This document shows positions 1-64,000 of a stretch of 64,000 nucleotides of DNA, one piece after another. The stretch spans positions 23,929 through 87,928 of the forward strand of contig JAFODS010000042.1 in the NCBI GenBank assembly GCA_017380575.1. Direction: 5' to 3'. Source of the DNA: Clostridia bacterium (GTDB taxonomy: Bacteria > Bacillota > Clostridia > Oscillospirales > Acutalibacteraceae). The position numbers and the translations under genes are program-made. A model generated the notes under the pieces. That model saw only the letters and a program-made list of their open reading frames with translations, was not told where the DNA came from and did no database searches. Positions within the stretch are counted from its first letter, which is position 1. Each line of letters begins with the position of its first letter.

Positions 1-322
1 ATGCCAATACATCATTCGATGTATTCGCGTTATCTGTTATTTTGCTTTCGGTTGCAAAATCACCTTTGAAAATATCTGCTGTCGCATACTTACCGACAAC
101 CATTTTCTTGTCTTTGATCACCTTTTCGGGAAGTGCGGAATCAGAGATTTTAACAAGCTCAACATCTGTATCTTTAATCTCTGTTCCGTGAGATACATCG
201 GTTACAAACCGGACTACCTCCGTTTTCTTGTCAGAGATATTATTTACAAGCGGTGATACAAGGAATGTTACCGCTACCGCAAGTACAATACAGACAATGC
301 CTATCACTGTTCTGTTTTTCAT
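1..322 (-). CDS. CpaB-like SAF-domain pilus assembly protein (C-terminus beyond window)
   Basis: I translated this edge by eye. An ATG at 322 opens a frame that is still open at base 1, giving about 107 residues. It begins MKNRTVIGIVCIVLAV, a single N-terminal membrane helix, followed by a segment (VSHGTEIKDTDVE, then VVGKYATADIFKGD) that resembles the SAF domain of CpaB/RcpC proteins. Those proteins are periplasmic or extracytoplasmic parts of Tad/Flp pilus machines. The start overlaps the stop of the preceding small gene (ATGA), so the two are translationally coupled. The neighbours are a prepilin peptidase and pilin-like proteins, which supports a pilus role. The family call is inference from short similarity; the rest of the gene lies outside the window. 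Confidence 0.7.
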   Translation of the reverse strand, partial: MKNRTVIGIVCIVLAVAVTFLVSPLVNNISDKKTEVVRFVTDVSHGTEIKDTDVELVKISDSALPEKVIKDKKMVVGKYATADIFKGDFATESKITDNANTSNDVLA

Positions 323-510
323 TTGTTTTCAACTCCTTCGTTACAAAAATCCCGTGCGATTACTTCGGGAGGGGAAGTAACAAAAGTTATAAAGGTTCTG
401 TCAAAATCTTCCCTTGATACTACAAGCTCTCTACCGTCTGAGTATATGAGCTTTACTTTGTTCTCATCTATATTCTCCCAATTGACGAGAGAAACGGGAT
501 CCTTATTCAT
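319..510 (-). CDS. Small hypothetical protein between prepilin peptidase and CpaB-like gene
   Basis: A 63-residue soluble protein of no family I recognise. It starts at ATG 510 with a GGAGG ribosome binding site just upstream and begins 12 bases after the prepilin peptidase stop. It ends by overlapping the CpaB-like start codon. The sequence is mixed charged and hydrophobic (NKVKLIYSDGRELVVSREDF) with no membrane helix or signal peptide. Its tight coupling on both sides and good ribosome binding site make it a real gene of the pilus-like operon, but its function is unknown. Confidence 0.65.
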   Translation of the reverse strand: MNKDPVSLVNWENIDENKVKLIYSDGRELVVSREDFDRTFITFVTSPPEVIARDFCNEGVENK

Positions 511-522
511 ACCTATACCTCC

Positions 523-1194
523 TTAGCAGAAATACATCAGCATAAAGCCAATGCTTAAATACGGAACGAGTGGGAACGCTTTACCTTTTGTCTTGGATTT
601 GTGATTGAAATATATATTGCAGATTATCGCAAGGAAAAGACCGATAATAAGACCAGCTATACTTTTTGAAAATCCAAGCAGGAAGGAACAAGCGGCAGAC
701 AGTTTAACATCTGCACCTCCAAGTCTGTTTTTGCTTACCGCAGCACAGATCAATAACATTCCGCCTGTTATAAGACCGCTTAAAATCATCTTCGGAACCG
801 CTGAAGATACTACTCCTATAAAGCCTGTAACAAATATCAGAACCGAAACAAAATCTTTTACTTCGTGTGTCTGAATATCCGATACCGAAGCATAAAGAAG
901 AATCAGCATAAAGATAATTCCTTTAACAAGCTCCATTGACCAACCGAAAGCAATTTGCATACTTGACACAAGAATAATACTGATACAGTAATATATTGGA
1001 ATTTTTTTGTTTTCTTTCTGAAAACCGGGAGTTTTATTAACTATGAGCTTTGTTATTTTGTGTATTGTAAGATAAAAAAGAAAAATACATATAAGCCTTA
1101 ATAAATTCGGAAGGATATCCTCATAGTTCAGCTCTGTTAATCTTTCGATTGGCATAAGTCCTATCGGTCCTATTGGTTGTATAAATCTTGTCAT
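523..1194 (-). CDS. Prepilin peptidase (A24 family, CpaA/TadV-like)
   Basis: Integral membrane aspartyl peptidase that removes the leader of type IV or Flp-type prepilins. The 223-residue protein is almost wholly hydrophobic with about six membrane helices. Two catalytic aspartates are visible: D106 in SDIQTHEV and D162 in the GGADVK motif, the local form of the family's GxGD signature. I chose ATG 1194 because GAGG lies eight bases upstream; the frame also allows a GTG at 1209. It lacks the N-terminal methyltransferase domain, as expected of the short CpaA/TadV type. It lies directly downstream of three small pilin-like genes, its likely substrates. This is confident for family, inferred for substrate. 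Confidence 0.85.
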   Translation of the reverse strand: MTRFIQPIGPIGLMPIERLTELNYEDILPNLLRLICIFLFYLTIHKITKLIVNKTPGFQKENKKIPIYYCISIILVSSMQIAFGWSMELVKGIIFMLILLYASVSDIQTHEVKDFVSVLIFVTGFIGVVSSAVPKMILSGLITGGMLLICAAVSKNRLGGADVKLSAACSFLLGFSKSIAGLIIGLFLAIICNIYFNHKSKTKGKAFPLVPYLSIGFMLMYFC

Positions 1195-1254
1195 ATTATC
1201 AGTCCTCACAAATATGGGCGAAACAGTTACCTGCTCCGCCCATAAAATTTATAT

Positions 1255-1530
1255 TTAACCTGCGTATTCAAACAACTTATATACTCTATCTCCGACTGTC
1301 GGTCCGATTACATCATTAAACAGTGAATAAAGCAAAGTGAGCAGTAAAGCTCCGAGCACAACTGCGATAAGAACCTTTACACCCGTATCAACATAGCCTT
1401 CCGCTGAGCTTGCACTGAGCACGGTTCTGAATCTGCCGAACATCTTATTGCATACTTTCTTATAAAAAGTCTGTACAAGACAGATAAGGCTTATGATAAG
1501 GGTTTTAATAAAGTGAATCAACTTAATCAT
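1255..1530 (-). CDS. Pilin-like small membrane protein, paralogue 1
   Basis: A 91-residue protein and the most divergent of three tandem paralogues. A basic N-terminal part with its own hydrophobic stretch precedes the shared C-terminal block: an E-G-Y-V-D motif, a helix (GVKVLIAVVLGALLL) and an ending in YAG. The E-x-Y-V-D block before one hydrophobic helix resembles a type IV prepilin processing site, with the acidic residue at +5 if cleavage follows the small residue before E. Such proteins are often listed as a small uncharacterised family (I believe DUF6133) in clostridial integrative elements. It starts at ATG 1530 behind AAAGGAGAT. The pilin role is inferred from the adjacent prepilin peptidase. 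Confidence 0.7.
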   Translation of the reverse strand: MIKLIHFIKTLIISLICLVQTFYKKVCNKMFGRFRTVLSASSAEGYVDTGVKVLIAVVLGALLLTLLYSLFNDVIGPTVGDRVYKLFEYAG

Positions 1531-1542
1531 GTTTTATCTCCT

Positions 1543-1842
1543 TTAACCTGCATAATTGAACAGCTCAATGACCTTTGCCTTTACATTCGGCATAATTGTG
1601 TCGTTGAAGAGAGCATAAAGGAGTGCGAGCAGAAGTGCACCAAGAACAACAGCGATAAGCACCTTAACGCCTGTATCTACATAAGCTTCTGCGGCTGTAC
1701 CGCCGAGAACTGCACGAAATCTTACGTTGAGCATCGATTCAACTGTGGCAAAGAAAAGCTTGACTTTACTTACAATATTCTGCACCTTGTTCTGTGCCTT
1801 ACTTACAAGATTCTTTACCTTTGACTTAAACTTATTAAACAT
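1543..1842 (-). CDS. Pilin-like small membrane protein, paralogue 2
   Basis: A 99-residue paralogue with a strongly basic N-terminus (many Lys in residues 1-25) and the shared block A-A-E-A-Y-V-D followed by the hydrophobic helix and the tail ELFNYAG. The helix and tail are nearly identical to those of the gene upstream at 1919-2176, so the copies arose by recent tandem duplication or are homogenised by gene conversion. The start ATG 1842 has AGAGGTAA upstream. Only 12 bases separate it from paralogue 1. The function as an ICE-encoded pilus subunit is inference. Confidence 0.7.
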   Translation of the reverse strand: MFNKFKSKVKNLVSKAQNKVQNIVSKVKLFFATVESMLNVRFRAVLGGTAAEAYVDTGVKVLIAVVLGALLLALLYALFNDTIMPNVKAKVIELFNYAG

Positions 1843-1918
1843 AAAATTACCTCTTTCTTAAAATTTTTGAGCACCCGTTATCTTACGGATGCTCATTTGT
1901 TGTTTTTATTGATTTGTG

Positions 1919-2176
1919 TTAACCTGCGTAGTTAAAAAGCTCCTGAACCTTTGAGACTACGTTCGGCATAATTGTGTCGTTGAAGAGTGCATAAAGAAGT
2001 GTGAGAACAAGCGCACCGAGAACAACTGCGATAAGCACCTTAACGCCTGTATCTACATAAGCTTCACCGACTGTACTTTCGACAATAGCATATGCCTTCT
2101 CAATAACACGGGCTGCACGGCGTTCCTTTGCCTTCTGAACCTTCTTCTGAATAAATGATTTAGTTTTATCAAACAT
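1919..2176 (-). CDS. Pilin-like small membrane protein, paralogue 3
   Basis: An 85-residue protein with a basic N-terminus (KKVQKAKERRAARV) and the shared core V-G-E-A-Y-V-D, hydrophobic helix and ELFNYAG tail. It is the only copy with glycine directly before the conserved glutamate, the residue normally required at -1 by prepilin peptidases. I chose ATG 2176, which follows GGAGG at proper spacing, rather than an in-frame TTG 15 bases upstream. About 77 bases separate it from paralogue 2 and may hold its own signals; a GAGCACCCGT-GGATGCTC stem lies there and could attenuate transcription between the copies. Confidence 0.7.
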   Translation of the reverse strand: MFDKTKSFIQKKVQKAKERRAARVIEKAYAIVESTVGEAYVDTGVKVLIAVVLGALVLTLLYALFNDTIMPNVVSKVQELFNYAG

Positions 2177-2196
2177 ATTTTTTACCTCCAAAATTT

Positions 2197-2484
2197 TTAA
2201 ATATTTTCATTGATGTTGTTGATTTCCTGCTCAAATGCAGCAAAAAGAGCTTCTTCAAGTTCATTTCGAGCCTGAGAAGTAATGGGACGGCAAACAGGTC
2301 TTGTAACATTCTCGCCCTGCTTTGTTGTGAAACTTGTCATAGGCATAGACATGTGTCTGCCGTTTTCGTTTTCGACAATTCTTACACCGCAAATTACAAT
2401 GGCATCATCGATAACGATATTTGCATAAGCCTTTGTCGGCTTATCACCTTCGAGGATTTTCTTGATTTCAACTTTAATGTTCAT
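2197..2484 (-). CDS. spoVG: SpoVG family protein
   Basis: A 95-residue protein matching the SpoVG fold: an N-terminal strand pair (KAYANIVIDDAIVICGVRIVE), the family's central MPM-type motif (SMPMTSF) and a C-terminal helix (ARNELEEALFAAFEQE). SpoVG proteins are small nucleic-acid-binding regulators first known from sporulation; element-borne copies are common beside ParB in clostridial conjugative elements. I chose ATG 2484 because GAAAGGAAAA precedes it; the longer frame reading back to 2532 overlaps the end of parB. It lies between parB and the pilin-like genes in the same operon. The assignment is good; the role on the element is unknown. Confidence 0.8.
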   Translation of the reverse strand: MNIKVEIKKILEGDKPTKAYANIVIDDAIVICGVRIVENENGRHMSMPMTSFTTKQGENVTRPVCRPITSQARNELEEALFAAFEQEINNINENI

Positions 2485-2528
2485 TTTGGATTTTCCTTTC
2501 TTTTGCATAAATAAAAAAGGATAAAGAA

Positions 2529-3401
2529 TCACCTGTCACGGCTATTCCTTATCCTCTGTTGGTAACGGTTATAGAAATCGAGAGCTTTCAGCACATAGTC
2601 GCATTGTCCCTCTACCGGTATGTTCTTGGGAATTAATCCGACAATACGTTTATCCCTGAATGGGGATTTTTCTTTTTGGTTCGGCTTTTCCTCTGACATT
2701 ATCGCTTCTATAACTTCTGATGTTAATTTGCCATCACTATGAAATTTTCTCAATCGGATGGCCTGATAGTGCGAAGGTGTAGCATCATTATAGTCAATGG
2801 TTTCATATAACTGTTCCTGTGCTTCTTCGGGTAAGTACGATATCTCTACCGCAGGTCGCATTGCAATTCTACCTTCATCAACAAGTTCAAGTAAATCAGG
2901 TATAAGATTCGTAAGTCGGATATATCTGCGAATTTGTTCGCGACTTTCTCCAACTTCTTCTGCAAGCTGTTCGTTAGTTCTGAACTTCGACTCCGATGGT
3001 GTCGAAGTTTTATCTGTCCGCATTCCTTGTCTGTTCATAGCTTCAAGTCGCATCTTATATGCAAATGCCTTTTCACTGGGTAAGATAATTTCCCTTTGAA
3101 GATTTGAGTCTACCATTGCTAAAATTGCTTCATCCCTCGTCATTTCTTTTACTTTTGCAGGTATTTTTTCAATTCCTGCAATTTCAAAAGCTCGTTTTCG
3201 TCTGTGCCCGGATACCATTTCGTATTTTCCGTCCTCCGTTGGTCTTATGATGATCGGTTGTATCAGTCCTCTCTGCATAACGCTCTCTACGAGCTCGTTC
3301 ATGCTCTCATCGTCTTTGACCTTGTATGGATGGTCGGGAAAATCTCGGATTTGGTTTATTGGGACTTGGACTACCTTTTCCTCGTTTTCTATGTTCATCA
3401 T
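2529..3401 (-). CDS. ParB/Spo0J-like DNA-binding protein of the integrative element
   Basis: A 290-residue ParB family protein. The N-terminal ParB/Srx nuclease-like domain is clear: NQIRDFPDHPYK, then RGLIQPIIIRP, SGHRRKRAFEIAG and DSNLQREIILPSE. A helix-turn-helix follows (NEQLAEEVGESREQIRRYIRL). It differs from both chromosomal ParB-type proteins further along the window, so it belongs to the mobile element, where such proteins act in partition or regulation. Two adjacent ATGs (3401 and 3398) are possible. No good ribosome binding site precedes them, but a 29-codon ORF ends four bases upstream, which points to translational coupling. Confidence 0.88.
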   Translation of the reverse strand: MMNIENEEKVVQVPINQIRDFPDHPYKVKDDESMNELVESVMQRGLIQPIIIRPTEDGKYEMVSGHRRKRAFEIAGIEKIPAKVKEMTRDEAILAMVDSNLQREIILPSEKAFAYKMRLEAMNRQGMRTDKTSTPSESKFRTNEQLAEEVGESREQIRRYIRLTNLIPDLLELVDEGRIAMRPAVEISYLPEEAQEQLYETIDYNDATPSHYQAIRLRKFHSDGKLTSEVIEAIMSEEKPNQKEKSPFRDKRIVGLIPKNIPVEGQCDYVLKALDFYNRYQQRIRNSRDR

Positions 3402-3404
3402 AAA

Positions 3405-3494
3405 TTAGAATACAAAGAAAGAAACGATTTCACTGATTATCTGAAGAAATACTGCACTGTAAAGACCGGGCAGTACGAGCAAAGCGTGAATCAT
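3405..3494 (-). CDS. 29-residue hydrophobic small protein upstream of element parB
   Basis: ATG 3494 is preceded at ideal distance by GGAGG and opens a 29-codon frame whose product is almost entirely hydrophobic: MIHALLVLPGLYSAVFLQ, then IISEIVSFFVF. It ends four bases before the parB start. The strong ribosome binding site contrasts with the absence of one for parB, so this ORF probably delivers ribosomes to parB. It may also make a single-helix membrane peptide. No family recognised. Confidence 0.55.
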   Translation of the reverse strand: MIHALLVLPGLYSAVFLQIISEIVSFFVF

Positions 3495-3545
3495 TACTTT
3501 TTCCTCCATTTTTTATAATTTGATTATGTGTGACTTTTTCTGTTA

Positions 3546-3569
3546 CTAAAGTCCATCGAGAATAAACAT
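3546..3569 (-). CDS. Possible 7-residue leader peptide
   Basis: ATG 3569 follows AAAGGAGTG at good spacing and reads M-F-I-L-D-G-L then TAG. A ribosome binding site this good in front of a seven-codon frame, in the leader of the spoVG/parB operon, suggests either a regulatory leader peptide or the remains of a longer gene. It could also be chance. Confidence 0.3.
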   Translation of the reverse strand: MFILDGL

Positions 3570-4045
3570 TTTTTCACTCCTTTCTTTTTGAAGATAGCTG
3601 TTATTTTATTTAACAGCTATGTACAGACCGAAACCCAGATAAGGCGAATCGGTCTTATATTAAATGCAGTATTTGTCCACGACACCCCTGCATAGCTTTT
3701 GCTTTACGGGAAACATATAGGGTACAGTTTGCTAAACTGCATCATAGGAATTTCACCTCTGCCGGGTTCTCCGCCAGCTCCGTAGAGAAGTATCATTATC
3801 GTTTTGACTGTCATCGCCATATCGGTTGCAACCCGATACCTGTACAGGGATTCTCGCTCTTTTCTTTTTCGAAAATCAAGGCGTACCTGTTACCGTAGCT
3901 CATCATCAAAACTAACGTCCTATATGAGTGATTTGTTCACTTTTCAATGTGCATGAAAGGTGTTGAAAAAAAATACCCTTCATTATGTTTGCACTGGGAG
4001 AGGCCAAATTCGGCATCATTTTCCAAAAAGTTCACAAAAAATTCA
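3570..4045 (-). other. Gene-poor structured leader region of the element operon
   Basis: About 475 bases without a convincing gene. On the minus strand it contains several perfect small stems: ATAGCTGTT/AACAGCTAT at 3595-3621, AGACCGA/TCGGTCT at 3625-3655, CAGTTT/AAACTG near 3725-3738 and TATCGG/CCGATA at 3821-3839. A 36-codon frame (3704-3814, beginning MTVKTIMILLYGAGGEP) exists but has no ribosome binding site. The density of stems upstream of the 7- and 29-codon ORFs suggests a long structured 5' leader or a non-coding RNA. Confidence 0.4.
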
Positions 4046-4079
4046 AAAAGCTGCTCGTTTTATTAAAACGAACAGCTTG
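4046..4079 (-). terminator. Intrinsic terminator after hamB
   Basis: On the minus strand the arms AAGCTGTTCGTTTT and AAAACGAGCAGCTT fold with a three-base loop, followed by TTTTTG. It lies 30 bases past the hamB stop. Confidence 0.75.
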
Positions 4080-4109
4080 TAAATATGAAATTTTATGTTC
4101 TCAAAATAA

Positions 4110-7100
4110 TCATCTTAATAAATAGTTTAATCTTTCAGAAAAGTACGCTGGATAATCCCTTAGTAAAGCAAACACATCTTCTTTAAACCATTTTAAAACT
4201 TGCAAGACAATATCAGGCTCTATAGTATTAGATATTAGAATCTCTGATATCTTTGATACCAATACACGATCATTAAAAATTTTCTCACAAATAGAAATGG
4301 CTGTTTGTGAAGATACACCATATTTCACCTTATTTTGCAAAACATTTAATGTTGCACAAAGATTATCTTTAGTATTGTCTTTTTCTAAGATGTTTATCAA
4401 ATCACAAATATTACCGATTAGAATATTTAACCGATATGATATTATTTTGTTGCAAACGTCATCAACATCAGAAATGTCGCAACCAGTTTCAATACTAATT
4501 TCTATTGGAGTCTTATTTTTTATCCATAAACAACATATTTCATATAACTTATCCTTTAATTTACATTTTTCATTTTGCAAAAAAAATTCTACTATTAAAA
4601 AAAGTAAATCTTCTTCCGAAAAGACTTTTTCAGTAAGTTTTTTTTCGATAATCCACTCTTCAATTTTTAAGGATAAATCAATGCCTGTCATCCCATAGGA
4701 ATAATTACGAAGTTGCTCCGTTGTATAATTTTGTAGCTTTTTTTCAATTTTTAGAAAAAACTGTTCTATTAGCTCTTTTTCTTTGTCTGAAGCCAAAGCA
4801 TACGCTAATGTGCTTCGACAAACCTTTATGGCTATTTCTTGATTCGTTTGCTCAGTATAATTGCATGCAAAAGCTAGACATAAATAATTTTCAATTTGAG
4901 ACAGCACTTCTCGTTTAAAAAGCATTTCATTAAAAATATTATTTTGAGTTTTATAGGGTTTTTCTGCTAAATACGCTGCATTAAGTTTTTTTGCGAAATC
5001 AATAAAACAATCTTGATTCTCAAAGTTATCTAAAATATATTTTGCAATACCTGTTCCTTTATAAGTAATCTCATAATCAACCTCGAGATTTTTCACTAAG
5101 GACAAAATAGAACTGCTACATTTTTCAGAAAACTTTGGATCAAATAACGAAACGCAGTCTTGCCAAACATATTTCCCTCGATATGTTCCTTGTTGGTCAT
5201 AAATTTTAGGGTCAGTTATTATAATGCTACCCTCAGTGTAGATTCCTGATCTTGCCGTTCTTCCTATAAGATTTTGGAAGTTCCGAACTTTTATTAGTTC
5301 CTGACCAACGTGTACGCTTGTAACTAATAAATACTTAATTGGAATATTAACTCCTTGTGCAAGTGTTGTTGTACAAACCACACAGGAAACATGGCCATTT
5401 TTAACCGCATTTTCCACGGCTAGCTTTATACCATTAGGAATGTTAGCTGAATGGGGTAATATCCCAAGTGCACAAGCTTTTGTATAGTAGTGTTCTGATC
5501 CATAATACTCCTCTAAGTGCTTTTTTATCTTGTTAAGTTCTTCTTTGTTTGCTGTGTTTCTAAAAACAGATAAATCTAAGCCTCTTTCTTTCAATTCTAT
5601 CAATCTGTTGAATATAGTTTTCATAGAGCGTTGCTGTCCCATGTATATTGCAACACCGCCGTTATGACATAATTTCATAGCGTTATATATTGCAATATCG
5701 TTGGATGAACTTAAATCCGGGAAGTATCGGGGTTTCTGTTCCCTTGGACGTTTCTTTAATTCGGAAACCTGTAAGACCCTAGGAATATAATAATCTTCAT
5801 TGTATGGATCGTCAGTATAAAAATGAATATCACTTTGTTTAGAAACAAATCCAATTGACTTCGGTGTTGATAAAATATTAGGATCAGAAGCTAACACACC
5901 ATCTTGTTGGAATAGCCATTCTTTTATTTCATTAGAATTAGGCAAGACAGCAGAAAGCAAGACAACCTGCTGATTATCTCTCAGCTCATTACGGATATGA
6001 GTAACGAGCAACTCATATGTAACACCTCTACCACCATCATCAAACATATGACCCTCATCAAAGAGAAACAAATCAATCGCTTCTAATATTTCTGGCTGAT
6101 GATGCATAATATAGCTAAGTTTTTCGGGAGTACAGATAAGAATCTGCTTGGTAGTATTAGCTCCAAATAGTGACAAAAAATCATTTTGCAAAACATCGGA
6201 GAACTGATTTACGGATGCAACATCTCTGAAAGCTTTATGCATATCGTTTGTTATCTCATTACATAGTGCTCTTAACGGTGCTATAACCATTGCGGTATCA
6301 GCTCTATCTGCAAGAAAAGCTGAACGTATTATTAATTCTATACTTTTGGTCTTTCCTACCCCTGTAGGCAACTGGACAATTGCATTTTCTCCGCACAAAA
6401 TACCTTTTTCAGCAACAAGTCGCTGCGCCGGCCAAAGCATTTTCAGAGAAGACTTTGTTTTAAGATAATTTTCCCATTCTTCTATAGGAATATCTGAATG
6501 CTTCGGTAACAATACCCATGATGAGTTCTCTATCGCTTTGTAAATTGATGCTATAAGTATATCAACAAAAAAGATCTCATCAGGATCATCTTTATTATAA
6601 ATTTCTTTCCGATATTCAGTTAAGTGAACTTTTAGTACTGAAGCATCTGCTCCTTTTTCAAAGCAATCAAGAAATGCATTATTAATTTTTGAAAAAGTAT
6701 CAGTAATTTTGATATAAGATAATTGTTTTTGTAACAGTAAATATGAATATATGCTCAACAGTAATAATTGAGGTGTTTTATTTTTATCATTAAACGAAGA
6801 AAACAACTTTGCAATTAAAACTTTTGAACTTCCAAAATTATTTGATAGAAAATATGCCGATGCTCCAGATAATAAAAAATCAACATCGTAGTTTTGTCTG
6901 TCTTTCGAGCAGAATGCTGCATCATAATATTGTGCAGACTGACTTAACAACGGCTCAAATTCACTTATGTCTACTGTATTATTTTCAATTATTGCTTCTG
7001 CATATTTAGAAATCACATAAGTTGTTGGCAAAGATAGTTCATTCGAATTCAACTTAAAGTGAGGGTATTCCTTTAATGGTGTATTGTATTCTACCAATTT

Positions 7101-7154
7101 TGCTTTTGCTTTTTGGTATTTCATCATGTAATTAGAACGTGTTCCGAAAATCAT
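4110..7154 (-). CDS. hamB: HamB-like superfamily 2 helicase of a Hachiman antiphage system
   Basis: A 1014-residue helicase. RecA-like domain 1 has the Q-region (WPAQRLVAEKG), Walker A PTGVGKT at about residues 263-269, motif Ia APLRAL, DEGH (motif II) at about 366-369 and SAVLP (motif III). Domain 2 has CTTTLAQGVNIP and the motif VI-type QNLIGRTARSG near residue 650. A long helical C-terminal part follows. Hachiman consists of HamA (DUF1837) and HamB, a helicase that senses aberrant DNA and releases HamA nuclease activity. The gene overlaps hamA by an ATGA, and GAGAGG precedes ATG 7154; an in-frame GTG at 7163 is a less likely start. The coding sequence is clearly more AT-rich than the downstream chromosome, consistent with transfer. 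Confidence 0.88.
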   Translation of the reverse strand: MIFGTRSNYMMKYQKAKAKLVEYNTPLKEYPHFKLNSNELSLPTTYVISKYAEAIIENNTVDISEFEPLLSQSAQYYDAAFCSKDRQNYDVDFLLSGASAYFLSNNFGSSKVLIAKLFSSFNDKNKTPQLLLLSIYSYLLLQKQLSYIKITDTFSKINNAFLDCFEKGADASVLKVHLTEYRKEIYNKDDPDEIFFVDILIASIYKAIENSSWVLLPKHSDIPIEEWENYLKTKSSLKMLWPAQRLVAEKGILCGENAIVQLPTGVGKTKSIELIIRSAFLADRADTAMVIAPLRALCNEITNDMHKAFRDVASVNQFSDVLQNDFLSLFGANTTKQILICTPEKLSYIMHHQPEILEAIDLFLFDEGHMFDDGGRGVTYELLVTHIRNELRDNQQVVLLSAVLPNSNEIKEWLFQQDGVLASDPNILSTPKSIGFVSKQSDIHFYTDDPYNEDYYIPRVLQVSELKKRPREQKPRYFPDLSSSNDIAIYNAMKLCHNGGVAIYMGQQRSMKTIFNRLIELKERGLDLSVFRNTANKEELNKIKKHLEEYYGSEHYYTKACALGILPHSANIPNGIKLAVENAVKNGHVSCVVCTTTLAQGVNIPIKYLLVTSVHVGQELIKVRNFQNLIGRTARSGIYTEGSIIITDPKIYDQQGTYRGKYVWQDCVSLFDPKFSEKCSSSILSLVKNLEVDYEITYKGTGIAKYILDNFENQDCFIDFAKKLNAAYLAEKPYKTQNNIFNEMLFKREVLSQIENYLCLAFACNYTEQTNQEIAIKVCRSTLAYALASDKEKELIEQFFLKIEKKLQNYTTEQLRNYSYGMTGIDLSLKIEEWIIEKKLTEKVFSEEDLLFLIVEFFLQNEKCKLKDKLYEICCLWIKNKTPIEISIETGCDISDVDDVCNKIISYRLNILIGNICDLINILEKDNTKDNLCATLNVLQNKVKYGVSSQTAISICEKIFNDRVLVSKISEILISNTIEPDIVLQVLKWFKEDVFALLRDYPAYFSERLNYLLR

Positions 7155-7957
7155 TTTTTGCACCTCTCGTAAATCTTATGTGCAATATCCATTAGTGTTT
7201 TACCATGAATATAAAATATCTTCTGCTTACTACTGATTTGCAACTCTTCACCCGAAGCACTTAATTCAATTTCTTGATCTACTGCTTGACGACTACTGAA
7301 ACCTGCAGCAGCATATGTGAGTTTATAATTGTTTTCAGGCTTTAATAGAAATCTGGCCACCTCACTAGACTGCTCAATGTTCCCAAGTTCCTTTAATCGT
7401 TTGCGACAATAATCTATAGTTCTAGCAAGTCGCTGTTCATCTTTTTTTGATTCAGTAATAGCTTTTTCGAGCGGGGAATAATCACTTTTTGTCAATACAG
7501 CTTTTACCTCTGTAGCAATAAGCTCGTCCTTTTCGTTTGGTTTTTTACTTTTATCGAAAAATTTATACCCAATAACATCTGTGCCGTGCTCGGAATTGTT
7601 TTTTCCTGAGCGGTTCTTTTGCTTATATCTAGGCACAGAATAATTAAATATAAACTCTAATAAATCGCAAACTATTATTTCTGTTATGTCTCCGGAACGA
7701 GCCGTCGGGCCTAGAACTTCATCCTTTTGTGGAATTACATATTCACGTAAGTATTGCTCTACGCTCATCCCGTTTATTTCAGCATCTATTAACAAATCCT
7801 CGTCTTCTATATAATTTCGTCTTATATGTAAGGCCCACTCATCAAAAATCGTTTCATCTTCTTTATAATCAATCTTGTAACATTTTATTGGAATTCCATC
7901 TTTAATTGTGATTCCTTTTTCTTCAACAATCCAATCCATATAGCTTGGTCTTTCCAT
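7151..7957 (-). CDS. hamA: HamA-like DUF1837 effector of a Hachiman antiphage system
   Basis: A 268-residue protein placed directly before and overlapping the helicase. Features fitting HamA (DUF1837, a PD-(D/E)xK-type nuclease fold): GDITE at about 89-93, HGTD with D127, and the E-V-K triad residues E150 and K152 in ATEVKA. I chose ATG 7957, which has AAAGGA upstream; an upstream in-frame start at 7996 would overlap the previous gene. HamA homologues degrade or nick DNA when freed from HamB. The family call rests on the gene pairing, size and motif spacing rather than a profile search. Confidence 0.82.
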   Translation of the reverse strand: MERPSYMDWIVEEKGITIKDGIPIKCYKIDYKEDETIFDEWALHIRRNYIEDEDLLIDAEINGMSVEQYLREYVIPQKDEVLGPTARSGDITEIIVCDLLEFIFNYSVPRYKQKNRSGKNNSEHGTDVIGYKFFDKSKKPNEKDELIATEVKAVLTKSDYSPLEKAITESKKDEQRLARTIDYCRKRLKELGNIEQSSEVARFLLKPENNYKLTYAAAGFSSRQAVDQEIELSASGEELQISSKQKIFYIHGKTLMDIAHKIYERCKK

Positions 7958-7980
7958 ATATACATCCTTTCGATACTTTA

Positions 7981-8793
7981 TTATAAGGCCATACAAGTAT
8001 TTTCTTTCAAATATTCATAGCAATTTTTGTCTATCATCTCTATATTATTTTTAAAAAACTCCACAATAAATGGTGCCACCCAATATTGTGAATCTTTCGG
8101 AGGGATTTGACCAAACTCAAGATAATCAATATAATCCGTAGACATTATGTATAGCGGTGAACACAAAACCAATAGAAATAAAAATGTTGTTGTAATATAT
8201 TTTGCTATATATATAATATTTTTGAATTGATTTTCTATATTGTTCTCATCTAATGAACTAGCGTTAATATTATAAAATGAATATCCATTGCCATGAGTAT
8301 AATTGTTTAAGTGTTTACCGATTTCGTCGAAGCTCTTTTGCAAACCAAATTTATAAACAGACTCCTTCAGATTATCTGACATACCAATTGTTGATAAAAC
8401 TTCACTTATGTTTAAATTACTAAGGTTATTCTTACACCACTGTTCAATATTAGTTTCCATCTTGTTTGTTTTTGCGTTTTTTTGAAGTTTTACATTTGAA
8501 TCATAAACTACAAGATATAAGCAAAAGAACAAATCATCCCTGTATTTACGTAACAATGTGTAAGCATCAGCAAGACAAAAACACTTACAACATTCAATAA
8601 TATTTCCTAATGTTAATTGTGATGAAATTAAAATAGTTTGTAACGAGAAAACATAATTTTTACAAACAATATTATCGCGACCAAACACCAAAAAATTAAA
8701 ATCACCTAAAAATGATTCTAGTGATTTTAATTGTTCAATTAAAATCAACGTGTTTTTGCAGTTATTTATTATATTTTCATTTATATTTCTCAT
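7981..8793 (-). CDS. Hypothetical protein, first gene of the Hachiman operon
   Basis: A 270-residue protein I do not recognise. It is helix-rich, Cys-rich in places (CCKCFCLAD) and has hydrophobic stretches (FFCLYLVVYD; a likely membrane or buried helix around residues 190-215, IYIAKYITTTFLFLLVLCS). Conserved-looking motifs are LLRKYRDDLFF and NNYTHGNGYSFYN. It begins at ATG 8793 and ends 23 bases before hamA, behind a strong promoter, so it is co-transcribed with hamAB. It may be an accessory or regulatory part of the defence locus, or a separate defence gene; it is not one of the two known Hachiman genes. Confidence 0.6.
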   Translation of the reverse strand: MRNINENIINNCKNTLILIEQLKSLESFLGDFNFLVFGRDNIVCKNYVFSLQTILISSQLTLGNIIECCKCFCLADAYTLLRKYRDDLFFCLYLVVYDSNVKLQKNAKTNKMETNIEQWCKNNLSNLNISEVLSTIGMSDNLKESVYKFGLQKSFDEIGKHLNNYTHGNGYSFYNINASSLDENNIENQFKNIIYIAKYITTTFLFLLVLCSPLYIMSTDYIDYLEFGQIPPKDSQYWVAPFIVEFFKNNIEMIDKNCYEYLKENTCMAL

Positions 8794-8853
8794 GTTTTAG
8801 CAACCTTTCTTTAATACAAAAACAACAAGTATTCAATAGAATCTATATATCAA

Positions 8854-8882
8854 ATTATATCTTGTTTTAAACATAAAATCAA
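8854..8882 (-). promoter_or_regulatory. Sigma-A type promoter of the Hachiman operon
   Basis: On the minus strand TTGATT (8877-8882) is followed after 17 bases by a perfect TATAAT (8854-8859). It lies about 60 bases before the ATG at 8793. Confidence 0.75.
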
Positions 8883-9248
8883 CAAATTATCACACGCAAG
8901 AACACACTTAACTCATAGACTGTCAAAAGGATATATGAAAATACTTTGTCAAATATCGTCATTCTTTAATTAGACGTTTTTTAGATATTATGAAATTAAT
9001 TAGGAGAGCATAAGTATACTAACAAAAATCAATCAGAGAAGAATGCAATAACACTACAACATTCAACTTTTATGTTAGCAGAAAATGAACCCGATATGAA
9101 TTCATGTTAGCAAAACACTGAAAAATGTTAGCAAAAAGCAAAAATCCTGCTAACATTTGTTAGCAGCGACTTTCACCTTGAAGTTGTTAGTTAACTTGTT
9201 TTCTGGTCAAAAATCTGTAAATTAACCTTTCGCAGATTAAAAACAAAT
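8883..9248. other. Non-coding island end with short repeats
   Basis: No gene is visible in this AT-rich stretch between the defence-operon promoter and the tRNA-side terminator. Its notable content is the cluster of TGTTAGCA repeats at 9073-9166, listed separately. Confidence 0.6.
9073..9166. repeat. Cluster of five TGTTAGCA repeats (four direct, one inverted)
   Basis: The octamer TGTTAGCA occurs at 9073-9080, 9105-9112, 9126-9133 and 9159-9166, and inverted (TGCTAACA) at 9148-9155. The last inverted/direct pair forms TGCTAACATTTGTTAGCA. Clusters of short repeats at an element end next to a tRNA are typical of recombinase or excisionase arm-type binding sites. That role is inference. Confidence 0.6.
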
Positions 9249-9292
9249 AAAGACCGAAAAGCCTTGATAAATAAGGGTTTTTCGGTCTTTTT
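9249..9292. terminator. Bidirectional intrinsic terminator downstream of tRNA-Arg
   Basis: Arms AAAGACCGAAAA and TTTTCGGTCTTT fold with an 18-base loop region, with T runs on both strands. It directly follows the 3' end of the minus-strand tRNA gene. Confidence 0.75.
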
Positions 9293-9294
9293 AA

Positions 9295-9369
9295 TGGCAC
9301 CCCCTACCGGGATCGAACCGATATTTAGGTCTTAGGAGGACCTCGTTCTATCCATTGAACTAAGGAGGC
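9295..9369 (-). tRNA. tRNA-Arg, anticodon CCU
   Basis: A complete cloverleaf on the minus strand. The acceptor stem pairs GCCTCCT with AGGGGGT (two G-U pairs), the D arm begins TAGTTCAATGG, the anticodon stem AGGTC/GACCT encloses loop CTCCTAA giving anticodon CCU, the T arm has TTCGATC, and CCA is encoded. It lies just downstream, in the same direction, of a truncated second tRNA-Arg sharing the same anticodon loop. Confidence 0.92.
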
Positions 9370-9454
9370 ATGTGCCAATTTTATGAACTTTTTGATATTA
9401 TAATAACTTCGTAACGATCACTTTTTCCAAAAAGGTGAATGACACAACCAACAA

Positions 9455-9493
9455 TTAGGAGGCGAACGCTCTATCCATCTGAGCTACGAAGAC
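9455..9493 (-). pseudogene. 5' fragment of a second tRNA-Arg(CCU), cut at the anticodon loop
   Basis: On the minus strand GTCTTCGTAGCTCAG, a D arm and the 5' anticodon arm TTCGC lead into the loop CTCCTAA. The next five bases are TTGTT instead of the GCGAA needed to close the stem, and no variable region, T arm or matching acceptor strand follows. The match to a tRNA therefore stops exactly at the 3' edge of the anticodon loop, a sequence also present in the intact tRNA-Arg about 90 bases away. This looks like a gene split by site-specific integration. Confidence 0.75.
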
Positions 9494-9559
9494 AATTTCG
9501 ATTGAAAGTATTCTACCAAAAACCGCCTGTTCTGTCAACCATATTTGTGTGTTTGTGCA

Positions 9560-9596
9560 TTGACTTTTTGACAGTGTGATGATATACTAATATACT
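9560..9596 (+). promoter_or_regulatory. Two nested sigma-A promoters for the mre operon
   Basis: TTGACA (9568-9573), 17 bases, TATACT (9591-9596) is nearly ideal. A second set, TTGACT (9560-9565), 17 bases, TATACT (9583-9588), is offset by eight bases. Both read toward the gene at 9626. Confidence 0.75.
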
Positions 9597-9625
9597 GAAT
9601 AAAATTGTAAAGTGGGCGAATTTTT

Positions 9626-10459
9626 GTGAAAAAAATTTCAGATATTTCTTTAAAAAAATCAAATAAAAAAACTTCTAAACAGGGTTGGGACACAGCATCA
9701 AAAATCGTTTTTGCCGTTGCTGCGTTAATTCTTGTTGCAGTAATCATCTTTTTCGCCGTTCGCGGGAAAAAAGATGTGTTCGTTGACGAACAGGGTCTGA
9801 CCCATATTGTTGTTACCGATGCACACGGTGAGTTCGTTCAGGACGAATACGGTAACCTCTTTGAAAAAGTGACCAACGCAAACGGTGTTAAATCAACAAA
9901 GAGCTACATTTTCCCTGACAGAGTTGTTAACAAAAGCGGAAAGAAAATTGAAAACGCTTTCATCAAGCTCAAGCTCAGCGGAAAGTGGTCGGATTACTGC
10001 GCTAACGATTACCTCGGTATGCAGCACAACGGTGTCTGCAAGGATAACGGCAAACCGCTTTGCGAAGTAAAGGTCCGTTACGATATTATGGCTGACCCGA
10101 ACGCACTTTATGTAACAGAAAAGGGACTTGCACGCGGTTACGTTGAGAAGATTGACGGTTTCGATAACCTCAAAGAATACGAAACCGAAATCCTCGGTCT
10201 TAAGGCAAAGGCAATTTCCTACACATCAAACCACGGCGAGGGTACTTTCTACTACTACCTTGTTGAAAAAGGACTTGCTCTTTTTGAAATCAGAGCCTTC
10301 GGTTACAACGAATGCTTCACGGAGGCAGAGCTTATTGCAGAAATTGAAGATGCTTTTGAGCTCAAGGACCTCGGCGGTACAAGACCGGAAATCCCTTCAA
10401 CCGAAGCACCCACAGAAGAAACCTCTGAAGAATCAACTTCAGCTGCCTCAGCAAAATAA
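9626..10459 (+). CDS. Membrane-anchored extracytoplasmic protein of unknown function
   Basis: A 277-residue protein with a basic cytoplasmic start, one membrane helix at about residues 27-46 (KIVFAVAALILVAVIIFFAV) and an extracytoplasmic domain. The domain has Tyr/Gly-rich strands (YYYLVEKGLALFEIRAFGYNE) and ends in an acidic Ser/Thr/Glu-rich tail. The start is a GTG behind GGGCG. I recognise no family. It is the first gene behind two nested promoters and lies 18 bases before mreB, so it probably belongs to the cell-shape operon and may work at the septum or side wall. The tail suggests an exposed flexible C-terminus. Confidence 0.6.
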   Translation: MKKISDISLKKSNKKTSKQGWDTASKIVFAVAALILVAVIIFFAVRGKKDVFVDEQGLTHIVVTDAHGEFVQDEYGNLFEKVTNANGVKSTKSYIFPDRVVNKSGKKIENAFIKLKLSGKWSDYCANDYLGMQHNGVCKDNGKPLCEVKVRYDIMADPNALYVTEKGLARGYVEKIDGFDNLKEYETEILGLKAKAISYTSNHGEGTFYYYLVEKGLALFEIRAFGYNECFTEAELIAEIEDAFELKDLGGTRPEIPSTEAPTEETSEESTSAASAK

Positions 10460-10477
10460 ATTTTAGGAGAAATTGAT

Positions 10478-11464
10478 ATGTTGTTTTCACAGGACATCGG
10501 TATAGATTTAGGCACAGCCAACACTCTCGTTTTTGTCAAGGGTAAGGGTATCATCATCCGCGAGCCTTCTGTTGTTGCGGTTGACCAGAGATACACTCCC
10601 GTTCGTGTTGTTGCTGTCGGTTCACAGGCAAAGGATATGATCGGACGTACACCGGGCTCAATCGGTGCTGTCCGTCCGCTTCGCAACGGTGTTATTGCCG
10701 ACTTCGATGCAACGGCTGAAATGCTTCGTAAATTCATCCGCAGAGCTGTTACGGCTTCACCCTTCAGCAAAACAAGAGTTATGATCTGCGTTCCTTCAGG
10801 CGTTACTGAGGTTGAACGAAGAGCCGTTAACGATGCTGCAAAGAGTGCAGGTGCAAGATACGTAAGCCTTATTGAACAGCCTATGGCTGCTGCATTGGGT
10901 GCAGGCCTTCCCGTTGACGCTCCGCGCGGTTCAATGATTGTTGACATCGGCGGCGGTACGGCAGAGGTTGCTGTTGTTGCATTGGGTGACATTGTTACAT
11001 CTCGTTCTGTTAAGGTTGCAGGCGACAGCTACGACGAAGCTATCATCAATTACATAAGAAAGAAGCACGGTCTTCTTATCGGAGAAAGAACTGCGGAGGA
11101 TATCAAAATCCAGATCGGTTCGGCTTTCCCGTACGAAGGCGAAGGTGCAATGAGCGTTAAGGGACGTAACCTCGTTGACGGTCTTCCGAAGGACGTTGAA
11201 GTTACTGCAGAAGAAATCCGTAACGCTCTCAGAGGTAACATCAACCATCTTCTTGATGCTATCCGTACAACACTTGAAAACACACCGCCTGAGCTTTCAG
11301 CAGACATCATCGACGGCGGTATCACATTGACAGGCGGTGGTGCTCTTCTCCGCGGTCTTAACGAGCTTATTGAAAAGGAAATCAAAATTCCCGTTTCAAT
11401 TTCAGACAATCCCCTTGACTGCGTTGTTGAGGGTACAGGCATCTGCCTTGAAAAGCACCATTAA
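10478..11464 (+). CDS. mreB: Rod shape-determining protein MreB
   Basis: A 328-residue bacterial actin that polymerises on the inner membrane face and directs lateral wall synthesis. The actin-fold nucleotide motifs are all present: phosphate-1 DIGIDLGTANT near the start, connect/phosphate-2 VDIGGGTAEV at about residue 154, and the adenosine motif TGGGALLRG near residue 286. The length is normal. An N-terminal MLFSQ segment could be the membrane-contacting tip. TTTTAGGAGAAATTGAT gives a good ribosome binding site. It is followed by mreC, mreD and a class B penicillin-binding protein, the canonical elongasome operon. Confidence 0.97.
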   Translation: MLFSQDIGIDLGTANTLVFVKGKGIIIREPSVVAVDQRYTPVRVVAVGSQAKDMIGRTPGSIGAVRPLRNGVIADFDATAEMLRKFIRRAVTASPFSKTRVMICVPSGVTEVERRAVNDAAKSAGARYVSLIEQPMAAALGAGLPVDAPRGSMIVDIGGGTAEVAVVALGDIVTSRSVKVAGDSYDEAIINYIRKKHGLLIGERTAEDIKIQIGSAFPYEGEGAMSVKGRNLVDGLPKDVEVTAEEIRNALRGNINHLLDAIRTTLENTPPELSADIIDGGITLTGGGALLRGLNELIEKEIKIPVSISDNPLDCVVEGTGICLEKHH

Positions 11465-11498
11465 TTGAATTTTAAATTTTAACAGGAGGTGAAGCGGT

Positions 11499-12365
11499 TT
11501 GCGTAAGTTTTATCAGAGCAGTGCTTTAAAAGTTTTTATAAGCGTTATTGTTGCAATTGTTCTCGGTGCCGTTATTGCGGCTCTTTCCCACAGCAATAAC
11601 ACTCCCCTTTCTTCGGCGGCAAGCACCGTGCTTTCTCCGCTTCAGTCATTTTCTTCCTACCTGAGTTATAAATTTTCAAATTTCTACGATAATTTCAAAT
11701 CCTCAGCAACTCTTGCCGAAGAAAACAGAAATCTCAAGGAACAGATTGAAAAATATCAGGAAGAAGTCATTGATTACAATGAAACAAAAAACAAGCTTGA
11801 CACTTACGAGGACTTCCTCGGAGTTAAAGAGGAAAATCCCGACTTCATTTTTGAAAGTGCAACAATTATTTCCCGTGACTCAACCGACCTGAACGAATCA
11901 TTCTCGCTCAACAAGGGTTCTCTTGACGATATCAGCGTCAACGACCCCGTAATTTACGGTAAAAACCTTGTCGGAGTTGTTGTTTCCGTTTCTCCTGCAA
12001 CGTGCACCGTTAAAACAATCGCTAACCCCGATGTAAATATCAGTATTTACGAATCGTACACGGGTGAGGTCGGATATTCAACAGGTACCGGTGACAGCAA
12101 GGACAAGGTTTACGCTAAAATTCCCGGTCTTAAAAAGGATACCGCAATTTCTCCGAACGGTATTGTCTGCACAACAGGCAGCGGCGGTATTTACCCGAAG
12201 GATCTTATTGTCGGAACAATCGTTTCCATCGAAAATTCATCGGACGGAATTTCAACTCACGCGGCTGTCCGTTCGGCTCTTGACATTTCCGCACTTACGG
12301 AAGTTTTTGTTATCAAGGAATTTGACGGTCAGGGTGTTGTTACGGTCGACCCCGAGGCTGAATAA
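11499..12365 (+). CDS. mreC: Rod shape-determining protein MreC
   Basis: A 288-residue single-pass membrane protein linking MreB to wall synthases. The membrane helix is at about residues 10-29 (VFISVIVAIVLGAVIAALS), followed by a coiled coil at about 65-105 (AEENRNLKEQIEKYQEEV) and the twin beta-barrel domain (NPVIYGKNLVGVVVSV-type strands). The start is TTG 11499 behind a strong AGGAGGTG; no better ATG is available. It lies between mreB and mreD in the same direction, as in most rod-shaped Firmicutes. Confidence 0.95.
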   Translation: MRKFYQSSALKVFISVIVAIVLGAVIAALSHSNNTPLSSAASTVLSPLQSFSSYLSYKFSNFYDNFKSSATLAEENRNLKEQIEKYQEEVIDYNETKNKLDTYEDFLGVKEENPDFIFESATIISRDSTDLNESFSLNKGSLDDISVNDPVIYGKNLVGVVVSVSPATCTVKTIANPDVNISIYESYTGEVGYSTGTGDSKDKVYAKIPGLKKDTAISPNGIVCTTGSGGIYPKDLIVGTIVSIENSSDGISTHAAVRSALDISALTEVFVIKEFDGQGVVTVDPEAE

Positions 12366-12392
12366 AAAAAGAAAGGAAGAATTTCGGCTGCT

Positions 12393-12914
12393 ATGGAATA
12401 TATCGACAAAATCGGTGGAACAAAAACAGTAGTACGCCGTTTGATTCTTGCGGTGTTGCTTGTTGCCACCTTCACCTTTCAGAACACGGGCGGACTTTTC
12501 CCCGAGCCTTTTGGGATAAAGGCGATAATCCTTATCCCTGCAACAATCTGCATTTCGATGTTTGAACGCGAATTTGCAGGAATTTTTTACGGACTTGCCG
12601 CAGGAGCAATGCTTGACGCTTTCAGCGCACAGTCGATGATTCTCAATTCCCTGTTTTTCACCTGCATCGGTTTTCTTTCCGGTGCGTTGATAACATATCT
12701 TATGAGAAACAACCTTCTTTGCGCAACAATTTTTGTTTCCGCTTCGTCTTTTGTATATACGGCATTGGTTTACTTCATTTACTACGCTTTCAACGGCACA
12801 GACTCCCCCGTTTATACATATTTCAGATATTTTTTCCCGTCGATGATTTACACAATTCTTCTTACACCGCTTTATTACGTCCTTGTAAGAGAAATTTCAA
12901 AAAAATTCAAGTAA
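12393..12914 (+). CDS. mreD: Rod shape-determining protein MreD
   Basis: A 173-residue integral membrane protein with about five helices, fitting MreD (PF04093) in size and topology. The recognisable part is the N-terminal helix with FTFQNTGGLFP and the following LIPATICISMFEREFAGIFYG. Sequence conservation in this family is low, so position between mreC and the PBP2 gene carries much of the weight. GAAAGGAAG lies somewhat far upstream of the ATG. Confidence 0.9.
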   Translation: MEYIDKIGGTKTVVRRLILAVLLVATFTFQNTGGLFPEPFGIKAIILIPATICISMFEREFAGIFYGLAAGAMLDAFSAQSMILNSLFFTCIGFLSGALITYLMRNNLLCATIFVSASSFVYTALVYFIYYAFNGTDSPVYTYFRYFFPSMIYTILLTPLYYVLVREISKKFK

Positions 12915-12929
12915 AAAGGAGTTGAAAAT

Positions 12930-15017
12930 ATGAGATTGGCTCATGAAGAGAAAAAAGGCAGATACATTGCCCTTATAACAATCTTCGTATGCCTTTTTCT
13001 TGTTTTCGGCATCCGACTTATCAACATTCAGGTTGTAAACGGTGATAAGTATGCAACAAAGGTCGCTTCGTCATACTCCACTTCTGTTGTAAAGGCGGCA
13101 AGAGGACAGATTCTTGACCGTAACGGTGTTGTCCTTGTCGGTAACCGTCAGGGTAACGACATAATTTTTGATGCTTCTTCCTTCCCTTCCTTCAGCGAAC
13201 AGGAAAAGCGTAATGAAATTATTCTTTCTCTTATAAATCTTTTTGAAAAAAAGGGTGAACCGTGGATAAACGAGCTTCCGATCACTCTTGACTCAAGCGG
13301 AAATTATCAGTTTATTGAGGACAGAGAAAAGGATATTGCAAAGCTCAAGTCACGCGATATGCTTCACCTTAACAAATACGCAACTGCAGACGACTGCATG
13401 AGCGAAATTATTGAAAGATATTCTCTTGCAGACTATCAGAAGCAGGATATTCTTAAAATTGCTTCAGTCTGCATCAATATGAAATCCAACGTTTTCAATA
13501 CTGCTAATCCTTATATCTTTGCACAGGATGTCAGCGACGAGCTTGTTTCTGTTATTAAGGAAAACAGCACTACTTACCGCGGTGTTGATGTTCAGATTTC
13601 CACTTACCGCGAATACGTTGACGGTACAATTGCTCCGCACATCCTCGGTGTTACGGGTGCTATTGATGCCGAAGAATATGCCGTTCTTAAGGAAAAAGGC
13701 TATGCGATGGACGATATCGTCGGCAAAAGCGGCATTGAGAAGGTATTTGAGGAAAATCTCAAGGGTAAAAACGGTGTAAAAACAGTTAAAACAAATTCTG
13801 ACGGCACTCAGGAAACAATCATTGACGGACTCAAGAACGGTGACAACATCGTTCTCACAATCGATGCAAAACTGCAGAAGGTTGCACAGGATGCACTTAA
13901 AAGAGTCTGCGATTCCGTCAGTACGGCCAATGCAGGCGGCGGTGCAGTTGTTGTTATGGACTGCAACACGGGTGAAATTCTTGCCCTTGCCTCCTACCCT
14001 ACTTACGACCTTTCAACTTATTTTGAAGATTATTCTTCACTTGCTAAAAATAAAAACGTTCCGCTTTACAACCGTGCAACGTTAAGCACATATGCCCCCG
14101 GTTCAACAGCCAAGGTTTCAACGGCTATTGCCTGCCTTGAAGAAGGAATTTCAGACGCTTCTTCAACAAAATACTGTGCATATAACTATCCTTTCCTCGG
14201 GCACACTTTCGTTTGTCAGATTAACCACGCAAACCGTACAATTAACGTAAAGACCGCACTTCAGGACTCCTGTAACTCATATTTTTACTATTACGGCGGT
14301 GAAATGCTCGGAATTGATAAGATGAATATGTACCGCGAAATGCTCGGTCTCGGTCAGCCGACAGGTATCGAGATCAGCGAAAACACAGGTGTTCTTGACT
14401 CTCCGAGTTACCGAACATCAATCAATCAGACATGGATGCCCGGTTTCTCTCTTCAGTCCGCAATCGGACAGGCAGGTAACCTTTTCACTCCGCTTCAGCT
14501 TTGTAACTACACAGCTACAATTGCAAACGGCGGCACTCGCTACGAAGCTCACCTTGTGAAATCCGTTCTTTCTTCGGATAATTCCGTTTCCGTGCTTGAA
14601 AAACAGCCGAAGGTTGTCTGCAACACAGGTTTTTCGGAAAATAACGTTAAAACTGTTCATCAGGGTATGCGACTTGTTGTAACAAACGGATCATGTCAGA
14701 ACAACTTCGGTAAGCTCGATGTTGCCGTAGCTTGTAAGACAGGTACTTCACAGGTTGAAAAGAACATCAACGGAAGCAAAAAGGTTTACACAAACGGCTT
14801 TAATATTTCTTTTGCACCGTACGATAATCCTGAGCTTTCGGTTGCTGTTGCAATTGAAGGTGCGCGTTCGGGTAGCAGCTGTGCTCCCGTAGGCTGTGAT
14901 GTTTATAATTATTATTTCGGAAACAATGCTTCAGACGATTCAACCGACATTCCGGAAGATGAAACCGAAGAAGATATTTATTCAGAGGGTCCGGTAGATT
15001 CAAATTTGTTGTTTTAA
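12930..15017 (+). CDS. Penicillin-binding protein 2 (class B transpeptidase, MrdA/PbpA-like)
   Basis: A 695-residue elongasome transpeptidase that cross-links peptidoglycan. After a short cytoplasmic tail there is one membrane helix at about residues 11-30. The PBP dimerisation domain follows (RGQILDRNGVVL near residue 58), then the transpeptidase domain with the active-site SxxK as STAK near residue 394, SCN (SxN motif) near 448 and KTGTS near residue 602. The C-terminus is an acidic tail (DETEEDIYSEGP). AAAAGGAGT precedes the ATG. It is last in the mre operon; no rodA follows in this window. Confidence 0.94.
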   Translation: MRLAHEEKKGRYIALITIFVCLFLVFGIRLINIQVVNGDKYATKVASSYSTSVVKAARGQILDRNGVVLVGNRQGNDIIFDASSFPSFSEQEKRNEIILSLINLFEKKGEPWINELPITLDSSGNYQFIEDREKDIAKLKSRDMLHLNKYATADDCMSEIIERYSLADYQKQDILKIASVCINMKSNVFNTANPYIFAQDVSDELVSVIKENSTTYRGVDVQISTYREYVDGTIAPHILGVTGAIDAEEYAVLKEKGYAMDDIVGKSGIEKVFEENLKGKNGVKTVKTNSDGTQETIIDGLKNGDNIVLTIDAKLQKVAQDALKRVCDSVSTANAGGGAVVVMDCNTGEILALASYPTYDLSTYFEDYSSLAKNKNVPLYNRATLSTYAPGSTAKVSTAIACLEEGISDASSTKYCAYNYPFLGHTFVCQINHANRTINVKTALQDSCNSYFYYYGGEMLGIDKMNMYREMLGLGQPTGIEISENTGVLDSPSYRTSINQTWMPGFSLQSAIGQAGNLFTPLQLCNYTATIANGGTRYEAHLVKSVLSSDNSVSVLEKQPKVVCNTGFSENNVKTVHQGMRLVVTNGSCQNNFGKLDVAVACKTGTSQVEKNINGSKKVYTNGFNISFAPYDNPELSVAVAIEGARSGSSCAPVGCDVYNYYFGNNASDDSTDIPEDETEEDIYSEGPVDSNLLF

Positions 15018-15047
15018 AAATTAGGCGTACAGTGTCGACTGTCGCCA

Positions 15048-15327
15048 ACTTAGGGAAGCAGTATAAATCCGAACTCGCCCAAAAGCCGTTCTTTTGGAGG
15101 CTTTCTGACGTTTCGGGTTTGAAAGGCGTCAGCCTTCCTGCACTCTCAACCACCGAAAATCCAATAAAAATCTTCACCTTTTGGGTCCCAGATTTTTTAC
15201 GAGGGAGATTTTCGGTATACCAAGGCACAAAACACAGCAAATCCTCACGGATTTGCGAGTATTTTAACGAAGGGATAACGGAAATCCACCCGTAAAAAAC
15301 GGGTTCGGGTTTGTACTGTTTCCCTAA
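15048..15327. repeat. Folded 280-bp element with imperfect terminal inverted repeats
   Basis: The ends TTAGGGAAGCAGTATAAATC and, inverted, TTAGGGAAACAGTACAAACC match with few differences. Between them are four good hairpins: CTGACG/CGTCAG with GGCT/AGCC (about 15101-15135), ACCGAAAATC/GATTTTCGGT (about 15150-15214, perfect 10 bp), GCAAATCC/GGATTTGC with a TCAC loop (about 15238-15257) and ACCCGT/ACGGGT (about 15288-15304). Frames crossing it (87 residues plus, 146 minus) have no ribosome binding site and run through the inverted repeats, so I treat it as non-coding: a MITE-like element or structured RNA. Confidence 0.6.
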
Positions 15328-15339
15328 GAGGTATAAACT

Positions 15340-16062
15340 ATGGCTAAGAAGATAATTTTTGCTTCAGGTAAAGGCGGTGTGGGTAAATCTTCGCTCACTG
15401 CCGGTGTTGCTGTTGCCCTTTGCGAAATGGGTATGAACACACTTGTTATTGATTTTGATATCGGTATGGGTTGCCTTGACCTTATTCTTGCGGCTGACGA
15501 TACGGGTATTTTCAACTGGGGCGACGTTATTAACGGACACTGTGAGCCGTCGGTTGCTCTGCGTTCAACAATCGGCCCGAAGCTTCTTGTTGCTCCGCCT
15601 GAATTTGATGAAAGCTTTACGGAAGATTCCGTGAAGGAAATGATTAAAAAATACGATAGCGAATTTGACTATATTCTTTTTGACGCTCCTGCAGGTGTAC
15701 GCGGAGGCTTCCTTCTTGCCGCAGCCTGTGCTGACGAGGGTATCATCGTTTCAACTCCTGACGAGGTTTGTGTCCGCGTCGGTCTTTATGCGGGCGATAT
15801 GCTCTTTTCAAAGGGTATAGAGAATGTACGTCTTATCATAAACCGATTCAATAAACGCCTTACATCGCAGGGACATTACCTTAACATTGACGAAGTTATC
15901 GATGCAACCGTACTTCAGCTTTTAGGTGTTGTGCCTGAGGACAAAAAGCTTTCCTTCTGCTCCGTTACGGGTATGCAGAACCTTGAAAATTCAAAGGCAA
16001 AGTCAGCATTTTTAAGAATTGCAAAGCGACTTGAGGGAATACAGACAAATCTTGTTATATAA
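15340..16062 (+). CDS. MinD/ParA-like P-loop ATPase
   Basis: A 240-residue deviant-Walker ATPase: KGGVGKSSLTAG near residue 11, DFDIGMGCLDL (switch I region) and DAPAG near residue 117. It resembles MinD, which positions the division site by membrane cycling. No minC or minE is adjacent, and it is slightly shorter than typical MinD. The C-terminus (FLRIAKRLEGIQTNLVI) could form a short amphipathic helix but is not the classic membrane-targeting sequence. AAGAGGTATAAACT precedes the ATG and abuts the folded element upstream, which may contain its promoter. It is followed 12 bases later by mnmE. Confidence 0.85.
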   Translation: MAKKIIFASGKGGVGKSSLTAGVAVALCEMGMNTLVIDFDIGMGCLDLILAADDTGIFNWGDVINGHCEPSVALRSTIGPKLLVAPPEFDESFTEDSVKEMIKKYDSEFDYILFDAPAGVRGGFLLAAACADEGIIVSTPDEVCVRVGLYAGDMLFSKGIENVRLIINRFNKRLTSQGHYLNIDEVIDATVLQLLGVVPEDKKLSFCSVTGMQNLENSKAKSAFLRIAKRLEGIQTNLVI

Positions 16063-16074
16063 AGGATTTTTCTT

Positions 16075-17445
16075 ATGACAGAGAAAAAAACTATCGCCGC
16101 CATATCCACTCCGATGGGTACCGGCGGCGTCGGAATTATAAGAATATCGGGTGAAAATGCTTTTGAAATCTGCGATAAGGTTTTCAAATCTTTTTCGGGC
16201 AAAACACTCGCTGACTCTGAGGGTTACAGAGCACATTACGGCAGAATCTTTGACGGTGAAAACGCTGTTGATGAAGCAATCTGTATTGTTTTCCGTGCTC
16301 CTCACAGTTATACGGGTGAAAACGTTGTTGAAATCAACTGTCACGGCGGTATTTTCCTTACAAAAAAGATTCTCCGCCTTGTTTTTGAAAACGGTGCCTC
16401 CCCTGCCGCACCCGGTGAATTCACAAAAAGAGCTTTCCTTAACGGCAAAATGGATCTTTCCAAGGCAGAAGGTGTTATGACACTCATCTCTGCTCAGGGT
16501 GAACAGGGTGCAAATGCAGCTTATAACCTGCTTGAAGGCTCACTCAGCAGAAAAATCAACGAAATCAACTCCTCTCTCCTTTCCGTTGCGGCTCATATGG
16601 CTGCATGGGTGGATTATCCCGACGACGAGATTGAGGAAATTGACGAAAATAATTTAAGAAGCACAGTCGAGAATGCCAAAAAAGAGATTAATACCCTTCT
16701 TTCTCGCTTTGACAGCGGTATGGCTGTCACAACGGGTGTTGATGCGGCTATCGTCGGCAAACCCAACGTCGGCAAATCAACGCTTATGAACCTTCTTACG
16801 GGTTATGACCGTTCAATTGTTACTTCAGTTGAAGGCACAACACGTGACGTTATTGAAGAAACCGTTAACCTTAACGGTTGTATCCTTCGTCTTTCGGACA
16901 CGGCAGGTATGCGAGAAACGGGAGATGAGGTTGAAAAAATCGGTGTTGACAGAAGCCGTAAAAAGCTTGAACGCTCAGCTGTTATTTTTGCCGTTTTTGA
17001 CCTTTCAAGGGAGCTCAGCGAAGAAGATATGGAGCTCATCGAGCTTTGCGAAGGCAGAACGGTTATACCTATTATAAATAAAACAGACCTTGAAAAACGT
17101 GCTGATATTTCTGTTATAGAAAATAAGCTTGGAAAATGCGTTGCAATTTCCGCAAAAGACGGTGAAGGCTACGACGAGCTTTGCGAAACCGTTGCAACTC
17201 TTATCGGCACAAAGGATTTTGATACATCCGCGGCTATGCTCGCAAACGAAAGACAGCGAATCTGCTGTGAAACGGCATTAGCAAGCCTTAACGAGGCATT
17301 TGAAGCGATTGATTTCGGTCTGACACTTGATGCGATCGGTGTCTGCATTGACGGTGCAATTGCTGCATTGCTTGAGCTGACAGGTCAGAAAGCAAGCGAA
17401 GCCGTTGTTGACGAAGTATTTAAGCAATTCTGCGTCGGAAAGTAA
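16075..17445 (+). CDS. mnmE: tRNA uridine-5-carboxymethylaminomethyl modification GTPase MnmE
   Basis: A 456-residue GTPase that, with MnmG, modifies wobble uridine 34 in certain tRNAs. The N-terminal THF-binding domain starts TIAAISTPMGTGGVGIIRIS. The inserted G domain has GKPNVGKST (G1, about 225), DTAGMRETGD (G3) and NKTD (G4). It ends with FCVGK, the conserved C-terminal cysteine motif (FCIGK type). Length and domain order are normal. It is directly followed by mnmG, the standard arrangement. Confidence 0.97.
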   Translation: MTEKKTIAAISTPMGTGGVGIIRISGENAFEICDKVFKSFSGKTLADSEGYRAHYGRIFDGENAVDEAICIVFRAPHSYTGENVVEINCHGGIFLTKKILRLVFENGASPAAPGEFTKRAFLNGKMDLSKAEGVMTLISAQGEQGANAAYNLLEGSLSRKINEINSSLLSVAAHMAAWVDYPDDEIEEIDENNLRSTVENAKKEINTLLSRFDSGMAVTTGVDAAIVGKPNVGKSTLMNLLTGYDRSIVTSVEGTTRDVIEETVNLNGCILRLSDTAGMRETGDEVEKIGVDRSRKKLERSAVIFAVFDLSRELSEEDMELIELCEGRTVIPIINKTDLEKRADISVIENKLGKCVAISAKDGEGYDELCETVATLIGTKDFDTSAAMLANERQRICCETALASLNEAFEAIDFGLTLDAIGVCIDGAIAALLELTGQKASEAVVDEVFKQFCVGK

Positions 17446-17452
17446 GGTATAT

Positions 17453-19330
17453 ATGGAATATTTTGCAAAAAAATATCAGGTTATAGTTATCGGTGCAGGT
17501 CACGCGGGAATTGAAGCGGGACTTGCTTCCGCACGCCTTGGTTGCGATACCTGTGTTTTCACAATCAATCTTGACTGGGTCGGCAACATGGCTTGTAATC
17601 CCTCAATCGGTGGCACATCAAAGGGACACCTTGTCCGTGAAATTGATGCTCTCGGCGGTGAAATGGGTAAAGCGGCAGATGCTAACACCCTTCAGAGCCG
17701 TATTCTCAACCTTGGAAAAGGTCCCGCAGTCCACAGCCTCCGTGCACAGATTGACAGAAGACTTTATTCAGACTATATGAAGCACATTATGGAGCTTCAG
17801 GACAATATTGACCTCCGTCAGGCTGAAATTGTTGACATTAAACAGCTTGAAGACGGCACATGGCAGGTTAAAACTCACCTTGAAGCAATATATACGGCAG
17901 ATTGTGTTATCCTTGCAACCGGTACATTCCTTGCAGGCAAGGTTTATGTCGGCGATGTTTCGTACGAAAGCGGTCCCGACGGTATGTTCCCTGCCAAAAA
18001 GCTTGGCGAATCGCTTAAAGAGCTTGGTTTGCCGACAAGACGTTTTAAAACAGGCACACCGTCGCGTGTTAACAGAAAAACAGTCGATTTTTCTAAATTA
18101 GAAATTCAGGAGGGCGACGAACACGTTGTTCCCTTCTCTTTTGACTGTAACTGTGAAGTTAAAAACAAACTCCCCTGCTATATTACATACACAAATCTTG
18201 AAACAAAAGATATAATTATGCAGAATCTGCACCGCTCCCCTCTTTACGGAGGCAAAATTGACGGTGTAGGCCCCCGATACTGCCCGAGTATTGAGGATAA
18301 GATTGTCCGATTCGCAGAAAAAGAGCGACATCAGATATTTATTGAGCCTTGCGGTGAAAACACTGAGGAATTATACCTTCAGGGTCTCTCCTCTTCCCTT
18401 CCCGAAGATGTTCAACTCAAATTTCTTCGTTCAATCCCCGGTCTTGAAAACGTTGAAACAATGAGAACAGCATATGCTATTGAATATGACTGTGTTGATC
18501 CCCTTTCGCTCAAGGCAAGCCTTGAATTCAACGATTTCAGCGGACTTTTCGGTGCAGGACAGTTCAACGGCTCTTCAGGCTACGAAGAAGCAGCTGCACA
18601 GGGACTTGTTGCCGGTATCAATGCTGCACATAAGATTCAGGGCAAAGAACCGCTTATTCTGGAGCGTTCAGGTTCATACATCGGTACTCTTATTGATGAC
18701 CTTGTAACAAAAGGTTGTTCTGACCCGTACAGAATGATGACTTCCCGTTCGGAATACAGACTTCTTCTCCGTCAGGACAATGCAGACCGCCGTCTTACAC
18801 CAATCGGTTACGAAATCGGACTTATAAGCGAAGAAAGATATCAGAAATACCTTAAAAAGCTTGAACTTATTGATATTGAGAAAAAACGTGTGCAGTCAAC
18901 CGTTATTTCTCCGTCTGAGGCTATAAATGAGCTTCTTGTTTCACGTGAAACATCTGCGTTAAACACAGGTGTCCGCCTTTCGGAGCTTCTCAAGCGTCCT
19001 CAGCTTAATTATGACTTGCTTGAGCCTTTTGATACAGCCCGTCCTCCCCTGCCCCGTGAAATTTTTGAGCAGGTTGAAATTGACACCAAGTATGAAGGCT
19101 ATATCAAGCGTCAGCAGGCTCAGGTTGACGAAATGCACCGTCTTGAAGTTAAAAAACTTCCTGAGGATACGGATTACAGCACAATTCACGGTCTTCGCCT
19201 TGAAGCAAGAGAAAAGCTTGCAAAGATAAGACCGCACAATATCGGTCAGGCTTCACGTATTTCAGGTGTAAGTCCTTCAGATATTTCAGTTTTGCTTATT
19301 TATCTTGAAAAGGAGTGCCGAAATGATTAA
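17453..19330 (+). CDS. mnmG: tRNA uridine-5-carboxymethylaminomethyl modification enzyme MnmG
   Basis: A 625-residue FAD enzyme and MnmE partner. It has the dinucleotide-binding motif VIGAGHAGIEAG at the N-terminus, the family signatures NPSIGGTSKGHLVREIDALGG and GLFGAGQFNGSSGYEEAA, and the C-terminal MnmE-interacting helical domain. I start at ATG 17453 (MEYFAKKYQ), eight bases after the mnmE stop; an upstream in-frame start would lie inside mnmE. The coding sequence contains a perfect parS site at codons for LVSRET. It overlaps rsmG by eight bases. Confidence 0.97.
   Translation: MEYFAKKYQVIVIGAGHAGIEAGLASARLGCDTCVFTINLDWVGNMACNPSIGGTSKGHLVREIDALGGEMGKAADANTLQSRILNLGKGPAVHSLRAQIDRRLYSDYMKHIMELQDNIDLRQAEIVDIKQLEDGTWQVKTHLEAIYTADCVILATGTFLAGKVYVGDVSYESGPDGMFPAKKLGESLKELGLPTRRFKTGTPSRVNRKTVDFSKLEIQEGDEHVVPFSFDCNCEVKNKLPCYITYTNLETKDIIMQNLHRSPLYGGKIDGVGPRYCPSIEDKIVRFAEKERHQIFIEPCGENTEELYLQGLSSSLPEDVQLKFLRSIPGLENVETMRTAYAIEYDCVDPLSLKASLEFNDFSGLFGAGQFNGSSGYEEAAAQGLVAGINAAHKIQGKEPLILERSGSYIGTLIDDLVTKGCSDPYRMMTSRSEYRLLLRQDNADRRLTPIGYEIGLISEERYQKYLKKLELIDIEKKRVQSTVISPSEAINELLVSRETSALNTGVRLSELLKRPQLNYDLLEPFDTARPPLPREIFEQVEIDTKYEGYIKRQQAQVDEMHRLEVKKLPEDTDYSTIHGLRLEAREKLAKIRPHNIGQASRISGVSPSDISVLLIYLEKECRND
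18937..18952. promoter_or_regulatory. parS centromere site inside mnmG
   Basis: TGTTTCACGTGAAACA, a perfect 16-bp match to the bacterial parS consensus, embedded in the mnmG reading frame. It is about 2.9 kb from parB, in the region where origin-proximal parS sites cluster. Confidence 0.92.
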
Positions 19331-20036
19331 TAAAGAGCTTTTAAAAGAAGAATCTGCTAAAATCGGCATTCAGCTTGATGAAACAGCACTTGAACGTCTT
19401 GATACGTATGCAGAAATGCTTATTGAAACAAACAAGACACTTAACCTTACGGCTATAACCGAACCTGACGAGGTGCTTTATAAGCATTTCGTAGATTCAT
19501 TAAGCCTTCTGACTGTTGTTGAGCTTAAAGAAGGTGCAAAGGTTATCGACGTCGGCACAGGTGCAGGTTTTCCGGGTGTTGTGCTTCTTATTGCACGTCC
19601 TGACATTAAAATCACTCTTATGGACGGCACAAACAAAAGACTTAACTTTATTTCGTATGTTCTTAATAAAATCGGGCTTGAAGCTGAAATTCTTCATTCA
19701 AGAGCCGAACTCGCAGGCAAAGATAATAAATACCGCGAGAAATACGACCTTGTTACGGCAAGAGCAGTTGCAAATATGAACACTCTGAGCGAGTATTGTA
19801 TGCCTTTTGTTAAGGTTGGCGGTGTTTTTGCTCCGATGAAGGCTGCAAAGGCAGACGAAGAGCTTGACAGTGCAAAGGGTGCAATTAAGCTCCTTGGCGG
19901 TGAAGTTCAGAAGGTTTGCCACCTTGATATTGAAAACTGCGGAGAAAGATGCATAATTATTACAAAGAAAATATCGCAGACTCCGCCAAAATACCCACGT
20001 GCTTCGGCACAGATTTCAAAAAAGCCGCTTGCTTAA
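19323..20036 (+). CDS. rsmG: 16S rRNA (guanine-527-N7)-methyltransferase RsmG
   Basis: A 237-residue SAM-dependent methyltransferase acting on the 30S subunit. The SAM-binding motif VIDVGTGAGFPGVVL is near residue 75, preceded by NKTLNLTAI and the HFVDSL signature. I start at ATG 19323 (MINKELL), which has AAAGGAGTG upstream and overlaps the mnmG stop by eight bases. The C-terminal extension (ISQTPPKYPR..) is typical of the family in Firmicutes. Confidence 0.96.
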   Translation: MINKELLKEESAKIGIQLDETALERLDTYAEMLIETNKTLNLTAITEPDEVLYKHFVDSLSLLTVVELKEGAKVIDVGTGAGFPGVVLLIARPDIKITLMDGTNKRLNFISYVLNKIGLEAEILHSRAELAGKDNKYREKYDLVTARAVANMNTLSEYCMPFVKVGGVFAPMKAAKADEELDSAKGAIKLLGGEVQKVCHLDIENCGERCIIITKKISQTPPKYPRASAQISKKPLA

Positions 20037-20088
20037 TGTAAAACTGAATAAAAACAGCTCATTTTTTGTAAATGAAAAATGATAGACA

Positions 20089-20139
20089 ACCTCTCTTTTG
20101 GATGATAAATTATATCTGGTAGCAAAAGGGAGGTTTTTT
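20089..20139 (+). promoter_or_regulatory. Terminator-like hairpin sequestering the noc ribosome binding site
   Basis: ACCTCTCTTTTG (20089-20100) pairs with CAAAAGGGAGGT (20123-20134) over 12 bp (one G-U), directly followed by six T. The 3' arm contains the GGGAGG ribosome binding site of the next gene, whose ATG begins immediately after the T run. It could act as a terminator for rsmG readthrough and a translational lock on the noc-like gene. Confidence 0.7.
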
Positions 20140-20958
20140 ATGCTTAAAAACCAGAATAAACTGAAAAGAAGCAATGAAGTCGTTCTTATCCCTGCAAGGA
20201 TGATTCAACCCAATCCGCATCAGCCAAGAAAGAACTTCAACTGGGACGATCTTGAAGGACTTGCAGAAAGTATCCATTATAACGGACTTTTACAGCCGAT
20301 TACCGTAAGAAAAAAGGAAAACGGCAGATATGAACTTATTTCAGGCGAAAGAAGACTCCGTGCATGTAAGATGGCAGGTCTTTCTTCAATTCCTTCAATT
20401 GTTATTGATATCAACGACGAAAAATCTGCTTTGCTTGCTGTAATTGAAAACCTGCAAAGGGAAAACCTCCATTTTTTTGAAGAAGCTATGGCAATTGAAA
20501 GACTTATCAAAGGCTTCGGTCTTTCTCAGGAAGAGGTTTCACGAAAGCTCGGTAAATCGCAGTCTGCACTTTCAAATAAACTCAGGATTCTCCGTTTACC
20601 TGATGAAATACGGTATAATATCACAATCTACGGCTTGACGGAGCGTCATGCACGTGCATTGCTAAGATTGCCGACAGCTGAGCTTATGGAGCAGGTTGTT
20701 GACACAGTTGCAGAGCAGGGGCTTACCGTAAGTGCGACGGAGCAGCTTATCTGTGAAATACTTACAAAATCGCAGGAAAAGAACAAAAAAGGCAAAAAGG
20801 TTATGGTTTTTAAGGATATACGTATATTTATAAACACTCTTAACCACGCTGTAACAACAATGCGGAAAAGCGGAATCAGCGCGAAAGCTACAAAAAACGA
20901 GACAGATACATATATAGAATACACAGTTAAGATAGATAAACCGGTAAATCAACCGTAA
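20140..20958 (+). CDS. noc: Nucleoid occlusion protein Noc-like (ParB family)
   Basis: A 272-residue ParB-family CTPase-type DNA-binding protein. The N-terminal domain has NPHQPRKNF, GLLQPITVR, SGERRLRACKMAG and IENLQRENLH. The HTH is LSQEEVSRKLGKSQSALSNKLRILRLP. Its place between rsmG and parA is that of Noc in Bacillus, which blocks division over the nucleoid, but a simple ParB paralogue cannot be excluded by eye. ATG 20140 follows GGGAGG directly. Translation may be controlled by the hairpin holding that site. A parS-containing palindrome terminates the gene. Confidence 0.85.
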   Translation: MLKNQNKLKRSNEVVLIPARMIQPNPHQPRKNFNWDDLEGLAESIHYNGLLQPITVRKKENGRYELISGERRLRACKMAGLSSIPSIVIDINDEKSALLAVIENLQRENLHFFEEAMAIERLIKGFGLSQEEVSRKLGKSQSALSNKLRILRLPDEIRYNITIYGLTERHARALLRLPTAELMEQVVDTVAEQGLTVSATEQLICEILTKSQEKNKKGKKVMVFKDIRIFINTLNHAVTTMRKSGISAKATKNETDTYIEYTVKIDKPVNQP

Positions 20959-20971
20959 AACAGGGGAGAGG

Positions 20972-21006
20972 CATCAATGTTTCACGTGAAACATTGATGT
21001 TTTTTA
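20972..21006. promoter_or_regulatory. parS site inside a 28-bp palindrome that also forms the noc terminator
   Basis: Positions 20978-20993 are a perfect parS (TGTTTCACGTGAAACA). The palindrome is perfect over 20972-20999 and is followed by a T-rich run (GTTTTTTAAAAAA), so the transcript would fold into a terminator hairpin 14 bases after the noc-like stop. Centromere and terminator share the same bases. Confidence 0.92.
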
Positions 21007-21046
21007 AAAAATATATGTATTTATACTTTAATTTCATAAATCTTTG

Positions 21047-21055
21047 TGCTATAAT
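21047..21055 (+). promoter_or_regulatory. Extended -10 promoter of parAB
   Basis: TGCTATAAT is an extended -10 element with a perfect TATAAT, about 37 bases before the parA ATG. A -35 hexamer is poor (TTTAAT), as usual for extended -10 promoters. It lies just past the parS palindrome, so ParB binding could repress it. Confidence 0.6.
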
Positions 21056-21091
21056 TGTTTTTGACAATTTTTTATGGAGAAGTATAAAAAT

Positions 21092-21868
21092 ATGGCTAAA
21101 ACAATTGCAGTTGTTAATCAAAAAGGTGGCGTTGGCAAAACGACATCAACAGTAAACCTTGCTGCAACAGTTGCGGCAAAGGGTTATAACGTGCTTATTG
21201 TTGATATTGACCCTCAGGGTAATGCAACAAGCGGCCTCGGAATTAATAAACGTGAGCTTGAAAAATCTTCATATGATGTTCTTATAAACTCAATGCAGGT
21301 TGAAAAAGCTATGATTGAAACGGAATTTGACAATCTCTGGGTGCTTCCTTCAAGTATGAACCTTGCAGGTGCAGAGCTTGAGCTTGTTGATATGACAAGA
21401 AGGGAATCAAAGCTTAAAAATTCTCTTGCTCTTGTAAAGGACAGCTTTGATTACATTTTTCTTGACTGTCCGCCGTCGCTCGGTCTTATAACCCTTAACG
21501 CACTCTGTGCGGCAGATACGGTGCTTGTACCGATTCAGTGCGAATATTACGCTCTTGAAGGTCTTTCACAGCTTATGTCCACTATCCGTCAGGTTAAAAG
21601 GCTTTATAATCCGCTTATTGACATTGAAGGTGTTCTTCTTACAATGTTTGACGGCAGACTTAACCTTACACATCAGGTTGTGAATGAGCTTAAAAGATTT
21701 TTCCCGAGAAAGGTCTATAACACGGTAATTCCGCGTAACGTAAAGCTTTCCGAAGCTCCGAGCCACGGTTTGCCGATTATTTATTACGATAAAAATTCAA
21801 AGGGTGCGGCCTCATATAATGCCTTAGCTGATGAATTTTTAAAACATAACGGTAAGGAGGCAAAGTAA
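21092..21868 (+). CDS. parA: Chromosome partitioning ATPase ParA (Soj)
   Basis: A 258-residue ParA ATPase that drives origin segregation with ParB and, in Bacillus, regulates DnaA. It has the deviant Walker A KGGVGKTTST near residue 10, DIDPQGNATSGLG and the Walker B region FLDCPPSLG. I start at ATG 21092 (MAKTIAVVNQ), which has GGAGAAG upstream, rather than an ATG 18 bases before it. The stop overlaps the parB start (TAATG). Confidence 0.97.
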   Translation: MAKTIAVVNQKGGVGKTTSTVNLAATVAAKGYNVLIVDIDPQGNATSGLGINKRELEKSSYDVLINSMQVEKAMIETEFDNLWVLPSSMNLAGAELELVDMTRRESKLKNSLALVKDSFDYIFLDCPPSLGLITLNALCAADTVLVPIQCEYYALEGLSQLMSTIRQVKRLYNPLIDIEGVLLTMFDGRLNLTHQVVNELKRFFPRKVYNTVIPRNVKLSEAPSHGLPIIYYDKNSKGAASYNALADEFLKHNGKEAK

Positions 21869-22734
21869 TGGCAGTTAAAAGAAACGGACTGGGCAGGGGA
21901 CTTGAATCTCTTTTTGTTGACAATTCCGTTGAAGAAATCAATGCTTCCACGAATAAACTCAAGATAATGGAAATTGAGCCTAACCACGACCAGCCGAGAA
22001 AGATTTTTGACGAAAAGGCTTTGTCTGAGCTTGCAGACAGCATTTCTCAGCACGGTGTGCTTCAGCCTCTTGTTGTCCGTCCGATGACAAACGGCGGTTA
22101 TCAGCTTGTTGCGGGTGAAAGACGTTGGAGAGCCGCAAGAATTGCAGGACTTACGGAAGTTCCAGTTATAATCAAAGAGCTTACGGATGAAGAAACAATC
22201 GAAATTGCGATGATTGAAAACCTTCAGCGTGAAGACCTGAATCCGCTTGAAGAAGCACTCGGTTACAGCTATATGATGGACGAGCTGAAAATTACTCAGG
22301 AAGAAGCGGCAGAAAAGGTCGGAAAATCCCGTCCCGCAATTGCTAACGCTCTTCGTCTTCTTAAGCTTCCCGAAGAAATTCAGGAAATGGTAAAAAATAA
22401 TCTCATCTCTGCAGGCCATGCAAGAGCTTTGCTCGGTTTCTCAACAAAAGAAGAAATGATCGCAACAGCAAATCTTATTATTAAGGAAGATATTTCTGTC
22501 CGTCAGATTGAAGCTCTTGTTAAGGAAGCAAAAAAAGCTCCCGCAAAGCCGAAGGCAGATAAGAAAAGAGATAAATTTTTCAGCGAGGTTGAGCTTGCTC
22601 TCGTTGATAACCTTGGCAGAAAGGTTAAAATTAAAGAAAACGGTAAAAAAGGCTCAGGTATTCTTGAAATTGAATTCTTCGACAAGGATGACCTTGAAAG
22701 CCTTGCTTTACAGCTTGAAAATTACGGAAAATAA
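21868..22734 (+). CDS. parB: Chromosome partitioning protein ParB (Spo0J)
   Basis: A 288-residue ParB CTPase that binds parS and spreads. N-terminal GLGRGLESLF is the arginine-rich ParA-stimulating segment. NHDQPRKIF, GVLQPLVVRP, AGERRWRAARIAGL and MIENLQREDLNPLEEA form the CTP-binding domain. The HTH is ITQEEAAEKVGKSRPAIANALRLLKLP, and the C-terminal dimerisation domain follows a Lys-rich linker. It is translationally coupled to parA through TAATG, with AAGGAGG upstream. Perfect parS sites lie nearby. Confidence 0.97.
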   Translation: MAVKRNGLGRGLESLFVDNSVEEINASTNKLKIMEIEPNHDQPRKIFDEKALSELADSISQHGVLQPLVVRPMTNGGYQLVAGERRWRAARIAGLTEVPVIIKELTDEETIEIAMIENLQREDLNPLEEALGYSYMMDELKITQEEAAEKVGKSRPAIANALRLLKLPEEIQEMVKNNLISAGHARALLGFSTKEEMIATANLIIKEDISVRQIEALVKEAKKAPAKPKADKKRDKFFSEVELALVDNLGRKVKIKENGKKGSGILEIEFFDKDDLESLALQLENYGK

Positions 22735-22755
22735 TATTTATCAGGAGTGATAAAA

Positions 22756-24024
22756 ATGTTAGATATCAAACTTATCAGAGAAAATCCCGACCTTGTCAAG
22801 GCAGCGATGAAGTCGAGAAATAAAGACATGGATGCACTTGTTGACGAAGTTCTTGCAATTGACGTTGAGCGACGTGAGCTTATGCAGGTTACAGATGCAA
22901 TGAAGCAGGAGCAGAACGCAGCAAGCAAGCAGATTCCGCAGATTAAAAAAGCAGGCGGCGACATTTCCGAGATTATGGCTCGTATGAACGAAATCAAGGA
23001 AAAGGTTAAGGCTAACGATGCTGCAATCGCTGAGCTTGACAAAAAGCAGAAGACAATTATGTATGAATTTCCGAACGTTCCGAATTCATCTGTTCCTCTC
23101 GGTAAGGACGACAGCGAAAACGTTGAAATCCGCCGCTACGGTGAGCCGAGAAACTTTGACTTTGAGCCGAAAGCTCATTGGGATATCGGTGCAGACCTCG
23201 GAATTCTTGACCCGGAAACAGCTGCAAAGGTTACCGGCACACGTTTCCACTTCTACAAAGGTCTTGGTGCTCGTCTTGAAAGAGCTATCATCAGCTTCTT
23301 CCTTAACACTCACACAGAAAACGGATACACAGAGGTTCTTCCTCCGTACCTTGTAAATCGTGCATCAATGACAGGTACAGGTCAGCTTCCGAAGTTTGAA
23401 GAGGATGCATTCAAAACAACAACTGATTTGTTCCTTATTCCGACAGCTGAGGTTCCTGTTACAAATATGTTCCGCGATGAAATCATCGACGGCAGCAAGC
23501 TTCCGATAAGCTATTGTGCATATTCAGCATGTTTCCGTGCTGAGGCAGGTTCAGCAGGACGCGACACAAGAGGACTTATCCGTCAGCATCAGTTCAACAA
23601 GGTTGAGCTTGTTAAGTTTGTTGACCCCGAAACATCATACGATGAGCTTGAAAAGCTTACAAACGATGCAGAAAGAGTTCTTCAGCTTCTCGGTCTTCCT
23701 CACAGAGTTGTATGCCTTTCAACAGGCGATATCGGTTTCTCTTCAGCAAAGACATATGACATCGAAGTATGGATGCCTTCATACGGCAGATATGTTGAGA
23801 TTTCTTCCTGCTCAAACTTTGAAGATTTCCAGGCTCGCCGTGCAGCTATCAGATTCAAGAAGGATCAGAAGGCGAAGGCTCAGCTTGTTCATACACTCAA
23901 CGGTTCAGGCGTTGCAGTCGGCAGAACAGTTGCAGCAATTCTTGAAAACTTCCAGAACGAAGACGGTACAGTTACAATCCCCGAAGTTCTTGTTCCTTAT
24001 ATGGGCACAGATATTATTAAATAA
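22756..24024 (+). CDS. serS: Seryl-tRNA synthetase
   Basis: A 422-residue class II synthetase charging tRNA-Ser. An N-terminal coiled-coil arm (residues about 27-100) binds the long variable arm of tRNA-Ser. The catalytic core has motif 2 ([22 protein letters not shown]) and motif 3 near the C-terminus ([18 protein letters not shown]). I start at ATG 22756, with CAGGAGTG upstream; a GTG nine bases earlier is in frame. No T-box leader is seen in the 21-base gap from parB, so it is likely read with parAB. Confidence 0.97.
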
Positions 24025-24034
24025 GACAAACGAT

Positions 24035-24073
24035 AAAAGCAGTAACTTTCAGATGAAGGTTACTGCTTTTTTT
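24035..24073 (+). terminator. Intrinsic terminator after serS
   Basis: AAAAGCAGTAAC pairs with GTTACTGCTTTT (12 bp) and is followed by a run of T. It lies 11 bases past the serS stop. Confidence 0.85.
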
Positions 24074-24089
24074 ATTATATCACCACGAT

Positions 24090-24339
24090 AAATTCGGGTT
24101 TGTCGAACAGATTTCAAATCAGCAATTGTAGGGGCGACCATTGGTCGTCCGTAAAAAGTGATCGATTCAGCGGACGCGCAATGCGCGCCCCTACGAACCC
24201 TGTTTCAATCAACTGCGTAGGGACGGGCGTCCTCGACCGTCCATTAACACAGCAGAATCTGCGGACCGTCCAGGAGGCCGGTCCATACGCGCACAGAGTC
24301 AGATTGTGCGAAATCAAAGAACCCAACAAACCCGAATTT
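24090..24339. repeat. Dispersed inverted-repeat element, copy A
   Basis: The element is bounded by AAATTCGGGTTTGT and its inverse ACAAACCCGAATTT. Inside are palindromic modules of the GTAGGGGCGACC, GTAGGGACGGGCGTCC and GGACCGTCC-GGCCGGTCC type. Copies occur at 35879, 37195 (inverted), 39458 and in part at 63480. No transposase; it looks like a MITE or large REP family. Confidence 0.8.
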
Positions 24340-24388
24340 ACACAACGAAATTTATAAAAAAAGATTGCAGAAAAATCTGCAATCTTTT

Positions 24389-24661
24389 TTATTCCTTAAT
24401 ATAATTCACATTTTCAATTCGTTTTAACAAAGTCACGCTGGAAATAGGGGAGATATACATCGTTTTTTCTTTCGTTTTTTTATCGTAGGTAAGAACAAAA
24501 GATTTCGGCAATTCATAACCTACTGTTATAACTTTTTTTGCCTTCGTCATCGTTGAAAGAAAATCCCTTGTCGATTTCATAACCGTTGATGTATCAAGGT
24601 CAAAAATTCCGATAATATCTTCAGTTGTAATAATTGTGTCCTGACCGAGGTGCAAAAACAT
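24389..24661 (-). CDS. remB: RemB/YaaB-like DUF370 protein
   Basis: A 90-residue protein of the DUF370 (RemA/RemB) family: MFLHLGQDTIITTEDIIGIFDLD at the start is typical, as is the short beta-rich C-terminus (PISSVTLLKRIE). RemA is a DNA-binding activator of biofilm matrix genes in Bacillus; RemB is its paralogue encoded between recF and gyrB. Here it lies 12 bases after recF, the same order. A link to the matrix-like locus at 41-62 kb is tempting but unproven. Confidence 0.85.
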   Translation of the reverse strand: MFLHLGQDTIITTEDIIGIFDLDTSTVMKSTRDFLSTMTKAKKVITVGYELPKSFVLTYDKKTKEKTMYISPISSVTLLKRIENVNYIKE

Positions 24662-24673
24662 AATATCACCGCT

Positions 24674-25768
24674 TTATTTTTTAACTTTGCCGTCTGCAAT
24701 TTTAAATGTTTTGTCCGATTTTATTTTTCTTAAATGCGATCTGTCGCAGCAGGTGACAAAAACCTGCCAACCGTCGAAATATTTAATAAGATATTTCTGC
24801 CTTTTTCCGTCAAGCTCACTCATAACATCGTCAAGCAATGCAATCGGCTGTTCGCCTGAATATTTTCTTAAAATTGAAGCTTCGCTTAACTTTAATGAGA
24901 GGGCACATGAACGCTGCTGACCCTGTGAGCCGTAGCTTCTTGCATCCATTCCGCTTAAAAAAATATTTAGGTCATCCTTGTGCGGACCTGTGCTTGTTGC
25001 AAGACGGAAAATATCTTTTTTATGATTCTTCACACATTCATCATAAAGAATCTCTGACCATTCTTTTGCGTTGCTTCCTGATTCCTTTAATGAATTAAGA
25101 TATGAAATTTCCATCTGCTCTCTGTCAGAAGAAATTTCACGATAAACATCGGAAGAAAACTCTTTCAGATTTTCAATATAATTCAGTCTGTATTCAATAA
25201 TTTTACCGCCGTAACGTGCAATTTCCTCATCGAAGACGAAGAGGAGATCTTCACCCTTTGAGGATTGATTAATCTGCTTTAAAAGCGCGTTACGCTGAAA
25301 GACAGCCTTGTTATACTTTGAAAGCAAAACCGCGTAATTCGGCCTCACAAGCGAAATTGCGATATCAAGAAATTTTCGCTTTTCAGAAGGTCCATCCTTT
25401 ATAACAGAAAGAACAGACGGTGAAAAAACCACCGCCTGAAATTCTCCTAAAAATTTTCTCGGCGAGATTTGTTTGATTCCGTTCAGGTAAGCTTCTTTCT
25501 GACTGTCAATTATAAGCTTTGCCGTCTGCGGTCTGTCATATGAAAAGAAATCCATATCAATTTCAGAAAATTCCGCATCCTTTTTTATAAGCTCCGCATT
25601 TTTTCTTGTACGGAAGCTGTTGCATCCCGTAAAGAGCCATATGCTTTCGATAATATTAGTCTTGCCGTGACCGTTTTCACCGTAAATTACGTTGATTCCG
25701 TTCACGGGTTCAATTTCGATATGCTCAATGTTACGAAAATTTCTGATTGTATGCTTTTCAATATTCAT
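24674..25768 (-). CDS. recF: DNA replication and repair protein RecF
   Basis: A 364-residue SMC-like ATPase that loads RecA at gaps. It has Walker A GENGHGKTN near residue 31, the RecF signature (FSPSVLSVIKDGPSEKRKFLD), the ABC signature region (SYGSQGQQRSCALSLKLSE) and Walker B IALLDDVMSELD. Length is normal. It starts two bases after the end of the S4-domain gene and is followed by remB, the order seen in Bacillus. Confidence 0.96.
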   Translation of the reverse strand: MNIEKHTIRNFRNIEHIEIEPVNGINVIYGENGHGKTNIIESIWLFTGCNSFRTRKNAELIKKDAEFSEIDMDFFSYDRPQTAKLIIDSQKEAYLNGIKQISPRKFLGEFQAVVFSPSVLSVIKDGPSEKRKFLDIAISLVRPNYAVLLSKYNKAVFQRNALLKQINQSSKGEDLLFVFDEEIARYGGKIIEYRLNYIENLKEFSSDVYREISSDREQMEISYLNSLKESGSNAKEWSEILYDECVKNHKKDIFRLATSTGPHKDDLNIFLSGMDARSYGSQGQQRSCALSLKLSEASILRKYSGEQPIALLDDVMSELDGKRQKYLIKYFDGWQVFVTCCDRSHLRKIKSDKTFKIADGKVKK

Positions 25769-25769
25769 A

Positions 25770-26021
25770 TCAAACTATCTCGTATACCGTATTTTCAAAT
25801 TCAACCTTGTCACCCGGATGGAGTTTCTTTCCTCGCTGGGTGCAGATTTCGTTGTTCACCTTTATTTCGCCGTCCTGAATGACGATTTTAGCGTGTCCGC
25901 CTGACTGAACAGCATCACAGAGTTTTAAAAATGAATCAAGACGGATGAATTCTGTCTGAATACTTTTCTGAACAACGGGTTTTTCTTTTATTTTTAATTT
26001 AATTCTTCTTTTATCAATCAT
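25770..26021 (-). CDS. S4-domain RNA-binding protein (YaaA/RlbA type)
   Basis: An 83-residue protein with a single S4 RNA-binding fold: FIRLDSFLKLCDAVQSGGHAK, then GEIKVNNEICTQRGKKLHPGD. Its length, its position between dnaN and recF and its overlaps (eight bases with the dnaN end) match Bacillus YaaA, a ribosome-associated protein. A basic N-terminus (DKRRIKLKIKEKP) precedes the domain. Confidence 0.9.
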   Translation of the reverse strand: MIDKRRIKLKIKEKPVVQKSIQTEFIRLDSFLKLCDAVQSGGHAKIVIQDGEIKVNNEICTQRGKKLHPGDKVEFENTVYEIV

Positions 26022-27135
26022 TTTTCTTCAACCTCACAGGAAGAACAAGGAAAATAAAGCTTTCACCCTCAGTCGGAAGAATAAGAATAGGGGAGAGGGC
26101 ACCGTTAAGAAGAATCTTAACTCTGTCTGTGTTGCAAGCCTTGAGTGCATCAAGAAGATAACGGTTATTAAAGCCGATTTCAACTCTGCTGCCGTCAACA
26201 TCTGCAGAAACTTTATCATTTGCTGTACCAAGAGCTGCAATACTTGAAATTCGGATGAAATCAGTATCAAAAACGCAGTTGATAAGGCTCTTTGTTCTGT
26301 CAGTAATAATAAGTGAAGTTCTTTCGATACTGTCGATAAGGCTTCTTGTATCAACTTCAACTGTTGTTGAAACTGACTGAGGAATTGTTGACTTATAATT
26401 AAGGAATTCACCCTCAAGAAGTCGTGAAATAATGCTGTATCCGTTTACTTCAAAAATAATGTGACGTCCGCCGAGACCGATTGAAACAATTCCTTCTTCA
26501 TCATCGTTATCTTCAACAGAAAGCTTAAAAATTTCTGACATTGTTTTTGCGGGAACAATGAAAGTAATATCTTCGCCGTGATAATCAATTTTTTCGGTGC
26601 GGATTGCCATTCTGAATCCGTCAACAGCAATAAGCTTGATTTCGCCGTCTGCAATTTCAAACTTGATACCTGTATAAACAACCTTTGCATCTGTAACAGC
26701 AACAGCAAAAATAGTCTGCTTAACCATTTCTGAAAGCATTTTTCTGTTTATATCAATAGTAAAGCTGCCCTGCACTGTCGGCAATTCAGGATAATCATCA
26801 GCAGAAATTCCCATAATTTCATATTTGATGTCACCGCTGCGGATAGTTGCAAAGTTTCTTTCGTCGCAATCGATTGTAACAGTCTGATTCGGAATTCTTC
26901 TTAAAATTTCGCAAAGCACCTTTGCATTAAGAACAATTGAACCTGCCTCTTCAACTTTAGCGTAGATTGAGGTATTGATGCCGATTTCAAGGTCATAACC
27001 CGTAAGGTTAAGCTCGCTGTTTGAAGCTTTGATAAGAATACCTTCAGTTCCGGGTATTGTTGACTTTGCAGAAACTGCTCTTTGAACGTTCTGGCATGCT
27101 GTTGAGAGTGTTGATGTTTCACAAACGAATTTCAT
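26014..27135 (-). CDS. dnaN: DNA polymerase III beta subunit (sliding clamp)
   Basis: A 373-residue clamp with three similar domains. Recognisable segments are MKFVCETSTLSTACQNVQRAVSAK at the N-terminus and the C-terminal pocket region ending SFIFLVLPVRL (the usual end is LPMR[LV]). A GGGAGG ribosome binding site precedes ATG 27135. dnaA, the usual upstream neighbour, is not here: the next gene upstream is recR, about 270 bases away, and the gap holds an origin-like sequence. Confidence 0.96.
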   Translation of the reverse strand: MKFVCETSTLSTACQNVQRAVSAKSTIPGTEGILIKASNSELNLTGYDLEIGINTSIYAKVEEAGSIVLNAKVLCEILRRIPNQTVTIDCDERNFATIRSGDIKYEIMGISADDYPELPTVQGSFTIDINRKMLSEMVKQTIFAVAVTDAKVVYTGIKFEIADGEIKLIAVDGFRMAIRTEKIDYHGEDITFIVPAKTMSEIFKLSVEDNDDEEGIVSIGLGGRHIIFEVNGYSIISRLLEGEFLNYKSTIPQSVSTTVEVDTRSLIDSIERTSLIITDRTKSLINCVFDTDFIRISSIAALGTANDKVSADVDGSRVEIGFNNRYLLDALKACNTDRVKILLNGALSPILILPTEGESFIFLVLPVRLKKND

Positions 27136-27159
27136 TTTAATTCCTCCCGCTAAGGAAAA

Positions 27160-27360
27160 TTTTCTTTAATAAATAATATATTATATCTATATTACAGTAG
27201 TAGTAGTAGGGGCTGTTTAAAGTGTGGAAAACTTTTAAAAGCCTTATGTATCAACATTTTTCTTTTAAAATTTCTAACATCGCGGATGTTTAAAATTTGT
27301 GGAAAAGTTTGTTAAAATAAAGTCACTGTTGAAAGTGTGGAAGGTTGTGGAAAGAATGTT
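27160..27360. other. Origin-like region: AT-rich stretch, TAG trinucleotide repeats and DnaA-box-like sites
   Basis: Reading on the plus strand: an AT-rich stretch (about 27160-27195), four tandem TAG triplets (27198-27209) running into GGGGCTG, then TGTGGAAAA (27223-27231). This is the order of the Bacillus basal unwinding system (DnaA-trio, GC-rich spacer, DnaA box). More DnaA-box-like sites are TGTGGAAAA at 27298-27306, TGTGGAAGG at 27336-27344 and TGTGGAAAG at 27346-27354. All deviate by one or more bases from TGTGGATAA. Confidence 0.5.
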
Positions 27361-27402
27361 AAAGAAAGTGTTGAAACTTTACTTTTGCAGTGTAATAAAG
27401 TT

Positions 27403-28002
27403 TTATAAAATTTGTCTTCCTTCAAGCGCCCTTGTAAGAGTGACTTCGTCCGCATATTCAAGGTCGGCACCAACGGGAACACCGTATGCAAGGCGTGAAA
27501 CCTTGATTCCTATCGGCTTTATAAGCCTTGAAATATACATTGCAGTTGCTTCGCCTTCAACTGTCGGGTTTGTTGCCATAATAATTTCCTGAACATCGTC
27601 GTTATTAAGCCTTTTTAAAAGCTCCTTGATTGTTATTTCATCAGGACCGATTCCGTTCATCGGGGAAATTGAACCGTGAAGAACGTGATAAAGACCGTTG
27701 TATTCGCGTGTTCTTTCAATTGCAATAACGTCTTTTGAGCTTTCAACAACACAAATTGTTGAAATATCTCTTTTTTCGTCAACGCAGATGTTGCAGACAT
27801 CAGAGTCTGTAAGATCACAGCAGACTGAACAACGGTGAATTTTTTCGTGAGCCAACATAATTGTATCGGCAAATCTTTTTGCTTCCGCGTCGGTCATACT
27901 AAGAATATGAAAAGCAAGCTTCTGCGCACTTTTATGTCCGATACCGGGAAGACGTTCAAACTGCTCAATAAGGTTGGCAAGAGGTACTACGTTGCGTGCC
28001 AT
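27403..28002 (-). CDS. recR: Recombination protein RecR
   Basis: A 199-residue RecFOR component. The N-terminal helix-hairpin-helix has [17 protein letters not shown]. The four-cysteine zinc finger is [16 protein letters not shown] at about residues 57-72. The Toprim domain includes [12 protein letters not shown] and ends [20 protein letters not shown]. The start overlaps the ybaB stop (TGATG). Order dnaX-ybaB-recR is conserved, though a glycosyltransferase gene intervenes here. Confidence 0.97.
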
Positions 28003-28334
28003 CAGAAAAGACCCGGAATTGAAAGGCCGCCCTTAGCCTTTTCCATTCCCTGTTCCATTGCATCGTTTGCCTTCTTAATGCTTTCGTTAAGAGCGGAAAT
28101 AAGAAGATCCTCAAGCATTTCAATATCTTCGGGGTCAACTACTTCAGGCTGCATTTTGATTGCGAGAACCTCGTGTGAGCCGTTAACGGTAACTTCAACT
28201 GCACCGCCACCAACTGAAGAAGTGAATTCGCTTGCTTCAACCTCTTCCTGCATCTTCTGCATATCTTCCTGCATCTTCTGAATCTGCTTCATCATATTGC
28301 CCTGTGAAGGAGCGTTAGGAATTCTTGCTTTCAT
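28002..28334 (-). CDS. Nucleoid-associated protein YbaB/EbfC family
   Basis: A 110-residue DNA-binding protein of the YbaB family: an N-terminal coiled-coil helix ([21 protein letters not shown]), the central strand block ([20 protein letters not shown]) and a C-terminal helix ending in GLSIPGLF, close to the family's usual end. It is translationally coupled to recR. AAAGGATAAT precedes the ATG. Confidence 0.95.
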
Positions 28335-28353
28335 ATTTCATTATCCTTTCATG

Positions 28354-29346
28354 TTAGAGAGTATCATCTTTCATTTTCCTGAACATTTCATATAAAAACG
28401 GAAAAAGATAAAAGACAAAAACAAATAATTTATTTTTAAAAGAAATGTCTGCACATTTCAAATAAATTTTAATGTATTTTTTAAAGTAATTTTTAATAGG
28501 CTTTTTGAATTTTTTTTCGTTCGGTGTCCCTTTTGTGTTGAATCTGTAGGAAATAAGAAGCTTCATTCCCGCTTCAAGATAAAAAGAAGAAGTTAAAGAA
28601 TTTTCAAGATCCTTGAATTTTTCATAGGAAAGAAAACGGGTTTCAATAAGATCAAACCATTTTTCGTGCCAGATCTCAGTGTAACTAACGCTTTCAAGAT
28701 TTGTATAGTAACAATAAAGAGGGGAATCAACAAGAAAAATTTTTCCGGCTTTAATCCATAAATCAGCACAAAAAATTGTATCTTCACCGATTTTATATTT
28801 CTTGAAATTTTCGCAGTCTGATAAAAAATCTTTTTCAATAAGCTTCATACATGCAGAAGTAAGAGTAAGCTCATTTTTCGAAACAAAATCTTTATCATAA
28901 AAGCTGATAAATTCTTCGCTCTTACACTCTCTGCAATTATATTCAAAAGATTTATCAATAAATTCCGAAGTTTTTTCATAACGGCAGACTGCAAGCTTAC
29001 ATCCTTTTTCTTTAATTGCACGGTAAAGAAATTCATACATCTGCGGCTGGATAAAGTCGTCTGAGTCAACAAAACCGATATATGATCCCTCAGCCTTACT
29101 GATACCGAAATTTCTTGCAGAAGAAACACCTTTGTGAGGATTTTTGTAAGCTTTAATACGGTTATCTTTGATGGAATAATCTTTAATAATTTCAAAAGTA
29201 GAATCCGTGCTGTTATCGTCAACACAGACAATTTCAAAATCATTCAATGTCTGGTTAAGAATACTGTCAAGACAACGACGGATATTTTTTTCTTCGTTGA
29301 ACGACGGAACAATTATGCTTATCAATGGTGATTTTTCACCTATCAT
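28354..29346 (-). CDS. Family 2 glycosyltransferase inserted between dnaX and ybaB
   Basis: A 330-residue GT-A fold enzyme. It has ISIIVPSFNEEKNIRRCLDSIL at the start, DDNSTD (UDP-sugar contact), NFGISKAEGSYIGFVDSDD with the DxD motif near residue 95, then a basic C-terminal part without clear membrane helices. It probably adds a sugar to a surface polysaccharide. The dnaX-ybaB pair is normally adjacent; this gene sits between them with small gaps (12 and 19 bases), so it is likely read with the replication operon. It may be functionally tied to the polysaccharide operon at 31.2-34.5 kb. Confidence 0.88.
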   Translation of the reverse strand: MIGEKSPLISIIVPSFNEEKNIRRCLDSILNQTLNDFEIVCVDDNSTDSTFEIIKDYSIKDNRIKAYKNPHKGVSSARNFGISKAEGSYIGFVDSDDFIQPQMYEFLYRAIKEKGCKLAVCRYEKTSEFIDKSFEYNCRECKSEEFISFYDKDFVSKNELTLTSACMKLIEKDFLSDCENFKKYKIGEDTIFCADLWIKAGKIFLVDSPLYCYYTNLESVSYTEIWHEKWFDLIETRFLSYEKFKDLENSLTSSFYLEAGMKLLISYRFNTKGTPNEKKFKKPIKNYFKKYIKIYLKCADISFKNKLFVFVFYLFPFLYEMFRKMKDDTL

Positions 29347-29358
29347 AATGTCACCAAC

Positions 29359-30951
29359 TTAAAGATTATTTATTTTATTAACAAGGTCTGCAAGAGGGTC
29401 GTTTGCTTTTGCAGATGTTTCTTCGCCTTTATAAATACCAAGTCGGTATTTTTTACCCGTAACCTCAAAAATTGCAGTTTTGATTGCATTTGCGTGGTTA
29501 CCCTGACGGATAAACTGCGAGAATATCGGATTATCGCACTTTATGAGCATAAATTCTCCTCTGATATATGCTGAAGAGTTGCCTAAAATTCCGAGCAAAG
29601 GCTTGTCTGTGACGTCAAGCTTCTGAAGAACCTCGCCCCAACCAATAAAGAGTGTGTCAACGTCTGCTGAAGCTTCGTCCGCAGGAGCTTCGGGTGGCGG
29701 GGGAGGAGGCGGAAGCTCGTTTTCTTTCTTTTTCTCCGGTGTTGGCTTTGGTTCTTCCTTAATTTCAGGCTTTGTTACCTCAATTTTCGGAGCTGAAATA
29801 ATTTTTCCGTCCTTAACTGCACTTTCAAGCTTTTCAATTCGTGCAATCAATGCCGTATTGTCGCTTGAAATATCAGGTATGCAAAGCTTTACGGCACACA
29901 TTTCCATCTGTGTACGCTTGCTTGTTGAATTTTTAAGAAGCGTTGCACATTCTTCAAGGGTTGTAATACACGAAAGCACCTTGAAAAGTGTGGTGTTTTC
30001 TGCCTGTTTTTTGTAAAGCTCAAGGTCAATATCCGTACATACAATCAGCTGCTGCGGATTTTTGACCGTTTTTATAATCATAATGTTGCGGTAATGGTTT
30101 ATAAGCTCTGAACAGAGTCTTTCCATATCGCATGAATCGTTATGAAGCTTAGAAATAAGAGCAAGAACTTCAGAAGGATTGTTCGTATTGATGTTATCAA
30201 CAAGCTCAAAAAGGTAATCCTTGCCTGCAAGTTCTGCCGCGTTACTTACAACGTCAGATGTAACGTGAGTCGAAATTCCTGAGCATCTGTCAAGAATTGA
30301 AAGAGCATCACGGAGCGCACCGTCGGCAATTCTTGCAATAAGAAGAGCTGCATCGTCGTCAATTGTAATGTTTTCATTTTCTGCTACGTGCATAATACGT
30401 GACTTGATTTTTTCGGGAGTAATTCTGTGAAAATCAAATCTCTGACAGCGGGAAAGAATTGTTGCAGGAAGTTTGTGCACTTCCGTTGTAGCCAAAATAA
30501 ATTTAACGTGTGGCGGCGGCTCTTCAAGAGTTTTAAGAAGAGCATTGAACGCACCGATTGAAAGCATATGAACTTCGTCGATGATGTAAACACGGTATTT
30601 TGTATGAACCGGTGTGTAATTAGCTTCTTCACGAAGGTCACGGATATTGTCAACGCCGTTGTTACTTGCTGCGTCAATTTCGATAACGTCAAGAATTGTG
30701 CCGTCATCAAGGCCTTTGCAGACTGCACATTCGTTACACGGATTTCCGTCAACGGGATTAAGGCAGTTTGCAGCCTTTGCGAGAATTTTTGCACAGGTTG
30801 TTTTACCCGTACCTCTTGAACCCGTGAAAAGGTAAGCGTGAGAAACCTTGCCGATTTCTACTTCATGGGCGAGGGTAGAGGTTATATGCTCCTGACCAAC
30901 TACATCTGCGAAGGTCTGCGGACGCCATTTACGGTAAAGAACTCTGTACAA
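29359..30951 (-). CDS. dnaX: DNA polymerase III gamma/tau subunit
   Basis: A 530-residue clamp loader ATPase: MYRVLYRKWRPQTFADVVGQ at the start, Walker A GSRGTGKTTCAK near residue 44, the zinc module C-x(8)-CNECAVC, DEVHMLS (Walker B) and SRCQRF. A Pro/Glu/Lys-rich linker (residues about 385-425) precedes the tau-type C-terminal domain. The start codon is TTG with GGGGTGATT upstream; no ATG fits. It lies next to the SRP RNA gene, as in Bacillus. Confidence 0.95.
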   Translation of the reverse strand: MYRVLYRKWRPQTFADVVGQEHITSTLAHEVEIGKVSHAYLFTGSRGTGKTTCAKILAKAANCLNPVDGNPCNECAVCKGLDDGTILDVIEIDAASNNGVDNIRDLREEANYTPVHTKYRVYIIDEVHMLSIGAFNALLKTLEEPPPHVKFILATTEVHKLPATILSRCQRFDFHRITPEKIKSRIMHVAENENITIDDDAALLIARIADGALRDALSILDRCSGISTHVTSDVVSNAAELAGKDYLFELVDNINTNNPSEVLALISKLHNDSCDMERLCSELINHYRNIMIIKTVKNPQQLIVCTDIDLELYKKQAENTTLFKVLSCITTLEECATLLKNSTSKRTQMEMCAVKLCIPDISSDNTALIARIEKLESAVKDGKIISAPKIEVTKPEIKEEPKPTPEKKKENELPPPPPPPEAPADEASADVDTLFIGWGEVLQKLDVTDKPLLGILGNSSAYIRGEFMLIKCDNPIFSQFIRQGNHANAIKTAIFEVTGKKYRLGIYKGEETSAKANDPLADLVNKINNL

Positions 30952-30999
30952 AAAATCACCCCTTTAAAATGAAAAATAAAAAAAATAAAAGCATTATCT

Positions 31000-31120
31000 C
31001 AGTCATATGGTGCGCAGGCCGTACTGTGTCGCACGGTGTTAACCTCTTAATGCTGCTCGGTTCCCCGCCTGACATGGTTCGTGGTACCCCGTCGCACAGG
31101 ACCAACACACCACATGACTG
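31000..31120 (-). ncRNA. ffs: Signal recognition particle RNA (small bacterial type)
   Basis: On the minus strand the ends CAGTCATGTGGTG and CACCATATGACTG pair into a long helix, extended outside by AAGCATTAT/ATAATGCTT. The apical domain has GTCAGGCGGGGAACCGAGCAG, the conserved symmetric loop and tetraloop region of domain IV that binds Ffh. Position beside dnaX is the usual one. The exact ends may lie a few bases further out. Confidence 0.9.
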
Positions 31121-31225
31121 AAATAATGCTTCGAAAAATCGCCTGCAATATCTTATTTATTATACTATAATTTGCTTGATATATCAAGTAAATTTAAAAA
31201 ATTTTTTAAGATATTGCAGTTAATT

Positions 31226-32410
31226 TTATATTTTAAAAAGTTCTTTTATTGAATTTTCTGCTTTGCCGATATAATCAGGCATAAATTTCTGAAGATAATT
31301 TTTTATTTCATCATTTTTTGAATAAAAATCTTTGAAATTTTCAATAAAACGGTCGCTGTCATTCAAATCTTCAACGGGAATAACATAACCTTCATATGTG
31401 CCGAAAATATCTTTTGCAATTCCCTTTGATTTTATGCTGTAGCCGATAACAAGCGTCGGGACACAGGTACTGTATGCGGCAATTGTTGCATGAGTACGTG
31501 CTCCTATGAATGCCTCACAACGTGAAATAATGCTCTTATATTCCGTTGCAGAGTATTCTCCACTAACAAGTCCGATTCTTTCACACTTGAAATTTTCATA
31601 AATTTCTGCAAGTGTTTCGCAGTCAGATTTGTTGTCTCTTGTAACATGCGGAATCAAGAGAACGTTTAAATCTGTTTTATCAATAATATATCTGATAAGA
31701 GAAAATACAGCTTTTTTGGCAGGATGATTTTCGTTGCTGCCTTTAGGATAAACAAAATTACTGATGTTAATTCCGACTGTATGTTCTTTAACTTCAAAAG
31801 TTTTATTCATTTCTTCGTCAACAGGAAGTAAAAATGCCGAATCGGGATATAAAACAGTATTTTTATCAATTCCGTTTTCAATAAGAGCGTTATAAGAGAA
31901 AGATTCTCTAGCAACAATGAGGTCAAAACCTTTTAAATCTTCAATTTTATCGGGAGACATATCTTCACTTCCGATTGAACAACCCCATAAAACAGTTTTT
32001 TTACCTATTGAGCGAAGAGTAGTATTCATTGCTTTTGCAGTATGACCGTCACCATAGCAATAGTTATCACCGCCGACAGAAATATAAACATCATTTTTCT
32101 TAAGAGACGGATTTCTGCAGGCAATTGAATAATAAAAATCGTCCGATTTTTTCTGTGATTGTCTTGAATAAACAGCAATTTTTAATTTGTCTGAAAAAGA
32201 TACCTTTTTTGGGGCAACTGAATAATCAAATTCTTCTATTTCATCAATGGAACGGAAATTAGCTTTCTCATCTTCAGATTTTTTGAAAGAATAAAGCTTG
32301 ATATACGAATCTGGATTTTCTTTTTTTATCATTGAGGAAAGAGTTCTGACAATTGCCTCGCAACCGTGATTCTGCGAACCGCCGTGTGAATAAAAAGCAT
32401 ATTTCATCAT
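31226..32410 (-). CDS. Polysaccharide pyruvyl transferase family protein
   Basis: A 394-residue protein of the CsaB/WcaK family, which transfers pyruvate from PEP to sugars of surface polymers. Features include YAFYSHGGSQNHGCEAIVRTL at the N-terminus, VSVGGDNYCYGDG-type glycine motif, and FIGARTHATIAAYSTCVPTLVIGYSIKSKG, the family's conserved C-terminal block. Two adjacent ATGs overlap the stop of the ABC ATPase gene (TAATG) with TAGGAG upstream. It is third in an export operon, so the exported polymer is probably pyruvylated. Confidence 0.88.
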   Translation of the reverse strand: MMKYAFYSHGGSQNHGCEAIVRTLSSMIKKENPDSYIKLYSFKKSEDEKANFRSIDEIEEFDYSVAPKKVSFSDKLKIAVYSRQSQKKSDDFYYSIACRNPSLKKNDVYISVGGDNYCYGDGHTAKAMNTTLRSIGKKTVLWGCSIGSEDMSPDKIEDLKGFDLIVARESFSYNALIENGIDKNTVLYPDSAFLLPVDEEMNKTFEVKEHTVGINISNFVYPKGSNENHPAKKAVFSLIRYIIDKTDLNVLLIPHVTRDNKSDCETLAEIYENFKCERIGLVSGEYSATEYKSIISRCEAFIGARTHATIAAYSTCVPTLVIGYSIKSKGIAKDIFGTYEGYVIPVEDLNDSDRFIENFKDFYSKNDEIKNYLQKFMPDYIGKAENSIKELFKI

Positions 32411-33666
32411 TATTCTCCTAATAATTTAACATCAACATCGTCAAAATGGCACCAGCCCCACTGTCTTGGCCAGCTCTGAGAAGTTCCGTTTGCATGAAGG
32501 ACTTCAAAAACGAAGGCGGGGTAAACATAATCAAGATTTTCACTGTTTGCTTTTGATGTTCCGCCGGAAAGAATAAGAGTTGCCTTGTAAAGTCCCGGAC
32601 CCAAATTGTGTTTGTTTATCGTAATTCCGACGTCAAATTCACCGATAGAATTTATATTTGCAAAGGTATCGGTAAAGCATACCTCAATAGGAGTTTCGTC
32701 TGCCTGCCAGATAAGCATTCTGAAAGACATATCACCGATATTTTCAACCTTTGTTCTGATGCGAAGCTTAAGCTCAATGGGTTCATCCGACAAATAAATG
32801 CAGGATTCATTATGCAAAACGTCAAGCGAAAGAATTTCTGCTTTTTCAAGATTATATCCCGGATGACGGGCAAGAGAAGTAAAATCATAATGATTCTGCT
32901 TTTCCATATAGGCTTCACTGTTATAAATACGGATTCCTTCTTCAACGTCACCGTCAAAAATAACCTCACCTTCGCGAAGAACAACAACTCTGTCGCAAAG
33001 CTGACGGATTGTGTTCATCTGATGGCTGACGAAAAGAATTGTTTTACCGCTTGCTGCAATGCTGAGCATTTTATCGATACATTTTTTCTGAAAACGGGTA
33101 TCGCCGACAGCAAGAACCTCATCAACAAGAAGAATATCAGGTTCCAGGTGAGAAGCAACGGCAAATGCAAGTCGGACAAACATACCGCTTGAATAACGTT
33201 TTACAGGAGTGTCGATGAATTTACCAACCTCAGAAAATTCGAGGATTTCATCAAATTTTTCGTCAATTTCCGCTTTTGTCATGCCGAGAATTGCACCGTT
33301 AAGGTAGACATTTTCGCGACCGGTAAGTTCAGTATTGAAACCTGTACCGACTTCAAGCATTGATGAAATTTTACCAAGCATTTCAATTCTGCCGTCCGTA
33401 GGCTCGGTAATTCTTGAAATAATTTTTAGAAGAGTTGATTTACCGGCTCCGTTTTTTCCTATAATACCGACTTTCTCACCCTGTTCAACGTTAAAAGTAA
33501 CGCCTTTGAGCGCCCAGAAATCTTCTTTGTTTGCATTCGGTTTTACGAAAGATTTTACGGCTGCTTTGATTTTAGCAGCTTTTCCTTCAGGTTTTTTACC
33601 GAGGTGCTTGATTTTATAACGCTTTTTGACGTTTTCTATTTTTAAAACAACAGTTTTTTCATTCAT
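32410..33666 (-). CDS. Polysaccharide ABC transporter ATPase (Wzt/TagH-like) with C-terminal binding domain
   Basis: A 418-residue protein. The ATPase domain has Walker A GKNGAGKST near residue 73, signature YSSGM near 159, Walker B ILLVDEVLAVGD and the H-loop SHQ. A C-terminal beta domain from about residue 270 resembles the Wzt polymer-binding domain, which recognises the capped glycan. It pairs with the permease upstream, 14 bases away. The usual role is export of teichoic acid, O-antigen-type or wall glycan polymers. Confidence 0.93.
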   Translation of the reverse strand: MNEKTVVLKIENVKKRYKIKHLGKKPEGKAAKIKAAVKSFVKPNANKEDFWALKGVTFNVEQGEKVGIIGKNGAGKSTLLKIISRITEPTDGRIEMLGKISSMLEVGTGFNTELTGRENVYLNGAILGMTKAEIDEKFDEILEFSEVGKFIDTPVKRYSSGMFVRLAFAVASHLEPDILLVDEVLAVGDTRFQKKCIDKMLSIAASGKTILFVSHQMNTIRQLCDRVVVLREGEVIFDGDVEEGIRIYNSEAYMEKQNHYDFTSLARHPGYNLEKAEILSLDVLHNESCIYLSDEPIELKLRIRTKVENIGDMSFRMLIWQADETPIEVCFTDTFANINSIGEFDVGITINKHNLGPGLYKATLILSGGTSKANSENLDYVYPAFVFEVLHANGTSQSWPRQWGWCHFDDVDVKLLGE

Positions 33667-33680
33667 AAAAACTCCTCCGA

Positions 33681-34499
33681 TCAGACGATATCAACGAATG
33701 TACGTTCAGTTTTTCTGAAAAGATGTAAGCCGAGAGGAATAAGCAAAACTATCCATGCGAAAGCGATGAGGAAAGATGTCCAGTCAAAGGACATATCCTT
33801 GATGATACACCATTTGAACGCATTGATAACACCTGTTGCGGGGTTGAGAGAATAAAGAAGTCTTAATTTTTCGGGGATTGAATCGATAGAATATGCCACG
33901 GGAGTGAGATACTGACCGATTGAAATAGCGAATGGAATAATCTGTGCAAGGTCACGCCATTTAACATTGAATGAAGAGAGAAAAAGACCGAGCGCTGTTC
34001 CTAAAACAAGGCAGATAAGAAAAAAAACGGGAAAAAGAAGAAATTTTACTGACGGATAATAACCCTGAATAAACATCATCACAATAAGAACACTCATTGA
34101 AACAAGGCTATCAATAATGTGGGCAACAGCAGAACCTATCGGTGAAATTATTCGGGGAAAATAAACCTTTTTCATAATTGCTGCATTGGTAATAAATGTG
34201 TTTGCAGCAGAGGTAAGTCCTTTTGAAAAAAGTCCCCACGGAATGGTACCTGCATAAACCATTATGTAATAAGGAGCGGAACCGTCGGATTCAAGTCCTG
34301 CAAGGTTTCCGAAGATGAAAGTCATAACAAAAACATTGATAATAGGGGAAATAACAGCCCAGCCGAGACCGATTCGTGTCTGCTTATAGCGCACGGTAAC
34401 ATCTCGCTTTGCAAAATTAAAAGCAAGTTCTCTGTAGTGCCAGATATCTTTCCAATACTGGAAATTCCTTCCGTTAGGTTCGATAACAGTTTTTCTCAA
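33681..34499 (-). CDS. Polysaccharide ABC transporter permease (Wzm/TagG-like)
   Basis: A 272-residue ABC-2 type permease with an amphipathic N-terminus (FQYWKDIWHYRELAFNFAKRD), the RYKQTRIGLGWAVISP signature and six membrane helices. It is first in a three-gene operon with the ATPase and a pyruvyl transferase. A promoter lies about 45-70 bases upstream. Substrate is inferred as a surface polysaccharide. Confidence 0.93.
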   Translation of the reverse strand: MRKTVIEPNGRNFQYWKDIWHYRELAFNFAKRDVTVRYKQTRIGLGWAVISPIINVFVMTFIFGNLAGLESDGSAPYYIMVYAGTIPWGLFSKGLTSAANTFITNAAIMKKVYFPRIISPIGSAVAHIIDSLVSMSVLIVMMFIQGYYPSVKFLLFPVFFLICLVLGTALGLFLSSFNVKWRDLAQIIPFAISIGQYLTPVAYSIDSIPEKLRLLYSLNPATGVINAFKWCIIKDMSFDWTSFLIAFAWIVLLIPLGLHLFRKTERTFVDIV

Positions 34500-34542
34500 C
34501 TTTTCTCATCCTTTAAATCATATTTGCACAATATATCAATCT

Positions 34543-34571
34543 ATAATACCATTTATTAAGAATTTAGTCAA
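34543..34571 (-). promoter_or_regulatory. Promoter of the polysaccharide export operon
   Basis: On the minus strand TTGACT (34566-34571), 17 bases, TATTAT (34543-34548), about 45 bases before the permease start. Confidence 0.65.
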
Positions 34572-34607
34572 ATATAAATATTAGTAAGAAGTAAGGTATT
34601 GACAAAC

Positions 34608-34640
34608 AAAAAGGAAACATCGTGAAGATGTTTCCCTATT
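34608..34640 (-). terminator. Intrinsic terminator after ychF
   Basis: GGAAACATC and GATGTTTCC fold with a five-base loop, followed on the minus strand by TTTTTG. It is just past the ychF stop. Confidence 0.75.
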
Positions 34641-34652
34641 TTTATATTAAAC

Positions 34653-35747
34653 TTAAACATTGAAAAGAAAGTGGACAACGTCGCCGTCCTTCATAACGTA
34701 TTCCTTACCCTCTGAACGGATAAGACCTTTTTCTCTTGCAGCTGCGAGAGAGCCGTTTTCCATAAGATTTTCAAAGCTGATAACCTCGGCACGGATAAAG
34801 CCTTTTTCAAAGTCAGAGTGGATTTTACCTGCTGCCTGCGGAGCCTTTGTACCTTTTCTGATTGTCCATGCTCTTACCTCGGGTGTACCTGCTGTAAGGT
34901 ATGAAATAAGACCGAGAAGGTCATAGCTTCTCTGAATAAGGAGGTCAAGACCGCCCTTTTCAACGCCGAGCTCAGCGAGGAACATTTCTTTTTCTTCCTT
35001 GTCAAGGCTTGCAATTTCTGCTTCAAGCTCAGCACAGATCGGAAGAACCTGTGATTCGTCAGCCTTTGCGATTTCGCAGACTGCATTGAAGCGTACGTTT
35101 GAATCAATATTGTTTGCAAAATCATCTTCGCTCATATTACAAGCGTAGATAACAGGCTTTGATGTAAGAAGTGCGATGTCTGCAACGATTGCTTTTTCAT
35201 CGTCGTCACATTCAATGCTTCTTGCGGATTTACCTTCCTCAAGATGCTCCTTGAGTCTCTTAAGAAATTCGTATTCCTTTGCAAGGCTCTTGTCACCCTT
35301 CATTGCCTTTGAAGTTCTGTCGATACGGCGTTCAACCATTTCGATATCTGAGAAGATAAGCTCAAGGTTGATTGTTTCAATGTCTCTTGCGGGATCAACG
35401 CTTCCGTCAACGTGGATGATATCGTCATTTTCAAAGCAACGGACAACGTGGATAATTGCATCAACCTCACGGATGTGAGAAAGGAACTTGTTGCCGAGGC
35501 CTTCACCCTTTGATGCGCCCTTAACAAGACCTGCGATGTCAACGAATTCGATTACTGCGGGGGTGATTTTTGCAGGGTTATACATTTCTGCAAGAGCATC
35601 AATTCTGCTGTCGGGAACTGCAACAACACCAACGTTCGGCTCGATTGTGCAGAAAGGATAGTTTGCAGACTGTGCACCTGCGTTTGTGATTGCATTAAAA
35701 AGTGTGCTTTTGCCGACGTTCGGCAAACCTACTATACCAAGCTTCAT
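34653..35747 (-). CDS. ychF: Redox-regulated ATPase YchF (Obg-like OLA1 family)
   Basis: A 364-residue P-loop protein that hydrolyses ATP rather than GTP and associates with ribosomes. G1 is GLPNVGKST near residue 5, G3 [20 protein letters not shown], and the atypical G4 is NMSE. The C-terminal TGS domain ends [21 protein letters not shown]. Length and motifs are standard. AAAAGGAAG precedes the ATG. It is transcribed toward the export operon but has its own terminator. Confidence 0.97.
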
Positions 35748-35878
35748 ATTTTTCTTCCTTTTTTCAAAATATTACTGATACATTATAAACGTAAGCAGCC
35801 AAAATTTCAAGTGAATATATTTAATCGTTGAAAAAAGTATTTGAAATAGGTATAATTAAGAAAAGATTGTGATAAACC

Positions 35879-36128
35879 AATTCGGGTTTGTTGAACAAAT
35901 TTCAAATTATTATTGTAGGGGACGACGTCCTCGACGTCCCGTCAGAAATGTGCAAAATATCGGGCAGATAATATCAGCCCTACGAACCCTGTTTTAGTTA
36001 ACTGCGTAGGGACGGGCGTCCTCGACCGTCCGTTACCTCATCAGAATCTGCGGACCGTCCGGGAGGCCGGTCCCTACGAACACAGAGTCAGATTGTGCGA
36101 AATCAAAGACCCCGACAAACCCAAATTT
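35879..36128. repeat. Dispersed inverted-repeat element, copy B
   Basis: It begins AATTCGGGTTTGTTG and ends GACAAACCCAAATTT. Inside are GTAGGGGACGACGTCC, GTAGGGACGGGCGTCC and GGACCGTCC-GGCCGGTCC modules nearly identical to copy A over the middle part. It sits in the intergenic space between the divergently oriented ychF and the gene at 36399. Confidence 0.8.
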
Positions 36129-36370
36129 GTCGGTATGTTTGAATTCTTTTGCAAATATAAAAATCGAGCTATTTCCCCTGAAAGGGGAAATGTGGTGAAA
36201 CGACAAAGGGGTGCCCGAAGGGCTTTAAATAATAAACTTTTAAACTTTTGTGCTACGCAACACCCCTCAGTCACGGCATAGCCGTGCCAGCTCCCCTTTC
36301 AGGGGCGCTATGAGACACTACTAAACCTAAATAATTGTGTAATACAAAACAACTCGACAAGCCCGAATTT
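36129..36370. repeat. Second repeat module fused to copy B
   Basis: This module contains a different inverted repeat, ATTTCCCCT/AGGGGAAAT, then CACGGCATAGCCGTG and GCTCCCCTTTCAGGGG, and ends in GACAAGCCCGAATTT, another right terminal repeat. Related text (GGCACGGCGAAGCCGTGACG) recurs near 63672. It appears that one element was inserted in or beside another. Confidence 0.65.
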
Positions 36371-36398
36371 CTTGAATAAAATCGAAAGCAGGTGAGCT

Positions 36399-37160
36399 AT
36401 GTTTAACAGCGGTTATACAGGTAAACTTATATCTTCAGTTTTTATTACCGGTTTACTTACATATGTTATGTTCAACACAACAAGTCCGAAAATTGTGTTT
36501 GTTCCGTTCCTGGTTTGTGCCGTATCAATGGCATTGAAAACCGTCGGACAGATTTTTGAAAAAGAAGGAATGATTTTCTTCTTTGATAAGCTTTTTAAGG
36601 GTGGATTTTTTCTTTACGGTTTTGGCTTTTTGACTTTTTTCGATTATTTGGCTTTAAAGGATAAACAGTATGGTCTGGTGATTTATTCTTTGCTGTTCTG
36701 GGCGGTTTTATTGTTTGTTTTCAAAAGAGTATTCTTTAATAATAATCAAGAAGCTGAAAAACCGCCGAAAGTTAATATTGCAAAAATTGCCGCTGCAGGA
36801 TTAGTGATTGTTTCATTTCTTGCAGGTGCTGTCTTGCTGGTTCTCGGAATCGGAAGAAAAGAAGCAGGTATCATTTTTGCAGGAGCATTTTTTGCTTTGG
36901 TTTCGTCTGTGTTTATTTTGTTTCATTTGTCGGTTTCAGGCTTTTTCGAAAAAATAAAAACAGATTTGTTGGGTTTGTATATAGGTATCGTATCTGCACT
37001 GGTCGGAATGGGAATTCCGATAGTTAAGTTTACGGAAGTCCTTTCTGTAAAGGGAACAATTAAAAGCTTCGGTTTATGGATTTTTGTTCCGATAATTCTG
37101 TTTTCGGCAGGAGTTTTTCAGATTATAAAAACACTGAGGAACAGAAAAAATAAAGATTAA
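36399..37160 (+). CDS. Multi-pass membrane protein of unknown function
   Basis: A 253-residue protein with about eight hydrophobic helices and little else: for example LISSVFITGLLTYVMF near residue 12 and IFVPIILFSAGVFQII near the C-terminus, which ends in a basic tail (RNRKNKD). I recognise no family. AGGTGA precedes ATG 36399. It stands alone between two copies of the dispersed repeat element, so neighbours give no clue. Confidence 0.6.
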   Translation: MFNSGYTGKLISSVFITGLLTYVMFNTTSPKIVFVPFLVCAVSMALKTVGQIFEKEGMIFFFDKLFKGGFFLYGFGFLTFFDYLALKDKQYGLVIYSLLFWAVLLFVFKRVFFNNNQEAEKPPKVNIAKIAAAGLVIVSFLAGAVLLVLGIGRKEAGIIFAGAFFALVSSVFILFHLSVSGFFEKIKTDLLGLYIGIVSALVGMGIPIVKFTEVLSVKGTIKSFGLWIFVPIILFSAGVFQIIKTLRNRKNKD

Positions 37161-37194
37161 TTTGTTTGATTTATTAAGTAAAAAACATTCCGAT

Positions 37195-37447
37195 AAATTC
37201 GGGTTTGTGGAGCTCTTTGATTTCGCACAATCTATCTCTGTGCGCGTAGGGACCGACCTCCCGGATGGTCCGCAGATTACGCTGAATTAACGGACGGTCG
37301 AGGACGCCCGTCCCTACGCAGTTGACTGAAACAGGGTTCGTAGGGGCAGATATCATCTGCCCGACATTTTGCACATTTCTGACGGGACGTCGAGGACGTC
37401 GTCCCCTACAACAATAATTAAAAATTTGTTCAACAAACTCGAATTTA
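37195..37447. repeat. Dispersed inverted-repeat element, copy C (inverted orientation)
   Basis: It starts AAATTCGGGTTTGTGG and ends near AACAAACTCGAATTT. The internal modules appear in the opposite order and strand to copy B (GGACGGTCGAGGACGCCCG first, GACGTCGTCCCCTAC last). Confidence 0.8.
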
Positions 37448-37501
37448 TCGAACAAAATTAATAAATAAATTTTAAAATCTGACCTGACGGAGGATGACGT
37501 T

Positions 37502-39454
37502 ATGCAAAACCTTACAATCAAAAACAACGAACTTTTTTTAATGAGATACACAGAGCTTATCCGTATCAGTGCCTGCGGGAAAAATGCAATCCGCTTTCAG
37601 TCGTTTCCCGACGCTCAGGTGATTGACGAAAACTATACTCTTATGCCGCAGGAAGCTGAGGCAACGGCTGAAGAATTTGAAAATTATGCAACGCTTACCT
37701 GTGGCACACTTAAGGTAAAGGTTGAGCCGAACGGAAAGCTCACTTTCTTTAAAGACGGCAAAAAAATTCTTGAAGAAAAGCCTGAGTTAACATTCCACAG
37801 CAACTATCGCCATTTTGACAACAAAGGCAGCGGTCTTTGGTCTGCAAGGGTTATGTTCGAACCGAACGAGAACGAGCATTTTTTCGGTCTCGGTCATAGC
37901 TGGGATAACGAGTTTGACCTTAAAGGTTCGTCAATTGATATCCGTAATGTAAATGCAAAATGTACGATTCCGTATGTTTATTCCTCGCTCGGCTACGGTT
38001 TCCTCTGGAACAATCCGTCAACGGGACTTTGCGAGCTTTCAAAAAACCGTACACGTTGGAGCTGTGACTGTTGCAGATTTATGGATTTCGTTGTTATTGC
38101 AGGAACTCCGAAGGAGGCTTGCACAACACTCGCTGATTTGACAGGATATTCTCCAAAAATGCCCGAATGGGCAACTGGTTTCTGGCAGTGCAGACTCCGT
38201 TACGAAACACAGGAGGAATTACTTTCTGTTGCCCGAAAATACAAGGAACTCGGAATTCCTCTTTCTGTAATTATTGCTGACTATTTTCATTGGACGGAGC
38301 AGGGCGATTACAAATTCGACCCGAAATACTGGCCGGATGTAAAGGCGATGTCGGACGAGCTTCACGGAATGAACACAAAGCTGATTGTTTCCGTTTGGCC
38401 GACGGTTAATCACGGAAGTGAAAATTACAGCTTTATGCGGAATAACAATATGCTTATGCGCACTGCCCGCGGATGCGACAGGGTTTTTGATTTCTACGGT
38501 TGGCAGGGCGAAATTGATGCGACAAATCCTGCAACACGCGATTATGTGTGGAGTAAAATTAAGGAAAATTATATCGACAACGGTGTGGATGCTCTCTGGT
38601 TTGATGAGGCCGAGCCTGAAATTCATCCCGAGCATTTTGATAATCTTATCTGGTACAAAGGCCGTGCGGATATGGTTGCACTTTTGTATCCGTATTATTA
38701 TTCTAAAATGGCTTACGACGGCTTCAGGTCAATCGGTAGGGATGATATTATCACTCTTACACGCTGTGCGTACCTCGGAAGTCAGAAATTCGGTTCGCTT
38801 GTGTGGTCGGGTGATATTGAATCAACATTTGAAAGCCTTGCTTGTCAGGTAAAGGCAGGTCTTAATATTGCAATGTGCGGTATTCCGTGGTGGAATACGG
38901 ATATCGGCGGCTTCTACGGTGCAGATATAACGAGTGATTATTTCAAAGAACTGATTGTCCGCTGGTTCCAGTTCGGTCTTTTCAGTCCCGTTATGCGCCT
39001 TCACGGCTCACGAATCCGTCATTTTGAACCGACACCGGGACTTAAGGAACCGAGCGGTGACCCGAATGAAATCTGGAGCTTCGGCGAAGAGAATTTTGAA
39101 ATTCTTAAGGATCTTATTTTCATTCGTGAAAAATTAAGGCCGTATATTCAGAAGCAGACGGATATTGCAAGCGAAAAGGGCTATCCCGTAATGCGTCCGA
39201 TGTTTTTTGAATATCCCGACGATGAGGTTTGCTACACTCTCGACAGCCAGTATATGTTCGGTGACGATATTATTTTTGCACCGATTGTTGAGCAGGGACA
39301 GACGGTGAAGAAGGTTTACATTCCCGACGGCGAATGGATTCTTACAAAAGACAAAAAAGTTTACACCAAGGGTACATACAAAATCACAGCAGAAATCAAT
39401 GAGTTTGTTGCATTTGTAAAATCAGGTTCAGACGTAATTAAGTGTTTTGAATAA
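37502..39454 (+). CDS. Glycoside hydrolase family 31 (alpha-glucosidase/alpha-xylosidase type)
   Basis: A 650-residue retaining alpha-glycosidase. The catalytic nucleophile is in WFDEAEPE (D368) and the general acid/base in WSGDIEST (about D437). The upstream substrate-binding strand (IIADYFHWTEQGDYKFDP) is typical of GH31. There is no signal peptide, so it is cytoplasmic and would act on imported oligosaccharides. A GGAGGATGACG ribosome binding site precedes the ATG. Substrate (alpha-glucoside, xyloside or other) cannot be read from sequence. A sugar-type oxidoreductase follows, separated by a repeat element. Confidence 0.92.
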   Translation: MQNLTIKNNELFLMRYTELIRISACGKNAIRFQSFPDAQVIDENYTLMPQEAEATAEEFENYATLTCGTLKVKVEPNGKLTFFKDGKKILEEKPELTFHSNYRHFDNKGSGLWSARVMFEPNENEHFFGLGHSWDNEFDLKGSSIDIRNVNAKCTIPYVYSSLGYGFLWNNPSTGLCELSKNRTRWSCDCCRFMDFVVIAGTPKEACTTLADLTGYSPKMPEWATGFWQCRLRYETQEELLSVARKYKELGIPLSVIIADYFHWTEQGDYKFDPKYWPDVKAMSDELHGMNTKLIVSVWPTVNHGSENYSFMRNNNMLMRTARGCDRVFDFYGWQGEIDATNPATRDYVWSKIKENYIDNGVDALWFDEAEPEIHPEHFDNLIWYKGRADMVALLYPYYYSKMAYDGFRSIGRDDIITLTRCAYLGSQKFGSLVWSGDIESTFESLACQVKAGLNIAMCGIPWWNTDIGGFYGADITSDYFKELIVRWFQFGLFSPVMRLHGSRIRHFEPTPGLKEPSGDPNEIWSFGEENFEILKDLIFIREKLRPYIQKQTDIASEKGYPVMRPMFFEYPDDEVCYTLDSQYMFGDDIIFAPIVEQGQTVKKVYIPDGEWILTKDKKVYTKGTYKITAEINEFVAFVKSGSDVIKCFE

Positions 39455-39457
39455 AAT

Positions 39458-39697
39458 AAATTCGGGTTTGTGGAGATCTTTGATTTCGAACAATCTATCT
39501 CTGAACGTGTAGGGATCGGCCTCCCGGACGGTCCGCAGATTACGCTGAATTAACGGACGGTCGAGGACGCCCATCCCTACGCAGTTGACTAAAACAGGGT
39601 TCGTAGGGGCGATTCACGAATCGACCGTTAAAGCAGAACAAAATTTAAAGGGACGTCGAGGACGTCGTCCCCTACAACAATAATTAAAAATTTGTTT
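39458..39697. repeat. Dispersed inverted-repeat element, copy D
   Basis: It begins AAATTCGGGTTTGTGG four bases after the GH31 stop and shares the modules of copy C, but ends at TTAAAAATTTGTTTT without a clear right terminal repeat. The part GTAGGGGCGATTCACGAATC is a module not seen in copies A-C. Confidence 0.75.
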
Positions 39698-39747
39698 TCC
39701 CCCAAAAATTTATCTGATTGTTTAAATATAAAAAGGAGATGAAATTT

Positions 39748-40722
39748 ATGATAAAATACGGCGTAATCGGCTCGGGTTGGATCGCTGAGGAATTTGTAAA
39801 AGGTGCACAGACTGTTGAAGGAATGTGCTTTGCGACGATGTATTCGCGTACATATGAAAAGGGAAAAGAATTCGCGGAAAAATTCGGCTGTGACAGAATT
39901 TACACGGATATAAATGAATTTGCAGAAAGTGACATCGATGCGGTTTATATCGCGAGTCCGAATCTTTTTCATTACGAGCAGAGCAAGCTTATGCTTGAAA
40001 ACGGAAAACACATTCTTTGCGAAAAGCCGATAACAATAACTCCCGATGAATTTTCGGAACTTTTTTCACTTGCGAAGGAGAAAAAATTAGTCTACACGGA
40101 AGCTATAATGATGATGCATTCTCCGCACACTCAGGCTGTTAAAAAAGCTCTTGAAAAAATCGGAAAAATAACAACGGCACATTTTGATTTTTCTCAGCTT
40201 TCTTCAAAATACAAGGCACTAAAAAACGGAGAAAACCCGAACATTTTCAATCCCGAAATGAAAACAGGTTGTCTTCGCGATTTAGGAATATACTGCTATT
40301 ATCCTGCTCTTGAATTTTTCGGTCTTCCGCAGAAGGTAACCGCATCCGCAGGCTTCATCGAAACGGGTGCTGACGGCTACGGCACAGCAATCCTTGATTA
40401 TCCCGATAAGCAGGTAACGCTTACATATTCGAAGATAGGTCAGGATTATCTCGGCTCGCAGATTTTCGGCGACAAGGGAACAATTTCGATTGAATCAATC
40501 TCCAAGCTCACGGGAGTGAAAATTCATTACGCGGACGGAACAAAAGAGGAAATTCAGGGCGAGATTGATAAAGATATTTTAATGGCTTATGAGGCAAAAA
40601 ATTTCTACGATTTCATCACGGATTATGATAAAAATCTTCAGAAATATTTTAAAATTAATGAAAGAATTTCTGAAGTAAATCAGCTTCTTTTTGAAGTAAA
40701 AAATCTATGTAAAATCCAATAA
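39748..40722 (+). CDS. Gfo/Idh/MocA family oxidoreductase
   Basis: A 324-residue NAD(P)-dependent sugar oxidoreductase. The Rossmann start is YGVIGSGWIAEEF, DAVYIASPNLFHYEQ follows, and EKPIT carries the family's catalytic lysine. The C-terminal alpha/beta domain has CLRDLGIYCYYP. I start at ATG 39748, with AAGGAGATG upstream. It likely acts on a sugar or polyol; GH31 just upstream suggests carbohydrate use. An intrinsic terminator follows. Confidence 0.9.
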   Translation: MIKYGVIGSGWIAEEFVKGAQTVEGMCFATMYSRTYEKGKEFAEKFGCDRIYTDINEFAESDIDAVYIASPNLFHYEQSKLMLENGKHILCEKPITITPDEFSELFSLAKEKKLVYTEAIMMMHSPHTQAVKKALEKIGKITTAHFDFSQLSSKYKALKNGENPNIFNPEMKTGCLRDLGIYCYYPALEFFGLPQKVTASAGFIETGADGYGTAILDYPDKQVTLTYSKIGQDYLGSQIFGDKGTISIESISKLTGVKIHYADGTKEEIQGEIDKDILMAYEAKNFYDFITDYDKNLQKYFKINERISEVNQLLFEVKNLCKIQ

Positions 40723-40744
40723 AGAAAATTAAAAAATTTACATA

Positions 40745-40777
40745 AAAATTCTCACAGTTTTTTGTGGGGATTTTTTT
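40745..40777 (+). terminator. Intrinsic terminator after the oxidoreductase gene
   Basis: AAAATTCTCACA pairs with TGTGGGGATTTT (two G-U pairs) and is followed by a T run. Confidence 0.75.
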
Positions 40778-40797
40778 GTTTTAAAAGAAATTTTTTG

Positions 40798-40826
40798 TTG
40801 ACTAATATTGTTTATTGTGTTAAAGT
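40798..40826 (+). promoter_or_regulatory. Possible promoter of the envelope locus
   Basis: TTGACT (40798-40803), 17 bases, TAAAGT (40821-40826). The -35 is good and the -10 weak, which would suit an activated promoter. It leaves an untranslated leader of about 120 bases before the ATG at 40956. Confidence 0.4.
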
Positions 40827-40955
40827 AGTATATGTATATTAGTGTCTTTATCTGTAAAAGTGCCTCAAAAATCAGGAACGGTACAAAAGCAGAAAATTCG
40901 TATACATTTATAATATATATATAATAATCAACCGATAACTTTGGAGTGTGTCGCT

Positions 40956-41702
40956 ATGGCAGAGAACAAAAAGAATCCCGCATCCGGTTCACGAATGAGA
41001 ACGATAGAGCTTTTCTACAGACCGGTGTTTGACATTCATCTTAATATGGCGATTGATTTCGAAACGGTAATGAAAATCAACGACAGAATTCAGGGAGTAA
41101 TTCCCGAAAAGGTTTTTATGCCCGTTGCGGAAAAATCCAACCAGGTTGTTCAGCTTAATCTCTGGGCTGTTGAAGAGACCTGCGAAGCAATCAAACGCTG
41201 TGCTGAGCGAGAGGTTGATATGAACAGCGTTATCATCTGGGTTTCGGTTAAAACACTTACAAAGAAAAACTTCGTAACTCAGGTAAAAAAGATTGTCGAT
41301 AAATACGGCATTTCTCCCGACAGCATCTGCTTCAATATTACCGAAAGCATTCTTGAAGCTGTGAAGGACAAAGTCAAGGCAACAATCGACGCTTTGCGTG
41401 AGCTTGAATTCAGAGTTGCAATCGATGACCTCGGACTTGAATATACTTCACTTTCAAATCTTGCTCACTATGATCTTGATTACATCGGAATTCACGAGAG
41501 TATGATTGAAGATATACTTTACAGCGAAAAGGTTCAGAATACGGTTCAGGGTATCATAGATTTCTGTAAAAAGATTGATACACAGGTTATCGTTAACGGA
41601 ATCGAAACAAAGGAAGTTTTTGATTTAATCAACAAGATGGGTGCTGACCGTTTCAGCGGTCCGTACTTCGGAGAGTTTGTTAAAGATAAACAGATAAACT
41701 AA
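40956..41702 (+). CDS. Degenerate EAL-domain protein, first gene of the envelope locus
   Basis: A 248-residue stand-alone EAL fold. YRPVFDIHLNMAIDFETV aligns with the family start, keeping the first glutamate (E36) though EAL reads ETV. FNITES keeps E130, AIDDLGLEY keeps D157-D158, and VNGIE keeps E217. The catalytic lysine motif (usually D-x-K-I-D) reads DYIGIH, and the usual asparagine of the second strand is replaced. Phosphodiesterase activity against cyclic di-GMP is therefore unlikely; a binding or signalling role is more probable. ATG 40956 follows GGAG. The stop is seven bases before the next gene, so it is likely the first gene of the operon. Confidence 0.82.
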   Translation: MAENKKNPASGSRMRTIELFYRPVFDIHLNMAIDFETVMKINDRIQGVIPEKVFMPVAEKSNQVVQLNLWAVEETCEAIKRCAEREVDMNSVIIWVSVKTLTKKNFVTQVKKIVDKYGISPDSICFNITESILEAVKDKVKATIDALRELEFRVAIDDLGLEYTSLSNLAHYDLDYIGIHESMIEDILYSEKVQNTVQGIIDFCKKIDTQVIVNGIETKEVFDLINKMGADRFSGPYFGEFVKDKQIN

Positions 41703-41709
41703 GGAAAGG

Positions 41710-42546
41710 ATGATGGGCTTGGCTAAGAAAAAGAAAAATGCTCCGCCGCCCGGTGCAGAAGTTCCGCAGGGAACCGATGCAATGGGTAAATACGGTGTAA
41801 AATCCGAATCCAAAAAAGTCAAAAAAAGAGAAGCTTTAATCCGTATCCTTACAATTATCCTTGTTTTAATGTTGCTTTTCCTTTCCCTGATGTTCGCTTG
41901 CTCATCGTATGTTAACAAAGCGGGTGACTTCACGGTTACAATGGATAAGGATGCGTACAATATGGGTATCACCCTTTCGGAAAAGGCAGACTTTATGCAG
42001 TCATCGCGTTTCCTCACGGGTGAAAAGTGTGTTGATATGCTCGACACGACGTTGGAGTGGCTTCCCGACGACCTTGACGACATCGACGGCTCACACAACA
42101 ATTCAAACGGACAGAGCTTCCTTGCTTATACGTTCTATGTAAAGAACGGAGGAACTGTTGATGTGAAATATGAAGCAGAAATTCTTATTGATGCTGTTTC
42201 ACTCGGCGTTGACGAGGCAATGCGTGTTATGGTTTTCCGTAACGGCGAACCGACAATTTATGCAAAGCCGCAGAAGGGTACAACGGATAAACGCGAAGAA
42301 AACCTTGATGACAATGGTGTAAGCAGATATCCGATTGACAAAAACTTTGTTTCCAGCACAAAGGTTATGGAAAACAAGGTTGACCTTTTCAGAGCAGGCG
42401 ACATCGATAAATATACAGTTGTTGTCTGGCTCGAAGGATGGGATCCTGAATGTGTTAACAAGATCCTTGAAGGCGAAATCAAAATGTCTATGAAATTCCT
42501 GTGCGAAGAAGCAGATGATAGTGACGGATCATCTGCAGAAGCATAA
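41710..42546 (+). CDS. Membrane-anchored protein sharing the C-terminal motif of the fibre-type subunits
   Basis: A 278-residue protein: Lys/Pro-rich cytoplasmic start, one membrane helix at about 43-63 ending in FACSS, then an extracytoplasmic beta-rich domain and an acidic tail. Its helix does not end in the AWF motif of its neighbours. Near the C-terminus it has YTVVVWLEGWDPEC, matching the RVYIWMEGQDANC and RVYLWMEGNDVDC blocks of the next two proteins. It may be the anchor or capping partner of those subunits. AAGGAAAGG precedes the ATG. No family recognised. Confidence 0.6.
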   Translation: MMGLAKKKKNAPPPGAEVPQGTDAMGKYGVKSESKKVKKREALIRILTIILVLMLLFLSLMFACSSYVNKAGDFTVTMDKDAYNMGITLSEKADFMQSSRFLTGEKCVDMLDTTLEWLPDDLDDIDGSHNNSNGQSFLAYTFYVKNGGTVDVKYEAEILIDAVSLGVDEAMRVMVFRNGEPTIYAKPQKGTTDKREENLDDNGVSRYPIDKNFVSSTKVMENKVDLFRAGDIDKYTVVVWLEGWDPECVNKILEGEIKMSMKFLCEEADDSDGSSAEA

Positions 42547-42648
42547 GAACAGACATCGGGTTTCAAATTCAGGTCTCAGACACATTTGAGATATATATTA
42601 TGACGGATTACCGTACATAAAATCTAAGAAGGAGGTAAAGAAAAGGAC

Positions 42649-43608
42649 ATGTTTAAGAAGAGTCAGAAAAACCGCGCATTTTTTGCAGCTATCGCAATGC
42701 TTCTTCTTTCTGCTATCGTTATAACGACTGCATCATTCGCTTGGTTCTCATTGGGCAGAAGCGCAATGGCAAGCAACCTTGATCTTAAGGTTACAAAGCA
42801 GGGCGAAGGTATCCAGATTTCTGCTAACGCAACATCATTTACGGATACTTTGACATTTGAAGATCTTAACGGTACATCAACAACAGGCTTCCAGGCTGTT
42901 TCGGAAGATTACAACTTCTTCCCTGCTATGATTGAACCCGCATCTTCAAGTTTTGCTCTTAATGCATTGCCGGCATTCTTCACAGGCGGTGTTGATAAGG
43001 CTACAAACACACTTGAAAGCCTTGCAACAACATCTGATAACGGTGTTGATGTTTACGGTAAGTCAGGTACTGAAACTCCTGCAGGCAGCAAGCAGGCAGG
43101 TTACTATGTATTCGACGTATTCGTTGACTATTCAGGCGGCGAGACAGCTCAGCTTAAGATCGGTCAGTCAGACATCACTGTAAAGAATGATGAGTCTGAC
43201 GGAACTCAGGCTATTGCTGAAGCAGCAAATGCTATGCGTATCGGCTTCGTAAATTGTGGTACTGTTACTAAGGGTGCAAATCCTGCACAGGCTACAAGCG
43301 GTTCTGAAGCAGTCATTTTCGCTACCAATGAAGACGCACGCAACACTCAGCCTATCGCAAGTACAGGTATGAGTGCTGAAATTGCAGAAGATGCTTTTAC
43401 TGTTCCCAAGTCATCAGCAGGTGACATCACTATCGCGGATAATTATAACTGCGCTGTTGATACAGGTGCTGAGGATCAGGTTATTAACATCACAAGTGGT
43501 GTTAACCGCATCAGAGTTTATATCTGGATGGAAGGTCAGGATGCTAACTGCACAGACTCTCTCCAGAGCCAGCTCGTTTCTGCAAACCTTGTATTCACAT
43601 TGGTTTAA
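42649..43608 (+). CDS. SipW-dependent-type secreted subunit A (camelysin/TasA-like)
   Basis: A 319-residue secreted protein. A basic start and hydrophobic segment (residues 11-31) end in TASFAWFS, with likely cleavage after A31. The mature part is acidic, Ala/Thr/Ser-rich and has few aromatic residues. IQISANATSFTDTL, FPAMIEPASSS, MRIGFVNCGTV and the C-terminal VYIWMEGQDANC are shared with the next gene. A very strong AAGGAGGTAAAG ribosome binding site and favoured codons suggest high expression. The pattern fits SipW-processed TasA/camelysin-type fibre proteins; homology beyond the signal region is not proven. Confidence 0.7.
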   Translation: MFKKSQKNRAFFAAIAMLLLSAIVITTASFAWFSLGRSAMASNLDLKVTKQGEGIQISANATSFTDTLTFEDLNGTSTTGFQAVSEDYNFFPAMIEPASSSFALNALPAFFTGGVDKATNTLESLATTSDNGVDVYGKSGTETPAGSKQAGYYVFDVFVDYSGGETAQLKIGQSDITVKNDESDGTQAIAEAANAMRIGFVNCGTVTKGANPAQATSGSEAVIFATNEDARNTQPIASTGMSAEIAEDAFTVPKSSAGDITIADNYNCAVDTGAEDQVINITSGVNRIRVYIWMEGQDANCTDSLQSQLVSANLVFTLV

Positions 43609-43837
43609 TTCCCAGGCATTTACTTACTTCTAATTTATGTTTCAGTTACTCCGGGAAGTAATCGGTTGTAAAGTAATTATTCAGCTGAAAATTTTGCAGG
43701 AAGTTTCCTGCAAACCGGGTTACTGGGAAGGCCGAAAAGCTCCCCGGTGAATGGAACATTGATTAGCAAAACTCATGCGTTTAGCGACGCGTTAACGGTC
43801 GCTAAAGCAAAAAAATCTTTATGGAGGTAAAGAAAAA
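43609..43837 (+). other. Untranslated spacer with two hairpins between subunit genes
   Basis: There is no gene. GCAGGAA/TTCCTGC folds at 43696-43711 and TTTAGCGAC/GTCGCTAAA at 43780-43806, the latter followed by GCAAAAAAATCT. The poor T run makes them more likely RNA-processing or stability elements than full terminators. Confidence 0.55.
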
Positions 43838-44764
43838 ATGAAAAACACATTGAAAAAGCGTACCTTTATCTCTGCCATCGCTATGCTTGTTGTATCAGCA
43901 ATCGTGTTGACATCATCAACATTCGCTTGGTTCTCAATGGCTAAGAGAGTTGAAGTTGAGTCAATGGAACTCAACATCACTTCTCCTGACGGTGTGCAGC
44001 TTTCAGCTAACGCTGACGCTTTCACAACAACTCTTACTCTTGCAGACGTCAAGGGTGAAACAACAGCTCGTTGGGCTGCTTATGCAGAAAATCAGAACAA
44101 CTTCCCTGAACTTCTTGTTCCCTCATCATCAACACTTTTCGTTGATAAATCAATGCCTGTATTCTATTCAGGTTCAATCAATGATGCTGGCCGTATCAGT
44201 GCTACTCAGGTAACATCTGATGCTGGCAGCGGTTATGTTGCATTTGACCTTTTTGTTAAGGTTGGTGCAGACCAGAAGGTTTTCTGGAGCGAATCGTCAA
44301 TCACTTGCGAGGACAACCCGGAGGTTGTTTCAGCAATGAGAATGGCAGTTGTAAACTGCGGTACAGTTGCTGCTAAAGCTGAAGCTGCTGCAATTCTTGC
44401 AACAGTTCCTCAGAATGCTCTTCAGAACCGTGTTGCTATGTATGCTCCTCAGGCAGATATTCATACAGACGCTTCAGGCTATGAAGATGGTGCAACAGTT
44501 CCTAACCTTTACATCGATGCTCCTTTCTCAAATCGTACACCGACAGGTAACGGCAACAATATCATGCAGGAGGGCCAGTACTCAAGTGATTCTGTTGGTA
44601 CAAAGGTTTTGGACGGCAACATGGGTACAGAAGCTTACTTCAACGCTTTAACAGGTATCAACCGAATCCGAGTATACCTTTGGATGGAAGGTAACGATGT
44701 TGACTGTGAAAACTCAGTAGCAGGTGCAACAATCGACTTCAATCTTGTATTTACAATTGTTTAA
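43838..44764 (+). CDS. SipW-dependent-type secreted subunit B, paralogue of subunit A
   Basis: A 308-residue paralogue of the preceding protein. The hydrophobic segment ends SSTFAWFSMAKR, with cleavage expected after A30. VQLSANADAFTTTLTL, FPELLVPSSST, MRMAVVNCGTV and INRIRVYLWMEGNDVDC are shared blocks. The two cysteines conserved between the paralogues (one in VNCGTV, one in the C-terminal motif) may form a disulfide. TATGGAGGTAAAG precedes the ATG and is almost identical to the ribosome binding site of subunit A. It is probably a second structural subunit. Confidence 0.7.
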   Translation: MKNTLKKRTFISAIAMLVVSAIVLTSSTFAWFSMAKRVEVESMELNITSPDGVQLSANADAFTTTLTLADVKGETTARWAAYAENQNNFPELLVPSSSTLFVDKSMPVFYSGSINDAGRISATQVTSDAGSGYVAFDLFVKVGADQKVFWSESSITCEDNPEVVSAMRMAVVNCGTVAAKAEAAAILATVPQNALQNRVAMYAPQADIHTDASGYEDGATVPNLYIDAPFSNRTPTGNGNNIMQEGQYSSDSVGTKVLDGNMGTEAYFNALTGINRIRVYLWMEGNDVDCENSVAGATIDFNLVFTIV

Positions 44765-44965
44765 TTTATTTAGTCAATTGTGAACGAAAAAATCTTCCCG
44801 CAGAGCAGGAGCTCTGCTCTGCGGATTACCGTCACAAATTCACGGGTGGCGATTTTGTCATCGTCACCCGAGTAAATCCAAAATGCCGAAAGGCGATTTA
44901 TGAGCATTCGCAGAGTGCTTATAAATGACCTTTTAGTCAAATAAAATCAGGAGTGAATGTAAAAA
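44765..44965 (+). other. Untranslated spacer with two strong hairpins after subunit B
   Basis: CCGCAGAGCAG/CTGCTCTGCGG (44798-44824, 11 bp) and CGGGTGGCGAT/ATCGTCACCCG (44843-44870) lie in a row without T runs. They may protect the upstream subunit mRNA or reduce readthrough into the peptidase gene. Confidence 0.55.
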
Positions 44966-45694
44966 ATGAAAAACAAACTTAAAAAGGTGCTTGAAGTCGT
45001 TTCGGACGTGCTTCTTGTATTCATCCTCATTATTGCGATTGTCATTACTGTTATGACCTTCACATCAAAGAATTCGGACGTCGGTGTTGGTAACGTTTTC
45101 GGTTATACCCCCTTCACAATCCAGTCTGACTCAATGAAGCCCGCTTTCGCAACAGGCGATATGATTATCGCTAAGGAAGTTAAAAACGTAAACGAGCTTA
45201 AAATCGGTGACGTTATCACTTATACAACCGTTCTTACAGACAGCGAAGGCAGAAGCATTAGAGGTAACAACACCCATAGAATCCTCGATATTGTTTATAA
45301 CAAGGACGGCACAATCAATAACTTCGTCACAAAGGGTGACGCGATAGATATGGAAGATACCGTGCCCGTTACACCGGACTCAATCCTCGGTAAGCAGATC
45401 AATTCAGGTTACGACGAAAGCGGAAATCTGAGAGAAGGACTTAAGATTGTCGGCCTCGGCCATGCACTTCAGTTCCTTCAGAGCCGTACAGGATTTATGA
45501 TCTGTATCATCATTCCGCTTGCACTTTTCTTCATCTGGCAGATTTATAAGCTCATTATGATGTTTATGGAAGCTAAGGCAGAAGACATCGATGAAGAAAC
45601 AAAGCGCCGCGCAATTGCTGAATACCTCGCTGAGCAGGAAGCTCTTAAAAAGGCAGAGGGCGAAGCAAAAGCATCTGATGAAACAGATAAATAA
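44966..45694 (+). CDS. SipW/ER-type signal peptidase I (S26B), locus copy 1
   Basis: A 242-residue membrane serine peptidase. There is an N-terminal membrane helix (15-32), catalytic Ser in QSDSMKP (S56), His instead of the bacterial Lys in NTHRIL (H104) and Asp in TKGDA (D125), plus a second helix near 175-195 and a charged C-terminal tail. Ser-His-type peptidases such as SipW process TasA and similar fibre proteins. It directly follows the two subunit genes, its likely substrates. CAGGAGTG precedes the ATG. Confidence 0.9.
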   Translation: MKNKLKKVLEVVSDVLLVFILIIAIVITVMTFTSKNSDVGVGNVFGYTPFTIQSDSMKPAFATGDMIIAKEVKNVNELKIGDVITYTTVLTDSEGRSIRGNNTHRILDIVYNKDGTINNFVTKGDAIDMEDTVPVTPDSILGKQINSGYDESGNLREGLKIVGLGHALQFLQSRTGFMICIIIPLALFFIWQIYKLIMMFMEAKAEDIDEETKRRAIAEYLAEQEALKKAEGEAKASDETDK

Positions 45695-45757
45695 CATTCA
45701 CAACCTGTACAATATATAACTCAGATTTTAACTAACTTTTTAAAGGGTGACTGAAAG

Positions 45758-47323
45758 ATGATAGTAACAAAATTCATTGCAGAGTTCTTAAATCAATTTT
45801 TCATAAAAGGTGTTTGGGGAATCTTTAAAGGTATCGGCCTCGGTATTGCCAATATCTTCAACGTTCCCGAATACATAAGCATTTTCAAATCATGGTCAGG
45901 CGACTTCACAGCTGTTGACTGGGTTCTTGCAATCCTCACAGTTATTGCAACTGTTGTTGTTCTTGCAGCGATTGTTCTTCTTGTTGTTGTGCTTGTTAAG
46001 AAGTACATCAGAGTCCGCAGAACACTTGTTGACCAGGAAGAGCTTCTTAACGAAGTCGGCAACCTCAACAGAGAAATCATCAAGCTTCATAACGAAAAGG
46101 AAAGAATCCTTGCAATGAAGGTTTCTCAGCTCGGTCTTAAGCCCGGCGAAAGCTCATTTATTGAAACAGCAGAAGAAAACACTCAGGGCGAAGAGAGCAC
46201 AGAGAAGAAAGAAGACGGTGAAATCGACAAGTCAGCAGACGACTACAGCCGTTTCTACAAGTGTACTCAGGTTGATATCGAGCTTGAGGATTACGTTGCT
46301 CCCGAATACGACAACGAAATCACACTTCCCGAAATCTGTGATATGTTCCGCAACTACGCTTGTTCAAGACTTGGTCTTTTCTACGAAATCAAGGTTATCC
46401 GCCTTTTCCTTTCAGCATTTGCTTCAACTCGACTTATTATCCTTCAGGGTATTTCAGGTACAGGTAAAACTTCACTTGCTTACGCTTGGGGTAAGTTCCT
46501 TCAGAACCCTGTAACAATCGCATCAGTTCAGCCGTCATGGCGTGACCGTACTGAAATCTTCGGTTACTTCAACGAATTCACAAAGCGATTCAACGAAACA
46601 GAAGTTCTTAAGAAGATGTACGAAGCTACATTCAAAGAAGATATCTTCATCACTGTTCTTGACGAAATGAACATCGCTCGTGTTGAGTATTACTTCGCTG
46701 AGCTTCTTTCAATCCTCGAAATGCCGTCACGTGATGAATGGGTTGTTTCGCTCGTTCCCAGCGTATGGCCGACTGACCCGAAGCACGTTATCGACGGTAA
46801 GCTCAAGCTTCCTGAAAATATGTGGTACATCGGTACAATCAATAACGACGACTCAACATTCGCCGTTTCCGATAAGGTTTATGACCGTGCTATTCCGATT
46901 GACCTTAACAGTAAGGGTAAATTCTTCGAAGCACCGTACACAGAAAACCTTACACTCAGCTATAAGCACCTTGAAGATATGTTCAGAGACTGCCAGACAA
47001 AGTACAAGGTTTCTGACGAAAATCTTAAGAAAATCGAAGAGCTTGACGACTATGTTATCGAACATTTCCGTCTTGCATTCGGTAACCGTATTGTTAAGCA
47101 GCTCAAGGAATTCGTTCCTGCTTACGTTGGCTGCGGCGGTACAGAAATCGACGGTATCGACTTCGTTCTTGCAAAGAAAGTTTTCCGTAAGTTCGAAAGC
47201 TTGAACCTTTCATTCATCCGTGATGAAATCGACGGACTTGTTACTTACCTTAACAAGCACTTCGGTAAGGCTAACATGAACGAATGTAAAGAATACCTCC
47301 AGCTTCTTAAGAGACTTATGTAA
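45758..47323 (+). CDS. Membrane-anchored McrB-like AAA+ ATPase
   Basis: A 521-residue protein. An N-terminal hydrophobic region includes a strong helix at about 54-80 (VLAILTVIATVVVLAAIVLL), then a coiled coil (EELLNEVGNLNREIIKLHNE) and an acidic linker. The AAA+ domain has Walker A QGISGTGKTS near residue 231, Walker B TVLDEMNIARVEYYFAELL near 298 and sensor-1 GTINNDDST with a following DRA. DEMN and this insertion pattern are typical of McrB-type GTPase/ATPases. Membrane anchoring and a setting among secreted fibre-like proteins are unusual for that family. The partner gene follows 36 bases later. Confidence 0.85.
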   Translation: MIVTKFIAEFLNQFFIKGVWGIFKGIGLGIANIFNVPEYISIFKSWSGDFTAVDWVLAILTVIATVVVLAAIVLLVVVLVKKYIRVRRTLVDQEELLNEVGNLNREIIKLHNEKERILAMKVSQLGLKPGESSFIETAEENTQGEESTEKKEDGEIDKSADDYSRFYKCTQVDIELEDYVAPEYDNEITLPEICDMFRNYACSRLGLFYEIKVIRLFLSAFASTRLIILQGISGTGKTSLAYAWGKFLQNPVTIASVQPSWRDRTEIFGYFNEFTKRFNETEVLKKMYEATFKEDIFITVLDEMNIARVEYYFAELLSILEMPSRDEWVVSLVPSVWPTDPKHVIDGKLKLPENMWYIGTINNDDSTFAVSDKVYDRAIPIDLNSKGKFFEAPYTENLTLSYKHLEDMFRDCQTKYKVSDENLKKIEELDDYVIEHFRLAFGNRIVKQLKEFVPAYVGCGGTEIDGIDFVLAKKVFRKFESLNLSFIRDEIDGLVTYLNKHFGKANMNECKEYLQLLKRLM

Positions 47324-47359
47324 TTTTAAGCTAATCAATTCTCAAAGGGGAAATAATCC

Positions 47360-49537
47360 ATGGAAAAATCTTATCTTGAATTATATCTTGAATATAAGGA
47401 TTCCCTTGCTTCTCTCACAACGGACAGTGTGTTTTACGATGCTATGGAAAACTGCATTGATACCGGTGAGAATAAGTATTCCTTGTTCAACAGATATTTT
47501 GAAAAGAAAATCGACCTCAGATGGGTTGAGGAAATCGAAGCATGTATCATTCCCCTTGATAACATTATGCGAGTTCCCCGTAAGTTCATCGTTCAGGAAG
47601 AGGAAATTGTTCCCATTGAACGTGCACGAAAGATTACAAACGAATCAATCCGCCACCTTGCTCAGCATACAAATATGATTGCAAAGGTTGAGGGTGACGA
47701 CGTTACTCCAAACCAGATTCTTAACGTTTTCCGTGAAGAAAGCTTCGAAGTTTATGAAAATAGATTCGTTTACACTCTTATGCAGAACCTCATCAGATTT
47801 ATTGATATCCGTTACGATGTTATCTTCAATATTTCCGATGACGACAATATGGCTTCTCTTAAAATGGAAAGCGACTTCAACCGCGGCCGTGAAAAGGTTA
47901 CATACAAGCTTGAAGTTTCTGCACAGTCAGGTGGCAGTGAGCTTGAAGACACGGCAAACATTGACGGCGAAAATGCATCAGCTTTCCAGCGAATTGAGAG
48001 AATCAAGAAGATTATCAATGAATATGCACACTCTTCTTTCATGAAAGAATTGAGAAACTGTGTGCCCGTCCGTCCTCCGATTATGAGAACGAACGCTATT
48101 CAGAAAAACCCGAACTTCAGAGCTTGTCTTAAGCTCTGGCAGTTCATCCAGTCGTACAATGACCTCGGTTATGAGATTACCGTTAAGGAATCTAACGATA
48201 TGGTCAGCGACGAATACAGAAATCAGCTTAACCAGATGATGGCACTTAACTATATGATGCTTAAGGCAAACACTATGTCGGAAGATGCCGTCGGTCAGCA
48301 GAAGCGCCGTAAACTCAAGCCGAAGCTTCTTAAGCGACTTGCTGAAGAGCTTGTTCTTGATTACGATATGGAAGACGTTGAAATCCAGCGTGTTTTCGTT
48401 GAAGAAATCAAGCGTGTCAGCAAGAAGAAGATGGAAGGCGAAAAGAAAATTCAGGAGGCTATCCAGCGTGCTCTTGATTCCGAAAATGCACGTAAAAAGG
48501 CAATCGAGGACAAAATCAAGGCAAAAATTGCTCACGAAAAAGAGATGGAGCGTCGCCGCATAGCCCGCGAAAAAGAAAGAGAACGTCTTGCAATGCAGAA
48601 GGAAAAAGAGCGCATTGCAAAAGAAAAGGCAAAGGAAAAAGCAAGAAAAGAAAAAGAACTTGCCCTTGCCAAGGAGCGTGCAAGAAAAGAGAGAGAAAAG
48701 GCTCGTCTTGCAAGAGCAAAAGAGAAAGAACGCATCCGCCTCGAAAAAGAGAAGGAGAAAGCAAGACTTCTCAAGGAAAAAGAAAGAGCTGCAAAGCTTC
48801 AGGCTGCAGAGGAAGCAAAGCTTGCACGTCAGAAGCAGCGTGAAGAAGAGCGTAAGGCAAGAGAAGAGGCAAAGCGACTTGCTCTTATCGAAAAAGAAAA
48901 GGCTGCAAAAGCTAAGGCTAAAGAAAAAGAAAGAGCCGCAAAAGCTCTTGCACTTGAAAAAGAGCGTGCTGCAAAGCTCAAGGAAAAAGAGCGCATAGCA
49001 AAGATGAAGGCAGCACAGGCTGAAAAAGAAAAGCTTGCCCGTGAAAAGGCAAAGGAAAAAGAAAGAGCAGCAAAGGCACTCGCCGCTGAAAAAGCAAAGG
49101 CAAAGGCTGCTGCAGAAAAGGCGAAGGAAAAAGAGAAGGCTCTTAAGGAAAAAGCTGATTTAGCTGAAAAAGAGCGTATCGCCAAAGAAAAAGCAAAAGA
49201 AAAAGAGAGAATAGCTAAAGAAAAAGCTGCCGAGAAAATGAAGGCAGACAAAGAAAAGGCTAAGCTCAAAGAAAAAGAGCGTCTTGCGAAAGAGAAGGCT
49301 GCACAGGCAGAAAAGAACCGCATCGCTAAAGAAAAAGCGAAGGAAAAGGAACGCCTTGCAAAAGAAAAAATCAAAGAGCAGGAACGCATCGCCAAGGAAA
49401 AGGCGAAAGAAAAAGAAAGATTAGCCCGTGAAAAGGCTAAGGCTAAGGCAAAAGAGCAGGCAAGACTTGCCCGTGAAAAAGCTAAAGCCAAAGAGAAGGC
49501 ACTCAAAGAGAAGAAAGCTTCAAAGAATGCCGAATAA
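47360..49537 (+). CDS. DUF2357-like protein with a giant charged coiled coil
   Basis: A 725-residue protein. Residues 1 to about 330 resemble the DUF2357 domain found in McrC-type partners of McrB: RVPRKFIVQEEEIVPIERAR, NESIRHLAQHTNMI, EESFEVYENRFVYTLMQNL and RTNAIQKNPNFRACLKLWQF. Instead of the usual PD-(D/E)xK nuclease, residues about 370-720 consist of Lys/Glu/Ala/Arg repeats of the KEKERIAKEKAKEKE kind, a very long single helix or coiled coil ending KKASKNAE. It could be a cytoplasmic scaffold for the ATPase. The DUF2357 assignment is by eye. Confidence 0.72.
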   Translation: MEKSYLELYLEYKDSLASLTTDSVFYDAMENCIDTGENKYSLFNRYFEKKIDLRWVEEIEACIIPLDNIMRVPRKFIVQEEEIVPIERARKITNESIRHLAQHTNMIAKVEGDDVTPNQILNVFREESFEVYENRFVYTLMQNLIRFIDIRYDVIFNISDDDNMASLKMESDFNRGREKVTYKLEVSAQSGGSELEDTANIDGENASAFQRIERIKKIINEYAHSSFMKELRNCVPVRPPIMRTNAIQKNPNFRACLKLWQFIQSYNDLGYEITVKESNDMVSDEYRNQLNQMMALNYMMLKANTMSEDAVGQQKRRKLKPKLLKRLAEELVLDYDMEDVEIQRVFVEEIKRVSKKKMEGEKKIQEAIQRALDSENARKKAIEDKIKAKIAHEKEMERRRIAREKERERLAMQKEKERIAKEKAKEKARKEKELALAKERARKEREKARLARAKEKERIRLEKEKEKARLLKEKERAAKLQAAEEAKLARQKQREEERKAREEAKRLALIEKEKAAKAKAKEKERAAKALALEKERAAKLKEKERIAKMKAAQAEKEKLAREKAKEKERAAKALAAEKAKAKAAAEKAKEKEKALKEKADLAEKERIAKEKAKEKERIAKEKAAEKMKADKEKAKLKEKERLAKEKAAQAEKNRIAKEKAKEKERLAKEKIKEQERIAKEKAKEKERLAREKAKAKAKEQARLAREKAKAKEKALKEKKASKNAE

Positions 49538-49580
49538 TTATTAAACTCACCGTTGCGACGGTTTCGGAGGAAAAGAAAGT

Positions 49581-52500
49581 ATGTTAAGAAGGAGATTTGA
49601 ACAGGTTGCGGTTATGCTCCTGAGCATTGTAATGCTTGTGACATCAACCGGAATAGTGTCATCATTGGCGACAACTGACGTCAATGAGTCTTCTGTTGCG
49701 CCTTCAACTTCCTCCACTCAGTCTTCAACCTCCTCAACGGCTTCTTCAACAACAGAGTCAACATCAACCTCAACTGTTACTCAGGAAGGCGGAGCAATAA
49801 CACCTCCCTCAGTTGAGCAGGAAGGCGGAGCAATCGTCGTAATTGACGAAGGTAACGGCACAAAGGAAAATCCGTTCAGGATTTCAACAACAGAACAGTT
49901 CCTTTCACTCGGCGGTAAGGTAAACAACACAGCAAACGCTGACAAGTACTTTGTTCTTACTGCAGATATCGACCTTTCAGGTGTAAGCGGAAGTGACTTT
50001 GCAAAGAATGGCGGTTCACTTGTCGGAATTGACAAACAGCTTGCATCAACAAGTGCAAATGTATTCATCAACCTCGACGGTAACGGATATACACTCAAGG
50101 GTCTTAACGTTGAAATCGCTTCGGGTAATGCCGCATCAATCTTCGGCACACTTAACGAAAAATCATCAATCAGAAATCTTAAGATTGAAAAGCCCGTAAT
50201 GAAGTCAACATCTGCTGAAATGGCAGATATTGCTCTCATCGCAACAGTAAACAAGGGTACTGTTTCCGGTGTAACGGTTACATATCCCGTGCTCACAGCT
50301 GAAAATGCAATGAATACAGCGTTCATCGTTGCTGAAAACTACGGTACAGTTTCTGACGTAACCGTAAAGGGTAAGCATACCAATATCAGCGCAGCATCTG
50401 CTGAAAATCACACAATTTCGGCAACAGGCAACGTCGGTGCGGTTGCAGGTCTTAACCACGGCACAATCAGCAACGCTTCTGCAATCAACATCGGAATGTT
50501 CATTCCTGCAGTTGAAAGTGCAGTCGTTTACGGCGGTATCGCAGGTTGCAATTCAGGCTCCGTTCTTAACAGCGTTGCAACAGGTAACGTTATGGGCGGT
50601 AAGTCTGCTGACACTGTCGGCGGTGTAGTCGGCAAGGCTGTGAAGGGTGCTTCAGGTTCAGAAATCACTTCAACTCTTACAAATAACTATTCACTCGTCG
50701 CAATTTCATCCTCAGTAACAGGCAACGGTATCATCGGTGCTGACGGCAAGGCTGAAATGGTCAAGGATTGCTTCTGGTCAGGCGAAGTGAGTGGCAAGAA
50801 TACAATGCTCAGCGACTACGGCTGTGGCGTTGACGAGCTTAACTTCCGTCAGTTTAGCCTTATTCCTCAGGGCAAGAAGGCTGTTCTTTCTTCAAACGGT
50901 GTCAAGTCAACATCATGGGGTAAGGCAACATTTGAACTCGACGGTGAAATTACCGTTAAGGGTGACGGAGTAAGTGCATCTGCAAACGGCAATGCAGTTG
51001 AAATTACTGCAACTGCTTCGGGCAAGGTTGCGACTGCAACATATAATACAAAGATAACTCTTCCTGCAAACGTCGGTTCATCCTCTGCAGGCAACACTCT
51101 TAAGCAGCACTTCCGAGTTCAGCTTCTCACGGTTGCGAAGGATGCAAAGGGCGACGGCTCAGCAACAAATCCGTTTGTTGTTATGTCAGCAGGCGACTTC
51201 AATCTTCTCAGATATGCTCCGGGAATGAACATCGTTCTCGGTAAGGATATTACAGTCAACTCACGTGCAACAGCAATCAAGGGCACAGTTGACGGTAACG
51301 GTTATACAATCAACACAGCGAAGCCTCTTGCAAGTGCGGTTTACGGCAATGTGAAGAATCTTAACGTTATTGTAACAGCTGACCTTTCAACAGCTGTTCT
51401 CGGCAATGCAATCAATGCATCCGTAAACAACGTAAGAGTAGCAATGGCAGAGGGCGTTTCGCTTAAGGCAAACACAAACAATTCAGGTATCCTCTTCAAC
51501 AGAATCGCCGCAGGTACGGTTATTGATTCTGCTCTTGTCAAGGGTAACGTTACAATCGTTGAAGATAAGCTTTCTTCAATCGGTGCATTCGCAGGTCTTA
51601 TCGACGGTGACAAGGTTGTTATAAGAAACAGCGGTGCTGTTGCAGATATCGTTGCAGAAAAGGATATCACTTCTGCAGATACAGCAATTTTCGCAGGTAA
51701 GGTTGCAGGAAACGAAGTTTCAATCACTGACGGTTATGTCGGCGGCGAAAACCTTGCAGGTAAGTATGCGTTCATCGGCACAGTATCGGGCAAGAAGCTC
51801 ACTGTCAAGAATATTTACACGGACCTTGCTTCTGAAGAATTCGCATCATTTGACGGCTTCGATAAGAACCAGTTCAAGGCTTGGTCGTTTGACGGCGGAA
51901 ACGTCGGATTCTTTACAGGAAACGGCGGCAAGTTCACAGCAACTCTTCCCGAAATCAAGGCATTCGGCTCAACAGACAGCGGAGATTATTCCGTAATCTG
52001 TGACGCTTCAAAGCTCATCGCAACAGTAAACGTTGAAGGCGGTAAGCTCGTTCTTAACGTACAGCGTGCGGCAGGAGTTATCACTGTTAAGTCAATCCCC
52101 GTAACTGTTGTTAACACAAAGACAGGTCTTTCTGCAACAATCAACGTTTCAAACGGACTTGAAAAGGAAGCAAGCGGAAGATATGTTATCAATTCAGCAT
52201 TTGATCTTGCTTATGTGAGTGAAAATATTGCCGAACTCAGCAACGCAAGCTTCATTATGAAGAGCGATGTTGATATGGCAGAGCTCAGCTCATTCTCACC
52301 GATCGGCTCTGCAGAAGTAAGCTTCAGCGGAACATTCGACGGTAACGGCAAGACTGTAAGTAATCTTGCAATCGACGGCAACGCAAAGGTCGGTCTCTTT
52401 GCTGTTCTTGACGGTGCAACCGTGAAGAATCTTAAGTTTGCCGATGCAAAGGTTTCATCAGACGGCGGTTATGTCGGTGTGCTTGCAGGTCAGGTTACAG

Positions 52501-55500
52501 GCAATGCGAAAATCAGCGGTATCACCGTTGAAAACGCAACGGTAACCTCAGCTGACCTTTATGCTTCAGCAGTTATCGGTTCAATCGACGGAACAGAAAA
52601 CACAGTTTCTGTTTCAGACATTACTGTGAAGAATTCTTCCGTCAAGTCAGAATCAAGCTACGTCGGTGCAGTTGCAGGACGTATCAATACAAAAGCACAG
52701 CTTAGTTCAGTTGTTGTTGACTCATTCAAGGCAGAGGGTGCAAACTACATTTCAGGTGTTGCAGGTCTTCTCCAGGGTGAAGCTTCAATCAGCAATGTGA
52801 ATGTAAGCAAGGCTGAAATCAGCGGTGTTTCCGAAATTTCAGGTATCGCAAGCGGTAACGGAACAATCAGGTCCGCTTTCGTTAAGGATTCAGAGGTTTC
52901 AACAATCGCAATTTCTTCCGCATTTACTGCAGGCGGTATTTCCGCAGTATTTGCAGGTACGGTTGAAAACGTAACAGTTGAAAACGTTAAGGTTTCTGCA
53001 GGTGTTGCCGCAGGTATCGTCGGCAAGACAGTTGCAGACAACAATCTTACAATTAAGAATGCAAGCGTCAAAGCTTGTGAAGTGTCTTCAGCAGAAGCAA
53101 ACACAGTTGCTGCAGGCATCCTCGGTGTTCATAACACAAACGGAACTGTGGCAATCAGCGGTGCAACAGCGGATGAAGCTACCGTAATCAGCGGTGCAGC
53201 CGTTTCTGCAGGTCTTGTCGGTGACTGCTCAGGTGCAGAAAGCATTCTCAGCCTTGCAGATTCAAAGACTCTTGCAACAGTAAACGGTGCTTTGACAGCA
53301 AATGCAGTTTCTGCAGCAGGTGCACTCGGCAGAATCGGTATCTCTGCTGTGAATAACGTTACAGTCAGCGGTGTAAAGGTCGGCGGTAGCGTAAGCGGTG
53401 CAGGCGTGCTTGGCGGTCTCATCGGTATCATCACCGATGGAACAAAATTCAAGGCTTCAGCTCCGATTGTTTCCGACAGCATTGTTTTTGCACAGCTTTC
53501 AGAAGAAAATGCTGAATCTGCAGCTCTTATTATCGGAGCTGTAAACGAAGATATTTTCGCTTCAACAGATATTTCTTCTGCAGTCAACGGTGTTGTTCTT
53601 TCAACATACGGCGGTATGAAGGCTTACTCTTCAGACTCTCTTGACGGCGGATATACAGATATGAACAGCGGTATCACACCGTCCGCGGAAGCTCTTACAA
53701 CAAAGAGCGAAACAACAATTACTCTCTCGGGTCTTCCGAAGGTTAACGGTTTCGTATTCGATTCCGCAACAGGCTGGATTTCAGAGTCAGAGGAAAGAAT
53801 CAGCGTTGTTTCTTCAACTGAGGATTCGCTCGTTCTCAAGGCAAACCGCCCGGCATACATTTCAATCCGTGCTTACTATGTTCTCTCGGCTGATGAGCAG
53901 ATACGTATCCCGGTAGAATTCACAATCGTTGCAAATGTTACCGAGCCTCTTGAGGGTAAGGGCACAGCATCAATGCCGTATCTTATCAAGGATGCATATG
54001 ACCTTGAAGCAATGGCAGAATACGCTGATCAGAAGGCATACTTCGTTCTCGCAGAAGATATCGTACTCACAGATGCTGATTACGAATTCGGCGGTTCGTT
54101 CTACAATGTCGGCAACGGTATTGTAACAATCGGCAACACAGAGGTTGCATTCAACGGTAACTTCTCAGGTCTTTACGGCGGAAAGATTCATTCAATCACA
54201 GGTCTTCGTATGAACGGCAAAACCTTCGGCGGTCTCTTCGGAGCAACTGACGGTGCGGTTATCACAGACCTTGTAATAAACGGTGCAGACATCACAGCTT
54301 CGGCTGATGCAGGTGTTCTCATCGGACGTGCAAACGACACAACAATCAAGAATGTGACAGTAAACAACGCAAAGGTTGTAACAACTCAGTCAGGTTCTGT
54401 TGCAGGCGGTCTTGTCGGTATTGCACAGTCAACAATTATCGAAGATGTAACTCTCAACAATGTTGAGGTTTCAACAACACTTGACTCAACAAGCGCAACT
54501 CTTGAAATTGCGGGCGGTGCAGCAGGTGTATATGACGGCCTTATCAAGAATTCAGAGCTTAACAACGTAACTGTTGTTTCCGGAACAGTTGCCGGCGGTG
54601 TTATCGGTGCAGTCAAGGCTGAACCGGCAAACATCGTGAACGTTGACGCTGACGTCAATGTCAAGGCTGATTTCGCAGGCGGTTTCGCGGGCAGGATCTC
54701 GGCTCCGAAGGCTCTTTCCGTAAACGGTTCTGTTGTCCGCGGTAAGGTTGAAGGTGCAAAGGTTGCCTCGGGCGTAATCGCACAGATTTCTTCAGAAAAC
54801 GCTGGCGATGCATTCGATAAGCTTAACCGTAACCTTGTAACTGAAACTGTTGTCACAGCGAAAATCAAGGGTGGCGACGGCAAGGCTCTTGTAATCGGTG
54901 AGGTTTCTGAAGCAGTTGCTGTTGACAGCGAAAATGTGAAGAACGATGTATTCCTTAATGTTTACTATTCTTCATATCAGAATGACCTCGGTGCATTCGG
55001 TGCTGAACAGTTCAACGCTTACCGTAACAGCGAATATGCGGTAACTGACCTCAGCTCACTTGCATATAAGGTCGGCGAAAGTGTATACGAAACTGTTGAG
55101 CTTACAACAGAGTTTGCAACACTTCCCGAAAACAGCATTGTTCTTAATAATGCAACAGGTACTTACAAGTCGTTCACAGCAGGCGGAAGAGTATTCAACC
55201 TTGAAAACATCACTTCTGACGTTGAGGGACTTGTTGAATACAAGGCAGAAAATTCTGCAGTAAGACTTACTTCAACAGTCAATGAGTCTGCAAAGCTTGT
55301 CTTTGTATACTCGGGCGGTCTTGAAATTGCAATCGGAATAACATCCGACGAAGCACTTCAGGGCAACGGAACAAAGGAAAATCCGTATCGAATCGCAACA
55401 GCGGATGACTTCGGATTTATGCTTAACAATTCAAACGAGGGCAAGTATTACGTCCTCACAAACGATATCAGCCTTGCAGGATTTGAAGGCGGAGCAGATT

Positions 55501-56789
55501 TCGCAGGAAATCTTGACGGTAACGGCTTTGTTCTTCATGACTATTCGGGAGCAAGCCTCTTCGGCAGAGTAAGCGGTGTGCTTACAAACGTCGGTTTCGC
55601 AGGCTTCAATGTTACGGATGGTGAATCAGATTCAGTCGGTGCAGTTATTGCTGTAATTGACGGCGGTACTGTTGAAAGCTGTTTCGTAATTGCTCAGGTT
55701 AATGCAAACGGCACAAAGCAGGATGCAGGTATCCTTGCAGGCCGTGCAATCAACGGTGCAGTTATTAAGAATACCGTAACAAGCGGTAAGGTTATCAGCG
55801 AAAACGGTTTTGCAGCAGGTGGTGTTGTCGGTTCTGTAACAAATGCAGAAATCCTCAACGTAACTTCAACTGCATATGTTCTCGGCGGCAAGTCTGTCGG
55901 CGGTATCGTGGGTGAAGCTTCATTCGCAACTCTTGACGGAGTAATCTTTGCAAATATGGTTGAAGCTGACGGCAAGTCAGGCAACATCATCGGCACGGCA
56001 AATGAGAACGTGAAGGTTGCAAATGCTTACTGTGATTCAAGAATTTCACGAACAGAAAATAACGAGGACGCAGTTACTGCTCTTACAACCGAAAAGCTTA
56101 TCAGAGCAAAGGTTAACGGATTCGTTTCACTCGGCGGTTATCCCGTTCCCGAAACAATCGCAAAGAACGGCTCTGCGAAGTTCGCAACAGGCGTTCAGTT
56201 TGCTGCAATGACAGTAAGATACCTTGCAGGCTTAAGTGCAGGTACAGTTTATAATTACACAGACATCGTTGTTGACCCGACGGTTAATTCAAACGAAGTC
56301 AAGCTTGAAAAGACTCCGGACGTTAAGGTAACTCTTCTTCCGACAGCTGATTATGCAGGCACAAAGAACGAAGTTGCTCGTTATATGAATCCGCTTGAGT
56401 CAAGTGCGGTTGACGTAAGCTGCACAATCGTTGCAGACGAAAAATCAGAAATCGCAGACGAGCTTATCGGTGTAATGCTTAAAACAAAGGTCGGCGAAGA
56501 TTCAACGGCATTTGACTTCTTCACAACGGCAGAAGCTCAGCCTGTTGATATTGCAGCTGTTACACTTGCAGACGGTGCTCTTTACGTAAATATGCACCTT
56601 CCTGCAGGCTACGGATTCAATGTTGTTGCTGTTGACGAAAACGGCAATACACTCGCAACTCAGGATGTTGCAAACGAGGGCATCCTCGTAAATGCACAGG
56701 GTGCAAAGTCAGTTTCTCTCACACTCTCACTCGTTGAAGAGGAAGAGGTCTGGGGTCTCAGAAGCATCTGGAGTGCAATCGGAAAATAA
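49581..56789 (+). CDS. Giant secreted surface protein with five GLUG-type modules
   Basis: A 2402-residue protein. Signal peptide at 1-30 (ending IVSSLA), then a Ser/Thr linker (34-66). Five modules each open with a G-x-G-[TS]-x-x-x-P-[FY] type block: GNGTKENPFRIS (91), GDGSATNPFVVM (about 523), a degenerate EASGRYVIN (about 856), GKGTASMPYLIK (about 1458) and GNGTKENPYRIA (about 1927). Each continues with short repeats of the G-x-[VI]-x-[ND]-x-x-V kind and GGVVG/AGIVG turns, fitting GLUG beta-helix repeats. There is no LPxTG or membrane anchor; the end is EEEEVWGLRSIWSAIGK. It is likely an adhesin or matrix component. GGAGG precedes the ATG. Confidence 0.82.
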   Translation: MLRRRFEQVAVMLLSIVMLVTSTGIVSSLATTDVNESSVAPSTSSTQSSTSSTASSTTESTSTSTVTQEGGAITPPSVEQEGGAIVVIDEGNGTKENPFRISTTEQFLSLGGKVNNTANADKYFVLTADIDLSGVSGSDFAKNGGSLVGIDKQLASTSANVFINLDGNGYTLKGLNVEIASGNAASIFGTLNEKSSIRNLKIEKPVMKSTSAEMADIALIATVNKGTVSGVTVTYPVLTAENAMNTAFIVAENYGTVSDVTVKGKHTNISAASAENHTISATGNVGAVAGLNHGTISNASAINIGMFIPAVESAVVYGGIAGCNSGSVLNSVATGNVMGGKSADTVGGVVGKAVKGASGSEITSTLTNNYSLVAISSSVTGNGIIGADGKAEMVKDCFWSGEVSGKNTMLSDYGCGVDELNFRQFSLIPQGKKAVLSSNGVKSTSWGKATFELDGEITVKGDGVSASANGNAVEITATASGKVATATYNTKITLPANVGSSSAGNTLKQHFRVQLLTVAKDAKGDGSATNPFVVMSAGDFNLLRYAPGMNIVLGKDITVNSRATAIKGTVDGNGYTINTAKPLASAVYGNVKNLNVIVTADLSTAVLGNAINASVNNVRVAMAEGVSLKANTNNSGILFNRIAAGTVIDSALVKGNVTIVEDKLSSIGAFAGLIDGDKVVIRNSGAVADIVAEKDITSADTAIFAGKVAGNEVSITDGYVGGENLAGKYAFIGTVSGKKLTVKNIYTDLASEEFASFDGFDKNQFKAWSFDGGNVGFFTGNGGKFTATLPEIKAFGSTDSGDYSVICDASKLIATVNVEGGKLVLNVQRAAGVITVKSIPVTVVNTKTGLSATINVSNGLEKEASGRYVINSAFDLAYVSENIAELSNASFIMKSDVDMAELSSFSPIGSAEVSFSGTFDGNGKTVSNLAIDGNAKVGLFAVLDGATVKNLKFADAKVSSDGGYVGVLAGQVTGNAKISGITVENATVTSADLYASAVIGSIDGTENTVSVSDITVKNSSVKSESSYVGAVAGRINTKAQLSSVVVDSFKAEGANYISGVAGLLQGEASISNVNVSKAEISGVSEISGIASGNGTIRSAFVKDSEVSTIAISSAFTAGGISAVFAGTVENVTVENVKVSAGVAAGIVGKTVADNNLTIKNASVKACEVSSAEANTVAAGILGVHNTNGTVAISGATADEATVISGAAVSAGLVGDCSGAESILSLADSKTLATVNGALTANAVSAAGALGRIGISAVNNVTVSGVKVGGSVSGAGVLGGLIGIITDGTKFKASAPIVSDSIVFAQLSEENAESAALIIGAVNEDIFASTDISSAVNGVVLSTYGGMKAYSSDSLDGGYTDMNSGITPSAEALTTKSETTITLSGLPKVNGFVFDSATGWISESEERISVVSSTEDSLVLKANRPAYISIRAYYVLSADEQIRIPVEFTIVANVTEPLEGKGTASMPYLIKDAYDLEAMAEYADQKAYFVLAEDIVLTDADYEFGGSFYNVGNGIVTIGNTEVAFNGNFSGLYGGKIHSITGLRMNGKTFGGLFGATDGAVITDLVINGADITASADAGVLIGRANDTTIKNVTVNNAKVVTTQSGSVAGGLVGIAQSTIIEDVTLNNVEVSTTLDSTSATLEIAGGAAGVYDGLIKNSELNNVTVVSGTVAGGVIGAVKAEPANIVNVDADVNVKADFAGGFAGRISAPKALSVNGSVVRGKVEGAKVASGVIAQISSENAGDAFDKLNRNLVTETVVTAKIKGGDGKALVIGEVSEAVAVDSENVKNDVFLNVYYSSYQNDLGAFGAEQFNAYRNSEYAVTDLSSLAYKVGESVYETVELTTEFATLPENSIVLNNATGTYKSFTAGGRVFNLENITSDVEGLVEYKAENSAVRLTSTVNESAKLVFVYSGGLEIAIGITSDEALQGNGTKENPYRIATADDFGFMLNNSNEGKYYVLTNDISLAGFEGGADFAGNLDGNGFVLHDYSGASLFGRVSGVLTNVGFAGFNVTDGESDSVGAVIAVIDGGTVESCFVIAQVNANGTKQDAGILAGRAINGAVIKNTVTSGKVISENGFAAGGVVGSVTNAEILNVTSTAYVLGGKSVGGIVGEASFATLDGVIFANMVEADGKSGNIIGTANENVKVANAYCDSRISRTENNEDAVTALTTEKLIRAKVNGFVSLGGYPVPETIAKNGSAKFATGVQFAAMTVRYLAGLSAGTVYNYTDIVVDPTVNSNEVKLEKTPDVKVTLLPTADYAGTKNEVARYMNPLESSAVDVSCTIVADEKSEIADELIGVMLKTKVGEDSTAFDFFTTAEAQPVDIAAVTLADGALYVNMHLPAGYGFNVVAVDENGNTLATQDVANEGILVNAQGAKSVSLTLSLVEEEEVWGLRSIWSAIGK

Positions 56790-56811
56790 ATGAAAGGGGG
56801 TTGATGCAGCT

Positions 56812-57441
56812 ATGAAAAAGTATTCATCTCTGATTAAAAACTTAATAATGGTAGTGGCATCAGCCCTTACTCTTGTTGCTGTTTCTTTCGCTTGGTTTAC
56901 CAGCAGCTTTTCAACAAACCTTGATCAGTATGAGGTTGCTGTCGGCGGAGACACAATCAAGGTAGATTATTATCAGCTGGATGATGCCGGTGCTTATCAG
57001 CCGTTGCCCGGTGATATTGAACTTAAGGATTTTGTTCCGGGTAAATTCAACAAATATAAGTTCGATATAACAACAAAAACAGCGGATAAGCTTAATCTCA
57101 AGTTTGAAATTTCGGGCATTCCCGAGGAAATGTCGGAAGCACTCAAAAATTCAGTGCAGATAAAGTATTCGGTCTGGTCACAAAAAAAGCAGACAACAGG
57201 CGGAACGGTTTCGTATGTTGATTCTGAATGTATTTCTCAGCCGGATAATTACGCATCTCTTTCAGATATTAATAACGGTGTGATTATCAATTCGCTTTCA
57301 CTCGGAAATTATCAGACAACAGCATCGGACAGATTTGCAATTTATTATGAAATCGGTCTTTCGGAGAATGCACCGCCTGAAATCAGCGGTCTTGAATCCT
57401 CTCTCGGAAGTATCAAAATAAGTGCACAGCGTATCAGTTAA
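56812..57441 (+). CDS. SipW-dependent-type secreted protein C
   Basis: A 209-residue protein whose hydrophobic segment (8-27) ends in AVSFAWFT, with cleavage expected after A27. The mature part is beta-rich: VGGDTIKVDYYQLDD, FKDFVPGKFNKYKFDI-like block and a closing LGSIKISAQRIS. Such a short strand-rich mature domain with a lead-in on how components attach (YKFDITTKTADKLNLKFEI) resembles camelysin/TasA-like domains. It stands 22 bases after the giant gene, and the next gene, a signal peptidase, begins three bases after its stop. Confidence 0.68.
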   Translation: MKKYSSLIKNLIMVVASALTLVAVSFAWFTSSFSTNLDQYEVAVGGDTIKVDYYQLDDAGAYQPLPGDIELKDFVPGKFNKYKFDITTKTADKLNLKFEISGIPEEMSEALKNSVQIKYSVWSQKKQTTGGTVSYVDSECISQPDNYASLSDINNGVIINSLSLGNYQTTASDRFAIYYEIGLSENAPPEISGLESSLGSIKISAQRIS

Positions 57442-57444
57442 AAG

Positions 57445-58044
57445 ATGAAGAAACTCAAGAGTATTTTAACACGTGTTTTTACCGCCTTTTCGGCTTTGCT
57501 TTTCGTTTTCGGACTTGTTGTTTTTGTATGTGTCCTGAACGCTTCCGCAGGTAAGGTGCCGAGCGTTTTCGGCTTCAGCCTTCTTCAGGTGCAGACGGGA
57601 AGTATGGTTCCCGAATACGAAATCGGAACGGTGGTTGTAACAAAAAAAGTCGACGCAAGGGAGCTTGCGGTTGGCGATGTAATCAGTTTTTATTCCTTGG
57701 ATAAGGATATTTCGGGAAAGGTTAATACCCACCGAATTGTCGAAATTGAGCATGGCGGTGACGATAATGCACCGTATTTCACAACGAAAGGTGACCATAA
57801 CGACGAGGTCGATAGGACTAAGGTCTGGCCGTCACAGCTTGTCGGAAAGGTCGTTTATGACCTTGGCACGGTAAGCGGTTCGTTTATCGGAGTTTTCCGT
57901 AATCCGAACGTGATTTTCTTTGTTATTGTTCTTCCGTTGATTTTCATTACATTCGGCGAAGCCGTTAATCTTGTCAGCTTGATTGCTGAAAGCAAATTTC
58001 AGAAAAAGGAAGATAAAAATGGCGACCCCGAAGAAAAAAATTAG
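57445..58044 (+). CDS. SipW/ER-type signal peptidase I (S26B), locus copy 2
   Basis: A 199-residue membrane peptidase: N-terminal helix (13-31), Ser in QTGSMVP (S53), His in NTHRIV (H96), Asp in TKGDHND (D117), and a C-terminal helix (FFVIVLPLIFITFGEAV). It starts three bases after the stop of secreted protein C, which is probably its substrate, and overlaps the next peptidase gene by 26 bases. Confidence 0.9.
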   Translation: MKKLKSILTRVFTAFSALLFVFGLVVFVCVLNASAGKVPSVFGFSLLQVQTGSMVPEYEIGTVVVTKKVDARELAVGDVISFYSLDKDISGKVNTHRIVEIEHGGDDNAPYFTTKGDHNDEVDRTKVWPSQLVGKVVYDLGTVSGSFIGVFRNPNVIFFVIVLPLIFITFGEAVNLVSLIAESKFQKKEDKNGDPEEKN

Positions 58045-58525
58045 TGCAATGCTGACAGCGGTTGTTCTGCTGTTTTCGCTTGTTGCAGTCGGTATAGTCT
58101 GGTTTCCGTCAATCCTTGGCTACAAGGCATATGCAATCGAAACGGGAAGTATGGCACCGATAATTCCTGAAGGCAGTATGGTTTACGTTAAACCCTGCAG
58201 TAATTTTGAAGATTATCAGGTGAACGATGTTGTCACCTTTACAGATGATATAAAAAACCAAAGCTTTACCCACAGAATTGTTGCGATTGATAAGGACGAT
58301 TATCTTTTCACAACAAAGGGTGATGCAAACGAAATCGAAGACCTTGAACCGACATCAGCTTCCTTGGCTGTCGGAAAGGTAAAAATGGCAATTCCCTTGC
58401 TCGGCTATGTTGCTTCTGCACTGAAGCACACGGCTGCAAAAATTATAATCGCAGTTTTCTACGTTGCCTGGGCAGCGATAGAAATTGAACTATTTTTAAC
58501 GGAAAGGAAGAAAAGATATGATTAA
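58019..58525 (+). CDS. SipW/ER-type signal peptidase I (S26B), locus copy 3
   Basis: A 168-residue peptidase with helix 9-28, Ser in ETGSMAP (S44), His in FTHRIV (H85) and Asp in TKGDAN (D102). I start at ATG 58019 (MATPKKKISAML), inside the end of the previous peptidase gene; an earlier in-frame start would overlap further. The C-terminal helix is followed by a basic end (ERKKRYD). Two adjacent peptidases of the same type suggest division of labour among substrates. Confidence 0.88.
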   Translation: MATPKKKISAMLTAVVLLFSLVAVGIVWFPSILGYKAYAIETGSMAPIIPEGSMVYVKPCSNFEDYQVNDVVTFTDDIKNQSFTHRIVAIDKDDYLFTTKGDANEIEDLEPTSASLAVGKVKMAIPLLGYVASALKHTAAKIIIAVFYVAWAAIEIELFLTERKKRYD

Positions 58526-59168
58526 AAGAATAATAATGCTTGTTGCTTCCTTGGCCGTTGTGCTCGGACTTATAACATCGGGAAGCTCTTACGCCTGGTT
58601 TGCTTCTTCTTCACAGCGTAATCAGAGTATTTCTGTTTCGGTTGTAAGTAACGTTTTTTCTTCAGATATTTCAGATCTGATTCCCGCTGAAAATACAATC
58701 ATTATGCAGGGCGACAACCTCATAAATGTTGACGGAAATTCAGCAGCGCTTCAGATTGAAAACCATTCAACAACAGACACGCAGGTGCGTGTTTCAATCG
58801 AATACACAAGCTACCGCACGGGTAGCCCGAGGCAGGTTGTTTACTCTGCAAGTGAGGAAGACGATATCATCGTTGAATTCGCAACGGATGCCTGGGCAAA
58901 GGATGTCAATATCGGCGGTGTGAGCTACTTCTATTATGTCGGAAATTTCTACGGTTCAGCAACGGTTTCGGATATCGATTCCTTGCCTGCAATTTCCGCT
59001 CTTGTCGGCAAGATTCCCGTAATTTCAAAAATTGCCTATAAGGACGATATCTCCAGTGCGTACTCAGGCAAAAAGATAAACGTGAAGGTTTCTTTTGAAT
59101 CCAAGCAGGCTGAAAATGTAACCTGGTCTTCAATCGACAGCTACGACGTTTCAGGTATCGGCAAATAA
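58518..59168 (+). CDS. SipW-dependent-type secreted protein D
   Basis: A 216-residue protein whose N-terminal hydrophobic segment ends GSSYAWFASS, with cleavage expected after A26. The mature part begins QRNQSISVSVVSNVFSSDIS and contains ALQIENHSTTDTQVRVSIEYTS, a strand pattern like that of camelysin domains (loss of a lone TM, bearing N-linked beta sandwich features is not implied). It overlaps the end of peptidase copy 3 by eight bases and is followed 13 bases later by peptidase copy 4, so it sits between two candidate processing enzymes. Confidence 0.68.
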   Translation: MIKRIIMLVASLAVVLGLITSGSSYAWFASSSQRNQSISVSVVSNVFSSDISDLIPAENTIIMQGDNLINVDGNSAALQIENHSTTDTQVRVSIEYTSYRTGSPRQVVYSASEEDDIIVEFATDAWAKDVNIGGVSYFYYVGNFYGSATVSDIDSLPAISALVGKIPVISKIAYKDDISSAYSGKKINVKVSFESKQAENVTWSSIDSYDVSGIGK

Positions 59169-59181
59169 GGAGCGCTGAAAA

Positions 59182-59697
59182 GTGAAAATCCGTATCAGAA
59201 ATGTTTTGTTTAATTTCTTTGCAATCCTGACTTTGGTTGCGGTTGTGTTTATCGGTTTCAATCTTTTTTCAGGTGCGAAGGGTTATGCCGTAACAAGCCC
59301 CAGTATGGAGGACACGCTTGTCCGCGGCGACATCGTTTTTGTAAAGGCTGTAAGCTTCGAAGAGCTTAAGGTCGGCGATGTTGTGACCGTACGCTCAACG
59401 GACGGGAAGTATTTTTTCACTCACCGTGTTGTCGGAATTGACGGTAAAAACCGAACGGTGACAACAAAGGGCGATGCAAACAATTCGGACGACCCGATGC
59501 CGAGCGAAGCTGAAAGAATTGTCGGAAAGATGTGGTATAAGGTTCCGCTTCTCGGTTATTTTTCAATCCTTTTCCTTAATTTCTCACGTTCAACAGGATT
59601 AATAATCCTTGCAGTGGTTGCTGTTGCACTTGTTGCAATCAACTCTGCGGTAATAAAAACAAAATCCAAAAAGAAGCGAGGTGACAGCGATGAGTAA
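59182..59697 (+). CDS. SipW/ER-type signal peptidase I (S26B), locus copy 4
   Basis: A 171-residue peptidase: helix 10-28, Ser in TSPSMED (S41), His in FTHRVV (H81), Asp in TKGDANN (D98), then a C-terminal helix and a basic end. The start is GTG 59182, with AAGGAG upstream and no alternative ATG. It overlaps the next secreted protein gene by eight bases, again pairing peptidase and putative substrate. Confidence 0.9.
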   Translation: MKIRIRNVLFNFFAILTLVAVVFIGFNLFSGAKGYAVTSPSMEDTLVRGDIVFVKAVSFEELKVGDVVTVRSTDGKYFFTHRVVGIDGKNRTVTTKGDANNSDDPMPSEAERIVGKMWYKVPLLGYFSILFLNFSRSTGLIILAVVAVALVAINSAVIKTKSKKKRGDSDE

Positions 59698-60322
59698 AAT
59701 AAGAAAAATATCTGCCGTAATTATGGCTCTTGTTCTTGTTATGTGTGTCGGATATTTTTCCTTGATGTCAACAACATCAGCGTGGTTTTATAACAGCGGT
59801 GTAATTGACAGCGGAGATACATTTATTTTCGGTGACTTGTCGGTGGATACCTCTTTCAATACAAAGTCAAAAGTTGTGTTCAACGGTGCAACAAAGTTTG
59901 CGGACAAGGACGAAGTTCTTTTTGACAAGGTTGTAAATGTCGAAGAAATTTCGGTTTACAATTCAGGTACAATTCCTGCAAGAATTTATGCAGACGCTGT
60001 CAACACAGGAAGCGGTGAAGGCTTCCGCTGGTTTTTCTTCTCGGATGCAACAGCTGTTGACGGAAGTGTAAAAAAGACAATCGAAGCTTCTCTTCCCGAA
60101 CTGACGGATGAGGCACTTAACGCATATAACGTCGGTGAAGACGGAAACAGCGGACACTACATACTCCTTAATCCGGGCGAAATCACAACGGTGAAAATCG
60201 CATCATGGATTGAGTACGATGAAGTGAAGGATGAGCTTAAAGGCTCGGCTACCCTCGACTCCTACGATATTGAATTCACTTTGATTTCAACTCAGGACGT
60301 TGACGGTGCGGCAGAAAGATAA
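59690..60322 (+). CDS. SipW-dependent-type secreted protein E
   Basis: A 210-residue protein whose hydrophobic segment ends STTSAWFYNSG, with cleavage expected after A31. The mature part (DTFIFGDLSVDTSFNTKSKV, then NVEEISVYNSGTIPARIYADAV) carries the statement-like camelysin pattern of strands around an N-S-G-T turn. ISYDIEFTLIST-type strand closes it. I start at ATG 59690, with GAGGTGACAG upstream, rather than an earlier in-frame codon inside the peptidase gene. Confidence 0.68.
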   Translation: MSKIRKISAVIMALVLVMCVGYFSLMSTTSAWFYNSGVIDSGDTFIFGDLSVDTSFNTKSKVVFNGATKFADKDEVLFDKVVNVEEISVYNSGTIPARIYADAVNTGSGEGFRWFFFSDATAVDGSVKKTIEASLPELTDEALNAYNVGEDGNSGHYILLNPGEITTVKIASWIEYDEVKDELKGSATLDSYDIEFTLISTQDVDGAAER

Positions 60323-60340
60323 AAAGCGAGGTGAACAGGG

Positions 60341-60955
60341 ATGTTGCATAAACTTAATAAAAAGGCAGTTGTAATAATCGTTGCAATCGTTGCGCTTGTT
60401 GCAGTTGTCGGTTCTTCATTTGCTTGGTTTGTATCCCGCACATCCTTGCTTCAGAATTTCAGCCTCAGCTCTTTCGAAGTCAGTGCAGATGTTTACTTCC
60501 TTGACGGTGAAGAAAAAGTAAGTGCTGACGAATACAAGGATGAAAACGGACTTTATACCCTCAGCCTGAATAAGGACGACGTGAATTATCTCGGAAACCT
60601 TCGTGCAAACGTTGCCCACAGCGGTGCAAAGGCCTGTGTCCGTGTTACAATGAATCATCAGTGGACTCTCGCAGACGGAACGGTTGCACAAAATGCAGTT
60701 GCAGTTCCTTACGTGTTTGCGAACGGCTGGTTTGATAACCGCGATGCGGACTATTCAGTTTACTATGCAGGCGAAGATATTTCGGGCGAAGCATCATTCA
60801 GAACTGCAGAGTTCATAACAGGTTTTGATGAAAAGAGCTTTGACGCTTCTGCAATCGTTGAAGGCGTAACTCTTAAGGTTCTCGTTCAGGTCGATGCAGT
60901 TCAGGTTAACCGTTATCCGCAGGTGTGGGGTATCGAAAAATTTCCTTGGGAATAA
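60341..60955 (+). CDS. SipW-dependent-type secreted protein F
   Basis: A 204-residue protein with a basic start and hydrophobic segment ending GSSFAWFVSR, cleavage expected after A28. The mature domain (FSLSSFEVSADVYFLDGEEKV, LGNLRANVAHSGAKACVRVTMNHQW in outline) has the strand pattern and single Cys of the other members. It ends VWGIEKFPWE. A GCGAGGTGAACAGGG ribosome binding site lies upstream. Peptidases of the locus should process it. Confidence 0.68.
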   Translation: MLHKLNKKAVVIIVAIVALVAVVGSSFAWFVSRTSLLQNFSLSSFEVSADVYFLDGEEKVSADEYKDENGLYTLSLNKDDVNYLGNLRANVAHSGAKACVRVTMNHQWTLADGTVAQNAVAVPYVFANGWFDNRDADYSVYYAGEDISGEASFRTAEFITGFDEKSFDASAIVEGVTLKVLVQVDAVQVNRYPQVWGIEKFPWE

Positions 60956-60970
60956 GGGAAGCTGATTTTT

Positions 60971-61864
60971 ATGTCTGATAAGAAAAAGAAGCCTGCGGCA
61001 GGTAAGTCTGTCGCAGGCACAACTAATTCAGGGAAGAATATCCCGAACAAATCAAAAAAAGAGATTGAAAAAAAGAAGGCCGAAGCCGCAAAACAGGCAC
61101 AGCGTGTGCAGGAAGAAAGGCTTAAGGCTGAGCGTGAGCGTGCGAAAAAGAGCGAGGATATCCGCAAACGCCGTGAAAAGCAAAAGGCAAAGGACGAAAA
61201 AAACGAGAAGAAAGTCCTCGGCAAAGAAAAGCGTTCAAGTGAACTGAAAAAACTTGCGGAGCTGTTTAAAAAAGTCTGGGCAAAGGTAAGCTATTACACA
61301 AGCAAGGAATTTCTCGGCTCGTTCAATTACACCCGAATAATTCTTTTTGTAGTTCTGCCGATAGTTGTTCTTGTTTTCGGAATATCTGTGCTTACTCACG
61401 CGACGGTTTTCAATGTTCCTTCCGAAATCAGAAATTATGAATTTAACGGCAGAATTGAAAGCAGTGTTATTGCGAAGGAATCTGCATTCAACTCGCAGCA
61501 GCAAAATGTTTTCATCGAAACTCTTGATGCAAAGGGAAGCGGAAAGTTTGATTTTTATATCAATTCTTCAATTCCTGTCGGCGATAACGGGGAGATAGAG
61601 GAGCTTTGCTTCGGCAATCCTAACGAAGAGGATTATGTCCTTGTTGCAACCGTTTTTGACAAGGAGGGCGAGGTGCTTTACCGTTCACTCGGAATTGAAA
61701 GCGAAAAAGAAATCAACGAAGTGAAGCTTTTCAAAGAAGTTGCATACGGCACCCACAGAGTGAAGGTTGCCGTCAATGCATACGATAAAGAAACAAATAA
61801 AAAGATCGGAACAAAATATGCTCACGTTAAGCTGAGCGTCGGTGTTGATGAAGATGTCAGATAA
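60971..61864 (+). CDS. Membrane-anchored protein with a charged cytoplasmic coiled coil
   Basis: A 297-residue protein. Residues 1-120 are cytoplasmic and rich in Lys/Glu/Arg (EERLKAERERAKKSEDIRK), probably coiled coil. A membrane helix spans about 122-141 (RIILFVVLPIVVLVFGISVL), followed by a beta-rich extracytoplasmic domain of 150 residues. The charged coil resembles that of the DUF2357-like protein, so the two may interact and connect the cytoplasmic ATPase pair to the outside. There is no AWF motif. No family recognised. Confidence 0.6.
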   Translation: MSDKKKKPAAGKSVAGTTNSGKNIPNKSKKEIEKKKAEAAKQAQRVQEERLKAERERAKKSEDIRKRREKQKAKDEKNEKKVLGKEKRSSELKKLAELFKKVWAKVSYYTSKEFLGSFNYTRIILFVVLPIVVLVFGISVLTHATVFNVPSEIRNYEFNGRIESSVIAKESAFNSQQQNVFIETLDAKGSGKFDFYINSSIPVGDNGEIEELCFGNPNEEDYVLVATVFDKEGEVLYRSLGIESEKEINEVKLFKEVAYGTHRVKVAVNAYDKETNKKIGTKYAHVKLSVGVDEDVR

Positions 61865-62345
61865 AAAACCAAAACTGAAAATTGCTGTAGTCATTGCGGT
61901 TTCTCTGCTCGCAATCGTTCTGTCAACGCTGACCCTTGTTCAGGCGGTGCCGAAAATACGGCTCAGCTTGGCACAGGGCGGAGAGGTCTGTGACGGTGTC
62001 CTGCCCGATGTTGACGAAAGTCTGCATATAACGGAAGTTCCCGAAGGCGAAATCCGCTATCTTATAAACAAAAAGATTGTTTTTGAAAATCCGTATGCTC
62101 AGGGCGATGTAATGCTCGAAAATCCCGAAAGCTGCGGGTACGATCTGCAGTTTATGATTTATAATGCAAAGGGCGAAATGATTTACACTTCACCGATGAT
62201 AAAGCCGGGACAGTATCTTGAAAAGGATAAGCTTTCCGCAGTCGTCGGCAAAGGCGAATTCAAATGCTCCTACACCGCACAGGCATATTCGGACGGTGAA
62301 TATCAGGGCGAGGTTAACGGTGTCCTGACTGTTCTGGTAAAATAG
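61854..62345 (+). CDS. Small membrane-anchored extracytoplasmic protein, last gene of the locus
   Basis: A 163-residue protein with a short basic start (MSDKKPKLKI), one membrane helix at about 9-30 and an extracytoplasmic domain (VPEGEIRYLINKKIVFENP, YDLQFMIYNAKGEMIYTSPMIKPGQY). The domain's KG-E-x-[IV]-Y-x-S strand motif resembles part of the preceding protein (DKEGEVLYRSLGI), so the two may be related. I start at ATG 61854, overlapping the previous stop by 11 bases, because the MSDKK start mirrors the previous protein; ATG 61848 is also possible. It ends the plus-strand locus. Confidence 0.6.
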   Translation: MSDKKPKLKIAVVIAVSLLAIVLSTLTLVQAVPKIRLSLAQGGEVCDGVLPDVDESLHITEVPEGEIRYLINKKIVFENPYAQGDVMLENPESCGYDLQFMIYNAKGEMIYTSPMIKPGQYLEKDKLSAVVGKGEFKCSYTAQAYSDGEYQGEVNGVLTVLVK

Positions 62346-62490
62346 CATAAAGAAAAAGAAACTCGGAGTATGAGTCGTACTCTTAAGGATAGTTTTAAGA
62401 TGGTTTTTATCGCTAGACTTGTCGCCCCACAGGCTGCAATTGCTGAAATGAAATAATTAGTTTTTAATTATTTGGAATAGCAAATAAAAA

Positions 62491-62528
62491 AGAGGTAATA
62501 CGGATAAAACCGTGTTACCTCTCATTTT
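62491..62528 (+). terminator. Intrinsic terminator ending the envelope locus
   Basis: AGAGGTAATACGG pairs with CCGTGTTACCTCT (13 bp, one wobble) around a six-base loop, followed by CATTTTTG. It lies about 145 bases past the last gene. Confidence 0.75.
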
Positions 62529-62783
62529 TGCACTTACACCTTTGGTGGTGAGTAAGTGCGCTATTTAAATTTAATTATTATCAAGTGTTATTCTGCCTTA
62601 CGGCAGAGTGATATTATTATCTTTAGACAATAGTGTTATTGAATCCTTCGGATTCAGTGTTATTTTATTCGCAACAAACTCGCGAAGCGAATAACACTGT
62701 GCGAAGCACAATAAAACTGCGAAGCAATACAACTCGCCGTGAGGCGAATAAAACTGGCGTTGTATCCTTACGGGTACAACGCC
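62529..62783. repeat. Array of eight or more short hairpins between convergent genes
   Basis: Stems in order: GCACTTAC/GTAAGTGC (62530-62559), CTGCC/GGCAG (62593-62606), GAATCC/GGATTC (62641-62655), TTATTCGC/GCGAATAA (62665-62694), TGTGC/GCACA (62698-62710), TGC/GCA (62718-62726), TCGCC/GGCGA (62734-62747) and GGCGTTGTA/TACAACGCC (62756-62783). Loops are mostly 3-4 bases (TTC, GAA, TTAC, GTGA). Several are separated by ATAAAACT or GTGTTATT. The last stem, read on the minus strand, is followed by AGTTTTATT and may terminate the pduL-type gene. Confidence 0.7.
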
Positions 62784-62817
62784 TAATCCAAGTTCCTTTA
62801 ATTTTTTATTAAGCTGA

Positions 62818-63393
62818 TTATGCGAGGATTTCGCCCATCATGCCGGGTGTTGCGAATGCTGCGTTTGACTCGTCTGTGTCAATGTGCATTGCAAGAGCGT
62901 AAGCCGGGTTAACACGAACGATAACGTCACCGAATGTAAGTGTACGTCCGTCTGACTCAACCTTAACGTCAACAATCTGCTTGTCGCTGAGACCGTACTT
63001 CTCTGCATCTGCAGGAGTAGCGTGGATGTGACGCTTTGCAACGATAACGCCTTCCTTAAGCTCAACCTCACCCTTAGGACCAACAAGCTTGCAAGCACCG
63101 CTGCCTGCTACGTCGCCTGATTCACGGCAGGGAGCAACAACTCCGATTGAACGAGCATCAGAAGCTGAAAGCTCAAGCTGTGTGTCGGGACGTGTGGGAC
63201 CAAGGATTGAAACAGCGGGGAAGCTGCCCTTAGCTCCGATAACCTGAACTCTTTCTTCGCAAGCGTACTGGCCGGGCTGTGAAAGATCCTTCTTCTTTGT
63301 CAATTCGTAACCTGCACCGAAAAGTGTTTCAAGGTCTGCCTTTGAAACGTGAACGTGACGTGCAGATGTTTCAACTAAAACTTCTTTTTTCAT
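62818..63393 (-). CDS. pduL: PduL-type phosphotransacylase (phosphate acetyl/propanoyltransferase)
   Basis: A 191-residue enzyme that interconverts acyl-CoA and acyl phosphate. Two PTAC motifs with zinc-binding histidines are visible: SARHVHVS near residue 10 and AKRHIHAT in the second barrel. ILGPTRPDTQLELSASDARSIG is a family block. There is no N-terminal encapsulation peptide and no microcompartment genes nearby, so it is probably the cytosolic acetate/propionate pathway enzyme. I start at ATG 63393, with GGAGG upstream. Confidence 0.93.
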   Translation of the reverse strand: MKKEVLVETSARHVHVSKADLETLFGAGYELTKKKDLSQPGQYACEERVQVIGAKGSFPAVSILGPTRPDTQLELSASDARSIGVVAPCRESGDVAGSGACKLVGPKGEVELKEGVIVAKRHIHATPADAEKYGLSDKQIVDVKVESDGRTLTFGDVIVRVNPAYALAMHIDTDESNAAFATPGMMGEILA

Positions 63394-63435
63394 TTTGAAA
63401 ACCTCCGTTAGCATTGTCATTTTTTAACCTATAAG

Positions 63436-63464
63436 ATTATAAGACAATCCGTGACAAAATGCAA
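63436..63464 (-). promoter_or_regulatory. Promoter of the pduL-type gene
   Basis: On the minus strand TTGCAT (63459-63464), 17 bases, TATAAT (63436-63441), about 43 bases before the start codon. Confidence 0.75.
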
Positions 63465-63479
63465 CCCCTAACGATGATT

Positions 63480-64000
63480 TTTCAGTTTACGTATATAATG
63501 TAACCGTTAGGGACACCTGTCTACACCCGAGTGATTGAAACAGGGTCTGTAAGGGACGGGTTTCCCGTCCCATCAAAAACCATCCCATTCAAACTGTGTG
63601 CGTAGGGTCGATTCACAAATCACCTGATAAAGATTGTACGGCTTGTCAGCCCTCCTTGCCTAAAGGAGGGTGGCACGGCGAAGCCGTGACGGGAGGATAT
63701 TTTTGAGGTAAGATGTAATAGTGAAGAAGTAAGAGGTATACGATGTTGCAATTTAACGCTTGATTTCAATAGATTTCGTAGGGGAGCATATTATGCTCCC
63801 GTTAGAAAAAGTGTAAGATTAACGGGAAGATAATATCTTCTCCTACGAATCCTGACTCAAATTAACCGTGTAGGGGACTACGTCCACGACGTCCCGACAA
63901 AAAGAGCAGAAAGACAGTCAGAAGATATCAGCTGCTACGAACCCTGGTTCAGTCAACATCGTAGGGACGACCGTCTTCACGAGTGATTGAAACAGGATCT
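63480..64000. repeat. Composite of dispersed GTAGGG-type repeats, no gene
   Basis: The last 520 bases hold no convincing gene. They contain repeated modules: GGGACGGG-TTTCCCGTCCC, TCCTTGCCTAAAGGA, GGCACGGCGAAGCCGTGACG, GTAGGGGAGCATATTATGCT, GTAGGGGACTACGTCC and the ends of several GAAACAGGGT/TACGAACCCTG junctions. The modules are those of copies A-D plus others, arranged in tandem and running off the window. Confidence 0.7.

Follow-up and report, generated by a model that had tools for sequence, protein, structure and literature searches.

A CoCoPALM-type gene cluster of a gut Clostridia bacterium as a candidate system for export and assembly of SipW/TasA-like surface proteins

We propose that a 17-gene cluster at positions 40956 to 62345 of the window (the whole 64-kb stretch of DNA analyzed) on contig JAFODS010000042.1 of a gut bacterium, Clostridia bacterium of the Acutalibacteraceae (GCA_017380575.1), is a CoCoPALM-type system in which a repurposed McrBC-type NTPase organizes the export and assembly of SipW/TasA-like surface proteins, a reading in which our confidence stays just short of the halfway mark. 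Judged from sequence, its AWF proteins carry SipW-type export signals, and four S26B peptidases are encoded among them; fibers and energy coupling are what we infer beyond this. If the reading is true, a nucleic-acid restriction motor has been converted into a cell-surface machine, and gut Clostridia and Bacilli own a fiber/adhesin system that is easily overlooked in annotation, because none of the six AWF proteins of the window reaches a Pfam or NCBIfam cut-off. The original prediction of a conserved multi-gene envelope or extracellular system with peptidase/subunit sets was supported by the near-constant linkage of NTPase, S26B, and AWF genes. Its core, though, had been called undescribed, and it matches CoCoPALM, outlined in the passages of PMC11090510 on that system, where a TM/coiled-coil McrB is accompanied by a McrC homologue and by signal peptidases.

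Gene layout, peptidases, and exported proteins

All 17 genes lie on the forward strand (Table 1), with intergenic gaps of −29 to 229 nt (computed with the S26c start set at 58016), and every gene listed beforehand was found on this single strand and in the order claimed. The genes flanking the cluster are metabolic-looking. A promoter and terminator scan gave 31 promoter-like sites against 28.6 in shuffles, which is no excess; terminator-like sites numbered 34 against 20 in shuffles, most of them on the opposite strand.

Table 1. Genes of the cluster, in window coordinates
Gene	Coordinates	Strand	Features
Pseudo-EAL protein	40956..41702	+	Start ATG 40956, ORF opening TTG 40941; PF00563 match
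anch1	41710..42546	+	Membrane-anchored AWF1/2 relative without A-W-F cleavage site
AWF1	42649..43608	+	SipW-type signal SFA|WF; large mature domain
AWF2	43838..44764	+	AWF1 family
S26a	44966..45694	+	Ser-His signal peptidase, upstream lineage; cytosolic tail EETKRRAIAEYLAEQ; TIGR02228 64.5 bits
McrB-like NTPase	45758..47323	+	N-terminal TM, coiled coil (read from sequence), AAA domain, NxD motif (NNDD)
DUF2357 (McrC N-domain) protein	47360..49537	+	PF09823; ~385-residue K/A/E/R-rich tail
Giant repeat protein	49581..56789	+	2402 aa, secreted, GLUG-like, candidate adhesin
AWF3	56812..57441	+	
S26b	57445..58044	+	Downstream-lineage peptidase; TIGR02228 70.8 bits
S26c	58019..58525	+	Peptidase; start ATG 58019; TIGR02228 87.1 bits
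AWF4	58518..59168	+	Distant TasA/camelysin relative (profile)
S26d	59182..59697	+	Peptidase; TIGR02228 86.4 bits
AWF5	59681..60322	+	Distant TasA/camelysin relative (profile)
AWF6	60341..60955	+	
anch2	60971..61864	+	N-terminal charged segment, TM, outer domain
anch3	61842..62345	+	Anchored protein, final gene of cluster

The six predicted proteins with a hydrophobic segment followed by A-W-F proved to be the sole such ORFs in the 64-kb window: among window ORFs of at least 80 aa, only these six showed a hydrophobic segment and then A[WY]F, and A-W-F was absent from all 93 ORFs of this size elsewhere in the window. The site, which shows the A-x-F pattern, places Ala at P1, Trp at P1′, and Phe at P2′, with an aromatic P2 residue in five of the six. 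By the site rule in the passages of PMC10269814 on these enzymes, sites of this type are cleaved by SipW but are poor substrates for LepB. Among the best 80 of 574 relatives, AWF-type ORFs numbered 190 on the coding strand versus 16 on the opposite strand. In a TasA profile comparison from which L206 was left out (the wrong ORF had been taken; the earlier AWF family comparison still includes it), the mature domains of AWF4 and AWF5 matched the TasA/camelysin profile at 81.4% (E 1.2e-5; reversed controls 0.2%) and 73.9% (E 2.8e-5; reversed controls 0.1–0.2%), respectively, and profile comparison of AWF4 with AWF5 gave no detectable match. For AWF1/2, the family adjoining the NTPase, the TasA match was confined to the signal, the mature part scoring 6.4%. 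A single family for all AWF proteins was rejected at the sequence level; A3 (AWF1/2), A4, and A5 have only the signal in common. Solved-structure searches with these three gave no significant match, and the top A3 match, 7UEG (‘Pilin’), had an E of 4.3 and was set aside. The TasA/camelysin family PF12389 had no matches in this genome, and the SipW-cognate signal TIGR04088 had one, at 12.9 bits against a cut-off of 19; of the 34 A3 members, 8 also matched TIGR04088 at E ≤ 1, the lowest E being 0.0046.

Four Ser-His signal peptidases had been predicted, and all scored above the curated TIGR02228 cut-off of 51.85 bits (64.5–87.1 bits); with the Bacillus SipW equivalog NF046067 they reached 58.4–83.3 bits, under its cut-off of 190. 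The peptidases split into two position-specific lineages (3 label changes versus 37.5 in shuffles), the exceptions being 3 of 68 upstream peptidases that group with the downstream set. A cytosolic tail motif, defined after data inspection and present in its stricter form in only 33 of the 68 upstream peptidases, was detected in 50 of the 68 upstream peptidases, in 6 of 47 downstream ones, and in 1 of 23 that are NTPase-free, and this conserved tail of the upstream peptidase is a candidate dock. Anch1 matched the mature part of A3 with a profile probability of 98.7 (E 4e-16), and 55 of 57 orthologues (best ORF per locus, score of at least 80, giving 57 loci) had no motif after the TM. It is a relative of AWF1/2 that lacks their cleavage site, and is a candidate fiber base. 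Anch2 and anch3 are paralogues (98.1% in profile comparison).

The degenerate EAL protein of the original prediction matched PF00563 at E 3e-46, with five of eight catalytic positions replaced (N, E of ITE, K, E of EG, and Q, relative to 2R6O). GGDEF matches were found in 0 of the 15 other same-genus genomes with a McrB-like gene (G002–G016; assemblies 61–97% complete), and the persistence of the pseudo-EAL gene in congeners without detectable GGDEF genes counts against c-di-GMP control, which was downgraded as unlikely, the catalytic positions being mostly replaced. The protein is probably a non-catalytic partner and not a c-di-GMP sensor. The present genome has two GGDEF matches and a second EAL protein of higher score. 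As for the predicted giant GLUG protein, its length of 2402 residues and its enrichment in GGIAG-type repeats (12 versus a shuffle mean of 1.2) were upheld, but Pfam GLUG was not matched at E ≤ 1. Surface-type domains were detected in four of seven large or SLH neighbors scanned.

The NTPase pair and its linkage across genomes

The predicted membrane McrB-like ATPase was confirmed by a match of its family profile to solved McrB chains (E 7e-8), and a TM was found in 81/81 tethered NTPases versus 0/29 soluble relatives. The tethered enzymes form a group apart from soluble NxD McrBs (support 100), with Walker A, Walker B, and sensor motifs intact in 81/81. The NxD signature reads N-N-D-D in 80/81 and N.D[DE] in 81/81, in the register of GTVN.D[ED] in the soluble relatives; NNDD alone also fits NxxD. 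The coiled coil of the NTPase was read from the alignment. The NTPase also matches the PADLOC candidate PDC-M26A (E 1e-35). The DUF2357-like protein was recovered as well, its first 360 residues matching PF09823 above the cut-off (E 1.8e-10), and PF09823 was found in 38 of 39 members; at full length, with the charged tail, it had no Pfam match. This low-complexity tail of 385 residues (27% K, 22% A, 21% E), whose coiled coil was judged from composition only, is long in many Clostridia and absent from 12 loci with proteins of 362–381 aa, which include the six Bacilli-labelled loci. No nuclease was seen among 25 of the 28 matched Pfam families listed for 39 DUF2357 domains, and the search of solved structures found no solved McrC by sequence.

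Linkage was analyzed in the best 80 of 574 relatives, a set in which the NTPase clade is thus pre-selected and the flanking genes are not. S26B was present at 78/80 loci, within 1.5 kb at 75/80, and on the opposite strand at 0/80; DUF2357 was present at 77/80, and the loci missing either gene were contig ends. Where at least 5 kb was available on both sides, S26B and DUF2357 were found at 46/46 loci and AWF at 45/46, so that the NTPase pair nearly always co-occurs with S26B and AWF genes, as predicted for a neighborhood search. In soluble McrB relatives (29 of 50 matched non-own genomes, plus one viral contig), S26 lay within 1.5-kb flanks in 0/29 loci. A second set of 20 loci was scored by profile search (antisense ORFs had hidden some genes in ORF calling) and showed S26B at 19/20 and the AWF pattern at 15/20, with S26B but no AWF protein at L045, L046, and L050, and L044 being a short contig. 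At the divergent locus L052 (1/20), DUF2357 and two tethered NTPases are accompanied by large proteins, anchored or secreted, and 20 kb contain no S26B or AWF gene, so that the pair can manage without the peptidase. S26B and AWF modules without NTPase were seen by eye at 14 of 20 sampled loci, so that the NTPase is dispensable for the basic chemistry. The expectation that the two parts stay together thus mostly held: the peptidase and AWF genes do occur alone, but the pair lacks S26B only at L052, contig ends apart.

A similar gene order repeats in Clostridia and Bacilli, arguing for a cluster beyond chance. All nine genes of the downstream half were in order at 13/14 loci (L199 lacks S26c), and the cluster or this half occurs in 16/17 other congeners. 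Beyond the genus its distribution is patchy, the NTPase having been found in 18 of the 180 relatives that were searched. McrB matches came from 37 genomes, and 34 were counted as orthologues, G046, G063, and G065 (E 1.5e-25 to 4e-4) being excluded. Across four congeners, identity was 81–93% for the NTPase, 77–95% for the DUF2357 domain, 29–74% for AWF1–3, and 31–57% for the giant protein; at L189, the closest congener locus, AWF3 was 64% and part of the giant protein 81% identical. The viral search matched a single contig, its McrB piece 29% identical, and 264 plasmid records gave partial matches below 60% identity, none spanning 80% of the query.

Proposed mechanism and alternative readings

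In the export-and-assembly reading, subunits would leave through Sec, and each peptidase would then free those of neighboring genes; TasA-like subunits may polymerize through strand exchange. The uncuttable anch1 would remain membrane-bound as fiber base or seed, and the giant protein would serve as an adhesin on or beside the fiber. On the inner face, a McrB-like ring, tethered via its own TM and switched by a nuclease-free DUF2357 protein, may organize and gate export by gripping S26a through its cytosolic EYLA tail, with the pseudo-EAL protein as a putative non-catalytic partner. NTP hydrolysis may time or power the hand-over of subunits. The stronger version, in which the McrBC-lineage NTPase is the membrane motor or gate of a fiber machine and couples hydrolysis to release and assembly of TasA-like subunits on the uncleaved base, is possible but rather unlikely; to our knowledge, SipW-type fibers have no motor. 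L052 slightly lowers support for both the export-organizer and the motor readings and slightly raises it for action of the pair elsewhere.

Clearly less probable than the export-and-assembly reading is that the NTPase and the DUF2357 coil only site or switch export and the subunits polymerize unaided, as in SipW-TasA. S26B/AWF modules standing alone in other genomes agree with this, as do the DUF2357 tail, whose uneven presence fits a spacer or tether, the pairing at L052 with giant surface-type proteins only, and the likening of the TM/coiled-coil region to FtsB in the CoCoPALM passages of PMC11090510; however, the motifs intact in every tethered NTPase exceed a passive scaffold's needs. We consider it improbable that a membrane-tethered McrBC relative senses infection and the exported proteins act as shield, decoy, or effector. 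McrB ancestry, the PDC-M26A match, and patchiness outside the genus are in keeping with defense, and the published relatives, CoCoNuTs, are proposed as RNA-targeting defense in the corresponding passages of PMC11090510; against it, no nuclease was seen, the tail-less DUF2357 proteins are too short to hold one, nearly all congeners retain the cluster or at least the downstream half, the flanks in the window look metabolic, and no close viral or plasmid copy was found in the records searched. Slightly less credible still are plain SipW/TasA-like matrix or adhesin proteins that form no fibers, the NTPase serving in quality control or in regulating expression: the mature domains are diverse, with a clear TasA link for AWF4/AWF5 only, but anch1 fits an assembly base. 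That the pair is merely located here and acts elsewhere on nucleic acids is very improbable, since McrBC homology and the peptidase-free L052 are outweighed by S26B adjacency from Clostridia to Bacilli, the invariant TM, and the tail on the neighboring peptidase.

For the export-and-assembly reading, the uncleavable base, the peptidase tail, and the two peptidase lineages are predicted links, each directly testable. CoCoPALM, named but uncharacterized, would gain a likely function together with substrates and points for testing, and in this cluster the proposed tie between a restriction-type motor and cell-surface building can be put to the test.

Comparison with known systems

McrBC type IV restriction and CoCoNuT systems share the McrB AAA core and the DUF2357 activator domain with the cluster, which differs in its membrane-tethered NTPase, the lack of a nuclease among the families seen, and its place among surface-protein genes. 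EAL phosphodiesterases are matched by the pseudo-EAL protein over the whole domain, but at most 4 of 8 catalytic positions are retained in any of 33 pseudo-EAL sequences. In the matrix-fiber operons SipW-TapA-TasA and SipW-CalY of Bacillus and sipW-bsaA of Clostridium perfringens, a Ser-His SipW-type peptidase likewise adjoins its subunits, the cleavage site is an aromatic-flanked Ala, and AWF4/AWF5 are distantly TasA-like; these operons have fewer peptidases and subunits. We know of no McrB/DUF2357 in Bacillus SipW fiber operons, and the main text of the sipW-bsaA paper has no McrB or ATPase.

The name CoCoPALM appears as a passing mention in a 2024 eLife paper (PMC11090510), beyond which the literature searched contained no characterization. 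Its passages describe, as in the cluster, an NxD McrB-type NTPase with a TM, a DUF2357 protein, and adjoining signal peptidase genes. The coiled coils that they place on both proteins, in an FtsB-homologous region of the NTPase and, usually but not universally, on the McrC homologue, have putative counterparts here, read from the alignment and from tail composition. The same passages carry no SipW-type substrates, TasA relatives, uncleavable subunit relative, pseudo-EAL protein, giant adhesins, peptidase lineages, or cytosolic tail. New here are the two peptidase lineages, the distantly TasA-like AWF4/AWF5, the AWF1/2 relative anch1 with no cleavage site, the peptidase tail, and a pseudo-EAL protein in GGDEF-free congeners.

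Limits of the cluster and linkage of its genes

Every gene listed in the original prediction was found in the window on the plus strand. Most neighbours overlap or are separated by a few bases, wider gaps (102-229 nt) occur around AWF1 and AWF2, and the genes are presumably co-transcribed. The limits of the unit were drawn by comparison with the stretches fetched from relatives. Downstream, 14 stretches were compared, 13 from the same genus and one (locus L199) from another, and the nine-gene order AWF3-S26b-S26c-AWF4-S26d-AWF5-AWF6-anch2-anch3 was kept in 13; the sole exception was L199, where S26c was lacking. The upstream order EAL-anch1-AWF-S26a-McrB-DUF2357 was found again in all four fetched congeners. 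The Gfo/Idh-like gene before the cluster was present in two of these four, and the PduL gene next after it occupied the same position in 4 of the 14 downstream stretches. The NTPase was detected in 15 of the 17 other genomes of the genus. In genome G001, the downstream half of the cluster lay at a contig start, which cut the giant gene, and searches of genome G017 gave neither an NTPase nor an S26B match.

Coordinates of the cluster, its flanks and features of related loci
Location	Strand	Feature
Window 40956-62345	plus	Cluster, from the ATG of the EAL gene (ORF opening at 40941)
Window 37502-40722		Upstream flank, metabolic-looking: GH31-like hydrolase and Gfo/Idh-like protein (recognised by eye)
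Window 62818-63420		Downstream flank, metabolic-looking: PduL phosphotransacylase
L052:9653-14351	minus	Divergent cluster, DUF2357 gene flanked by two tethered McrB-like NTPases; continued by an anchored 186-aa protein, then 1292-aa and 1338-aa proteins
L119:8955-9989		Protein of 325-344 aa directly before the NTPase; no EAL-type gene seen
L121:8999-9976		As for L119
L131:8783-9772		As for L119
L133:16796-19339		Large cluster protein with starch-binding CBM26
G000:C69:6-1220 (L223)		Frame of 637 aa combining an EAL with a GGDEF domain, same genome as the window

The main neighbourhood set comprised the best 80 of 574 relatives from a named-genome search, labelled as Clostridia (71), Bacilli (6), Erysipelotrichia (1) or without class (2). 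Among these best 80 of 574, S26B peptidases were found in 78 loci, 75 of them within 1.5 kb of the NTPase, and in none of the 80 on the opposite strand, while DUF2357 was found in 77; the five misses were contigs ending at most 0.6 kb from the NTPase on one side. AWF-type ORFs accounted for 190 of 1904 on the coding strand of these loci versus 16 of 2091 on the other. When the subset of 46 loci flanked by 5 kb or more on each side was considered, all contained S26B and DUF2357, 45 AWF, 38 an anch1-type and 23 an EAL-type gene, with at least two AWF in 38 and at least two S26B in 36; the one locus without the AWF pattern, L131, had FAKY/YAWL-type signals instead. In a separate set of 20 loci, all had DUF2357, 19 had S26B and 15 showed the AWF pattern. 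The predicted co-occurrence with S26B was nearly invariable, except that L052 carried two NTPases (45-48% identical to that of the window) and DUF2357 alongside large anchored or secreted proteins but, over 20 kb, lacked both S26B and AWF genes. In the Christensenella-type loci L091, L100, L109, L112 and L114, the order was NTPase-S26-DUF2357-S26, not S26-NTPase-DUF2357.

Among 198 relatives, S26B was above the curated cut-off in 96 and matched at E<=1e-3 in 150. True NTPase orthologues were present in 34, all with an S26B match somewhere in the genome, and such a match was also found in 116 of the 164 without an orthologue. Because S26B is widespread without the NTPase, and 14 of 20 sampled S26B loci of NTPase-free genomes had an A-x-[FY] signal (a looser pattern, judged by eye) in a neighbouring gene on the same strand, S26B plus AWF is the broader module, to which the NTPase pair is added; that pair nearly always travels with S26B. 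The original prediction had set against its system peptidase and subunit genes standing alone while the pair tracked with unrelated loci; the former do occur, and the pair without S26B was seen, contig ends aside, only at L052 among the separate 20.

NTPase, DUF2357 protein and signal peptidases

The NTPase family profile matched E. coli McrB structures, and Walker A, Walker B and the sensor motif were kept in all 81 tethered NTPases (the window plus the best 80 of 574). An N-terminal TM segment was found in 81/81 of these versus 0/29 soluble relatives, and both groups were separated with support 100 in a FastTree analysis that gave long-outgroup-branch warnings and used a tethered set pre-selected by similarity. 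The GTINNDD of the NTPase aligned position for position with the GTVN.D[ED] of its soluble relatives, and the window protein resembles CoCoNuT/CoCoPALM NTPases in having the NxD form described in the text of PMC11090510. In a 398-genome phylum sample, 50 other genomes had McrB relatives at E<=1e-20, with at most 141 bits versus 918 for the window's own NTPase. The cluster may use nucleotide energy in some way.

DUF2357 occupied the first 360 residues of the window's partner protein, the remainder being a K/A/E/R-rich tail. Since the whole protein had only 362-381 aa in 12 loci of the best 80 of 574, including the six Bacilli-labelled ones, DUF2357 is the conserved part, with no room for a nuclease. 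Among Clostridia, the DUF2357 proteins of L080, L083, L095, L115, L128 and L133 had similar IGIYFYRG-like C-terminal segments beyond the coil, which may be an additional domain.

In a tree of 117 labelled rows, upstream and downstream peptidases formed two lineages (3 label changes versus 37.5 in shuffles), and one well-supported set contained 45/49 downstream and 3/68 upstream peptidases, plus S26c and S26d of the window. The cytosolic tail of the upstream type contained [AEVIK]xEY[LIV], a motif chosen after the data had been seen, in 50/68, versus 6/47 downstream peptidases and 1/23 in NTPase-free loci. A stricter form was found in 33/68 and 6/47, respectively, and four of these six were from Christensenella-type loci, where a peptidase lies between NTPase and DUF2357. 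We infer docking of the upstream peptidase.

Export signals, subunits and the degenerate EAL protein

The consensus of AWF1/2-type signals was ATYAWF. Musik et al. (PMC10269814) report that SipW, a Ser-His peptidase of the ER type, cleaves TasA at a site that has Trp at P2 and Phe at P2' and that LepB processes poorly. Because of this rule, the Ala-Trp-Phe tag is most readily interpreted as a site of the SipW type, with a predicted cut before Trp; this exact position is probable, and peptidases and substrates presumably form cleavage pairs. In L119, L121 and L131, the hydrophobic segment of small anchored proteins ended in YAKY/FAKY, not YAWF, perhaps an alternative SipW-type site.

None of the six window AWF proteins reached a Pfam/NCBIfam cut-off. 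Mature parts were profile-matched to a set of PF12389 (TasA/camelysin) relatives with reversed controls, and this gave 81% for AWF4 and 74% for AWF5 (E about 1e-5; reversed controls 0.1-0.2%), 50% for anch1 (reversed query 0.9%), 19% for AWF6, 6% for the AWF1/2 family and 4.6% for AWF3; no mutual match of AWF4 and AWF5 was found by profile comparison. The anch1 protein grouped with AWF1/2 (98.7%, E 4e-16), with a common C-terminal W-EG-D--C signature, and the cleavage motif was absent in 55 of its 57 orthologues, the other two having an accidental-looking SYF. As an AWF1/2 relative that cannot leave the membrane, anch1 is, judging from its sequence, a candidate for the base or seed of a fibre, and the AWF proteins would form the fibres. 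The paralogues anch2 and anch3 had no TasA link in the comparison with PF12389 relatives.

The giant's place is held in the window by a 2402-residue repeat protein. When seven neighbours were scanned in other lineages, three were without match and four had domain matches (InlB-type repeats; BspA-type LRR; CBM26; SLH with transglutaminase). The CBM26 of the L133 protein hints at attachment to food particles.

Compared with 2R6O, the window EAL showed N->W, E of ITE->N, K->G, E of EG->N and Q->S. No more than four of eight catalytic positions were kept in any of 33 aligned rows, with the catalytic K in 4/33 and N in 1/33. GGDEF matches numbered two in this genome and three in G001, and none was found in the 15 incomplete assemblies G002-G016, all with the NTPase; because of this, a general role of the pseudo-EAL as c-di-GMP receptor is unlikely. 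The 325-344-aa protein of L119, L121 and L131 may stand in for the EAL-type gene.

Comparison with known systems

The cluster had been proposed as an undescribed system; its core kind is already named, as CoCoPALM, in PMC11090510. Among the matches listed from mostly open-access literature, CoCoPALM in this sense appeared only in that paper and its preprint, and no further account of McrB with SipW or a signal peptidase was found. The C. perfringens sipW-bsaA system differs, the main text of its paper containing no McrB or ATPase, and TasA donor-strand assembly is described in PMC9674648. The substrates, the anchor, the tail and the lineage structure of the peptidases extend beyond the passages on CoCoPALM in PMC11090510.
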